A stretch of DNA of 49,632 nucleotides from Candidatus Poribacteria bacterium (GTDB lineage: Bacteria > Poribacteria > WGA-4E > UBA9662), in contig PAQF01000020.1 in assembly GCA_002709695.1 (NCBI GenBank), positions 28,563 through 78,194 on the forward strand, given 5' to 3'. The position numbers and the translations under genes are program-made. Positions 1 to 49,632 of this stretch are shown piece after piece. Every line of letters begins with the position of its first letter. Position 1 is the first letter of the stretch. The notes beneath the pieces were generated by a model. That model made no database searches. It was not told the DNA's origin and was given only the letters and a program-made list of their open reading frames with translations.

Positions 1-189
1 CTCGTTGTATAATAGAGGGTCGAAGAAGGACTGAAGTACATTCAGGCCGATCCGTGGCCCTCGCCCGCAAAAAATATCGACGTCGCAGATAGTATGGCGC
101 TGCTGCTTGTCTTCAAAAACAAGAAAGTGAAAGGGGCGAATTGATTGGTTCTGGCGTATATTGTTTGACAGAGTCATAAAATCAACCAT
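1..189 (-). CDS. Hypothetical protein, 3' part outside window
   Basis: A reading frame on the minus strand stays open from an ATG at 189 to the left edge (63 codons). A GGAG lies about 7 bases before that ATG. The same frame is open upstream to a stop at 232-234, so a TTG or other start is also possible. A second in-frame ATG is at 177. The translation contains the run IRPFHFLVFEDKQQRH and no motif I recognise. The good ribosome site favours a real gene, but the visible part is too short to name. Confidence 0.35.
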   Translation of the reverse strand, partial: MVDFMTLSNNIRQNQSIRPFHFLVFEDKQQRHTICDVDIFCGRGPRIGLNVLQSFFDPLLYNE

Positions 190-470
190 TTCACTTGCTC
201 CGCTACCAACCAATAGGCAATTCCATACAACTTAACAAGTGTCAGAAAGCCCCGTAGCCTAATTACTAACTTTGGGCAATTTCGACCACGCGTGTGAAAA
301 TTAATTGACTGAATCAAAAAATTAGCATATCATGCTTCGCGGGTCTTCGGCTTTGGTTAAAAATTTCAAAAAATGGTTAACTAAAGTTCCATTCAATACT
401 AAATACTGATGACTGGTTCCTTTGAAAAAACCAGCTTTTTATTTAGCCTTCCTTTAACATTGGAGGAATT
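190..470. other. Intergenic region, divergent
   Basis: About 280 AT-rich bases separate a leftward frame from a rightward PhyH gene, so promoters for both are expected here. I see no convincing hairpin, repeat or operator. Confidence 0.4.
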
Positions 471-1145
471 GTGTCGACGTTTCCACTTTCAGACAATCTG
501 ATCAACCGTTTTCACCAGCAAGGTTTCATCAAGGTAGAAAGCTTTATTAACCAAACGCAAGTTGCAGAACTAACCTATAATTATGATCAAGCTACCTCTG
601 GTGAGATCCACGTTCCCGCTTCCGGAAGCAATCATGTTAAGGGACGGATGGTACAACTTGTCAATCCATCGCAACATATTACAGGTTGGCAAGAACACGC
701 CTATTTTCTGCAAGCATGGGATGTTGCCAAACAACTAATCGGACAAGACGCTATCTATATCTATGATCAGATGATTTTCAAACCTGCCCATCATCCAGCC
801 GAGGTGCCGTGGCACCAAGACGCAGGATATTGGAAGAAAACCCGTGGCTCGGACAATGCTGTCACTTGCTGGCTAGCTTTATCACCCGCTTGGAAAGAGA
901 ATGGTGGTATGCAATTCATCGTCGGTAGTCATCAGGGAGAAATCGCAGAGCATTACAGCGTGGCTCATCGTTCTGAAATGAATGGTGCCTTGGAGACAAA
1001 AGTTAACTCAAAGCAGGCCGTTGCCGTATCCTTACAGTCTGGCGACGTAACTTTTCACCACTGTCGCATGCTCCACCATACAGGTGGAAATTATACGGAT
1101 ACACCCCGCCGGGGGCTTATCACCCACTTTTGGTCTGGTGATTAA
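471..1145 (+). CDS. PhyH-family Fe(II)/2-oxoglutarate dioxygenase
   Basis: A 224-residue member of the phytanoyl-CoA dioxygenase (PhyH) superfamily, which oxidises small molecules with O2, Fe(II) and 2-oxoglutarate. The double-stranded beta-helix shows the HxD pair H115-Q-D117 in VPWHQDAGYW, the distal iron ligand H202 in MLHHTGGN, and an arginine (R213 or R214) where 2-oxoglutarate is bound. No signal peptide is seen, so it should be cytoplasmic. The GTG start at 471 follows a strong GGAGGAATT site. It converges on the next PhyH gene, which is on the other strand and not closely similar. The substrate cannot be read from sequence. Confidence 0.93.
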   Translation: MSTFPLSDNLINRFHQQGFIKVESFINQTQVAELTYNYDQATSGEIHVPASGSNHVKGRMVQLVNPSQHITGWQEHAYFLQAWDVAKQLIGQDAIYIYDQMIFKPAHHPAEVPWHQDAGYWKKTRGSDNAVTCWLALSPAWKENGGMQFIVGSHQGEIAEHYSVAHRSEMNGALETKVNSKQAVAVSLQSGDVTFHHCRMLHHTGGNYTDTPRRGLITHFWSGD

Positions 1146-1379
1146 AAGAGCAAAAGGACATATGTTACACTAATAGTTTGACTGTCTTTAGGTAACTTTC
1201 CATTTAGGTAGGCAATTACTATCGTTTATATTATTAGTAAATAATATGGGGCACAAGCTAATCGGCGTATTGCTTTTGCAGAGATTCCTAGCTTCTTAGG
1301 CATATCACCACACTGAAACTTGAACGTGGGAATTGGTCTCTCATAGCGGTAAAATCCATCATCATAATTTTCTTGGATT

Positions 1380-2141
1380 TTAAGACGAACTCAAAAGGAA
1401 AGCGGTGCCTGGATAGGGATTCTGTTCAAATTCTTTCGTAATATGGCGTGATGAAGATTCTTCTCCTGGGTTACGGTATCCGTAGACTACCGTCCAGCGC
1501 GTTGTGCTGTCAAGTTTGCGAGCATTTACAGCATGAGCAGCATGTATCCACATTAGTATCACCGTCCCCTTAGGTGCTTCTAACACTTCGAGGTCTAAGG
1601 GAACTCCAGTCATCGGATGTTTCTTGCCATTCAACCACCCACTGCGCAATTCTTGATCTGTTCCCCCTTTGATGGCAGGATCTCGATAGTGATGACTGCC
1701 CGGTACGACCTTGAGGGAGGCATCGTCAGCGGAGAAGCCATTGACATAAAAGAAGACGAGGATTAAACCCAGTTCAGGCTGATCATCAGCATACCCGTGG
1801 CTATGCCAGCCAAATCCTTGATGTCCAGGGGGACGGTTAAGAGTACCACAATGGTCAAATCGGATATCAGGCCCAAGTACTTTGTGCATCAAATCTAGCA
1901 TTTGTGGATGGGCTATTAGGCTCGCCAAATAGCTGTCGTATTCGGCTGCATAACCGCTATGGTGACGTAGTTGAGGATCTTTGGACTCGCGAAATGGCTG
2001 TATTAGTGCCAGAGACCGGGTGAGTTGCTTACAAGCTTCTGAGGTGAGTATACCGGGTAGGAGGAAGTGCCCATCCCGGTCAAAAGCCTCTTTTTCTTTT
2101 TCATCAAATTCGAACGGATTAAAGATTTTAGTTTGGCTCAT
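1380..2141 (-). CDS. PhyH-family oxygenase with HxH in place of HxD
   Basis: A 253-residue PhyH-like protein. The fold signature is present: FDRDGHFLLPG near residue 20, GWHSHGY at 111-117, VVPGSHH at 146-151 and the C-terminal IHAAHAVNARK. Where the family usually has W-H-x-D, this protein reads W112-H113-S-H115, so the carboxylate iron ligand appears to be replaced by histidine. The distal ligand is probably H203, followed by R215 in a position suited to 2-oxoglutarate. The acidic residues just after (D119, D120) could instead act as ligand. It may be an oxygenase with an altered metal site or a non-oxygenase. Start at ATG 2141 has only a weak AGGAT upstream. Confidence 0.85.
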   Translation of the reverse strand: MSQTKIFNPFEFDEKEKEAFDRDGHFLLPGILTSEACKQLTRSLALIQPFRESKDPQLRHHSGYAAEYDSYLASLIAHPQMLDLMHKVLGPDIRFDHCGTLNRPPGHQGFGWHSHGYADDQPELGLILVFFYVNGFSADDASLKVVPGSHHYRDPAIKGGTDQELRSGWLNGKKHPMTGVPLDLEVLEAPKGTVILMWIHAAHAVNARKLDSTTRWTVVYGYRNPGEESSSRHITKEFEQNPYPGTAFLLSSS

Positions 2142-4842
<2,701 letters not shown>

Positions 4843-4887
4843 AGTAGAATTCTTATCAAAACCAACATCCAAAGGGATTGAAGCAGG

Positions 4888-4917
4888 AGGGTGTCAACAG
4901 CCAGTTGACACCCTTTC
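4888..4917 (+). terminator. Rho-independent terminator after thiC
   Basis: An 11-bp perfect stem (4888-4898 with 4904-4914, AGGGTGTCAAC paired with GTTGACACCCT) encloses a 5-base loop and is followed by a T-rich run (TTCTCTTGTCTCTTTAC). It lies 46 bases after the thiC stop. Confidence 0.9.
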
Positions 4918-5240
4918 TCTTGTCTCTTTACTTTGTTTTTTCGAGGAACTCTAGTCAAAAGCGAACCCAGTGAAAATATCATATTTTTGTTTCCCTGCCT
5001 TATCTACAGTTGTGTTAATTTTATTTTATCATCATAGTGACATAGCTACGCGGAAAACCAGTTCAACTAGCTTCCCGAGAGCTGGGCAAAACAGAATTTA
5101 TCAAGGACCAACCTGTTAGATACTAAATTACCACGAAGTTGCTTTAATAAAGGCCTCATAATTTGGTTTTCAGGACCTTTCCCTTCCTATAATTTCCAAC
5201 TCAGGTGCAAAAAAATTGGTCATAAACAGGGTAATCAATA
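4918..5240. other. Spacer before DoxX gene
   Basis: About 320 AT-rich bases between the thiC terminator and the DoxX-type gene. No reading frame, repeat or regulatory motif is convincing. Confidence 0.4.
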
Positions 5241-5705
5241 ATGCTACCTCGAAAAGACTCTGTCAAATTAACTTTGAAGCCGACACTCCAACATATCGTT
5301 GCGACTCTAATAGGTTTCTTTTTCTTAATTGTCGGCACAAAGCACTTTATCGATCCAGTTTGGTTCGAACCAATTGCCCCCCGAATCCTAGGCCGACCGA
5401 GACTCTGGGTATACGCAAGTGGAATGTTTGAGGTTCTATTTGGTTTCGCTATCCTCATCCCAAGATGGCGCTCTTGGGCAGGCCCCTCAATGGCCATCCT
5501 TTTGATAATTCTCTACTGGGCTAACCTAAACATGTGGGTAAATGACATTCCTATAAATGGTCAGACATATACGGGTACATGGCACCTACTCCGTGGCTTG
5601 GCTCAAATCGTTTTGATTGGTATTACCTTATGGATAGGGGATTGGACACTTTCTAGTTGCGCTAATCAAGACGATGAAGCGGATCCGTTTGACAAATTAA
5701 CTTAG
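5241..5705 (+). CDS. DoxX-family small membrane protein
   Basis: A 154-residue integral membrane protein with about four hydrophobic segments (roughly 20-38, 60-77, 83-98 and 120-137). The order of motifs matches DoxX-like proteins: a first helix ending in GTKHFIDPVWF, then IAPRILGRPRLWVYASGMFEVLFG, then a helix and a short loop before the last helix. Members of this family are often annotated as DoxX or MauE-like and some act with thiol or quinone oxidoreductases. No partner is visible here. The C-terminus is acidic and probably cytoplasmic. The ATG at 5241 has only a weak AGGG site. Confidence 0.8.
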   Translation: MLPRKDSVKLTLKPTLQHIVATLIGFFFLIVGTKHFIDPVWFEPIAPRILGRPRLWVYASGMFEVLFGFAILIPRWRSWAGPSMAILLIILYWANLNMWVNDIPINGQTYTGTWHLLRGLAQIVLIGITLWIGDWTLSSCANQDDEADPFDKLT

Positions 5706-6123
5706 TTATATCTCAGTTAATTACTGGTGTTCCGGATATTGACAATAACTAATATAGTAATTTATAGCTGTATGATACGCTCACAAGGAGTTTGAACCGC
5801 CGTGACAGCTTTATAACTTGAAAGGATAAAGACAACCAAAGTGGGAGTTCATGGTGTCATCAGACTTTTCCGTTCTCAATCTACCTCCTAGTTTCTCCTG
5901 TTAAGATAGTCTATAATCAAAGCAAAAATGCAAAAAAACATTAAAACAACAGCCTAAAAAGCCACACTAAAAAAACAAAATTTAATGGACAGCCAAATGG
6001 CTTTGATCATCAATTTCGCTTTAGGTATTGGTGAGACAACTGGTTTTCGCCTGAAGAGTTGAAGGTTTAGTCTGCAACTATTTTTTCAAGCCGTAGTCAA
6101 ACATAGATTGAAGGAAATTAGAA
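5706..6123. other. Gene-free spacer
   Basis: 418 bases with no supported gene. The phrase AAGGAGTTTGAACCGCCGTGA at about 5785 resembles AAGGAGTTTACCCGCCGTGAA at about 15256 in another spacer, which may be shared debris of one decayed element. The region is otherwise AT-rich and featureless. Confidence 0.3.
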
Positions 6124-6945
6124 ATGGGAATACTAAGCGCGGAACACCACCAACACTTTGAGCAATTTGGCTATATGGTAATCGAAGACGCTGTATCCAT
6201 TGACCTATGTCAAGCGGTAGTAGAGGCTATATTTGCTTTTCTGGAAATGGACCCTAACGATCCCAACGACTGGTATCGATGCCCACACAAACCAGGTGCA
6301 GGCATGGTAGAGATGTACCAACATCAAGCCATGTGGAATGTTTACCAGCATCAGCCGATCCATCAGATTTATACTGAAGTCTATGGCACGCATCGAATCT
6401 GGGTACATCCGGACCGTGTCAACATGAAACCACCTCGTCACGTAAAACATCCCAACTGGGACCACCAAGGGATGTTCCACTGGGATGTCGACACCTCCAA
6501 TTTACCCATCACATTCGGCACCCAAGGCGTTCTGTTTCTGACCGACACCGCAGACAATCAAGGCTCGTTTGTTTGCTGGCCCGGAGCACACAAATGGCTA
6601 ATCGATCCGAAATCCCCATGGGTACCAGAGTTATCACAGGAGCATTTCATACAGGTCGCCGCACCAGCAGGTTCTTTACTCATGTGGCATCGGGCGCTAC
6701 CACATGGAAACGGCCGAAACACATCGAATAAACCTCGATTAGCCCAGTACATGAACTTCTATCCAGTGCCTGAGCCAATGAATGAAGAAAGGCGACAAGA
6801 ACGAATCACCTTATGGAGAGAAAGAAGGGCTCTTGGCCGAGGCCCTTGGCCGGGTGACCCAAGGGGATGGGAAGCTAAAAATTATGGTCCAGCAAAACTG
6901 ACAAATTTGGGAAGGAAGCTTTTGGGCCTAGATCTGTGGGACTAG
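6124..6945 (+). CDS. PhyH-family Fe(II)/2-oxoglutarate dioxygenase
   Basis: A 273-residue PhyH-type protein. Iron ligands are H119 and D121 in MFHWDVD and distal H194 in ALPHGNGRN; R205 (KPRLAQY) should hold 2-oxoglutarate. Its basic, tryptophan-rich tail after residue 215 (long EERRQERITLWRERR helix, then a GPWPGDPRGW stretch) sets it apart from the other PhyH proteins here and recalls the longer eukaryote-like PhyH proteins. ATG at 6124 has AAGGAAAT upstream. It converges on the leftward PhyH trio that follows. Substrate unknown. Confidence 0.92.
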   Translation: MGILSAEHHQHFEQFGYMVIEDAVSIDLCQAVVEAIFAFLEMDPNDPNDWYRCPHKPGAGMVEMYQHQAMWNVYQHQPIHQIYTEVYGTHRIWVHPDRVNMKPPRHVKHPNWDHQGMFHWDVDTSNLPITFGTQGVLFLTDTADNQGSFVCWPGAHKWLIDPKSPWVPELSQEHFIQVAAPAGSLLMWHRALPHGNGRNTSNKPRLAQYMNFYPVPEPMNEERRQERITLWRERRALGRGPWPGDPRGWEAKNYGPAKLTNLGRKLLGLDLWD

Positions 6946-7129
6946 GATAGGATAACTTGCTATTACAATTAAAACGCTGAAAAAACATCTGACCTCTGCA
7001 TTGGTACATACACTAGGTCTGGGCCCATTCTCTACAGTGAGCCCATTGATATGTAATTACTATATTCCCAATACATTTTTCTAGTTATAAAGGATCGAAC
7101 ATTATTATCTTTATCCACTTTTTTTTCTA

Positions 7130-8026
7130 TCAATTTTCCTCAATGGTCTCGGCCTCTATCGGCCAAACCTGCTTTGGCAGCAACTGCAAAGAAAATTTCT
7201 GCCAATAGTATTGATACCGATCCGATTCCCAATCAGCGTAAACCTCTTCCCATTTCAGGCGGCCTTGATGTGGCCCCAGCAACCGATTCATTATGGGATC
7301 ACTGGCTTTCTGATATCGATAATCTACTGATAGCCGCAACTGATTGCCTGACAAATTACTTAGTCCCTGGTGAACGGTATGACTGTGAAAGAATAGTACA
7401 TCTCCGCAGTTAAAGGGACTGGAAGCCCACTCCAAGTTGGAAGTTTCGATATTGGTTCGCAATCCTCCAGCACCTAAGGATTTTGACACTGGTAGGATAC
7501 CCAAGTGGTGGGACCCCACCAGTACACTTAACCCACCTAGTTGCTGTGGACAATCACCCAATGGTATCCAAGCCGTCCATACATTTGGTGAACCTTGGAT
7601 ATGAACATAATCCTGGTGTGGCGGTGTGGTTTGTTCCAAGTTACAAGGGAAAATCACGCGGGCAATGTTACTGGGTTGCAGCAACACATTTGCTTGCAAT
7701 AGAATTTCTACGATATTAAACAAAGACGGATAATGGGCTAAGGAATGAAAGGATTCTAGTCGTTGGATCATATCGTAAACTCTACTGAATTCAGGATTAC
7801 CTGAGACACAGGGCTGGTGGCTAGTCAAAGCCTGCAGAGGATCAGTATCAGCATCAATCCACCCCACTTGTTGTAAAATAGAGACAATGTCCCGTCTTAT
7901 CTCTAGAATTGGTGCGGGATCAATCAAGGCCGAAAAAAACAAATAGCCTTGGCATTCAGCTCGCTGACGTAGGGCTAATCCATCATATCGAATATCATTA
8001 GATTTGGTCAATGGTGACAAACTCAT
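7130..8026 (-). CDS. PhyH-family Fe(II)/2-oxoglutarate dioxygenase
   Basis: A 298-residue PhyH protein with H137-Q-D139 (TPPHQDYVH), distal H219 (HTVHQGLSN) and R231 as the 2-oxoglutarate arginine. The region SVLVGSHHLG before the distal ligand is typical of the family. No signal peptide. It is the last of three leftward PhyH genes; the gap to the next upstream gene is 83 bases, so 8110-8859 and this gene may be cotranscribed. The ribosome site is weak (AAAGAAT). Substrate unknown. Confidence 0.92.
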   Translation of the reverse strand: MSLSPLTKSNDIRYDGLALRQRAECQGYLFFSALIDPAPILEIRRDIVSILQQVGWIDADTDPLQALTSHQPCVSGNPEFSRVYDMIQRLESFHSLAHYPSLFNIVEILLQANVLLQPSNIARVIFPCNLEQTTPPHQDYVHIQGSPNVWTAWIPLGDCPQQLGGLSVLVGSHHLGILPVSKSLGAGGLRTNIETSNLEWASSPFNCGDVLFFHSHTVHQGLSNLSGNQLRLSVDYRYQKASDPIMNRLLGPHQGRLKWEEVYADWESDRYQYYWQKFSLQLLPKQVWPIEAETIEEN

Positions 8027-8109
8027 ATTCTTTACTCTTAATGTAGATTAGCGTTTTTAAAATTGCTTGTAATTTTTATACTATTTTACTTGCCAAATCA
8101 ATTTGTAAC

Positions 8110-8859
8110 TTAAGCAGAACGAAGAATGGCAAAATCATCATCCTTGCCCTTAGTAACAGTTGCCTCTTGGTAAGTCAGAATAAAAACCCGTCGGTGCTGG
8201 TTAGTATAATTACCCAAAGATGAGTGGCATAGTTTATTAGAGAATAGTACGATTGAACCTGCTGGAATTTGGCAGTAAACGGTATTAGGCAATTCACGAT
8301 CGCCGGGTAAAAAGCTCAAACGGCAAGCGCCATGATCCCTTGAACTACGGGGTTGATGAGGAACAATCACCCCTTTTTTATGGGTACCAGGAATCACACG
8401 CAGACAACCGTTCTTTCTATTAACGTCCTGTAAAGGCAACCAAATAGACATCCGACACTCACTCTCAGAATAGATGTGCCAGTAGGCCTCATCTTGGTGC
8501 CAGTGACACACGTTGTTAGGTTCATTTGGACCTTTGGAAATCAACTTAGCCGAAAACAGAGCGATCCCAGGTTTGACCCAGTCCTCAACTAGGGACAAAA
8601 TCCTTGGATCAGAAGCGAGTTGCCGAGATCGTTCTGAATCTGCTCCTAGGCCATGGATTTGATTTCGTTTTTGCTCATCCTGGGCAATTTCTGGGTCTTT
8701 CAGCCGTCTCTGGTATCGTATTTCCAATTCATTATTCAAGTCTTGAAGTTCTGCTAATGGAAGCACATGATGCAAGATGAGATATCCTTGACGCCGAAAA
8801 GTTGACAGCTCATTCTCAGTCAATCGCCGCGGTAATGAGGAATTTGGATCCTTGATCAT
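8110..8859 (-). CDS. PhyH-family Fe(II)/2-oxoglutarate dioxygenase
   Basis: A 249-residue PhyH protein of the compact, ectoine-hydroxylase-like size. It has H121-Q-D123 in CHWHQDEAYW, distal H212 in LCHSSLGN and R223 or R224 in QHRRVFI. ENELSTFRRQGYLIL near the N-terminus is the usual opening of the fold. Conserved WHQDxxYW plus NGCLRVIPGTHKKG fits family members acting on small amphipathic or amino-acid-derived substrates, but the specific one cannot be told. It sits 83 bases upstream of another PhyH gene in the same direction. Confidence 0.94.
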   Translation of the reverse strand: MIKDPNSSLPRRLTENELSTFRRQGYLILHHVLPLAELQDLNNELEIRYQRRLKDPEIAQDEQKRNQIHGLGADSERSRQLASDPRILSLVEDWVKPGIALFSAKLISKGPNEPNNVCHWHQDEAYWHIYSESECRMSIWLPLQDVNRKNGCLRVIPGTHKKGVIVPHQPRSSRDHGACRLSFLPGDRELPNTVYCQIPAGSIVLFSNKLCHSSLGNYTNQHRRVFILTYQEATVTKGKDDDFAILRSA

Positions 8860-9204
8860 TCTGTCACTGGTTTTCCATTACAACATGTTGAAAATTTTGT
8901 TTGGCAGTTCCTACAGAGTAAACGGTTGCTCATCAGTTTGTTTATAATGACCATCAACTCTTTTGCCAAACTCAATCGAAAAATATAAGCCCATTGTTTT
9001 GATAAGTAATTATAGAGTGAATCCTAAACTTCTGTCGCTTTGTATATCTTAACTGTGCTGGATTGCGATTAGTTAGCTTTTCAGTACCAAAGTTCATTCA
9101 ATTCTTGGCTAGATAGCATGTCAAAAGCCTACTTCATATCCACACTCAACGGCAGGTTTTGGGTTTCTATTCTGCACCAACCACAAGAAATTATGGACAA
9201 TAGC
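8860..9204. other. Spacer between PhyH genes
   Basis: 345 bases between two leftward PhyH genes. It should contain the promoter of 8110-8859. I see no hairpin strong enough to call a terminator and no other gene. Confidence 0.35.
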
Positions 9205-10293
9205 TTAGATATTCCAACCACTCCACAAATTTTCGGGCGTTGGCACTTCATGATCCTCTTTGAAGTTCCGAACATCAACCCACCATTGCTCCCGCTTACC
9301 GGGACCATAGTACTCGTCGTCGAAGAAGATACGTCCATTTTTCTGAAAGTCACATGGTATCACAATACGAATACACGGGTTACCATCTATCATTGAATAG
9401 TTTTTACCCGCTGAATGTAAGATTCTTGGGTGCCAGAAGACCACATCGCCAGGTGACCCAACACATTCCACGGGAGCGAGAATCCTCACTGTTCGATCAC
9501 GTTCACAGAAAAACGCCTCTAACCTTTTTTGTGTGCTAATGCGGGTACTATTTCTGGTATCCCAGAAGGGATAAAGGTTAATATGTGAGCCAGGCCAAAC
9601 GCAGAATCCCCCGCATCTAGGTGGAGTTTCGGTAACAATGACCATGGCAGATATATCAGCTGGAATGACATCTACATGTGGACTCAACCTCGTAGAGGTA
9701 GTATCATATGTGGGCGACACACCATAGAGACCACGTACTCTTTTCGTCGGACGTACTGGATTGCCAATGAACTGTTCGAGAACTCGTTGTACGTTTGGAT
9801 GGCTGGCGCTTAAAGCTAGTATGGCAGGTTCCGTACCGAACTGGAAAGGAGATTGAAATTTTAATCCTGTTGACGATGTACGGCCCAAGGTCTGACTGTC
9901 TTCCACCGTTAGTTTCTTATTAGGGTTCATGAACCACGTAGTACTATCATCACGATCCATAAAATAAGCTGGCACATGGTCCCAATAGTAGTCCACAAGA
10001 CGATCGAATTCCTCTCGATTATCTATCAGACCGCGCTTGATAATAAAACCCTGCGACTTAAAGTGCGAAATCTCTTGGAATGATAATTCAACTTGGTCAA
10101 ATCCATCAAGGCAATCTTCATACGGAATAGGTTCCAGTATTTGGACTTCCTGGTTGACAGGCTGTTGGTGGATAGGGTGACTACGCCCACTGTAATTGGC
10201 TGGTGGCAGTATCAGTACATCCTCCATTGGATCGATGAGTTCTTTTAGTGAAAACTCTTCCTTTGTTTTACATCCATTTTTTTCCCAGTCCAC
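9205..10293 (-). CDS. PhyH-family dioxygenase with N-terminal extension
   Basis: At 362 residues this is the longest PhyH protein in the window. A polar extension of about 70 residues precedes the usual start (LSFQEISHFKSQGFIIKRG). Iron ligands are H206 and D208 in LSPHVDVIPA and H293 in ILHSAGKN; R309 is suited to 2-oxoglutarate. The extension has no motif I know. The start is GTG at 10293 with GAGAAG about 5 bases upstream; a later methionine at residue 23 is possible and would shorten the extension. It lies 113 bases from the upstream LamG-like gene in the same direction. Confidence 0.9.
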   Translation of the reverse strand: MDWEKNGCKTKEEFSLKELIDPMEDVLILPPANYSGRSHPIHQQPVNQEVQILEPIPYEDCLDGFDQVELSFQEISHFKSQGFIIKRGLIDNREEFDRLVDYYWDHVPAYFMDRDDSTTWFMNPNKKLTVEDSQTLGRTSSTGLKFQSPFQFGTEPAILALSASHPNVQRVLEQFIGNPVRPTKRVRGLYGVSPTYDTTSTRLSPHVDVIPADISAMVIVTETPPRCGGFCVWPGSHINLYPFWDTRNSTRISTQKRLEAFFCERDRTVRILAPVECVGSPGDVVFWHPRILHSAGKNYSMIDGNPCIRIVIPCDFQKNGRIFFDDEYYGPGKREQWWVDVRNFKEDHEVPTPENLWSGWNI

Positions 10294-10406
10294 TTGCTTC
10301 TCATGCTTACTACTCCGATTAAATCATTCTACTGGAAAGCAAGGAAAATGAATTCACACCCCAGAACCAATGTCACTCGAAATTGGTTTCGAGGAGAAAA
10401 ATAAAG

Positions 10407-11135
10407 TTACTCCCAAGCTTTGATACTCGCCCAGCAGGAAGCAAGCTTACCAAAATGATCGACAGCTTTTGGCAAACCTGCATTTTCACCTTCGCCGTCT
10501 CCCAATTCAATATCATCAATATACGCTACTAACACATTTGGATGGTCCCATCCCAAAAAAATCCAACCTAGATCGGGGTTGACACCACCTTTACCTCCTT
10601 CACCTCGAAATTCAAAGCCATTGACAACTTGTTTGCCATCAATGTAGAAATCATAGCTCTTCTTTTTAAAATCAAAAACCAGCCGAAAATGATACCATTG
10701 ACCCAATTTACCCTTGAACACTTCTGGGAAACCAGCATTTCCTTTATTGGCAGTGATGACGCCACCCTCCTTAATATCAATTTTGGCTGCAGCGCCCCAC
10801 TTCACAGCATCTCCACCAATATAAATCATTACAGGCCCTGGACCATCATCCTTCCTCGCGAATAATGAAACGTATTGAGTACTGGCATTGGAACCTTTAA
10901 ATTTTCTCAATACCATTGTTTTTTCGGAGACAAAAACACTTTTGCCCACATCACCATGCTTGACTTTACTCTGAATTTGGCAGGTCTTTTGGTTCATAGC
11001 GATTTCCCAGTCATCCTGGCCTACAATATCACCATTCTTAAACTTGTCAAAATTTTCGGTATACCAAGCGGCACCAAGAGCTTGGAAATTAAGAACTCCA
11101 ACAACCAGACTAATTATTAAAGTATACTTTGCCAT
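10407..11135 (-). CDS. Secreted LamG-like protein with C-terminal WASIK tag
   Basis: A 242-residue exported protein. The ATG at 11135 is chosen because GGGAGAAAAA lies just upstream and a signal peptide follows (MAKYTLIISLVVGVL, cut near LGA-AW). The frame extends 26 codons upstream, but without ribosome site. The body (WYTENFDKFKNGDIVGQDDWE to AYIDDIELGDGE) is a concanavalin-like jelly roll: WYHFRLVFDF, DFYIDGKQV and the final DDIEL strand are typical of LamG_3-like domains. The last residues read FGKLASCWASIKAWE, matching the tail found on the other LamG-like proteins in this window. Likely a periplasmic or surface carbohydrate-binding protein. Confidence 0.8.
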   Translation of the reverse strand: MAKYTLIISLVVGVLNFQALGAAWYTENFDKFKNGDIVGQDDWEIAMNQKTCQIQSKVKHGDVGKSVFVSEKTMVLRKFKGSNASTQYVSLFARKDDGPGPVMIYIGGDAVKWGAAAKIDIKEGGVITANKGNAGFPEVFKGKLGQWYHFRLVFDFKKKSYDFYIDGKQVVNGFEFRGEGGKGGVNPDLGWIFLGWDHPNVLVAYIDDIELGDGEGENAGLPKAVDHFGKLASCWASIKAWE

Positions 11136-11843
11136 TTTTTCTCCCTGACTTATTTTTAACTCGGCAGATAAAAATATGACAATGATGCTAATCAATATAG
11201 CTGGAGTTGTCAAGGTTAATTTAGAACAATTTCTTGCATAGTGTAGTGAGCAAAACGAAACGAGGCAACCAGAATTTACCTCCCATCACGTGCTCAAAAA
11301 CAGCTTCTATAAATTAAGTGTGTTGGTATCAAATTGTCCTAAATCACAAATACACAAATAAAAAAGATCTATGCTCTACGTTCTTTTAATGTGTTGATTT
11401 TGATCAAAGTAATTCACTGCTGGTCATTCATCCAATAGAACCTTAGGTATAGCAAGGTCATCATCTTCATATCCCATCGCATGATATAGGAACTAAACCT
11501 CACAATTAGTGGAACTGGTCAGAACAAGTAATTCTGTAACACCACCTTCGTATACTAATTGTCCTCTTTAAACAATCAACACGTGTCTAATAGCTCGAAC
11601 AGTAAGCTTCTTGAAGAAATAATTAATCCACTTCTGCATGAAGTGCGTCATAAAACTGACCCAATACTACATTATGATGAAGCACAAGCATTAGGGTAAT
11701 AAGAATGCCAGAAGCACTGAAAGCAATCGAGGAATATTATTATCTAAAACAGAAAAGCTACGAACATCTAAAAAAAGCAAAAATCCATCTGGCAAAGACT
11801 CAGTCCTGAGTTGGGAGACTAGTGATGCACTAGAAGAAAAAGT
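11136..11843. other. Spacer with two tiny reading frames
   Basis: About 700 bases. Two adjacent plus-strand frames look coding in character: 11583-11699 (GTG start, 38 residues, containing PLLHEVRHKTDPILHYDEAQ) and 11705-11809 (ATG start, 34 residues, MPEALKAIEEYYYLKQKSYE...). Both are charged and helical and would join into one protein of about 73 residues after a single frameshift. I do not recognise it. It could be a broken small gene or one decayed by a frameshift. Confidence 0.3.
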
Positions 11844-12239
11844 TTATATTTCGGTTTTGGAAAGACTACTATTTACAAATTGGTTTCTGATTAAAGTGAT
11901 AATTTTCTTGCTGTCGCGTAGTCTTAACCCATCAATTAAATAATTTTCTCGAAGGATTTCAATTTTGAGGCAAGATTGACGAGCTAGTTTTTGCCAAAAG
12001 GTTTGCTCAATTGACAGAAAAATTATTTGGTTAAAGTCCAATTCAAAACGAACCATTGCATAGGGAAGGATACCAATGGTTGCTTCGGCTAAGACCAATA
12101 ACTTGTGCTTGGTAACCAAGACAAACTCAGGTTGAAATAATTGTGACCCTCCAATGGCACAGACAACGATAGATCTAGGATCAATTTGCTCAGTGGCTAA
12201 CTTCTGAATCTTTTCTGGTAAAAGTGCAAATTCAGCCAT
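11844..12239 (-). CDS. Small PH-like domain protein
   Basis: A 131-residue cytoplasmic protein. The pattern of short beta strands (SIVVCAIGGSQLF, EFVLVTKHKLLVLAE, ILPYAMVRFELDFNQIIFLSIE, CLKIEILRENYLIDGL) followed by a last amphipathic helix (DSKKIITLIRNQF) fits a bacterial pleckstrin-homology-like (YokE-type) domain. Such domains occur in proteins of unclear role, often at membranes. No catalytic motif. Neighbours give no clue. Weak ribosome site. Confidence 0.6.
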   Translation of the reverse strand: MAEFALLPEKIQKLATEQIDPRSIVVCAIGGSQLFQPEFVLVTKHKLLVLAEATIGILPYAMVRFELDFNQIIFLSIEQTFWQKLARQSCLKIEILRENYLIDGLRLRDSKKIITLIRNQFVNSSLSKTEI

Positions 12240-12699
12240 GCTATCTATAAATTCCCTTTGTATTATGCCAACCTACTTGCAAAGGGTTGTCCTCAATTCC
12301 TACATATCAATTTATAACAACACCCCTGACCTTAATCTGTTAGTTTGTGAGGTATATTATGTGCCTTTTGTTTTATAATCATAATAGGAATGCTGTTATT
12401 CAAAATCAATAAGCTTAAGTTACTATGTATTACCAAACAGGGAAAATCTTTATTACCTCTTGTATTAAACGGTCTAAGGTCAAGCGTATTAGACCTAATT
12501 TTGATGAGCTACAAAAGATTGATTTTAGCAACAAAAAAACAGCAGAAATGTAGGATAAAATTGTGATATCCGCTATCATTATCTACACCAATCTACCCTT
12601 AATTTGTTTCATATCACCTCAAGATATTGCCCAAAAAGCTGACTGTGTCAGTGATCTCAGCCACATTAACTTCAGCAAAAACATTAAGCCAAAGTATCC
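12240..12699. other. Gene-free spacer with interrupted frame
   Basis: 460 bases upstream of the large membrane protein. A frame from ATG 12425 runs 42 codons to a TAG at 12551-12553 and then stays open a further 49 codons to 12703. Without a ribosome site and with AT-rich composition it may be chance or a decayed gene. Confidence 0.25.
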
Positions 12700-14832
12700 A
12701 TGAAAATTGTACAAGACCCTAATCAACCCTCTTGCAAATTGCTGAAAATAACTCTTAAACATTTACTAGTTGTTCTTCTCTTACTCGTCCATCTGTTGCC
12801 AATTTGGATTGTTAAGTATTTCCCAACCCAAGATGGCCCCAGTCACATCTACAACGCACAAGTGTTCAAAGAATATCACGATCATAACAATTTCCGCATC
12901 CGGGATGTCTACCAACTAAACTGGGCCCCCTTCCCTAATTGGACAACCCACCTGCTGATGGCCATACTAATGCACATTTTCTCGCCTTTGGTTTGCGAGA
13001 AAATCGTACTGAGCCTGTGTGTGCTCGGTCTACCACTGGCTTTGTTTTACTTTCTAAGAGTCATTGATCACAACAAAGTTATTTTTAGCCTAGTCGGCGT
13101 CATATATTCTTATCATTACTTGCTGATGATGGGATTTTACAATTTCTCTATCAGTGTACCTATATTCTTCTGGACACTAGGCTATTGGTGGAAACACAGA
13201 AACAATATAATTCCCAAAGGGCTGACTGGCAACCAGCCCCTAGTTGGTTTTTACTTGCTACTGATGCTTACCTACTTTAGTCATTTTCAGTCTTTTTTTC
13301 TGTTGGTTATTTCGATCTCAGTCTTTACAGGTTTATTATTTTTGTTAGAATTGCAAACCGATAAAACAAGACCTAATTTCATCAGTCGGCTGCAACCGCT
13401 GATCTATTTCGCAACCTACATGCTCCCAGTCTATTTCGTAGCATTGACCTACTACCTTTCCAAAACACAGGGCTATGGTCGCAATTACCGAAAATTATCT
13501 TGGCTAAATGAATATTTTTTCAACTTGAAATCTCTGGTCTATTTTCGAGACGACCATATTTTAATCGGCCGATTTTTGTTCGTTATCTTAACCATACTAT
13601 TGTTTTACAGTTTATGGGAAAGAAGCATTGAATTTGTCAGTAAATCCTCAGCTAAAAACAGAATCAGATTCAAATCGACTGACCTATTCCTAATTATGTT
13701 TTTGATCTTAACCTTGATTTATTATATTTCGCCCAATAATATCCAATCAGGTGGGGGCTGGATTAACGATCGAGTTCATATCTATCTTGTTCTGATGTTA
13801 CTACCATTTTTGAAAACGCCGGCCCATCATTACCTTCAATACATTTTGATTACGAGTTTAGTTGGTCTCTCACTTTGGCATCTAGCTTATACAGCTCATG
13901 ACAATTTCTTTTTAGATCAGGAAATCACCGAGATGACTCAGAGTACTAATTTAATAACAGAAAACTCGACTTTGGTATTGTATCTTGACAAACATGGTCA
14001 ACAATTCTCAGATACATTAGGTAAAATAGATTATGTCAAACCGTTTCTGCATGTTGGAAGTTACTATTGCTTAGACAATAGAGTAGCTTTACTCCGCAAC
14101 TATGAGGCTGCACTTGATTATTTTCCCATCAACTATCAATATCAAATGGATACCCGTCCTTATTCCGGTCCAAAAACGTCGTATCCACAACGAGCAGATT
14201 ATGTTTTGGCTTGGCGAATGACATCCGATGGCATCAACAAACTGGAGCAAGAAACACTAGGTCCAGACTATAGATCTATCCATACGGCCAAGCGATACAC
14301 CTTATACTATCTGAACCCAAATACGCTGGACGTAAATTGGTGGACAAACACACTAAACATCAATCGGAAAGAATTAGCCTTCGATTTTCATCCTCAAGAC
14401 GCCACGGCTGCTCTCAACTCCATTTCAATATCTCCAATTAGCAAGTACGAAAACCAAGCGCATCAATACGGCTGGTTGACAGAAGCCAAACTAACGTCCA
14501 GTTCTCAGAACGAACAACCAAACCCTGTGTTTCAGAACGCAATTACGAATACGACAAAAACTGATGGTGTCTTTAAAGTAGTTCTACCAAATGGCCGTTA
14601 TCGCGTTACTTGCTTCTTCTGGGTTGATAATGAAAATCCAATTTCCTTAATTGCCAACAGTGAAAAGGTAATTCAGAACCTAAGACAAACAGACACTACA
14701 AAGGTTATCCAAAAAGTATACACTATCACTATCACCAACCAAGAATTAATACAAATTGTTTATACAATAGGCCAAATCTGGAGTTGGTGTGGGTTTAAGA
14801 TCCAGCCAATCGGCAATCCACCCGATGCCTGA
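12700..14832 (+). CDS. Multi-pass membrane protein (GT-C-like) with C-terminal FDF/YGW sugar-binding-like domain
   Basis: A 710-residue protein. Residues about 17-430 hold ten or more hydrophobic helices. A first extracytoplasmic loop reads FPTQDGPSHIYNAQVF, an acidic-histidine loop of the kind seen in GT-C glycosyltransferases that use lipid-linked sugars; I infer this role from layout only. Residues about 430-558 are soluble. From 559 a separate domain begins: LAFDFHP (FDF 561-563), YGW at 590-592 and LPNGRYRV at 631-638. These recall the galactose-binding-like domain on some polysaccharide lyases and esterases (FDFG, YGW and PNG.Y.V). No ribosome site precedes the ATG at 12700. Monocistronic. 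Confidence 0.7.
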   Translation: MKIVQDPNQPSCKLLKITLKHLLVVLLLLVHLLPIWIVKYFPTQDGPSHIYNAQVFKEYHDHNNFRIRDVYQLNWAPFPNWTTHLLMAILMHIFSPLVCEKIVLSLCVLGLPLALFYFLRVIDHNKVIFSLVGVIYSYHYLLMMGFYNFSISVPIFFWTLGYWWKHRNNIIPKGLTGNQPLVGFYLLLMLTYFSHFQSFFLLVISISVFTGLLFLLELQTDKTRPNFISRLQPLIYFATYMLPVYFVALTYYLSKTQGYGRNYRKLSWLNEYFFNLKSLVYFRDDHILIGRFLFVILTILLFYSLWERSIEFVSKSSAKNRIRFKSTDLFLIMFLILTLIYYISPNNIQSGGGWINDRVHIYLVLMLLPFLKTPAHHYLQYILITSLVGLSLWHLAYTAHDNFFLDQEITEMTQSTNLITENSTLVLYLDKHGQQFSDTLGKIDYVKPFLHVGSYYCLDNRVALLRNYEAALDYFPINYQYQMDTRPYSGPKTSYPQRADYVLAWRMTSDGINKLEQETLGPDYRSIHTAKRYTLYYLNPNTLDVNWWTNTLNINRKELAFDFHPQDATAALNSISISPISKYENQAHQYGWLTEAKLTSSSQNEQPNPVFQNAITNTTKTDGVFKVVLPNGRYRVTCFFWVDNENPISLIANSEKVIQNLRQTDTTKVIQKVYTITITNQELIQIVYTIGQIWSWCGFKIQPIGNPPDA

Positions 14833-15526
14833 GTCTTTATTAAGCACCTTATAGGATTCAGACCAAAGACAATCCACACTTCTGGATGAAGTGGTTAAGA
14901 TAATTGACTATTAAGACTGCTGTCAACCAAAATAGATTTAATAAAAAAACTAGATTCTACTGAACTCTATTTTTTTGATCCTTCTAAAAAGCTTTTATAC
15001 ACTAAATAAAATATAATGGTAATTTACGCCAGTAAACATTCCAAGAATCGTCCATATTTCAACAATGTAATACTCTCGCCCAGACTAATCTTATAAATAG
15101 TCTATGAGGCATACTGAAGACGCACAACTCAAATCTATAAGGAGACAGAAACAGGACAAACCAGATTCAGTGGGGCATCTTATGTGAAGATAACGGCAGA
15201 TACACGCATATCAAAATATTCCCACAAAAGGAAAAGACATCGGCGACTATACTAAGGAGTTTACCCGCCGTGAATGAAAAGAGTCTTAGAATCTGCTACG
15301 ACATACTGGTAATAAGATACCGCCCAGCAGATGACTCTTGCAACAGAACAATCAGACAAGGAACATTATAATAATAACAAATTACGAGTGCCCATCTCGC
15401 CTTCCCAGACTATACTTATCAGAATGGTCGAATGTGTTTCCATGTTCGGCAATAACCACACAGTCCTCCAACCAAGAGGGATTACCGCAAAGAAAGATTT
15501 CATGTGAGGATGTTGATCTTACGAGG
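14833..15526. other. Spacer with coding debris
   Basis: 694 bases with no supported gene. Around 15180-15290 several frames look protein-like for 15-40 codons (for instance GKDIGDYTKEFTRRE, ending at about 15278) but are broken. A 60-codon frame without a start runs to about 15371. I cannot name the ancestor. The phrase near 15256 recurs at about 5785. Confidence 0.3.
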
Positions 15527-16321
15527 TTATTTTTCCTTGATAAACGCCCATTTAGTGGACAATTTATCACTGACTTGAACAGCAAGGGAACCTAATTTCA
15601 AGCTTTTTATCTCTTTTTCCGTTAGGACCGCACCATAGATTCTAGATTCGTGTATCAAACAATCCAGATCTCCAGGACCTCCACCGACGTTACCGTGTCG
15701 CTTGCCCCACATTACTTCAGCATCATCTTCCGTCCAAGTGATAGTTTGCCCCTTTTCATAACCACCAATTTTCTTGCCGTTTCGATATATTTTGATTTCA
15801 GTTGCTTTCGCTTCCTTATAAGATATCGCAATCATAATTTCAATTCCTGTCTTGGTTTCTTTAAAACCAGGTTTAGGATCATCTGTCCGTCTAAAATGAC
15901 TACTACCTGGCATCCACTGGTTGGGCTGCCTCTCTGCGTAGACGATGGAATCAAAATGATCTCCGCTAATCTTGTCAATGCACAGAATTGACCCTTTGGT
16001 TACGCTTATATCTTGCATAGTTGCCCAAGAAACCAATGTTTTATCAGTAATATCTGGTCCTTTGTATTCACCAACAGTAATAGCCCATTTTCCTGCATCA
16101 ACGTCTAAAGCACCTTTGGAAATTTTAGCACCCATCAGCTTTACATCAGGGAAATTTCCTGTTAAATCTTTCAGTTCCACCCCTTTCTCAAAGGTCCAAT
16201 GTCCAACCAGTTTATCTTTCTTAACTCCGGGGTTAGCAGCTTGTGGAAATAACGGATATAAAACTAGCACTAACAGCAGAAAAGTAACAAAGGAACGCAA
16301 ATAATAACCTAATTTATTCAT
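15527..16321 (-). CDS. Secreted LamG-like protein with C-terminal tag
   Basis: A 264-residue exported protein. A signal peptide or anchor covers residues 1-29 (MNKLGYYLRSFVTFLLLVLV, cut near QAA-NP). The body begins KLVGHWTFEKGVELKDLTG, the classic opening of LamG_3/concanavalin-like domains, and closes with CLIHESRIYGAVLTEKEIKSL. The tail SDKLSTKWAFIKEK matches the tag on the other LamG-like proteins. The ATG at 16321 has GGAG ten bases upstream. Likely binds carbohydrate outside the cytoplasm. It lies downstream of a DUF6785-type membrane protein on the same strand, with a palindrome in between. Confidence 0.85.
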   Translation of the reverse strand: MNKLGYYLRSFVTFLLLVLVLYPLFPQAANPGVKKDKLVGHWTFEKGVELKDLTGNFPDVKLMGAKISKGALDVDAGKWAITVGEYKGPDITDKTLVSWATMQDISVTKGSILCIDKISGDHFDSIVYAERQPNQWMPGSSHFRRTDDPKPGFKETKTGIEIMIAISYKEAKATEIKIYRNGKKIGGYEKGQTITWTEDDAEVMWGKRHGNVGGGPGDLDCLIHESRIYGAVLTEKEIKSLKLGSLAVQVSDKLSTKWAFIKEK

Positions 16322-16558
16322 CTTTATCTCACTCCATCATTCAATTCAAAAAACACTGTGTCTGGTTCGGTTGCAGTAGTTTTACCCAGCAACCACTATA
16401 CAATATATTTTCCACAGTCTAGTCTAAAAAATTAATCGTGTCAACATTCTTACCTCCGAAAATGTAAAAAAAACATACTCGACGCTCGGGTGAAGCCAAA
16501 AGGGGGATTGTTCAAAATAAAGTATCTTTTACTGAATGAACTTCCCGAGAACAAAATT

Positions 16559-16602
16559 TCATATGTACAGAAACTCTTAATTATTTGCTTCTGTACATAT
16601 GA
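16559..16602. repeat. Perfect 14-bp inverted repeat with 16-base loop
   Basis: TCATATGTACAGAA (16559-16572) and its reverse complement TTCTGTACATATGA (16589-16602) flank ACTCTTAATTATTTGC. No U-run follows on either strand, so it is not a standard terminator. The outer 8-mers AGTATCTT (16521-16528) and AAGATACT (about 16670-16677) are also inverted, so a short decayed mobile element with nested arms is possible. It sits just after the stop of the DUF6785-type gene. Confidence 0.6.
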
Positions 16603-16684
16603 GGGACATTTAGTAGCAATATCTATTTTAAAGATAGCATTGTTGATAACTATCAAAAGCGTCGTCCTCAAGATACTTGGTTTC

Positions 16685-18571
16685 TCAAACCATCCCTTGA
16701 TGGGCAATGTTAAGATTAAATACTATTCCAATAAGAGTCCAGAAACTCGCCAAAACGAAGTCTCCTAAAACCAACCCTAAAAAGAATGGAAGTGCTGTTT
16801 TATAAGCTTTCTGTCCTCCGTATTTAAGTATCAACAACTTCATACTCCAGCTGAGAAATATAGGAAACCACAATAAATGTCCTCCATGTGTACTGGAAAC
16901 GGCATATCCCGCCGGGTGAAAAGGCCACCAAATAAACTGTCTGTTCATCACATTTAAAAACAAAGTAAACCCTAAACCAATAAAGAAAAGTCCTAAACCT
17001 CGAACATTTGGCTCTGTGGGGTTAGTAATCCATTTTTGCAACCGCACAAACGATTCGTGTCCAAACCCCAACTTACCCTGAAAACGATAGGAAACATCCA
17101 AATATGCCCAGAAAGAAACTGGGATGGCAACGACAGTCGTTAAAATCATACAAAGAAATAGGTTACGATGACTGATCCTTGCCTTCTCACCGATAAAAAA
17201 GGCCTCCGCTTGATGTGGAGGAACGTCGCTATAATGTGCTCGACTCAAAAACCAAAAAAAAGGGATTATGGAAAGGTTACGTTGACCTAATCTGCGTACT
17301 CCAACGCCGTCAATCATCATAACTTCTGGGCCTGAGAAGTGTAAGTCATGTACTGGGGAACCCAACTGTGTACGAACTCGTACAACGGACACAGCAATAA
17401 AAAAGTAAATGATGAAGAATGTCACAGAAACCCAGATTGACATTCCTGCCTTGCAGCAGAATAATATTATCAATATAAAACCAATAACAATACCCATAAT
17501 AGCTGTTTGGTATGATCGATCTTTGGCAGTTTCGCTAATATGCCCAAACAGGTTCCTAAAAACTGAATATAGGTGTTTTTTTGCACTCCAGATGGCAATC
17601 AAGGATAAAGCAATATATGCACCACCAGCCTGCTCAGCTGCTATCGATGGGAGTTGCCAACTGAACATATCTCCAAGAATTAATTGACCTTTCCAAAAAA
17701 ATAAAAAGAAAAACCAAAAGGAAAATGCGAGTTCAAGAGGTATCAAGAAAGCAAGTCCTATAATAAACGGGAAAAAAATGAGTGATATAGGCCTGACAGC
17801 ACTCCATGGTCTGTTGATGAATAAATGACCTATATAAGTATTTTTCATAGGAACATGGGGTACACTTGGATAAAAAGCATGTAGCCCATTCAAAATCCCC
17901 AAAAACGCAACGATTGAAAAGCCAACCCACATGAGCCGATTCTTGAAGAGAGTTAACTCCAAGTTGGACATTTCAAGCGGCAGATACACAATCGGATATG
18001 GTAGCCTCTCTTTTTTTATCCACTGGTGGCTAAAAATAAAATTGATGCAAATCATAACCAAAAGAAGCGTAATTAAGAACCCTGACCAGACAAGAATAGG
18101 AGTCAGCCATGCACGAATGTAAGACATGTTATACAGGTTTGACCCTCCCTTCAGGAATTGGTCCAAAGCTTTCATATCATGTACAACCAACCACGTTGGA
18201 ATAGATCCGACAAATAGGTCTTTCCATCCGTTTTCCGGTGTGGCTAGGCCATATGGAGCAGCTATACTGGGAACAAGTACTTGTATCAAGCTATGCCCAC
18301 AAATCGCAGATGCTTGACTTAAAACAATAAATACAATGAGCACATCCTGTTGACTGAAAACAAGTTTAAGTGAAATTTTCCTCAGTAAAGGATTGATCAA
18401 AACGATGAGAAATATGCTGAAAATGACGTTAAAGAAGATACCAATGATCGTTGCGTGCCCAAAGTATCGCAACATCTCCATATGTATTAGCCAATAACAA
18501 TGCAGAGGAATTAAGAAAACCCCAACGATTAAACCTTTTGTAATACCTGTACCTTGTCGCTTGTTATTCAT
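16685..18571 (-). CDS. DUF6785/DUF6784-type multi-pass membrane protein
   Basis: A 628-residue polytopic protein with about twelve to fourteen membrane helices. Motifs such as PSIAAPYGLATPENGW near 100, YPIVYLPLEM, a middle GLHAFYPSVP segment, RQFIWWPFHPAGYAVS near 545 and PFFLGLVLGDFVLASFW near the end match the DUF6785/DUF6784 group, which is distantly like oligopeptide-type transporters and common in Planctomycetes and Poribacteria. Substrate unknown. A paralogue lies at 37296-39260. It ends near the nested palindrome and is 363 bases upstream of a LamG-like gene on the same strand, which may be a link. Confidence 0.85.
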   Translation of the reverse strand: MNNKRQGTGITKGLIVGVFLIPLHCYWLIHMEMLRYFGHATIIGIFFNVIFSIFLIVLINPLLRKISLKLVFSQQDVLIVFIVLSQASAICGHSLIQVLVPSIAAPYGLATPENGWKDLFVGSIPTWLVVHDMKALDQFLKGGSNLYNMSYIRAWLTPILVWSGFLITLLLVMICINFIFSHQWIKKERLPYPIVYLPLEMSNLELTLFKNRLMWVGFSIVAFLGILNGLHAFYPSVPHVPMKNTYIGHLFINRPWSAVRPISLIFFPFIIGLAFLIPLELAFSFWFFFLFFWKGQLILGDMFSWQLPSIAAEQAGGAYIALSLIAIWSAKKHLYSVFRNLFGHISETAKDRSYQTAIMGIVIGFILIILFCCKAGMSIWVSVTFFIIYFFIAVSVVRVRTQLGSPVHDLHFSGPEVMMIDGVGVRRLGQRNLSIIPFFWFLSRAHYSDVPPHQAEAFFIGEKARISHRNLFLCMILTTVVAIPVSFWAYLDVSYRFQGKLGFGHESFVRLQKWITNPTEPNVRGLGLFFIGLGFTLFLNVMNRQFIWWPFHPAGYAVSSTHGGHLLWFPIFLSWSMKLLILKYGGQKAYKTALPFFLGLVLGDFVLASFWTLIGIVFNLNIAHQGMV

Positions 18572-18852
18572 TTTTTATACTATATAAGGCTTTAAACCTA
18601 TCAATTCTTGTTAGCCACACCAAGAGAGAATCCCTGGCACCTCGTGTTTTCTTGTTGGATGTTTCCCATAAAAACTAACTTTTACTTTTTTGGCCAGTTT
18701 CTTATCACATCTATTTCTAGGCCGCAGAGAAATTGTTATTGAGGAACTAAACAGTGACGAGAACAATACTTCAATTATGTCAGTTTGAGTAGTTGGGTAA
18801 CAAGTTACCAGTTTAGCTTAAAACCCTACCATGGCTTTTCACATCTCAGTAA
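18572..18852. other. Spacer upstream of DUF6785-type gene
   Basis: About 280 bases that should hold the promoter of 16685-18571. No clear element seen. Confidence 0.3.
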
Positions 18853-18978
18853 GTGGAAGGATTGCTAAAAGTGATTGGTCATGAAAATAAGGGATATATT
18901 GACATGTTTTGCATGTCATTTGTAAATCTAACGGAAGAAGATAAAGTAAAAATTTTTGATAAGCTTTTGAAAGGCTAG
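18853..18978 (+). CDS. Possible 41-residue protein
   Basis: A GTG-initiated frame of 41 codons (begins MEGLLKVIGHENKGYIDMFC) ends with the charged helix TEEDKVKIFDKLLKG. It reads like real protein and converges on the ankyrin gene. There is no clear ribosome site before the GTG; a TTG at 18862 with GTGGAAGGA just upstream is another option. It may be the tail of a lost gene. I do not recognise it. Confidence 0.25.
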   Translation: MEGLLKVIGHENKGYIDMFCMSFVNLTEEDKVKIFDKLLKG

Positions 18979-19090
18979 ACACTCAAAAAATTCTAAGCGC
19001 CACGCGTAATAAATTAACCCATATATTTTAACCAAAACTATTAACAGCCAGTAGGCTTTCAAAACAATCATCTTACTGCATAATCTTGCA

Positions 19091-20119
19091 TTATTTGTCT
19101 ACGACTCCAAATTCGGATAATACACTTATGCTAGAATCTGCACCTTCATGTTTAGCCCAATCCAAAGCAGTAGAGTTATATAGATTGTCAGTTAAATACG
19201 GATCTGCCCCCTTTTCGAGTAATAAACGCAGACATTTCAAAGATCCATACTGAGCTGCTAAGTGAATTGCCGTTGCTCCTTGCCCATGCTCAGCACCACC
19301 AAAATCATGTTTCAGGTTAGGATCCGCCCCCTGTTCTATCAGCCATTTGGCTGAGTATACACTATCACTGTAGATAGACCAGAGCAAGGGAGTACCTCTG
19401 TAAGGATTACTATTTACATTTGCTCCATATTTAACCAATTTAGACATTGAAACCAGTTTTTCGTTTCTAGCTGACCATGACAACGCTTCGTCCAGTAACT
19501 CTTGGCGAGTACACGTTCTTACCCATTCGGGGAATTGAGGAAGAGGCCGATAAAAATCAACTTGATTGGCAGCCTCAGGTTTAAGATTTCCCCCCTCCAA
19601 AAAAGGTTCTATCTCATGCCCAAGAGCTGCAGCTGTCCTTAAATTATAAGGAGTTGGAGGATTAGACAAGAACTGAGCCATTCGAGACTTAGCATAGAAT
19701 AAGGCCAATGCCAGCGGAGACCCTCCCCTAGCTCCCATTAATTTCCCCTCTAGCGAAGCGCCAGTATCCAAGAGTAGCTTAGCTAATTCAAAGTGATTAG
19801 AAATCGCGGCCACATGCAAAGGGGACCTACCCGTAGGATCTGGTTCAGAAGGATTCGCACCGGCATTTAAAATAATTTCTATCGCTAAAAACTGATCCGT
19901 AGTACCCCTTTTTTGCGGTATAGCACCATCTTGAGTAACTATTAGACAAGCTAAATTAAGCAAAGATTGTCCACTAGCGTTCTTTTTCCTAATTACTTGT
20001 GAATCTTTGCTTATCGCATTTTGAAGGTTACTTAAGTCGCTATTTTCAATAGACCGAATTGCCTGATTAAAATATTCCATATCTCTTGGACTCAAACGTA
20101 GAATATTTCTATCGTCCAC
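19091..20119 (-). CDS. Ankyrin-repeat protein
   Basis: A 342-residue protein without signal peptide. Ankyrin repeats are visible at about 48-90 (GQSLLNLACLIV ... LAIEIILNAGANP), 95-124 (GRSPLHVAAISNHFELAKLLLDTGAS), 240-270 (GTPLLWSIYSDSVYSAKWLIEQGADP), 278-308 (GATAIHLAAQYGSLKCLRLLLEKGADP) and a partial last repeat with STALDWAKHEGA. The 125-235 stretch holds weaker repeats. Ankyrin proteins mediate protein-protein contacts and are common in sponge symbionts. Start is GTG at 20119 with weak ribosome site; a methionine at residue 14 is possible. A role cannot be set from neighbours. Confidence 0.88.
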   Translation of the reverse strand: MDDRNILRLSPRDMEYFNQAIRSIENSDLSNLQNAISKDSQVIRKKNASGQSLLNLACLIVTQDGAIPQKRGTTDQFLAIEIILNAGANPSEPDPTGRSPLHVAAISNHFELAKLLLDTGASLEGKLMGARGGSPLALALFYAKSRMAQFLSNPPTPYNLRTAAALGHEIEPFLEGGNLKPEAANQVDFYRPLPQFPEWVRTCTRQELLDEALSWSARNEKLVSMSKLVKYGANVNSNPYRGTPLLWSIYSDSVYSAKWLIEQGADPNLKHDFGGAEHGQGATAIHLAAQYGSLKCLRLLLEKGADPYLTDNLYNSTALDWAKHEGADSSISVLSEFGVVDK

Positions 20120-20305
20120 ATATCATTTGAACAGATTTGTTATACAGGATGACAAACTTTGAAAAGATCTCCTCAGTACCCTTTGAAACTAACCTCTGGA
20201 CAATCACCATAAAATTCGGTTGATACGGCTACATTGGAAACTAGCAAGTAAAAGAATTATAATTTCAATTAATCTCTGTCATTAAATTCTTATAAAAACA
20301 AATCT

Positions 20306-20962
20306 TCAAAGGAACTTATCTGAAGAAATGAGTGGCAAAAAACATTTTGAGCAGTGAGTAGACCAAGTTTGAACCAAACTATCAACTAGTAAAGGCCAAT
20401 TTTTCTTACCATTGACAAACTGTAACAAATGAGTATTTCCCCTGAGATCATTGGCACCTAACCCTTTTTCGATGACACGAGTATCGGGTCTTAATTCCAA
20501 CTGTTTGCCGGTTTCTGCTTCCAGTTTAGCCTCGATCCTCAGGCTCACTAAGCCAATTATTTCCACCTGAGCGCAGTTCAGCAAATGATCGATATTCCAA
20601 AACAGTTTCTTGGGTGTATTTGGATGTAAGGAGCCTTTGCCAAGTTGTATGTTAGGAAAGAACTCCAACATCTGTGACCGAATGTAATGAGGTTTTTGGT
20701 CAGATGTTCGTGTAGCATGCCTAACCAAACGGCGGGCTAGGGAAGTGGAACCTTTTTTCCCCAAAGCCGAACCTATATAGAGATAATCTGAACAGGGAAG
20801 GTGAATTACTTTCCCTTTTTTGAAACGACCAAATTTAAGATCCAAGTCAGATATAACAGTAATAAGTAAAACATAGACACCACAAGGTAAATCATCGCCT
20901 ATAAAGGTCATGTTGTTATAACTGGTAACCATTAAGTTTGAAACCGAGTTTGTAACACCCAT
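20306..20962 (-). CDS. DUF123 (GIY-YIG-like) domain protein
   Basis: A 218-residue protein. Residues about 27-190 show the DUF123 pattern: GVYVLLITV, then KFGRFKKGKVIHLPCSDYLYIGSALG, RRLVRHATR, KLFWNIDHLL and the last LGANDLRGNTHLLQF. DUF123 is related to GIY-YIG nucleases and is sometimes fused to endonuclease III; it may cut or bind DNA, but this is not proven. The insert SLHPNTPKK and the length (the family is near 140 residues) make this copy larger than usual. ATG at 20962 has AAGAG upstream; later methionines are possible starts. Confidence 0.8.
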   Translation of the reverse strand: MGVTNSVSNLMVTSYNNMTFIGDDLPCGVYVLLITVISDLDLKFGRFKKGKVIHLPCSDYLYIGSALGKKGSTSLARRLVRHATRTSDQKPHYIRSQMLEFFPNIQLGKGSLHPNTPKKLFWNIDHLLNCAQVEIIGLVSLRIEAKLEAETGKQLELRPDTRVIEKGLGANDLRGNTHLLQFVNGKKNWPLLVDSLVQTWSTHCSKCFLPLISSDKFL

Positions 20963-21103
20963 TTCTCTTCGCTGAAAAATTGAGAGTTCCTTAATAACCT
21001 CAGTTTATAGCTACTACTATCGATATATTGAAGATTCAGTAATGATCACACTTATTTCCAATTTTTACATCTACAAGCTTACCGATCGCATTTGCACATT
21101 GTA

Positions 21104-22843
21104 CTAGCAAGGCAGCAAATCTGCCATAATCTCTGTTAGCTCAGCTTTCAACTGTGGGGTATCTTGTCCCAGCAGGGCTAGGTTAGATCGACGACGTATA
21201 AAATCCTCCACAAACACAACTTTCTCTTGCTCAGCAATGAAACGCACTTCTCCCACATAATAACTGGAAGCATTGCTGAGTGACTTCGTTTGGTCAACAA
21301 AATCAAAGTCATTTAATTTACCTTTGTCATGTGGGCTAGGCTTTGATAGGAGCGGCTCCCATATATGTTTAATGATAGTTTTCGCGCCTGTACCATACCG
21401 ATTAAATAGTTTTCTCACTATTTCCGGATCTACTTGGTATTTTCCCGCTACTGTGTCTACCCAACGCTTCCAATCTTTAAACGGATAATCTTTCCCTCCA
21501 CCAATCATTAAGTTTCTTGTATCAATACAACGTCTTCGACCCAAAAATTCTAGTGATTGATCAGTAACCTGCTCAGCTAATGTACGGAAAGTAGTCCATT
21601 TCCCTCCCACCAAATTAAAAACGGGAAAACTACATCCGGGTTGCTTAACGATTTTATTTTGATGATCTCGGCTAATTTGTCCCGTCGATTCCATTCCCCT
21701 GTCATTGGGTAGAGGTCTAACACCCGAAAATGTATAAACAATTTGGGAGTGCTCAACCTTGATATGTGGAAAGACGCGGCCAATCATTTCCAAAAGGTAA
21801 GTAATCTCCTCCTGAGTACAACAGACTTCCGGCTGATCCACCCGAATATCTGTGGTTCCAACAATCACATTATCAAAATAAGGTAAAAGTAGAACGATAC
21901 GACCATCATCGTTCTCAAAGAAGACCATATGTTCACCAATCGACTCCCTCAATTGTGGATGGTCTAAAACTAAATGAGAGCCTTTGGTTCCACCGATAAA
22001 ATCGGTTGGTTGGTTTAACTTTTTGTTAGTTAAATCAATCCAAGGTCCGGTAGCGTTGATTACCAGTTCTGGTTGAATTTGAAATTGTTTTCCACTGACT
22101 TCGTCCTGCAAAAGAACAGTGCGGGAAGAATCGGACATTCCCACCACTGAGAGATAATTAATGGCGTTTGCACTTTGACTCATTCGCTCCGTCTCCACAA
22201 CTAATTCAATTGCCAATCGCTCTGGGAACAGCACAACCGCGTCATAATAGATTGCTGTTGCCACGATATCTGGACTCAGTTCTGGAAATTGCTTCAAACT
22301 AGACGTCCTCAACTGAAAACGGTGATTCGGCATCCTTATCTTCGTCATTATTGGAGGCAAATTCCATAGTTCATAGAGCATCAAACCCAATTTGACAATC
22401 GCTCCCCCACGTTGATGCCCTTTTACTCCAGATTGGACTAGCTGCGGGACAGTCGAAGATGAAAAAGGAGCACTTCGTCCTAAAAATTTAGCGGCCGTTT
22501 CCCAAATTCCGGAACACCAGTTAAAAATCGGGATCATGGTTGGCAAAGGCTTGACGTAGTGTGGTGCTAGTTGTAGCAGTCGATTCCGCTCTTGAACGGC
22601 TTCACGAACCAGCCTAAACTCCCCATTCTCCAGATAGCGGAGACCACCATGTATCATGTGAGAAGAGGACGAACTAGTACCGGAACAGAAGTCGCCTTTA
22701 TCAACCAACAACACATCAACATGCTGAAGTGCTAAATCCCGAAATGTAGCAATGCCATTGATGCCAGCACCAATAATCAGTACGCTAACTTTCGATTTTT
22801 GACTGAGGTGCCATAGTTGGTCCCGTCTGGTCAAACTATTCAT
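21104..22843 (-). CDS. glpD: FAD-dependent glycerol-3-phosphate dehydrogenase
   Basis: A 579-residue aerobic-type glycerol-3-phosphate dehydrogenase, oxidising glycerol-3-phosphate to dihydroxyacetone phosphate and passing electrons to quinone at the inner membrane face. The N-terminal FAD site is LIIGAGINGIATFRDLAL (23-40), followed by DKGDFCSGTSSSSSHMIHGG and RYLENGEFRLVREA. ELVINATGPWID, GTTDI, FSGVRPL and LVGGKWTTFRTLAE are family signatures. The C-terminal helical domain (EVRFIAEQEKVVFVEDFIRRR) is intact. Length is normal. No glpK or glpF neighbour. ATG at 22843 lacks a clear ribosome site. Confidence 0.96.
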   Translation of the reverse strand: MNSLTRRDQLWHLSQKSKVSVLIIGAGINGIATFRDLALQHVDVLLVDKGDFCSGTSSSSSHMIHGGLRYLENGEFRLVREAVQERNRLLQLAPHYVKPLPTMIPIFNWCSGIWETAAKFLGRSAPFSSSTVPQLVQSGVKGHQRGGAIVKLGLMLYELWNLPPIMTKIRMPNHRFQLRTSSLKQFPELSPDIVATAIYYDAVVLFPERLAIELVVETERMSQSANAINYLSVVGMSDSSRTVLLQDEVSGKQFQIQPELVINATGPWIDLTNKKLNQPTDFIGGTKGSHLVLDHPQLRESIGEHMVFFENDDGRIVLLLPYFDNVIVGTTDIRVDQPEVCCTQEEITYLLEMIGRVFPHIKVEHSQIVYTFSGVRPLPNDRGMESTGQISRDHQNKIVKQPGCSFPVFNLVGGKWTTFRTLAEQVTDQSLEFLGRRRCIDTRNLMIGGGKDYPFKDWKRWVDTVAGKYQVDPEIVRKLFNRYGTGAKTIIKHIWEPLLSKPSPHDKGKLNDFDFVDQTKSLSNASSYYVGEVRFIAEQEKVVFVEDFIRRRSNLALLGQDTPQLKAELTEIMADLLPC

Positions 22844-23272
22844 ATCTATATAGATTCAAAGTGGGATTTAATTTTAATAATGATGGGGTTTTGAACATGA
22901 ATAAACATAATAACAACAAATTCAATATCTCTTTTTAATCCAGAAATAATTGAACCATGTATTGTCCCAGCTGATTTCCTAGTTCTTTAAACAGCTTAGG
23001 CTAATAGTAGCACAGTCGAAAATACCCTTCAAACCCAAATGTTTACTTGCCTGCATTAGAGATTAGGCTAGATATAAGCAAGATATTAATGCCGTTGTTG
23101 CTTTGCATTTCGATGTAGAGAAGACCCATCAATTATGATGACAAAAGGCAAGCCCAAGCTATTAATCGACATTAAGGTTTAACAGCTACAGTCATCGAGT
23201 TAATGTTGTTGAACGTTTCCGATATTCAGGATATCCTTGAACAGACTCAATATCACTAAAAGGACGAATGTT
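22844..23272. other. Spacer between glpD and PhyH gene
   Basis: About 430 bases between divergent genes. A segment at about 23026-23060 (TTCAAACCCAAATGTTTACTTG ... ) resembles one at about 32850-32885 (TTCAAACCCAGTTGTTTACTTG ...), pointing to an old dispersed repeat. Fragments around 23090-23130 look like decayed coding sequence. Confidence 0.35.
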
Positions 23273-23944
23273 ATGCCAAATCTGCTATCTCCAAATCAGG
23301 TTGACCAATACAATCAGGAAGGTTATCTTCTGATGTCAGGACTGATTCCAAATTCAATTTTAGCTAAGGCTGAAAAAGAAATGTGGCATTGTTCAGATGT
23401 AAAAGCGGATGAGCCTGAGACTTGGATCAACGGTACTACCGCAGCAAACTACCTGAATGATGACATCGTTGCTTGTTATACTGATGAATTTATTATGGTT
23501 GCAGCTCAATTGGCAGGAGACGATCCGACGACATATAGTAAACCCAAAGAAGCTTACTCAATCAACGTCTTTCCCAGTGTAGGAGAGTGGAATTGGCCAA
23601 GTCCACATATTGATCACTCGATCAAGAAAGATGGTTATAAAACATTTCCTCGAGCCTTCCGGATTGCAGCCATGACCTATCTCAGTGATGTAGGAGAACG
23701 TGGAGGTGGTACAATCGTCTGGCCCAGATCCCATCACCGCATCTGGGCTCTAGCTAAAAGCAATCCTGCACATTACGAATACATGTGGGTCTTGGGTAAT
23801 GACATTCACCAAGCCGATCTCGGCATGCCAATGGAATTAATGCCTAACCGCGGTGATGTTTTGTTTTACCATTTCCTCTGTGCACATTCCGGCAGTAAAA
23901 ATACGAATAGTCAACCACGTTTTGCACTCAACACAAAGTGGTGA
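23273..23944 (+). CDS. PhyH-family Fe(II)/2-oxoglutarate dioxygenase
   Basis: A 223-residue PhyH protein. I start it at the ATG at 23273 (MPNLLSPNQVDQYNQEGYLL) rather than a TTG 36 bases upstream, because the fold begins there and AAAGGAC lies nearby. Iron ligands are H112 and D114 in PSPHIDHS and H205 in CAHSGSKN; R216 (QPRFALN) fits 2-oxoglutarate. The GGGTIVWPRSHHRIW strand is typical. It ends abruptly after FALNTKW, slightly short of the usual C-terminus. Substrate unknown. Confidence 0.9.
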   Translation: MPNLLSPNQVDQYNQEGYLLMSGLIPNSILAKAEKEMWHCSDVKADEPETWINGTTAANYLNDDIVACYTDEFIMVAAQLAGDDPTTYSKPKEAYSINVFPSVGEWNWPSPHIDHSIKKDGYKTFPRAFRIAAMTYLSDVGERGGGTIVWPRSHHRIWALAKSNPAHYEYMWVLGNDIHQADLGMPMELMPNRGDVLFYHFLCAHSGSKNTNSQPRFALNTKW

Positions 23945-24022
23945 ATCACACGACACTAATTGATTAAATCCCACAATTAAGCTGAAAGAACGTGCAAGAT
24001 CACGTTTTCTTCCACAGATTCA

Positions 24023-24325
24023 ATGGGTGGTATCACTCTATTTCTTCTTATGTTTTACAGAGGATTATTTATTCCATGTTTTGCCCAGATCCCCCATCGT
24101 AACTATTTTGCTATTTTAGGTGTTGTTCTATTTTTTTCGTGGTTAGCATCTATCATAAGATTAAAAAAACAAAGAGGTTTTGATAGCTCGACCAAAAGGG
24201 AGTGGAAACTATCTCAGAAATATTGTCTACTTTTCCAAAGAAGATTGAATAAATACATCCCTAGTTTCAATACACCATTATTTCTACTGTATTTTAGGTT
24301 GGAAGATAATTTTATTCGTTTTTGA
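24023..24325 (+). CDS. Possible small membrane protein
   Basis: A 100-codon frame with two hydrophobic stretches (about 4-20 and 28-44) and a basic tail. No ribosome site is visible before the ATG and no family is recognised. The rest of 23945-24549 holds nothing I can name. It may be chance in AT-rich sequence. Confidence 0.25.
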   Translation: MGGITLFLLMFYRGLFIPCFAQIPHRNYFAILGVVLFFSWLASIIRLKKQRGFDSSTKREWKLSQKYCLLFQRRLNKYIPSFNTPLFLLYFRLEDNFIRF

Positions 24326-24549
24326 TAATAAACTTCTTATGCATTATCCGGAAATCCCCTAAAGGTTAGATCTGGTAAGGCCTACTCCATGAGTCACGAG
24401 AAGTCCAAGGCAACATATAAAAAGCGTCAGATATTTTTCACCCAAAGACGAATTTTCAAGATAGCGAACACTACATTCCTTTTGATGAGTTCCAAAACTA
24501 CGAACGCATCCGTACTTGACTCAACTAGACTTGTTTGGGGTGGGTACTT

Positions 24550-26040
24550 TTATTCTGTCAACCATGCTTCAAGTTGCTGCTCACTTTCATCAGCCCAGGG
24601 GGCGATGTCTTCGATGCATAGGCGGTCGTAACCGCTATATACGCGCGCCATGGTATCGTGATATGTACCTCCAGCCTTGGCTTTTTTTCTCCATGCAATG
24701 AAACTTTCTTTGTCGTATTGCTTGGCGCGAGCATCGATGCCTTCGCAATCAAAATTTCTAGTTAGGACTTGATCTAATTGCTGTGCTATATTCGTTTTTT
24801 CTTTGATGAGGTCGGTAGTTTCGTTGGGATCTTTGCTAATGTTGAATAGTTCAGAATCAAAGCCGATATGCTTGACATATTTCCAATCGCCTTGGCGAAG
24901 CATGAAAGTGCCGGTAGCACAGCGATCGCCGTGGTATTCACACATAATCCAGTTGCGCTGGCGTTCGTCAGTACCCGTGAGCTGTGGTAGAAATGATTCG
25001 CCATCGAGTGTCTGGGGATAACTTGAGGTACTGGCAAAATTAGCATAGTTAATGCCAGCCATATCCATGAAGGTTGGATAGAAATCGACGAGGGAAACGG
25101 GTGTATCGATGGTTTTACCCTTTTGCACATCGGGGCCACAGACAATTAAAGGGACATGAGAGGAAGCTTCATACATTGAGCGTTTGAGAATCTGGTTTTG
25201 ATCGCCAGCCATTTCACCGTGATCGCTGGAAAAGATGACGTACGTGTTGTCCCGCAGACCCAAGTCATCAATGGTCTGTAATACACGGCCAACCATTTCG
25301 TCGAGGGCAGAAATCATGGCAAAGTATGTGTGGCGAATTTGATGAACGAGATTTTCTGAAAATTGCTTGTCGCAGTTTTTTGTGATGCGTTGATAAGCGA
25401 TGGCTTCATTGTGACTGGCTTCGAGTGGCATAAGCGTTGATGGAATGTCGATTTCGTTTTCATTGATCAAATGCATATGCCGTTTTTCTGCGGTGAATGC
25501 TGGATGTACTAATCCTGTAGTAAGATAAAGCCAAAAGGGTCGATCAGAATTGGTGAATTGGTGCAGCTGATGGATAGCCTGATAGGTGCGTTCCCAGTCG
25601 CGTCCATTGGCCTGACCATTTTCTACAACCTGTGGCAAGGTCGTTCGACAAAGCGGACGGCGGATGTTGGCTGCACGGGTCCAAGAGCCAATGCGATCTC
25701 GGATGGAGTGTTTTCCATAAGCGTAATCAATGGGACCAATAGCAGCCGTTTGATATCCAGAGCTTTCGAAAGTGTCTTGATAAGTCGGTGTGCCTTCATT
25801 GAGACCTTCGTGATTATTCCAGCAGTCATCATAATTAGGGTATTTGCCACTCCACATACTGGCACGTGAAGGTGTACATACCGGGCAGTTAGTATAAGCA
25901 TTGGTAAAAATTACACCTTCATTAGCGAGGCGGTCCATGTTAGGCGTAGCATTTTGCATGGCAGGATGGCCCATGCAGCCCATTTTACGACCGTCCATAC
26001 TTTCTGCATGGATTAAAACAATGTTTGGTTGTGAAGCCAT
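24550..26040 (-). CDS. Arylsulfatase K-like sulfatase
   Basis: A 496-residue type I sulfatase. The formylglycine motif C55-T-P-S-R59 is followed by ASMWSGKYP, and SSDHGEMAG near 271-279 gives metal ligands D273 and H274. The opening PNIVLIHAESMDGRKM differs from the common D-D-Q type and matches human arylsulfatase K (2-sulfoglucuronate sulfatase), as do RITKNC, SMYEASSHVPL, VSLVDFYPTFMDMAGI and the tail YDKESFIAWRKKA, as I recall that sequence. I infer glucuronate-2-sulfatase-like activity on sulfated glycans. There is no signal peptide, so cytoplasmic action on oligosaccharides is likely. ATG 26040 has AAAGGA upstream. Confidence 0.93.
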   Translation of the reverse strand: MASQPNIVLIHAESMDGRKMGCMGHPAMQNATPNMDRLANEGVIFTNAYTNCPVCTPSRASMWSGKYPNYDDCWNNHEGLNEGTPTYQDTFESSGYQTAAIGPIDYAYGKHSIRDRIGSWTRAANIRRPLCRTTLPQVVENGQANGRDWERTYQAIHQLHQFTNSDRPFWLYLTTGLVHPAFTAEKRHMHLINENEIDIPSTLMPLEASHNEAIAYQRITKNCDKQFSENLVHQIRHTYFAMISALDEMVGRVLQTIDDLGLRDNTYVIFSSDHGEMAGDQNQILKRSMYEASSHVPLIVCGPDVQKGKTIDTPVSLVDFYPTFMDMAGINYANFASTSSYPQTLDGESFLPQLTGTDERQRNWIMCEYHGDRCATGTFMLRQGDWKYVKHIGFDSELFNISKDPNETTDLIKEKTNIAQQLDQVLTRNFDCEGIDARAKQYDKESFIAWRKKAKAGGTYHDTMARVYSGYDRLCIEDIAPWADESEQQLEAWLTE

Positions 26041-26256
26041 TTAGAATTCCTTTGGTTTACTTCCCCTCACTTTTAATAAGAGGTTAGGATAGGTGTTTCA
26101 AAGGTCATAATACCAAACAAGGATGATTTCGTGTACAATATCTGCTAAATTTTATAAGTGTGTTGATCGATCTACACAAGCTGAAAACCTTGTTTGGGAT
26201 AAATACATCAGGCTAACATTTTTTATTCGATGGAAGCAGAACTAGAATGAAGTTCC

Positions 26257-27144
26257 CTAAGCATTCTTATAACTTGGTTTCTCGCCATACCTCCAAGGCA
26301 GTAGTTGCCCATCGTCGTGATCTGTGGCCATCCGAAGGTCTTCGGATGGTGGAAAGAATTCAAGTCGGTCTAGGCCCAAATTACGTAGAGCGCAACTCTC
26401 AACCGGAGATAAATCTTCACTTCGACAACGATCGAAACGCATTGGGACTTTTAAGCGCACTTGACTATTACGGATAAACCTTGGCTTTCGCAACAAATTT
26501 TGAGAGGTAGTATGTAACACCTGAGGATATATAAGGTAAACAGTTCCCACTCTGCCTATAGCTGGTATCCCGACATGACATTGCTGGGCTACGTTATGGC
26601 TTGTTCTCAATTGATAGGCGGATAAACCCTGTGGATTATCTAGAAAGTGTCGTAGAATATGGGGGATACTATCCGGAGCAATATAGGTTCCCCCTCCATG
26701 AAGGTCGACATCAGTGAAAAGCATTAGGATAAACAATCCTGCCTCTGGGCTATCGATGAATTGATTAAAGTCGCCGTCTACGTGCCATCCGCCTTCACGC
26801 TCAATGGGTTCTGTCCAAGGTTGATCGCTACCCAGACTGAAATTTACTACAAATGTATTGTTAACCGTAAACGGCTGTTGAATACGTTCTTCTCCACCTA
26901 CCAACTGGCAGATAACTGCCCAAAGTTTGGGTGAAAATTGACTCAGCGGTAACTCTTTTATTTTAGTCATATGCTGACCTAGAAAGCAGTGGGGCTGTGG
27001 CCAAGTGGCGGAGTCTTTCAAATCAACTCCTGTCTGCTGGCAAGCATCTTCCACCCATTCGTGCGCGACTTCGGCTGAAAAACAATCCTCTAGCACAATA
27101 TAGTTGTGATCAATGAAATTTTGTACCTGTCGCCTGTTCAGCAT
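26257..27144 (-). CDS. PhyH-family Fe(II)/2-oxoglutarate dioxygenase
   Basis: A 295-residue PhyH protein. Iron ligands H121 and D123 in GGWHVDGDFNQF, distal H211 in QVLHTTSQN and R222 (KPRFIRN). GGGTYIAPDSIPHILRHF is a variant of the usual GS-H segment. The C-terminal 60 residues carry a tail rich in arginine and acid residues (DHDDGQLLPW) that is not part of the fold. It lies upstream of the arylsulfatase K-like gene on the same strand with a 216-base gap, so shared transcription is possible but unproven. Weak ribosome site. Confidence 0.91.
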   Translation of the reverse strand: MLNRRQVQNFIDHNYIVLEDCFSAEVAHEWVEDACQQTGVDLKDSATWPQPHCFLGQHMTKIKELPLSQFSPKLWAVICQLVGGEERIQQPFTVNNTFVVNFSLGSDQPWTEPIEREGGWHVDGDFNQFIDSPEAGLFILMLFTDVDLHGGGTYIAPDSIPHILRHFLDNPQGLSAYQLRTSHNVAQQCHVGIPAIGRVGTVYLIYPQVLHTTSQNLLRKPRFIRNSQVRLKVPMRFDRCRSEDLSPVESCALRNLGLDRLEFFPPSEDLRMATDHDDGQLLPWRYGEKPSYKNA

Positions 27145-27467
27145 TTAATCACACCCATAATTTTATTTGTTTCGTTATTTTAGCACGTTTTCAGACTCTA
27201 GCAATTTACACTTGATAATGAAATTTCTTGGTCTTCATAAGACCGGATAAGACATTAACAAACACAAAATCCCGGCGAAGACATCTTGCAGATAAATACC
27301 AGTTTTGCAATCATCATCCATATAACTATAAGGTCCACCTTCGATAACTTCGGGAGAAAAATAAAATTCAAATCTAATTATTTTGGTGAAGAAAATGCTT
27401 GTTTATACTTTGAGATTATTCCAAAATACATCTCAATAAAACTTAAAAAATATTAAAGGAAACGAAG
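27145..27467. other. Divergent spacer
   Basis: About 320 AT-rich bases between the PhyH gene (leftward) and the reductase (rightward), so it carries both promoters. No element is clear enough to mark. Confidence 0.35.
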
Positions 27468-28460
27468 GTGAAAAAAGTATTGGTTACAGGTGCCTCAAGT
27501 TTTATTGCAAAGCATTGCCTGAGTGAATTGATTTTGTCCGGATATAAAACCAAGGGAACCCTGCGATCTATAACTAAAGCAGATCAGATAAAAAAAGATT
27601 TAGAACACCATCTAGAACAATCTATAGACATTGAATTTAGTCAGGCAGACTTATGTAGTGACAATGGTTGGGATCATGCTGTCGAGGGTTGTGACATTGT
27701 TATGCACGTAGCATCTCCATTTACATTTAAACAGCCGAAAGATGAAAATGACATGATTCTGCCTGCAAAAGAGGGAACCCTACGTGTTTTAAATGCAGCC
27801 AAAAGAGCGGCCGTACATCGTATTATCATAACATCTTCAAATGCTGCTATTTGGTTTGGGAATTTCGATATCAAAGAATATAACGAGACCAATTGGACAA
27901 ATATAAATCATAATTTGATAGACCCTTATACAAAAAGTAAAACAATGGCTGAAAATGCAGCTTGGGATTTTGTGCAAAAAAATGAAGAAATGCAGTTAAC
28001 AACAATAAATCCAGTGGCTGTGTGGGGACCAGGAATTGGGGACCATTTGCATGCAACATCCCTTACTTATTTCAAAATGATCATGAAAAATGAAATACCA
28101 GGTGTCCCACGAATGAAAATCCCAATAGTGGATGTTAGAGATGTTGCCAAAATGCATGTAAAATCGCTTGAAACCGAAGCAGCTATTGGTAAACGTTTTT
28201 TATTGTCAGAAAAAGAATACTGGTTTTTAGACATTGCGAATGAACTAAGGTTTTTGGGATATAATACGCCAAAGAGACAAATCCCTAATTTCATGGTAAA
28301 GCTAATGTCAATTTTTGATGAAACTATGAAACCTAGTATCCCCTATTTAGGATTTGATTATCGTTTAATAACTGACCAAGCAAAAGAAATTTTAGGATTC
28401 AACCCTATTGATCACAATAAAACCTTAAAGGATACAGCTGAGTATATCGATTCGTTTTAA
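27468..28460 (+). CDS. Extended SDR aldehyde/dihydroflavonol reductase-like
   Basis: A 330-residue NAD(P)-dependent extended short-chain reductase. The Rossmann motif is V-T-G-A-S-S-F-I-A at residues 6-14, with YTKSK (about 155-159) as the catalytic Tyr and Lys, and VMHVASPF plus TINPVAVWGPG typical of dihydroflavonol-4-reductase or aldehyde-reductase groups. It likely reduces a ketone or aldehyde using NADPH in the cytoplasm. The GTG start at 27468 has AAAGGAAACG upstream. Its coding is more AT-rich than that of neighbours, which may point to transfer. No neighbour suggests the pathway. Confidence 0.88.
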   Translation: MKKVLVTGASSFIAKHCLSELILSGYKTKGTLRSITKADQIKKDLEHHLEQSIDIEFSQADLCSDNGWDHAVEGCDIVMHVASPFTFKQPKDENDMILPAKEGTLRVLNAAKRAAVHRIIITSSNAAIWFGNFDIKEYNETNWTNINHNLIDPYTKSKTMAENAAWDFVQKNEEMQLTTINPVAVWGPGIGDHLHATSLTYFKMIMKNEIPGVPRMKIPIVDVRDVAKMHVKSLETEAAIGKRFLLSEKEYWFLDIANELRFLGYNTPKRQIPNFMVKLMSIFDETMKPSIPYLGFDYRLITDQAKEILGFNPIDHNKTLKDTAEYIDSF

Positions 28461-28537
28461 AATCGTTAGTTTTCAGGACTATATCAGCTCCATTTGTGTC
28501 TTTAATATAGGTGTTCTCAGAATACATAGATGGTTGT

Positions 28538-28762
28538 TTAAGGATTCTGTAACAAGATCAATGTATCCCAACCATTGAGCCAAAGACCTGCTGTCAAATC
28601 AAGATGTAAAATTTCTCCAGTCATCAAATCTAAAAATTTATTTTCTTGGTTGAACCAATGGGATAATTCAGATAGATCTACCCTCCGTTTCTCACTATGA
28701 CCGTTGACTAGAACTAAAACGGTTTTGTCATGACTTATTCGTAAGTACTTAATAGATGTCAT
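28538..28762 (-). pseudogene. Fragment like the C-terminal beta domain of an alpha-amylase
   Basis: A 74-codon frame (ATG 28762) with SIKYLRISHDKTVLVLVNGHS, then KFLDLMTGEILHLDLTAG and WDTLILLQN. The pattern R-x(6)-VLVLVN, D-L-x-T-G-E and a final hydrophobic strand matches the C-terminal domain of GH13 enzymes. The catalytic barrel is absent and I see no ribosome site, so it is probably the leftover end of a lost amylase-like gene. A small stand-alone protein is the alternative. Confidence 0.4.
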
Positions 28763-29026
28763 TGTCAAAAGTTGGTGGGTAGTAGATCATCTTACCAGAT
28801 GTCAGAACACTATATATTTTTTAGTAAAGATATTACGCTTGTCTCTTGGAAAACCTCCAAGGAAATTAGATCTTAATCTGAAGGATATCAACTCGTTATA
28901 TGGATTTTGATCAGTTATGCCAAGTAATGCTTGCTGATTGAATCGGATAGCATTAACTAGCCATTAAGAATGGTTGAAAGGGGTATATATTGCTAAACCC
29001 TGGCTTGGTAGCAAGCCCACGTATAG
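28763..29026. other. Spacer
   Basis: About 260 bases between the amylase-like fragment and a PhyH gene on the same strand. If the fragment is a remnant, the missing catalytic part would have been here; no catalytic motif of that family is visible. Confidence 0.3.
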
Positions 29027-29854
29027 TTAATTGATTGGGTAAAACCGATAAATCTGCTGGGACCTTTCCGGAAATTGCTGCCAGACAGTGTCGGAAATGC
29101 CGCAGTTGCGCCTTTCAGTGGCACTTTGGTTACCCAGCACATTGTGTAAACGATGGAAATAAACCATGGCAGTCATAGGACGCACCTGGTCAGTATAATT
29201 AGGCATAGCTCGATGCCAACACCGCATGTCCCGCACCACCACGGAACCAGCCGGCATAACCATCCGGACAGATGGTAGTGTCGTCCCTCTTTCCTCGCTG
29301 CACACATGGTAGTCTCTGAACAAAACTTCATCTTCAGTTTCAGGAATGGTCACTGGATCTACAATTAGATGCGAGCCAGGCCAAATTTCGGTGCATCCGT
29401 TTTCCAATGTAAAATCGATCAACGGAATATTGACCACAATTCTGGTTACAGGCAAGGCCATACCCAGTTCGGGGAACATATGCCCTCCGTCTCGGTGAAT
29501 CCACTGCTTTTCAGCATTGTTCCAGTACCTAGATTCACGTCGAGTTTCATTACAACCATAGGGTAGAAAGGAAAAGAATTTCGGGCCCATGGCTGACTCT
29601 ATAATTTGCAGGGCAAACGGATTATCAATGATGCGAGGGTCGAGAAAGGGGCCATGCAGAAAATGATCGCGCTGCTCCTTCCCTTCTGGTAGCGACGCTT
29701 TATCTTCAAATGCTTCTCTAACCTCTTCCATAAAGCTACAGGGCAAGACCTGTTCAAAGATGACGTAACCAATTTCTGACAGCCTCTGGCAGGCCAATTC
29801 TAAACTTTTCGGAGAGAGTTCCCCTCGTTGCTGTTCTTCTACTGTTATTTCCAT
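29027..29854 (-). CDS. PhyH-family Fe(II)/2-oxoglutarate dioxygenase
   Basis: A 275-residue PhyH protein. I prefer the ATG at 29854 (MEITVEEQQRGELSPKS), which has GGGAGCC six bases upstream; the frame extends to a TTG at 29893 that has only a weak site. Iron ligands are H120 and D122 in WIHRDGGHMF and H214 in CWHRAMPN; R225 (VRPMTAM) suits 2-oxoglutarate. The H-R-D-G-G motif and GCTEIWPGSHLI are family-typical. Substrate unknown. It is transcribed toward the amylase-like fragment. Confidence 0.92.
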   Translation of the reverse strand: MEITVEEQQRGELSPKSLELACQRLSEIGYVIFEQVLPCSFMEEVREAFEDKASLPEGKEQRDHFLHGPFLDPRIIDNPFALQIIESAMGPKFFSFLPYGCNETRRESRYWNNAEKQWIHRDGGHMFPELGMALPVTRIVVNIPLIDFTLENGCTEIWPGSHLIVDPVTIPETEDEVLFRDYHVCSEERGTTLPSVRMVMPAGSVVVRDMRCWHRAMPNYTDQVRPMTAMVYFHRLHNVLGNQSATERRNCGISDTVWQQFPERSQQIYRFYPIN

Positions 29855-30436
29855 ACTTGGCTCCCATACCTCACGTACTTTGCTTAGTTTCAAATTTCCG
29901 CTTGGCTACCAACTTGATGCTGCCACTCCGAATTAGACTGAGGTTCAACTTTAAGCTAACTTCAGGTCAAAGCTAGAATACCAATAGTATAGTTCGTCGT
30001 TATGTTGGATTGCTTGGCAATATTTGTAGTTGCTCACTGACAATTCAGAATTAGCCCACAATCCCATTCCATTGTATCAGAGACGGCAAAATGTATCAAT
30101 TTCAGCTTTCGTCAACCCACAGTCTTACAAAAACCCCAAAGGTTTCTAGTATCAGGCTGTATCTACATTCCAAGCAAAGACCATACGTTTTCATCTTAGC
30201 GAAACTTCGACTCTCAAAATGTTAACTTCGGTATCCTATCACGACTGTAGCAGGATAAAGTCGCAGGGTTCTACTAGGAATTTTTGCTGGCGTCTCAACT
30301 GTCAATCCAACAAGTCACCCAGAGCATGTTTAAATACGGATAAGTTGCCAACAAAACAGGATCTCTGGCACCTAAATCGCAATTGAGTTTTGAAAGTGAG
30401 AATCTAGCTCCGTCGTTGAACACTGAAAGAAGATAG
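29855..30436. other. Gene-free spacer
   Basis: About 580 bases upstream of the PhyH gene with no intact frame. It leads into the dockerin-like debris that follows and is probably part of the same decayed gene. Confidence 0.35.
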
Positions 30437-30598
30437 TTATTTGTTAAAGCACCGCGGGATGTGAATGGTGATGGTAACGTAGATCTCTTCGAACGAGTTC
30501 TGGCAGCTAACCATTTCGAACAGAGACAAGTACAAGCTGCTGTTGTAGCTTGTGTCCCACGATCTAAAAATATTTGTTATAGCCCAATTTTGGCCTGA
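30437..30598 (+). pseudogene. Dockerin-like calcium-binding repeat remnant
   Basis: A start-less frame after a TAG (30434-30436) reads DVNGDGNVDLFERVLAANHF, the calcium-loop and helix of a type I dockerin or related EF-hand repeat (D1, N3, D5, D9 pattern). It ends at a TGA (30596-30598) after 30 unrelated codons. No start codon or ribosome site. It is best read as the last piece of a lost secreted protein. Its end overlaps the stop of the opposing PhyH gene by 35 bases. Confidence 0.6.
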
Positions 30599-31460
30599 GG
30601 TTGACAGGTTTATTACTAGTGAGTGGTTCAACATTAAAACTATCTGAGACTTGGTACTCAAATGAGTGTTCATCTTTACCATATGAACACTTTTTCCGCT
30701 CCTCAATAGCATAAAGGATCAAACGGATTCTATCCTCTACCCAATTGGAGTTGATTGAATAGCCCGGTCTAACACCTTCCTTGATCATCCAAGGGATAGA
30801 TTGAAACTCATAGTATATTGTCCGTCGTAGTTGATCAGAGGTATTCTGATGTGAACCGTGAACGAGGCGGACATTATGTATCAGAATATCTCCCGCTTTC
30901 ATCGGCACCGATTCCAGCCCTAGATAGTTGAACCCTTGCATAGCAATCTGTTGGGAAGTTTCTCTCTTGTAGTGGCTTCCAGGAGCAGCCAACAAGCAAC
31001 CATTTCCAGTGGTAGCATCATCCAGATAAACATCAACGTTAAAAGCCAGATGTGCGTCAGATGTTCGCAAATCAGCTGGATCACAGTCAGCATGTACAGG
31101 TACAATCCTGCCATTACCAGGTATTTTGAACACTAGGGCTTCAGCTTCGCAGAGAAAATAATCACCTAGCAAGGCATGTACGATTCTTAATATTTCTGGG
31201 TGTCCCAATAGGCAAAGCAAGGAATTAGGTGAGGTTGACGACTTAGGAAAGATGTATTGAACCCGGTGAAAAATGGTTTCACTTGTTTCCGTATCCAAGT
31301 CAGCAAAGTAGTCAATTTCGTCATCAACATCATGAAAAGGGGAATCGACTATTTTCTGAGTGTCAGCTTGAATGGTTTCCAATTCTTGAGTCTTAATTAT
31401 ATTGGCTAATTTGACAAAGCCATCTCGATGAAAAGAATCGACTTTTTCCTCAACATTCAT
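30564..31460 (-). CDS. PhyH-family Fe(II)/2-oxoglutarate dioxygenase
   Basis: A 298-residue PhyH protein. Iron ligands H123 and D125 in VPVHADCDP, distal H201 in LVHGSHQN, and R212 or R213 (QLRRTIYYEF). The insert before the first ligand (residues 40-75, DDEIDYFADLDTE) is acidic and unlike the other PhyH copies. The tail after 230 is lysine-rich and polar. ATG at 31460 follows AGGAGTTTTTT. It ends over the dockerin-like debris. Substrate unknown. Confidence 0.93.
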   Translation of the reverse strand: MNVEEKVDSFHRDGFVKLANIIKTQELETIQADTQKIVDSPFHDVDDEIDYFADLDTETSETIFHRVQYIFPKSSTSPNSLLCLLGHPEILRIVHALLGDYFLCEAEALVFKIPGNGRIVPVHADCDPADLRTSDAHLAFNVDVYLDDATTGNGCLLAAPGSHYKRETSQQIAMQGFNYLGLESVPMKAGDILIHNVRLVHGSHQNTSDQLRRTIYYEFQSIPWMIKEGVRPGYSINSNWVEDRIRLILYAIEERKKCSYGKDEHSFEYQVSDSFNVEPLTSNKPVNLRPKLGYNKYF

Positions 31461-31932
31461 AAAAAACTCCTGATGATTAAACTATCAATCTGACATATAT
31501 CATGATAATCCCCTTTCCCTAGGCCAAAAAAAATCATATTGTTCTTAGCATCCATTCCAATAGGTTGCTTTCTCTTAACCAGCGTAATAACTAAATGTCT
31601 GAAATACCTTATCTAACAGGCCAACTATTTTCACACTTCTGATAGGTGGTGAGCGCCAACTTATTGGCTAAAGTAACAGGTGCTATAGTTACAGAGCGTT
31701 TACTAAAGTTGTTCTCTGCCATCACCAAATCGAAGATGTTGACTGGACTGCCTCTATCTACAGCAACTGCCATTAACGCTCACGCGAGATGATTGATCTA
31801 CGGTTGCCAAGATTAAACGTTACTTACCTTTATTACTCGGAAAACGAACATTGGAAATTGAAACCTGGCCATATCGTAAACAAGTAAATTACAGACTCAG
31901 TAAAAACACGAGTTATCTTTAATTTTTAGGAA
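31461..31932. other. Gene-free spacer with weak coding traces
   Basis: 472 bases. Around 31800-31900 a plus-strand frame reads VAKIKRYLPLLLGKRTLEIE for about 40 codons without a start, suggesting old debris. No repeat or RNA motif is seen. Confidence 0.3.
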
Positions 31933-32739
31933 TTAAATTCCCTTTAGTTTAGCCCATACTGTAGTAATTTTGCCTGTGACTTGAACCAATAAGTTGTTGG
32001 ACTTAATCTCAAAGTTCTGTTTTGCCTCTGCAGGCGTCAGACCTCGATTATAAATCCGAACTTCATCAATCAGTCCGTTAAAATGACGCATGTTAAGTGC
32101 ATCACCGATATGCAATGGTTCTTCGTTTTGTGATAAATCACCTTTGACAGGTTGGTCTACGAGCACTTCACCATCCAGATAAAGTATTCCTTTTTTCCCG
32201 TTATAAGTTAAGATCACATGATGCCAATCTTGATTATCATAATTTGGTAAACCTATCTTACGTGTGTCTTTTGGAACCAAGGTTACCGAACGAAATCCAA
32301 TATCTGTTGGATTTCTGGTATCTCTAACCCAAACACCATAACCAGAATTATCTCCTAAGGATTGTCCTTTACTAACTGGCCTAGGGTATTCATTGTCACC
32401 ACTCTCGCCTTTGAGCAAAAACCAGAATTCAATTGTAACTTCTTTTCTTAGGTCTAAACTAACATGATGTGGGATTTCCACCAGCCCTTTTTTCCCGTCA
32501 AACGACAACGCTTGACCAAATTTACCTTTGACATTTTTCGGTCCACCTTTAATGGTGCCATGATTCTTCGACCAGATGTCGTTCACAACTTTTCCCTTAA
32601 TGGTTGCTTGGTCGAAAGACCAAAATCCAACGAGACCTTTTGTCACTATTTCAGGTGGTATAACTGGCCGACTATCGACTGTGCTAAAAGCGGTGACCAC
32701 TAAAAACAAAACAATGTAGGAAAAGGGCTTTGCCATCAT
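31933..32739 (-). CDS. Secreted LamG_3 protein with C-terminal tag
   Basis: A 268-residue exported protein. The signal peptide is MMAKPFSYIVLFLVVTAFS, cut near the STVDS region. The body is a textbook LamG_3 (concanavalin-like) domain: GLVGFWSFDQ, NHGTIKGGPK, FGQALSFDGKKGLVEIPHHVSLDL, VTIEFWFLLKG, WHHVILTYNGKKGILYLDGEV and GLIDEVRIYNRGLTPAEA. The tail TGKITTVWAKLKGI matches the C-terminal tag shared by the other LamG-like proteins. ATG has GGGAGAAT upstream. Likely glycan binding outside the cytoplasm. Confidence 0.93.
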   Translation of the reverse strand: MMAKPFSYIVLFLVVTAFSTVDSRPVIPPEIVTKGLVGFWSFDQATIKGKVVNDIWSKNHGTIKGGPKNVKGKFGQALSFDGKKGLVEIPHHVSLDLRKEVTIEFWFLLKGESGDNEYPRPVSKGQSLGDNSGYGVWVRDTRNPTDIGFRSVTLVPKDTRKIGLPNYDNQDWHHVILTYNGKKGILYLDGEVLVDQPVKGDLSQNEEPLHIGDALNMRHFNGLIDEVRIYNRGLTPAEAKQNFEIKSNNLLVQVTGKITTVWAKLKGI

Positions 32740-33013
32740 ATTCTCCCGCTACGTTTTATCATGAAAATTAAAGCTGTAGAAAGATATTTTACGACAATAT
32801 GTCGCGAATCAGCCTAGGTTTTCCCATAGTAACATGAGGAAGTATTTTCTTCAAACCCAGTTGTTTACTTGTCCACAGTAGAGGCTGAATATGGTTGCGA
32901 ATATAAATTTACAGACGTAGTAGAGCTCTACATAATCTCGGACCTCAGTTCGTTTGCACTGGAAAACCAACCGGCGTTACGTACTGCTGTGGCCTATCAA
33001 GCTTGAGGTTAGC
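32740..33013. other. Spacer with dispersed repeat copy
   Basis: Between the LamG gene and the phosphoesterase. The segment at about 32850-32885 resembles 23026-23060 (shared TTCAAACCCA, TGTTTACTTG and TAGAG words). It is not a terminator. The rest is unremarkable. Confidence 0.35.
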
Positions 33014-33745
33014 TTACCTTGAATAGGATACTGGTGAAAAGGGACCCAGTTGAAGTCCATGAATGTCAACAACACCATTACGAGTATAGGATAACCAAAT
33101 GTCAGCCTGTTCTGGATTCATGGCTGAGTGTTGATAATCTTGGGCCAGCAGATCGAGATCGTAATCGATCCTATAATACTGGATCTGACCATCCTCTATC
33201 ACCATACATTGGGCACGATAGTCACCGTCGCGAGGTTGACCTATAGTACCTGGATTAGCAACCAACTTGCCGTCAATTTCCAGTCGCATGGCCATGTGAG
33301 TGTGACCGACCAAAATTCGGTCCTGACCTGAATACTGCAGGTTTTTCCGGTTTTCAGCTTCCTCAGTGTAAGGGTCGAATCGACCCGTCAAGTGATTACT
33401 AGGTGAACCGTGAACCAAACAGTAGGAGATACCATCTCTTTCCAAAGTCAACAAGGTAGGAAGATTGTTGAGATAATCCAAATCGTTTATCGGCGTATTG
33501 TGTGGGAACCAAACTGTCCAACCGTCATCAGTCTGAGGTTGGCACTTAGCAAAGCTCAGATCGTGGTTTCCAGCTACTACTTGATCACAATGTTGACGAA
33601 CCAAATCGATGCAAGCCGATGGCATTGGTCCGTATTCAACGATATCACCCAAACACCAAACTTCATCGACATTGTCGAAAGCATCAAGGGAGGCTTTCAA
33701 AGCACGATAGTTGGCGTGAATATCAGCAATAACTAAGATTTTCAT
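33014..33745 (-). CDS. Calcineurin-like metallophosphoesterase (YfcE/MJ0936-like)
   Basis: A 243-residue cytoplasmic phosphodiesterase-like protein. I start at the ATG at 33745 (MKILVIADIHANYRAL), since that is where the fold begins; the frame extends 15 codons upstream. Metal-binding motifs are D8-x-H10, G33-D34, G59-N60-H61-D62, VHGSP near 110 and GHTH near 145, and the N-P-G-T-I-G-Q-P segment follows. It resembles the MJ0936-type class, which hydrolyses phosphodiesters. No neighbour hints at the substrate. No clear ribosome site. Confidence 0.92.
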   Translation of the reverse strand: MKILVIADIHANYRALKASLDAFDNVDEVWCLGDIVEYGPMPSACIDLVRQHCDQVVAGNHDLSFAKCQPQTDDGWTVWFPHNTPINDLDYLNNLPTLLTLERDGISYCLVHGSPSNHLTGRFDPYTEEAENRKNLQYSGQDRILVGHTHMAMRLEIDGKLVANPGTIGQPRDGDYRAQCMVIEDGQIQYYRIDYDLDLLAQDYQHSAMNPEQADIWLSYTRNGVVDIHGLQLGPFSPVSYSR

Positions 33746-33942
33746 TTTATGACAAATTCCAATTAGCGAATAGGTTGGGCCATTGGCCAAATGTGTCCGA
33801 TTTGAATAAAGTAGGATTTCCTGCAGTGCCTTTGGCTACCCATCATCAACACAAAATATGATCAATCCTTTTTATTCTGCATACCATCGCTATGATTCAA
33901 CAAAAAAATTGTTTTTTTATTATTAATCCCAAAAATTAGCCC

Positions 33943-34809
33943 TTAAAAATCGAGGTTGACTAGTATTAGAGAGATAATGGCTAAAACAACCCCCACTGCT
34001 AATCGTTTATTTAATCGCTCACCTAGAATCAAGATGCCAACGGTAGTTGTAAATAACATTCCACCGGAACCTGAAACAGGGAAAGCAATGAGCGCATCCA
34101 ACCGATCCAAAGCAGCTATAAACGTTCCACTTCCTAGCACATTACAAACACCGATCAAAATCCCATAACCCATTTCCAGCACTGTAGGTAACTGCCGTTT
34201 GTGGAAACAAATAAATAGATATGACATTGTTGTCACTATGAAAAGAAAAAACAGGTACATCGGCTTTTGATCAGTGGGGCACATTTCGTTAAACCCTTTC
34301 ATAGCCAAACGACCTACTCCTGCATTTAGAAAAAGTAACACAACAACAATTAGGGCAATTTTTGGTGTCGCATACCAAGTTGGCCGATTCGTGCCTTGAG
34401 TCGATTTAGTAGTTCCAGATAATAAAGGGAGAGCAACCAAAGCAATTAAAACCCCTAATGACTGCCAAAAATTTGGGGTCTCATTCCAAAAAAACACTGA
34501 AAAAAGGATCGGCAGAATCATCGATAGTCCAATAACTGCAGTAGTAACAACAATACCACTTAATCGCATTCCAGCTACAACCAGGACAAAACCAAAAGCA
34601 TAAGATATACCAGTAACCAAACCAAAGATTAAAGTGAGTGGAGTGAAAGCAAAACTATTTGCTTGCTGTGCTAAAGCACAGGAGAAGACAAAGGCAGTAG
34701 CATAATTGACCAAACCAATGGGATCCAATCGATGTCTCCTATTTTCTGCATCCTTTAGGAGAATACCAAAACCAGATATTAAGACTACATGCAAAAACAG
34801 ATAAATCAT
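33943..34809 (-). CDS. EamA/DMT-family transporter
   Basis: A 288-residue protein with about ten hydrophobic helices and the two-fold repeat of drug/metabolite (EamA) transporters. The end of each half is visible: PILFSVFFWNETPNFWQSLGVLIALVALPLLSG in the first and MLFTTTVGILILGERLNKRLAVGVVLAI in the second, with the conserved E-x-L pattern. Such proteins export small metabolites or act as exchangers. It follows the SDR-PhyH pair on the same strand (111 bases after the PhyH stop), so it may export the product; this is inference. ATG at 34809 has a weak site. Confidence 0.9.
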   Translation of the reverse strand: MIYLFLHVVLISGFGILLKDAENRRHRLDPIGLVNYATAFVFSCALAQQANSFAFTPLTLIFGLVTGISYAFGFVLVVAGMRLSGIVVTTAVIGLSMILPILFSVFFWNETPNFWQSLGVLIALVALPLLSGTTKSTQGTNRPTWYATPKIALIVVVLLFLNAGVGRLAMKGFNEMCPTDQKPMYLFFLFIVTTMSYLFICFHKRQLPTVLEMGYGILIGVCNVLGSGTFIAALDRLDALIAFPVSGSGGMLFTTTVGILILGERLNKRLAVGVVLAIISLILVNLDF

Positions 34810-34920
34810 GGGTTTTAGGTCAATTCACTGCCATTTTTATTACCGTAATGTTCTTTAATACACAGGCATATTTAATTCTTGGATAACTCAGACATATATG
34901 GCTACGCATATATCCCGTAT

Positions 34921-35826
34921 TTACAGGTTTTTACCGATAGTTGACCTCAGAAGTGAATAACGACGGACAAAGGCCTGCAGTTGAGGCAAGCTCGCCACTT
35001 TCTCCGGCTGGCGGCTACGGACAGTAATAGGCTCCACTCGGTAGTGATTCTTCAGACCATCGTAGCCTTGCCGCTGCTGCTCCGTCTGCCTTTGGAACTG
35101 AGGAGAGGCTACATATCGCAGGTCTACACTCCAGCGTACATTGCTACTAGTATTGAGCTTACTAGCGTGACAGGTTAAATTTGAGAACAGAAGAATATCA
35201 CCTTGTTTCATCGGTAGAGCCACTGGCGTCCCCCTTTGTTCTACCTCTTCCAAGGTATGCACTTTATTATCCTCTTCCCTTTGGCCTTTTAACAGACTCC
35301 AGTTGTGGCTACCCGGTATGATGTAGAGACAACCATTGTCCTCGTTAACCTCTACTAGTGGCACCCATAAACTGACTACATGGAGATGTTGGGTCATCTG
35401 ACCATAATATTGGCTATCTTGATGCCAAGGAAAAACAGTTCCTTGATTCTGTGGTAACTTGAGCCTAGTAACGTAACTACCGGTCCAAGAAATTTCGGGA
35501 CCAAGCAACGATTCTAGGCGATCCAAGATAGCTGGATGTCTAATTAAGTGGAACAGTTCTGGACAATCGAATGCTCGTGCCAAGTCCCACAAACTAGCCT
35601 TCAACTCAGCTTGCTGGTTGATTAGAACCAAGCGGCGCTCAAACGGCTCACCTTCAAACAGGCAAGATATCTTGCCTTCCTGATAGAGCTGGCTGGCATA
35701 CCTGTCCACCAATACCATGATCAAGGTACATGCAGAGGCTAATTCTGGTATCTTGAGGGCCTGCCGTTGGATCAGATAGCCCTGATCCCAATATGAGGCC
35801 ACTTCTGACGGTTTTAGGTGTGTCAT
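34921..35826 (-). CDS. PhyH-family Fe(II)/2-oxoglutarate dioxygenase
   Basis: A 301-residue PhyH protein. Iron ligands H135 and D137 in PWHQDSQYYG, distal H220 in TCHASKLN, and R231 (VRWSVDLR). The long stretch before the first ligand contains SLWDLARAFDCPELFHLIRHPAIL and NGCLYIIPGSHNW is family-typical. It starts 11 bases after the stop of the SDR dehydrogenase gene (36623 to 35838), with a good AGAGGATC site, so they form an operon and probably act on successive intermediates. Confidence 0.94.
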   Translation of the reverse strand: MTHLKPSEVASYWDQGYLIQRQALKIPELASACTLIMVLVDRYASQLYQEGKISCLFEGEPFERRLVLINQQAELKASLWDLARAFDCPELFHLIRHPAILDRLESLLGPEISWTGSYVTRLKLPQNQGTVFPWHQDSQYYGQMTQHLHVVSLWVPLVEVNEDNGCLYIIPGSHNWSLLKGQREEDNKVHTLEEVEQRGTPVALPMKQGDILLFSNLTCHASKLNTSSNVRWSVDLRYVASPQFQRQTEQQRQGYDGLKNHYRVEPITVRSRQPEKVASLPQLQAFVRRYSLLRSTIGKNL

Positions 35827-35837
35827 TGATCCTCTGA

Positions 35838-36623
35838 TTAGGGCATGAACAACCCACCACTGACATGAAGTGACTGCCCTGTAATATACTCAGCCGCATC
35901 CGAAACAAAAAACGCGACAGCATGAGCTATATCTTCTGGAAACCCTTTTCGGCTAATTAACGTCGGGATTCCGAGCCAGTCAAGGGATTCATTTTCAAGG
36001 ATCTGGATTGGATTTTCGCGGTCTTCTGCCAATTGCCGATTTGTGGGACCAGGCAGGATCACATTGGCTGTTATATAGGGAGCTCCTTCGTGCGCAATTC
36101 CTTTGGTTAAGGCAATCAAGGCCGCTTTGGATGCAGCGTAGGTAGCAAATGACCCTCCACCCCGACCGTAAACAGCGATGTTTGAGGAAATTGCTACGAA
36201 CCGTCCGAATTTCCTTTGTATCATACCCGGCAAAAGTTCACGGGCCAAGGCAAAAGTGGCACGAGCATTGACGTTCATAACTCGCTCCCATTCTTCATCA
36301 GGTGTGTCAACAATTCGGTGCGGTTGGCCAATGCCTGCATTACTAACCAAAATATCTACTCGATCGAATTTTTCTTTCGCTTGAAGAACTAATGCCTTAC
36401 ACTGAGCTGTATCTCCAACATCGGCTCTGATAACCGAAGTGCGTCGATTCATATCCTCAATTTTATTTCGTATTCGTTCGGCTTCTTTTTGACTGTCATT
36501 GTAGTTAATGATTACATCTGCTCCAGCTTCTGCCAACGCTAACGAAATAGTGGCACCTATACCACGACCACCACCGGTTACTAACGCTACCTTGCCTGAT
36601 AAATCGATCTTTCCTACTTTCAC
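35838..36623 (-). CDS. Short-chain dehydrogenase/reductase (classical SDR)
   Basis: A 261-residue classical SDR of the FabG type. T16-G-G-G-R-G-I-G23 binds NAD(P), N95-A-G is the structural motif, and the catalytic set is S147, Y162 and K166 (YAASK). NVILPGPTNRQL and ITGQSLHVSGG are normal. The GTG start at 36623 has a strong GGAGGAAAT site. It is the first gene of a short operon with a PhyH oxygenase 11 bases behind and perhaps a DMT transporter. That pair suggests hydroxylation plus oxidation or reduction of one small molecule. Confidence 0.95.
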   Translation of the reverse strand: MKVGKIDLSGKVALVTGGGRGIGATISLALAEAGADVIINYNDSQKEAERIRNKIEDMNRRTSVIRADVGDTAQCKALVLQAKEKFDRVDILVSNAGIGQPHRIVDTPDEEWERVMNVNARATFALARELLPGMIQRKFGRFVAISSNIAVYGRGGGSFATYAASKAALIALTKGIAHEGAPYITANVILPGPTNRQLAEDRENPIQILENESLDWLGIPTLISRKGFPEDIAHAVAFFVSDAAEYITGQSLHVSGGLFMP

Positions 36624-37295
36624 ATTTCCTCCAATGATCTGCGTCTAGTCACTTGTTAACAATGTTACTAACATTTCCTATTTTTTAATTTGATCGTTTG
36701 CCTTTGCTGAAAAAATCGTAGCACTCCAAGTTACCCTATAGATTGAGATGTTGACCAAACTTGACATCTTTTAGCGTGAATTCGACGCGCAGAATACCAG
36801 CTTAGGCATTCTAACACAATAGTGTATGGCAAAGTAGTGGAATCACCGACAGTAGTTGGCGGGTGAATTGACTTAAAACTAAACTATACACTGTTCAGTG
36901 ATACACTTTGATTCATCAGTTCAATTCAAAAATCCAACTTACAAGAAATAGTCAGGGTCGCAAAACATCATTGAAATGGAAGGACCATTTTGGTATTATC
37001 CACTAGAAATTGAGACAAACAAGTATTTCACGAATAAATTGTAGTAGTCAAATCAAAGCCAAGCATACACTTTTAAATTCTCCATCAGAATCATAGAACA
37101 GTTAGATACCTGTGAAGTCTAGTACAATACGACAACCCCTCTAATCCTATCTAGAACCACTAAACGTCGATGGGCACAAACTTCCATACAAAAGACCTGT
37201 CGCGTAATAACCTGCCGCCTGAAGACAAAGTGACATGCCTTTATAATCGTCTTACCGAATTTCCGTTGGACACAAGTTAAACTGGTAAACACATA
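36624..37295. other. Gene-free divergent spacer
   Basis: 672 bases between divergent genes (SDR leftward, DUF6785-type rightward). One plus-strand frame (37170-37280, 36 residues beginning MGTNFHTKDLSRNNLPPEDK) reads protein-like but lacks a ribosome site. No repeat or RNA motif recognised. Confidence 0.3.
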
Positions 37296-39260
37296 TTGAA
37301 ACCAAATCAACAATATCAAAAAGGACAACTATTTACGATTCGCTACCTCAGAATCCTACCCTTGACTTTCGCTTGGATTGTCCTTCAGACTGGACTCTAT
37401 GGTTATATTCACCTCAATGGTTTTGGTCAATTCATTGCTAACCATCTACCGGTTGGCAGTGTTTTCTTATTAATTATTTTAGCTTTTTTACTCAACCCAA
37501 TTCTCTCTCGACTTGGACCAACTGTGCCTTTTAATACGGCAGAATTGACACTCTGCTGGGCCATGATAACTGCAGCCGCCTCCGTTCCTGGCTATGGGCT
37601 GATGGAGTTTATTTTCCCTTATATTGCTGCCCCTGTCTACTTTGCGACTCCAGAAAACCAATGGGCAGAACTAATCCTTCCACATTTTAAAAAGTGGCTC
37701 TATGTCAGCGATAAAATAGCCCTAAACAAGTTTTGGAACGGTGTTGATTCATATCAAGCTATTCCATGGCAAATTTGGCTTAAACCCGTCGCTACTGCTA
37801 CTATTTTCGGGTTATCTTTCTTCTTTTCGGTTTGTTGTTGGGCGGTCATTCTACGTCGTCAGTGGGTAGAACATGTTCGATATACTTTCCCACTGGTGCA
37901 AGTCGCTGCCAATTTGACTCAAACAGACCTGCATCAAAAAGCGTTTCAACCTGTGTTCCGCAACCGGCTCTTTATCTTTGGCCTCACATTTGCCGTTATA
38001 GTCCACTTGATACGTGGGTTGCATCAATTCTACCCGTTTTTCCCTAATATTCCTCTTGATTACCCAATTCGTCAATTCTTCCCCCAAAAACCGTGGCTGG
38101 CTATTGTCACCGGATGGCCACTCTTGTTTCGACTTCGGCTATCAGTTGTTGGTGTTACGTATTTTTTGCTCCCGGACGTAACTATTAGTATCTGGTCTTT
38201 TTTCTTACTCTACAAATTTCAGGAAGTTGCTATATCAGCTTTCTCTATCACTCGTATCAATACCCAACAACAGGTAATGGGTGCAGTTTTAGTTCTAACT
38301 GCTGTCTCAACTTGGCAAGCGCGAAAACACCTCCTCGCTGTTTGTCAAAAGACCTTTACTAACCCAACCCACTCGGTTCTAATAGATGACAATAATGAAC
38401 CGTTATCTTATCGTTCTGCCCTATTGGGTATGATCGGTGGTTTCGTTTTTATGGGGGCGTTGGCTGTTACAATGGGAATGTCGATCTGGGTGGCCATCTT
38501 ATTTATCCTACTAATGTGGGTTTTGGCTACTACAGCTGCTTGGCATGTCTCCAATGCAGGATGTTTATTGGTCAATGTTGGCTTCACTCCGTTCAATTTT
38601 TTTCGCATGATCTTTGGTGGGCGAGCGTTGGGAATTCGGAACCTAATCTTGTTAAGTTTCGACAGATCCTCTATTCCCAATTGGTCATCGCAATCATTAA
38701 TGGCATACTCAATCCAAAATTTTCGCTTGGCAAATACTCACCATCTCCAATCTAGAAGTATGAAACTGGTACAGTGGATGCTTTTAGCCGTTGCATTGTC
38801 AATTGTGATCACGTTTTTTACCACTTTAACTTGGATTCACCAAAAAGGAGCACTCAACTTAACCCGTTGGATTTTTAATGTTGGCCCTGGAGCAATGAAT
38901 CGAGCAATTAATGAGATCTTAAACCCATCGTCACCAAATCTACCTGGTATTTTGAGCGCAGGCACTGGTGGTATCATCATGTCGGGACTCATTTTTATGA
39001 GACAACGTTTTTTGTGGTGGCCATTCCATCCCCTTGGTTATGCGCTTGGCGTAACGTGGGCTCCATCTCGACTTTGGTTTTCAACGTTAATTGGTTGGGC
39101 TATTAAATTCCTGATTCTACGATTCGGTGGATTCCGAGCCTTACAGCAAGGCAAACCGTTCTTTTTAGGCTTGATTATCGGTGAGTATTTTATGGCTGCT
39201 ACCTGGCAAATTTCAGCCTTGAAAACAGGCATTGGATACTGGGGTGGCCCACCCAGTTGA
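37296..39260 (+). CDS. DUF6785/DUF6784-type multi-pass membrane protein
   Basis: A 654-residue polytopic protein, a paralogue of 16685-18571. Shared landmarks are the IAAPVYFATPENQW segment near 110, GLHQFYPFFPNIP near 240, RQRFLWWPFHPLGYALG near 567 and PFFLGLIIGEYFMAATWQ at the end, with about twelve helices. The family looks transporter-like, though no substrate is known. The first visible start is TTG at 37296 with no clear ribosome site; a start further inside would lose only the cytoplasmic tail. Unlike the first copy it has no LamG-like gene beside it. Confidence 0.83.
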   Translation: MKPNQQYQKGQLFTIRYLRILPLTFAWIVLQTGLYGYIHLNGFGQFIANHLPVGSVFLLIILAFLLNPILSRLGPTVPFNTAELTLCWAMITAAASVPGYGLMEFIFPYIAAPVYFATPENQWAELILPHFKKWLYVSDKIALNKFWNGVDSYQAIPWQIWLKPVATATIFGLSFFFSVCCWAVILRRQWVEHVRYTFPLVQVAANLTQTDLHQKAFQPVFRNRLFIFGLTFAVIVHLIRGLHQFYPFFPNIPLDYPIRQFFPQKPWLAIVTGWPLLFRLRLSVVGVTYFLLPDVTISIWSFFLLYKFQEVAISAFSITRINTQQQVMGAVLVLTAVSTWQARKHLLAVCQKTFTNPTHSVLIDDNNEPLSYRSALLGMIGGFVFMGALAVTMGMSIWVAILFILLMWVLATTAAWHVSNAGCLLVNVGFTPFNFFRMIFGGRALGIRNLILLSFDRSSIPNWSSQSLMAYSIQNFRLANTHHLQSRSMKLVQWMLLAVALSIVITFFTTLTWIHQKGALNLTRWIFNVGPGAMNRAINEILNPSSPNLPGILSAGTGGIIMSGLIFMRQRFLWWPFHPLGYALGVTWAPSRLWFSTLIGWAIKFLILRFGGFRALQQGKPFFLGLIIGEYFMAATWQISALKTGIGYWGGPPS

Positions 39261-39683
39261 CCCTCTTAAATGGTTCTCCTATGAGGATTAGAAATTCTAT
39301 ACAGTTATAAACTGTATCAGGATAAAACAATAAAGTAATGCTAAAGTGTTTTAACGATAAATCTGGAGCAGATTACCTAAAATAGCAGGCTTATCCCAAG
39401 AACGAAAGGATATTCTGCAAAATGGCTAATGTGCAAACTAATATCTAGTTCTTAGCCAAAGATTACTGTCATATTATAGAGGCATTTTTTGTCTGCAACC
39501 GTTTTTCAACTAACGTTTCTATTATCTGATTCTCTATACAGTCTGTTTCATACCAATTGACAAAATTAAGTTTGACTTCATTCTCGATAGAAGTTAATTA
39601 AACGTGAGTCCCAACAGCATAACGGTTTTACTCAAAAAATTAACTACCACTGGAATCTGAGCTTTTTAACTACCTTTTACCCT
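39261..39683. other. Spacer with short hairpin
   Basis: 423 bases. An 8-bp inverted repeat ATACAGTT (39299-39306) and AACTGTAT (39310-39317) with a 3-base loop lies 38 bases after the membrane protein stop. It has no U-run, so it is only a weak terminator candidate. Nothing else seen. Confidence 0.4.
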
Positions 39684-40559
39684 ATGAATAAATCTTACTA
39701 TTCATTTATTTGTCTTAGTGTTTTCGTTCCCATCTATTTCTTTCTCTCTGCTCCACTTGTTTCCAACTCTGAACAACAGAAAACTAAAACTAAGAACTTA
39801 CAAAGGGATCAAATTACAACCTTAATCGAAAAAGCTATAAATCTTGGCGTGCCTCTCTACAATTCAGGTTCTCATTCCGCCTGTAGAGACGTTTACAATA
39901 TCACATTGCAAGCGATATCGGGCTTTACTGAAGGAATTGTGAGTCAAAATTTGATTACCAATGCTATAACGGAAACAGAATTACGAGACCCCAAAAATGG
40001 TGCCTGGTTACTCAGGCACATACTTGATGAAATCTATTTTGCTGTTAAAGAAGGAACGAGTATTAAAGATAACAAAATTGTGTTTGATTTTTCCGGCCAA
40101 TCACCATTTGAATGGTTTTCAGTCAACGATAATGTTATGGGTGGTATTTCAAAAGGCCAAGTTGAACGAACGAAACAAGAGACGATGAAGTTTTTGGGTC
40201 GGCTATCCCTAAAGAACAATGGAGGATTCAGTTCTGTTCGAAGCCAAATACCTGATTTCACCCTGGCGGGTTATGACGGATTAATGCTCAAAATACGCGG
40301 TGATGATCGATACTATTCAGTATTAGTGACGACCTTAGAACGTGGGAGAACATGGCAAACCAAATTTAAAACAAGTACAAAATGGCAAATAGTCAAAGTC
40401 CCTTTCAAGAAAATGCAGATGTCAGTTATGGGTTGGCGCCCCAATGTCTCTCCAAAAATTACGGGTAACAGGATCCGTGCTATTGGTTTCATTATTGCTG
40501 ATAAGAATGAAACTCCTTTTACATTGGAAGTTGATTGGATTAAAGCCTACATTGACTAA
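39684..40559 (+). CDS. CIA30-domain secreted protein
   Basis: A 291-residue exported protein. The signal peptide is residues 1-30 (SYYSFICLSVFVPIYFFLSA). Residues about 132-291 form a CIA30 (NDUFAF1-like) domain, a galactose-binding-like jelly roll: WFSVNDNVMGGISKG, FLGRLSLKNNGGFSSVRSQI, YDGLMLKIRGDDRYY and WQIVKVPFKKMQ are all family landmarks. The middle (residues 30-130) is helical with two conserved-looking cysteine or charged stretches. In bacteria the domain's role is unknown. Neighbours give no help. ATG at 39684 has no ribosome site. Confidence 0.88.
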   Translation: MNKSYYSFICLSVFVPIYFFLSAPLVSNSEQQKTKTKNLQRDQITTLIEKAINLGVPLYNSGSHSACRDVYNITLQAISGFTEGIVSQNLITNAITETELRDPKNGAWLLRHILDEIYFAVKEGTSIKDNKIVFDFSGQSPFEWFSVNDNVMGGISKGQVERTKQETMKFLGRLSLKNNGGFSSVRSQIPDFTLAGYDGLMLKIRGDDRYYSVLVTTLERGRTWQTKFKTSTKWQIVKVPFKKMQMSVMGWRPNVSPKITGNRIRAIGFIIADKNETPFTLEVDWIKAYID

Positions 40560-40769
40560 AGACTAAAATTAATAGATACAATTTACGTAAAAAAGATTTT
40601 CATCTCAATATGACACAAGTTGACCTGAAAAATATGACACATTTGGGCCTTTCGCAGGTTTTCCTTTAAGAACAGAGCATACGAAGTAGAAGAAAAAGCC
40701 AATTAACCGACACCACCCTCTTGATATATATGGTATGGATACTCCTGCCCTACCATAAAGTCACACGTC

Positions 40770-41971
40770 AAATACTTTCACTCGCGTCATCCCGGACGTA
40801 GTACCCCCCCACAGCCATTTATGACCCAACGGCTACACTACCACTATCACTGGTAAGATCTACGATGGCCGATGCGTGGACAATGGCCATGGTTGGGTCA
40901 GCCAAGATACTCCTTCTTGGAGCAATCCAGCCAAGAAAGTGGGTGAAAAACGCTGCGCATTGCCAAGGAGCGAAAACAACCCGAAACCTGCCACCGAATG
41001 CGCCGAAGTGCCGGATGAAGTTTATAAAAACTACCATGCCGCCAGCAACGGTATCGAGATTATGAGCAAATGCGCTACTGGCAATCCACCATGGTTTGTG
41101 GGTGTTGGCTTCAACCTGCCACACTTGCCCTCCGCCGCACCTAAGACTGGAATCTTTACGAACCCAATACTATCGAGATCAACCCTGTGCAACAACACCC
41201 TGAGGGCACCCCCTTTTCACCTGGAAAAATTCGTGGGAATTGCGCAACTATTCCGATGCTCCAAAGAAAGGCCCTATCCCGGTCGACTTCCAGCGCCGTC
41301 TGATCCATGGTTACTGCGCCTGGATTAGCTTCGCCGATGCACAGATTGGTCGCCTGCTTGACCATCTTGACCGTCTCGAAGAAACCAACAACACCATCGT
41401 CTGCCTTTGGGGCGACCACGGGCACCTAGGAGACCATGACATGTTCCGCAAACACACCAACTACGAGCAAGCTACCCGCTCGCCCCTGATCCTGTCCGTT
41501 CCCGGCATCTGCCCCGAAGGCACCTTCACCAACGCACTCACCGATTTTGTAGACATCTACCCGACCCTCTGCAATCTGCCTGGCATTGCACTTCGCCCCG
41601 AGTTGAAAGGGACCAGCCAGTATCCCCACCGGCGTAACAAAAAGAATGTGATGGGTTACGCCTATCGAGACCAACGCTATCGTTATGTGGAGTGGGAGCA
41701 GAAGAAATTCCGCGAAGGTGAAACGACTAGCCCCGTTGTTCTGCAAGAGCTTTATGGCTATGAGGAAGACCCGATCGAACGGCGCAATCCTGCCTCCGAT
41801 CCGGCCTATGCGGATCAACTGGAACGAATGGTAGACTTGGCCTGCGCTGCTCGTACAGAAACGCAGGATTCAGAGGCGCAAGCCATGATCATGATTACAG
41901 CGTTGGAAAAAGAAGTAATAGCGGACAGTGATTGTAGGAAAAAGTGCCAAAGGTGGATAATAACTAAATAA
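40770..41971 (+). pseudogene. Iduronate-sulfatase-like gene, N-terminus lost, frameshifted
   Basis: A broken type I sulfatase of the iduronate-2-sulfatase group. One frame (40825-41147) reads GKIYDGR, GHGWVSQ, PDEVYKNYHAA and WFVGVGFNLPHLP. A net -1 shift near 41147 leads to WNLYEPNTIEINPVQQ, and another near 41210-41220 leads to the last frame, in which LRNYSDAPKKGP, LWGDHGHLGDHDMFRKHTNYE and SVPGICPEGTF continue to 41971. Upstream (about 40778-40820) RVIPDVV debris ends at a stop. The catalytic CxPSR region is missing. Its GC is far above that of neighbours (about 67% in one 60-base sample), so it was probably acquired and then decayed. Confidence 0.85.
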
Positions 41972-42212
41972 GGATTTGTTAATGGTGTAGCGACTTACAG
42001 AAAGGATGACACAAGTTTAGATTAGTCGGAATGAATTGATCGCCTTGTCGCTACTCTTAGAAGTAACCACAGGCAGCACCAACAATCCTAATCTACTTTA
42101 TGGGAAACAGATAGAAACGATTTAAGATAAACGGTTGAATCAAGGCTGTAGGTTGACCTGTTGCCTAAAGGAAGACTGTTTTGGTCACCTACTAGCCTGA
42201 CTCTATTGATCA
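41972..42212. other. Spacer
   Basis: 240 bases between the sulfatase remnant and a leftward LamG gene. Nothing recognised. Confidence 0.3.
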
Positions 42213-42986
42213 CTACCAACTAGATTTAATGTTTGCCCATTTGGTAGTCAGCTTGCTTTTGTAATCAACCGCTGTGGTAGGTGCTAAAGCATCTTCCATA
42301 GCTTTTTTAACTTCATCAGCAGTAAACGCCACACTCCAGATTTTTAATTCATCTACCGCTCCTTTGAAGAAGGTCCCGCCACCTGAATTTTCTGCTACTG
42401 ACATACCAAACTCAGGGAAGTCTATTCTGACATCACCACCAGCAGCAGCTTTGCCATCAACTTTTCCATCGATATACAGTACAGCTTCCTTCTTAGTTTG
42501 TGTGGCAACATAGTAGTACCACTTAGATTCAAATTCTTTATACGTGCTTATGATCCCCAATTCTGCACTATCGGTAGCAAAATAGTGGCCCAGTAAGTTA
42601 CCGCCACGATTAAAGGTAATGTGTGGACGCCCTCCACCGTTTTTCCTGTACAGCAAGTCCATTCTACTTCCACTGGAGAACTTTTTGCTAGGTTTAAACC
42701 AAAACTCAATGGTCATAGCTGCTTTAGGTACATCGAATTTTAGAGGGTCGAATTTTGCGGCTCCTTCATTGAATTCTAAGGCTTTGCCTACAACACCTGC
42801 TACCGATTTCGCCTTGCCTGCTACTTTACCCTTGAATTTATTGGGTGATACGTCTTTCACGTCTGTTCCATCACCTTCAAAAGGCAGATGGATGATCAAA
42901 TCCTTCTTGGGATCTGCGGCATCAACCGCCAATACCATGATTAAAATCAAGATTACACTAAAACTAAGAATTTTTTTTAACTTCAT
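42213..42986 (-). CDS. Secreted LamG protein, tandem copy 1, with C-terminal tag
   Basis: A 257-residue exported protein with a signal peptide (MKLKKILSFSVILILIMVLA, cut near VDA-AD). The LamG_3 domain is clear: DLIIHLPFEGDGTDVKDVSPN, GVVGKALEFNEGAAKF, MTIEFWFKPSKKF, WYYYVATQTKKEAVLYIDGKV and GAVDELKIWSVAFTADEV. It is closely similar to the next gene upstream, a tandem duplicate. The tail KSKLTTKWANIKSSW carries the shared C-terminal tag. Its ATG has GGAGAATATAAG upstream. Likely glycan binding at the cell surface or in the periplasm. Confidence 0.92.
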   Translation of the reverse strand: MKLKKILSFSVILILIMVLAVDAADPKKDLIIHLPFEGDGTDVKDVSPNKFKGKVAGKAKSVAGVVGKALEFNEGAAKFDPLKFDVPKAAMTIEFWFKPSKKFSSGSRMDLLYRKNGGGRPHITFNRGGNLLGHYFATDSAELGIISTYKEFESKWYYYVATQTKKEAVLYIDGKVDGKAAAGGDVRIDFPEFGMSVAENSGGGTFFKGAVDELKIWSVAFTADEVKKAMEDALAPTTAVDYKSKLTTKWANIKSSW

Positions 42987-43126
42987 CTTATATTCTCCTT
43001 ATAGATTGAAAAAATAAACATAAAAAATAGTGGCTAGCATTGTCCCTTCAGAAACCAGAGAAATTCAAACCAGTAGTTAGCTGATTGACACTAATCACTA
43101 TTGGTGAATTCAACATTTTAGAGCTA

Positions 43127-43879
43127 TCAATCAGATTTGATAGCGGCCCATTTAGTAGCCAACCTGTGGTATGGTTCTACAGCTAGCGCCGCTTCCATAG
43201 CTTTTTCGACTTCATCATCGGTGAATGCTACACTCCAGATTTTTAATTCATCTACCGCTCCTTTGAAGAAGGTCCCGCCACCTGAATTTTCTGCTACTGA
43301 CATACCAAACGCAGCGAAGTCTATTCTGATATCACCACCAGCGTCAGCCCTGCCATTAACTTTCCCATCGATATACACTACAGCTTCCTTCTTAGTTTGT
43401 GTAGCAACGTAGTAATACCATTGTTTTTTAAATGTGTCTTCCTCAATTCTGACTTCTAATTCTACCGCCTGCGTAGCAAAATAATGACCGAATATAACAC
43501 CACCCCGACAGAAAGTTATATGCGGTCGCCCACCACCGTTTTTCCTGTACAGTAGATCTATTCTACCAGGACATTTAATTTCCTGGCTGGGCTTAAACCA
43601 AAACTCAATGGTCATACCATCAATCTCTGGATCGAAGTCTAGAGGGTCGAATTTTGCGGCTCCTTCATTGAATTCTAGGGCTTTGCCTACAACACCTTCT
43701 ACCGATTTAGCTTTGCCTGCTACTTCACCCTCGAATTTATTGGGCGATACGTCTTTCACGCCTTTTCCATCACCTTCAAAAGGTAGATGGATGATCAGAT
43801 CTTTATTGGGATTTGGGGCGGCATCCACCAATACCACAATTAGAGCTAGCATTATGCTCAGACTAAGAATTTTTTTCAT
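43127..43879 (-). CDS. Secreted LamG protein, tandem copy 2, with C-terminal tag
   Basis: A 250-residue exported protein; the signal peptide is MKKILSLSIMLALIVVLVDA. It matches copy 1 closely (I estimate about three quarters of residues) through DLIIHLPFEGDGKGVKDVSP, GKALEFNEGAAKFDPL, WYYYVATQTKKEAVVYIDGK and GAVDELKIWSVAFTDDEV. The differences cluster in the middle loop (SQEIKCPGRIDLL and the extra cysteine in FCRGG). The tail YHRLATKWAAIKSD keeps the tag though the stretch before it is shorter. The two genes lie on one strand with a 140-base gap and are a recent tandem duplication. Confidence 0.93.
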   Translation of the reverse strand: MKKILSLSIMLALIVVLVDAAPNPNKDLIIHLPFEGDGKGVKDVSPNKFEGEVAGKAKSVEGVVGKALEFNEGAAKFDPLDFDPEIDGMTIEFWFKPSQEIKCPGRIDLLYRKNGGGRPHITFCRGGVIFGHYFATQAVELEVRIEEDTFKKQWYYYVATQTKKEAVVYIDGKVNGRADAGGDIRIDFAAFGMSVAENSGGGTFFKGAVDELKIWSVAFTDDEVEKAMEAALAVEPYHRLATKWAAIKSD

Positions 43880-44140
43880 CCTTTATCTTTACCTCACATT
43901 TAATAATTAGTTTTTTTACAAATATCGACCAATGATATAGTACTTTCTACTAAAAGTAAATGCTAATTATCAGTTAAACACATTCCTAATCTATTAAACC
44001 GATTGATATATAGAAGAAACTTATGGATAAGACAACCTAGGCTTTCCCGTGCCAAGAAACAACCATAATTCGAACATGTACGAACGAAACATACATCTTG
44101 TATCTTGTATTCACATCTAAATAACTTGTTACCTCTTCTC
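43880..44140. other. Spacer
   Basis: About 260 bases upstream of tandem copy 2, on the 3' side of the next gene. No motif seen. The promoter of the tandem LamG pair is expected here. Confidence 0.3.
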
Positions 44141-44593
44141 CTATTTGGCACTCACACCCAAACCATCGTCACTATCGCCACTAACTGCAAGATGATTAAC
44201 ACTTTCTCCTATTTTATTGAGACTATCAAATCTTCCACCATTTTCATCTATCATTATCGATGTTTCCCTTTTATCAGTTTTAGATTTTGATTTAAGCTGA
44301 AGCATCATTTCATTATTTTCAGCTTCATTTCCACCTAAATATGCAATGACATAATTTGGGTTATCACTATACATTGTCAGCATTGCATCGCCACTACTAC
44401 TCAAACCCAAAAAAGCCTTTTTCATATATGCATCTTGGATAATGAGACGTTGACAAGTAACATTCCGAAATGTTACATCCTTCACACTTACTTGTGCGTC
44501 AGCATCAACATTAACTAAGGAGTTCAATCCCATACCTAACACAACTAATCCTGCCCCAAACGACATATATAGAATCTTTTCTCTTAGTTTCAT
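44141..44593 (-). CDS. Small exported protein of unknown function
   Basis: A 150-residue protein beginning MKLREKILYMSFGAGLVVLG, a signal anchor followed by a cut-like ADA-Q segment. The mature part (SVKDVTFRNVTCQRLIIQD ... AYLGGNEAENNEMMLQLKSKSK) looks like short beta strands with a polar tail. I do not recognise a named domain. The leader and upstream region are shared with 46942-47868 (see the repeats). ATG has the strong GGAGAGGGC site, so it is probably highly expressed. Poribacteria-like genomes carry several such proteins, as far as I recall. Confidence 0.75.
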   Translation of the reverse strand: MKLREKILYMSFGAGLVVLGMGLNSLVNVDADAQVSVKDVTFRNVTCQRLIIQDAYMKKAFLGLSSSGDAMLTMYSDNPNYVIAYLGGNEAENNEMMLQLKSKSKTDKRETSIMIDENGGRFDSLNKIGESVNHLAVSGDSDDGLGVSAK

Positions 44594-44720
44594 AATGCCC
44601 TCTCCTTAATTAATTTATATACCAATAATATGTATACCTTCAGATTAGCACAGCTTCATGCTTAGTCCCATATTCCCTTATATCAGATTTGATGCTATTT
44701 CACTAAAGTGACTTCAAACT
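44561..44720 (-). repeat. Shared promoter-leader module, copy A
   Basis: Gene start and upstream region similar to copy B at 47836-47975. Shared words on the plus strand are CATATATAGAATCTT, CCCTCTCCTTAATTAAT, AGATTAGCACA, CTTAG and CAGATTTGATG. Similarity covers about 120-160 bases: upstream region, ribosome site and the first codons (leader RExKILYM). It is either a duplicated promoter or a regulatory cassette. Confidence 0.75.
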
Positions 44721-44799
44721 TGAAAATTTGACCTGACTACTTGCAACCCACATTATATATAATACAGTGGAGCAAGATTCTTAACATGAAAGGTACTTT

Positions 44800-45207
44800 A
44801 TGCCTCCCAAAATTGTATTAACAGTAATCGGAATCCTTATGCTAGTGCATGGAATAGCTTTCTTCCTTGAAGCTAGCTCCCTAGCAAAAATGGGTGTTCC
44901 CGAAATCAGTGAACAAGCTCTTAAAGTGAATATTGGAACACATGAAATCGTAGCAATGTGCTCTGTCTTTCTAGGAAGTGTCTTAATTTCCAGCCGAGAT
45001 ACAGACACTCATTCAGCCAAAAAGGTACTGACTGGAACAGGAATTAGGTTACTTATTTTGACAGCTGGAATTATCTATCACATGATTACACTAAAAGAAA
45101 TTCTAGAACAAGCACCATCCGCTCCCATGCCGATTATTGCGGCATCGTTAACAGCTTGGGCTTTTTATGTCGCTTTAGTTAAAAAGGAAGATACCAAAGA
45201 GACGTAA
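44800..45207 (+). CDS. Small four-helix membrane protein
   Basis: A 135-residue integral membrane protein with hydrophobic segments at about 5-22, 48-66, 82-98 and 106-126 and a lysine- and acid-rich cytoplasmic tail (KKEDTKET). AAAGGTA precedes the ATG. The layout recalls small DUF4345-like or DoxX-like proteins but I find no diagnostic motif. It is divergent from the small exported protein, with the shared promoter module between. Confidence 0.55.
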   Translation: MPPKIVLTVIGILMLVHGIAFFLEASSLAKMGVPEISEQALKVNIGTHEIVAMCSVFLGSVLISSRDTDTHSAKKVLTGTGIRLLILTAGIIYHMITLKEILEQAPSAPMPIIAASLTAWAFYVALVKKEDTKET

Positions 45208-45654
45208 TAGCTTCTTCCAAATCCAGGCTTTACAGATAATCCACTTTGATCAAAATATGGACAAATAATACCGATAAATCAGTAGACGAAACATTAAGAT
45301 TGAAATTCAACTTACCTAACCTTTTACTTATTGTTGACAACCAAATAGTCACAGACCAACACCCAACCATTCGATTTTCACAACCCTATTAGTATTACGG
45401 CACATCAAAACCCTACACATGCCAAGGCTAAACGTTGCCCTCAACATTATCCTCCAATCGACAATCTATAGTTCTCTCAACACACCCACGACTCTCTCCG
45501 ATGCACTGGGAATGACCAACACAAACGGCAACATATAGTAGGACTGGTCCAAGGAAGTATGTACCGACACCAAAAGCAAGAAAATAACCCTACTGAAATC
45601 TTTGGGAGCAGAAGAGACGCTATCTGTAACAGATAAAAATTTGCTATAATAACT
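45208..45654. other. Spacer with several protein-like fragments
   Basis: 447 bases. Three plus-strand frames are protein-like but unlinked: 45246-45392 (TTG start, 48 residues, including TDKSVDETLRLKFNLPN), 45419-45538 (ATG start, 39 residues, MPRLNVALNIILQSTIYSSL...) and 45542-45650 (no start, KITLLKSLGAEETLSVTDK). They may be one decayed gene split by frameshifts. I do not recognise it. A TATAAT box just before 45655 could serve the next gene. Confidence 0.3.
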
Positions 45655-46639
45655 ATGGTATCAGTAGTTTTTAAGTCTCTTTTGGATGAAATCAACCAAT
45701 CTCCCATACACATCTATAGTAATCAAACCATTAATATCATTGAAAAGGTTAAATTCATTATCTTAATAATAAGTGCTTTGACTCTATTGGTATTCGGAAA
45801 ATATAGCCCCGCCCCATCAGAAACAAACTCGCCTTCCATCTCAGATTCAAAAACTCCTGTAGTGATTAACGAACATATCCACAGTAGCTTACCAGCCAAC
45901 TGGATCAATGAATACAATACAATCGTGAACAACTTGAAAAAACTACTACCACTATACCAGACCTACTATAACTCCATAGATATTTACGCTTGGAATGATA
46001 AAGTGAGTGATCCTTACCTAGGAATTGACGGTGGGGCCTACATCTCCGTTAAGAACAACGACGATAATCAAAAATTATTTGTGATTGAAATCAGTAACAA
46101 TGAGTTTCTCTATAATCACATACATCGCTACTCTGTTATTGCCCATGAATATTTTCATACCTACCAAATGACCTTAAATAACCATATGAATACATACGAT
46201 GACCATCCAACAAGCTTTAAAACCAAATGGTTAATTGAAGGTGCTGCTGCCTCTTTCGAATCACTCTATACTCAACAACATTTTAATATAAATTATTTCC
46301 TATCAGGTCAAACCGAAGTTGATTCAGAGGCCACAAAAAATCCAAGTATATTTGAAAACTATGATAGCCAAGATAAGGAATTATAGTTCATCTGTATTCC
46401 TTTTTTTAGTCTTAGCAAAAGAGCTGCAATTAGCAGGGCATTCTGAAGCAGAAGCTTTCAAGCTCATGTTCAAAGATTTTATGCAAGCAAAACCCAATAA
46501 AAAAACCTGGCAGGATGCATTTCAGACCACATTTAATATGTCTGTAAGTGATTTTTATACTAAGGCTAGTAGCTATAACTCTTCTATCAATACTGTTTTA
46601 CCTACCGCCTCGCTTACTTTGGAATCAATTTTCAACTAA
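45655..46639 (+). pseudogene. Frameshifted membrane-anchored HExxH metallopeptidase
   Basis: The first frame (45655-46386, 243 residues) has a membrane segment at about 33-48, then a mature domain with zinc motif H164-E-Y-F-H168 and a downstream E195 in WLIEGAAASFE, as in gluzincin (peptidase MA-like) enzymes. A single extra base near 46375-46384 ends it early. The next frame continues the protein in register (NYSSSVFLFLVLAKELQLAG ... FNMSVSDFYTKASSYN) to 46639. The last part holds the usual helical tail of the family. It could be a real pseudogene or an assembly error. Start ATG has only a TATAAT box ahead. Confidence 0.8.
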
Positions 46640-46941
46640 TACCCGACTAATCCAAATTCAGGTTCTGATTGGGTGCAGACATCCTTCATATTCCCAAACT
46701 TTGAAGTCAAAAACGGAGACGAATAAGATAATGAGAAAAAACAGATTAAAAGAGTTACCACGGTAAAAACGGACAAGAACTGCAACAGCTGTATATAGAC
46801 AACCTTGAGTGTTTCAAGCAATATCTCTAGTTCACCAGTGACAATACAGAACTTATTTCCATAACAACATGTCAATTCTATAGCGTCGAAACCAAAAATA
46901 TTACACATTCAGCCGTGAGGTGTCCATTTAATCAAAAAGGA
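46640..46941. other. Spacer
   Basis: About 300 bases after the metallopeptidase and before the convergent SUMF1-type gene. No intact frame, terminator or repeat is clear. Confidence 0.3.
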
Positions 46942-47868
46942 TCAGTAATCTGCATTCCAGTTGATTTGGTTATTTGGTTGTACGGATTCTACACACCGAA
47001 ACCCAAAGTCATGCAGTGCTGCAGTTGGCTCAAATCGACTGCGTGATGTGACGCGAATTAATTCGGCAGAGCTTGTCCATGAACCTCCACGTAAGACACG
47101 TAGCCCTTTTAATTTCTTTCGATCCATGCTAAAAGTTTTGTTAAATTCTTGCATGTTTCGTCCACAAATCGGGTTTCGTTTTGGACTGGATTTATAATAA
47201 TTCTTTTCGTATTCATCTAGGCACCACTCGTAAACATTACCAGCTAGATCATATAAACCATATTTATTGGGCTGATGTGAACCGATAGGCGTAGGCATAG
47301 CTACACTATAGGTCGCTAGGGTCGGATTTGCTTGGTTACCCCATGGATATTTTTGGCTAGGAACTCCACCTCGTGCAGCATATTCCCATTCTGCTTCGGT
47401 TGGTAGCCTTTTTCCTGCCCAGATTGCATATGCCATTGCATCATCCCAAGTTACCCCTGTCATGGGATGATCATTGGTTCGAGCTGATTGTGAAACCTCA
47501 CTCCAATTGGGGGCAATGTGACCAGTTACACTAACAAATTTCTTGTATTGTTTGACAGTAACCTCGTTTACATCGATGTAAAAAGCATCAAGGGTAACTT
47601 GATGAACCGGCTTTTCATCGTCTGCCCCATCTTCCGATCCCATATGAAACTGCCCGGCTGGAATTAATACCATCTGGGCTCCGTCTGCCCCAATTTTTGT
47701 TTTCGAAAGAGAAGCCTCATTAATTCTCCCTTTTTGTGTTTCAGGTTTATTCTTTTTGCAACTCAGACTCAGTATACAGAAGCAAGTTGTAACAGCCAGA
47801 AAAACGTAAATTAAAGTTAGATTTCCTACCCAAAATAACATATATAGAATCTTGTCTCGCATTCTCAT
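46942..47868 (-). CDS. SUMF1/FGE-fold protein lacking the FGE cysteines
   Basis: A 308-residue protein with a membrane leader (MRMRDKILYMLFWVG, then a cysteine-containing hydrophobic stretch and KKN). Residues about 60-296 are a formylglycine-generating-enzyme-fold domain: MVLIPAGQFHMGSEDG, WDDAMAYAIWAGKRLPTEAEWEYAARGG, GLYDLAGNVYEWCLDEY, LRVLRGGSW and the final FGFRCVE. Real FGEs have two active-site cysteines after GGS; here that stretch reads GGSWTSSAELIRVTSRSR, so it cannot work as FGE by the known mechanism. It is more like the broad SUMF1-type group of unclear role. Leader and promoter match 44141-44593. Confidence 0.88.
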   Translation of the reverse strand: MRMRDKILYMLFWVGNLTLIYVFLAVTTCFCILSLSCKKNKPETQKGRINEASLSKTKIGADGAQMVLIPAGQFHMGSEDGADDEKPVHQVTLDAFYIDVNEVTVKQYKKFVSVTGHIAPNWSEVSQSARTNDHPMTGVTWDDAMAYAIWAGKRLPTEAEWEYAARGGVPSQKYPWGNQANPTLATYSVAMPTPIGSHQPNKYGLYDLAGNVYEWCLDEYEKNYYKSSPKRNPICGRNMQEFNKTFSMDRKKLKGLRVLRGGSWTSSAELIRVTSRSRFEPTAALHDFGFRCVESVQPNNQINWNADY

Positions 47869-47975
47869 AACACCCTCTCCTTAATTAATCAATATGCCAC
47901 CTTTAGATTAGCACAATCTTATACTTAGCATCTGTACCAGATTTGATGTTACTTTACAAAGTGATGTTAGAAAGG
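47836..47975 (-). repeat. Shared promoter-leader module, copy B
   Basis: Counterpart of copy A (44561-44720). It contains CATATATAGAATCTT, CCCTCTCCTTAATTAAT, AGATTAGCACA, CTTAG and CAGATTTGATG in the same order and nearly the same spacing, with a shorter middle. The following protein has the leader RDKILYM, matching REKILYM in copy A. Confidence 0.75.
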
Positions 47976-48004
47976 CACCTTAGAAATTACCCAACTAATC
48001 TGTA

Positions 48005-49632
48005 TTAAGCTGCGACTAAGGACAGTATATTCTGTGATATTGCACTAGCTTGAGCCAACATAGCCGTCGCTGATTGTGCCAGTATCTGGTTCTTAGCTAG
48101 ATCAGTAGCATCAGCGGCGAAGTCAGTATCCTCTATGCTGGACCGTGAAACCTCAACGTTCTGGGTTTGGCCAGTTAGATTGGACATGATAAATGATAAC
48201 CGGTTTTGCATCGAACCCAGATAGCTTCGTTCCTGGTTGACCATGTCAGTGGCATCATCCAGTGACGTGATGGCTGCTCTAGCTTGGTCGATATCTAATA
48301 CTTGACTACCATCAATTCTCAAACCGCTGGCTGTTACACTACTGATGCCTAGTTGCAATTGATGATTGATGTCGTTATCGACACCTATCTGCAAATCACG
48401 GCCAGCTGCAATTTCCATATTTGTACCATTCAGTCCACTGCTGGGAGCATAGGTGCTGTCCAAGGTAACTTGGATGCCAAAATCTGAAAAGCCAAGAGTT
48501 TCTTGATTATTCGAAACATAGTCTTCCCTCTGAGAGGTGCCGTCAGCATCGGTAAATGATAGTGTTCTGTTGGAAGAAACTGTAAAATTACTTAAGACTT
48601 TATTAGGAACTGAATCTACAGTATTACTATAAGTGCCTGGTGAAGTAGCATCATAGCTAATCTTTACTGAACCATGACCAGAGCGAATTCCAGATTGAGT
48701 GGTTCCATTTGATACTCCTGCTATATAGGACGAACCGCCTCCTCCTCCCTGAGTATCGTTGCCAACAGATGATCCTGAATAAGTTCCACCACCATAGTAG
48801 CCACCACCACCTCCTCCTCCATCACCCAAGTTAGTGCTTCCACCATAGCCAAATCCTCCCCCATTTCCTGCTGATGTTTGGGTAGCATCATAAGAGCTAC
48901 TATATCCACTTCCAGTCAAACCACCTCCATAACCGTAAAGGTCAGAGGGATCTTCACCACCACCACCACCACCAGCAGCAACAATCACTCTAGAAGCTAG
49001 AGACGTTGCATCATTCCAAGAACCATTGACTGTTCTAACATCAGTAGCTCCACCTCCTCCATTCCCAGGTTCGCCTGACGACGATGCATGCCCACTTCCT
49101 CCACCATTCCATCCTCCAGCAGCAACCCCATTCGTTGAGGAACTTCCATGTCCACCTACATATACATACAAATCTTGATTAGGAGTTACCGATAGTGTTC
49201 CTGATGAATACCCCCCTTTACCTCCAAGACCACTAGCACTATTCCCACTCAACACTCTACCGCCTCCTTCTGCACCCCATGCCTCAATCTGAATTGAGGT
49301 AACCCCACTAGGTGATGTGAATGTTTGTACACTTCCAGTATAGGAAAAAATCTCGTTACCACTACCGCTACTACCACTTACTCCCCATTTACCAATAAGG
49401 TAAGTATTAATTTGTGTCTTTTCCGAGTCCGTCAATACTCTATCAAAAACCAAAACTTCATCATAAACACTAGAGTCAGATAGTTGAATACCTCCTGCAT
49501 TACTATCAGTAGGAGTAAGAGCTCCTGCCTTCGTTACCACAATCATTGTTGCTGCATTTAATGTCTCACTGGTAGTTGATTGGTCAATATGATTCGCCGT
49601 TCCACTGAAATCAATCCAGTTACTGGCATTCG
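48005..49632 (-). CDS. Flagellin C-terminus fused to glycine-rich and LamG-like domains (5' part outside window)
   Basis: The frame is open from the right edge to the stop at 48005 (541 codons visible). About 49400-49632 encodes the end of a LamG-like domain (NWIDFSGTANHIDQSTT, YDEVLVFDRVLTDSEK). About 48650-49357 encodes a glycine-rich, ALK-type adhesive domain (GNEIFSYTGSVQTFTSPSG, AAGGWNGGGSG, GGGGGGYYGGG). The last 77 codons or so (from 48238) are a flagellin C-terminal D1/D0 domain: LGSMQNRLSFIMSNL, SSIEDTDFAADATDLAKNQIL and ISQNILSLVAA. The expected N-terminal flagellin D0/D1 should lie outside to the right. It would place lectin and glycine-rich domains in the surface-exposed part of a flagellar filament. 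Confidence 0.85.
   Translation of the reverse strand, partial: NASNWIDFSGTANHIDQSTTSETLNAATMIVVTKAGALTPTDSNAGGIQLSDSSVYDEVLVFDRVLTDSEKTQINTYLIGKWGVSGSSGSGNEIFSYTGSVQTFTSPSGVTSIQIEAWGAEGGGRVLSGNSASGLGGKGGYSSGTLSVTPNQDLYVYVGGHGSSSTNGVAAGGWNGGGSGHASSSGEPGNGGGGATDVRTVNGSWNDATSLASRVIVAAGGGGGGEDPSDLYGYGGGLTGSGYSSSYDATQTSAGNGGGFGYGGSTNLGDGGGGGGGYYGGGTYSGSSVGNDTQGGGGGSSYIAGVSNGTTQSGIRSGHGSVKISYDATSPGTYSNTVDSVPNKVLSNFTVSSNRTLSFTDADGTSQREDYVSNNQETLGFSDFGIQVTLDSTYAPSSGLNGTNMEIAAGRDLQIGVDNDINHQLQLGISSVTASGLRIDGSQVLDIDQARAAITSLDDATDMVNQERSYLGSMQNRLSFIMSNLTGQTQNVEVSRSSIEDTDFAADATDLAKNQILAQSATAMLAQASAISQNILSLVAA

Follow-up and report, generated by a model that had tools for sequence, protein, structure and literature searches.

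Five tailed proteins in the window

The window, a 49,632-nucleotide stretch from a Candidatus Poribacteria bacterium, encodes five exported proteins that end in closely similar short tails (Table 1). The tails quoted in the first-pass annotation of this DNA are present at the ends of all five ORFs, with two or three residues beyond the final Lys: KLASCWASIK-AWE, KLSTKWAFIK-EK, KITTVWAKLK-GI, KLTTKWANIK-SSW, and RLATKWAAIK-SD for the proteins at 10407, 15527, 31933, 42213, and 43127, respectively. The same annotation described all five as LamG-like, which holds for the four that lie above the Pfam Laminin_G_3 cut-off and whose matches stop approximately 25–30 residues before the C-terminus; the 10407 protein is only weakly so (E=0.0018, below the cut-off), and the ATG at 11135 is a better start for it, yielding a clean signal peptide. 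The tag is absent from all other ORFs of the window, with exactly five tag HMM matches in the region. Three further proteins (39684-40559, 44141-44593, and 46942-47868) appear by eye to be exported yet are untagged, and the tag therefore marks a subset of exported proteins.

Table 1. Tagged proteins of the window and the position of the tag in each.
Feature	Position	Strand	Basis or remark
Exported carrier, weakly jelly-roll/LamG-like, refined ATG start 11135	10407..11135	-	Signal peptide MAKYTLIISLVVGVLNFQALGAA
Tag of the 10407 protein, AVDHFGKLASCWASIK, then AWE-stop	10419..10466	-	HMM E=0.029
Exported LamG carrier	15527..16321	-	ORF, Pfam Laminin_G_3
Tag of the 15527 protein, AVQVSDKLSTKWAFIK, then EK-stop	15536..15583	-	HMM E=2.4e-5
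Exported LamG carrier	31933..32739	-	Laminin_G_3 3e-20
Tag of the 31933 protein, LVQVTGKITTVWAKLK, then GI-stop	31942..31989	-	HMM E=2e-4
Exported LamG carrier	42213..42986	-	Pfam; AlphaFold model
Tag of the 42213 protein, AVDYKSKLTTKWANIK, then SSW-stop	42225..42272	-	HMM E=2.5e-7; separate C-terminal helix in model
Exported LamG carrier, paralogue of the 42213 protein (73% identity)	43127..43879	-	Pfam
Tag of the 43127 protein, AVEPYHRLATKWAAIK, then SD-stop	43136..43183	-	HMM E=4.7e-4

Elsewhere in the window, ten genes are PhyH-like by eye (471-1145, 1380-2141, 6124-6945, 7130-8026, 8110-8859, 23237-23944, 26257-27144, 29027-29893, 30564-31460, and 34921-35826); an abundance of phytanoyl-CoA dioxygenase (PhyH) family genes is a known trait of Poribacteria. 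A sulfatase-like coding sequence at 40876-41971 is split over two overlapping frames, reflecting a frameshift, decay, or an assembly error, and the ORF at 48005-49546, with a glycine-rich middle and a flagellin-type C-terminal end by eye, may encode a flagellin into which a surface domain has been inserted.

A modular motif at the C-terminus

For the anatomy of the tag, a set of 99 ORFs was collected by applying a loose protein regular expression to the window and to the DNA surrounding the places found by protein and pattern searches. The tag spans approximately 16 residues, A-V-x-P-x-x-K-L-x-T-T-W-G/A-x-I-K, or more fully [LF]-A-V-[DSE]-P-x-x-K-L-[AT]-T-T-W-[GAS]-x-[IL]-K followed by 1–5 residues. 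Thus, the core consensus proposed in the first pass was real but too short, as the motif runs further towards the N-terminus. Numbering the first Lys as 0, the counts among the 99 tags are V(-5) 90, P(-3) 45, K/R(0) 99, L(1) 86, A/T/S(2) 88, T(3) 45, T(4) 43, W(5) 99, G/A/S(6) 98, I/L/V/M(8) 99, and K/R(9) 99; several of these positions are fixed or restricted by the regular expression itself, and the independent evidence for the longer motif therefore comes from V(-5) and P(-3), on which the expression places no restriction. The invariant Trp lies 5–9 residues from the protein end, the final residue is variable, and the logo of the 99 tags displays no conserved Cys, hydrophobic segment, invariant Gly, or GxY. 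The tag is short and basic, with a mean charge of +2.8. Its Leu and Lys codons differ freely among copies, and this synonymous variation indicates that the constraint acts on the protein; an RNA or DNA element was accordingly rejected, the Rfam scan of the window having also returned zero matches.

The AlphaFold model of the 42213 protein (mean pLDDT 82, from 54 sequences) has a finished LamG fold, beyond which residues 245-255, the tag, form a separate short helix with pLDDT of approximately 60-71. L1, W5, and I8 follow an i, i+4, i+7 spacing, and the mean helical hydrophobic moment of the tags is no higher than that of shuffles; the tag may tentatively be read as a helix, the prediction being modest and the secondary structure uncertain. 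The model of a CBM9-type carrier, built from only four sequences, reached a mean pLDDT of 41.5, and a PDB fold search with the 42213 LamG model returned only the common jelly-roll lectin fold, which is uninformative on the tag.

The profile search suggested in the first pass found far more than five copies: a 20-column tag HMM gave 137 matches in the source genome, approximately 128 of them tagged ORFs at E<0.05. With the 42213 protein as query, 89 places were found in the 5.2-Mb genome, and a degenerate DNA pattern of the tag matched 79 times, vs. 4 for the reversed control. The motif is C-terminal in 99/99 regular-expression ORFs and internal in none, finishing 1–5 residues before the stop in 95 of them; among 136 HMM matches checked, the one that was clearly internal was a chance match at E=2. 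Some tags sit on very short ORFs (L047:3633-3719, L053:1-135, L192:2088-2129, and L046:3808-3933), which are probably decayed or frameshifted remnants of tagged genes, or contig edges. Six tagged genes stand in a row at L031 and L178 (G000:C3:90.8-97.7 kb), and in several of their products the body has, towards its C-terminal end, a shared stretch resembling GGGWSMFVG.

The proteins that bear the tag are diverse. Pfam and NCBIfam searches of 112 carriers identified Laminin_G_3 in 68 (~60%), 3-keto-disaccharide hydrolase in 6, CBM9 in 5, and cohesin in 3, along with F5/8 C, HmuY, TolB/DPPIV-type propeller, CBM4_9, DUF3108-like, and metalloprotease domains. The tag could be aligned for 107 carriers; LamG-type bodies account for 63 of these at the threshold used, and the other 44 fall into 23 clusters without mutual similarity detectable by BLAST. 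Mean tag identity is nonetheless equal throughout (0.426 within LamG, 0.431 between LamG and other bodies, and 0.439 among the others), and identity over the 16 residues directly upstream is 0.115 for LamG-LamG pairs and 0.070 for LamG-other pairs. The tag is likewise found on varied bodies in distant Poribacteria. It is thus modular: one motif on many unrelated bodies.

Carriers are exported proteins, a signal peptide being recognized by a crude rule in 104/115 of them (~90%) and 99/115 being SPase I-like; most of those failing the rule either run off a contig or region edge or have a signal peptide visible by eye. Lipoprotein sorting was rejected, as the five flagged lipoboxes were judged false by eye (their Cys lies within the hydrophobic core or borders it), and the Sec signal peptides of the carriers ruled out a cytoplasmic encapsulation peptide of the encapsulin or microcompartment kind.

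Phylum-wide distribution and type IX homologues

In related genomes, to which the first pass had pointed, the tag DNA pattern was found in all 85 Poribacteria genomes searched, representing 22/22 genera, with 19-157 matches per genome against 0-5 for the reversed control. ThiC of the window has its nearest match in a named Candidatus Poribacteria record, at 79% identity. The named Poribacterium gave 116 pattern matches vs. 1 for the control, and 35 named genomes from other phyla gave control-level counts. At E<=0.01, each of five further Poribacteria, the two most distant among them, yielded 94-146 copies by the tag HMM. The HMM found no copy in 39 named genomes from about nine other phyla, an outgroup with members of Bacteroidota, in which type IX secretion is established, nor in 80 Elusimicrobiota genomes. 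The tag is universal among Poribacteria, and the genomes sampled from other phyla lack it, an exclusivity that holds only against the genomes tested, as many phyla, including Latescibacterota and Planctomycetota, lay outside the sampling.

TIGR04183 tails had been described in Poribacteria by Kamke et al. in 2014, who did not find Por secretion genes (PMC3909097). Our survey covered SprA-like, PorU-like, and PorV-family proteins. A SprA-like protein is encoded in 24/24 sampled Poribacteria genomes, nearly always as a single ORF of 2,000-2,300 aa; these proteins match the model in several collinear stretches, below the curated cut-off (165.9 bits vs. a cut-off of 200, E=8e-49, in the source genome). 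Each genome encodes 13-25 PorV/PorQ-family proteins, and matches above the cut-off occur in 24/24; long Peptidase_C25 (PorU-like) proteins are present in 16/16, the best in the source genome scoring 404 bits vs. the PorU cut-off of 420. Loci of these homologues include L197:11090-17590 (G000:C86), L282:3839-9835 (C25), L283:709-6732 (C57), and L284:2259-3263 (C17). The homologues correct the published claim that Poribacteria possess type IX tails but no machinery (PMC3909097), and they widen a system often called Bacteroidota-specific.

Type A CTDs (TIGR04183) occur in 24/24 genomes and on approximately 45 proteins of the source genome. Either tail can occur in two of the body families: a tagged metalloprotease (C81) aligns with a type A CTD protein (C23) over 389 aa (E=2e-29), and cohesin proteins are found with a type A CTD or with the tag. 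No protein carries both, as 0/112 tagged proteins match the type A CTD model of NCBIfam. Approximately 5 of the 45 type A CTD genes lie within 5 kb of tag genes, which is not above a rough expectation of about 8 (compared by hand). In Bacteroidota, separate shuttle proteins read separate CTD types (PMC12618676), and a second tag paired with an expanded PorV family would be sensible on that precedent. As the Bacteroidota sampled have no tag, the link to type IX is one of co-occurrence within a single phylum.

Reading of the tag and comparison with known signals

The first-pass annotation had suggested that the tail might be a signal, not yet described, for sorting, anchoring, or assembly. The C-terminal position, modularity, Sec-exported carriers, and phylum-wide occurrence support this. 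From these properties we strongly infer a sorting or anchoring signal that acts after Sec, and the tag looks like an undescribed cell-surface address label of a whole bacterial phylum. The explanation that we favor, and consider fairly probable, is a phylum-wide sorting or anchoring tag read post-Sec in trans by one shared receptor at the outer membrane. Carriers would leave the cytoplasm by way of a cleavable Sec signal peptide and fold after crossing the inner membrane; their C-terminal tag, being exposed, would then be bound in trans by the shared receptor, which would move the carrier across the outer membrane or fix it to the outer membrane surface. Reading of the tag would thus follow Sec export, and the tag would serve surface delivery or retention. 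The co-occurring partner gene suggested in the first pass did not emerge: in the neighborhoods of tagged genes, no neighbor recurs as an obvious sorting partner, and the recurrent ones are a 102-member family joined by weak similarity (PhyH oxygenases and untagged LamG proteins are probably among its members) and Gfo/Idh-like, sulfatase, DUF6785-like, and SDR genes. The receptor could be a dedicated one, in a separate and undescribed Poribacteria pathway for outer-membrane export or surface attachment that would serve a cargo roughly threefold larger than the type IX CTD set of these cells; we hold this to be a substantial possibility, somewhat short of even. More speculatively, the reader may belong to the type IX machinery, for example as one of the 13-25 PorV-family outer membrane shuttles, a branch of the sorting-tag reading to which we give a distinct minority share of our confidence.

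The strongest competitor, which we nevertheless consider unlikely, is docking after secretion, in which carriers would be exported by another route (e.g., type II) and the tag would plug into a repeated surface scaffold or matrix. Dockerins, which bind cohesins, are the model for such an arrangement, and the cargo is suitable: it consists mostly of small lectin-like or carbohydrate-binding domains (Laminin_G_3, plus CBM9 and F5/8), approximately 130 carriers would suit a coat, and the tag is short, basic, and modelled apart from the body. However, no scaffold protein was identified, and the interchange of tag and type A CTD on a homologous protease body is more in line with a routing signal. 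A degron, for degradation or quality control by a periplasmic C-terminal protease, would be in keeping with a short tag at the extreme C-terminus. C-terminal proteases generally recognize the last residues of a substrate, whereas here the invariant Trp lies inward of a variable final residue and the tag is strongly constrained on about 130 diverse exoproteins, making this reading very improbable.

Even less credible is a processing signal embedded in the membrane, like those of sortase, exosortase, rhombosortase, or myxosortase systems. In occurring throughout a phylum at the C-termini of dozens of exported proteins, the tag does recall MYXO-CTERM in Myxococcota (PMC11980579), but it has no hydrophobic segment, invariant Cys, LPXTG, or PEP motif, only 1–5 residues usually follow it, and the NCBIfam CTERM models are silent on it. 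Finally, the tag could be the last structural element of LamG, inherited with the domain, a possibility that the first pass had named as fatal to its proposal; in its favor, LamG-type bodies make up some 60% of carriers, and the five proteins of the window had all been taken for LamG. The tagged non-LamG proteins refute this reading, their 23 clusters having equal tag identity, and both the model and the early end of the Laminin_G_3 matches place the tag beyond a finished fold; we give it next to no credence.

With a shared sorting tag, a single motif would give access to the surface proteome of a phylum that is sponge-associated and largely uncultured. At least a hundred or so proteins per genome, many known only as LamG or unknown, would become predictable as one sorted class, and a concrete hunt for the receptor becomes possible.

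Among known C-terminal signals, PEP-CTERM/exosortase, LPXTG/sortase, and GlyGly-CTERM/rhombosortase resemble the tag as short C-terminal homologies on otherwise unrelated exported proteins. In these families, a motif is followed by a transmembrane helix and a basic tail, whereas the tag is a short polar and aromatic motif alone; its closeness to the stop in 95/99 cases and the lack of an NCBIfam match at E<=10 exclude membership. MYXO-CTERM/myxosortase is similar in being universal in one phylum, with dozens of exported carriers per genome, but its tripartite architecture includes an invariant Cys (PMC11980579), and the tag, with neither conserved Cys nor membrane segment, is not a member. Type IX CTDs (type A and the short CTDs of Prevotella intermedia) are, like the tag, C-terminal signals on Sec-exported proteins, and tag genomes encode SprA-, PorU-, and PorV-like homologues and some homologous bodies with either tail. 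These CTDs are beta folds in which Gly motifs B and D are conserved and motif E is basic, the short ones being beta sheets of 43-55 aa and the long ones longer (PMC11969387), whereas the tag, of approximately 16-20 aa, has an invariant Trp and a tentatively predicted helix, without an invariant Gly, GxY, or other CTD motifs. Type A membership in particular is contradicted by the absence of TIGR04183 from all 112 carriers, vs. its presence on about 45 other proteins of the genome. In the functional sense, type IX cargo relies on SprA and a PorV/PorP shuttle for its transport, and homologues of this machinery are encoded in the tag genomes. The statement in the first pass that the tails match no LPXTG, PEP-CTERM, or type IX signal was thus borne out; moreover, no Pfam or NCBIfam model matched the tag peptides at E<=10, and a search of the open-access literature found no paper on such a tag. 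Cohesin-dockerin systems offer a further likeness, as small modules docking varied carbohydrate-binding proteins, and some tagged proteins contain cohesin domains; unlike a dockerin, the tag consists of one short motif and lacks a repeat of the dockerin kind, and a scaffold counterpart was likewise not identified. Lacking the defining features of the families tested, the tag is a member of none of them, yet it behaves like a sorting tag.
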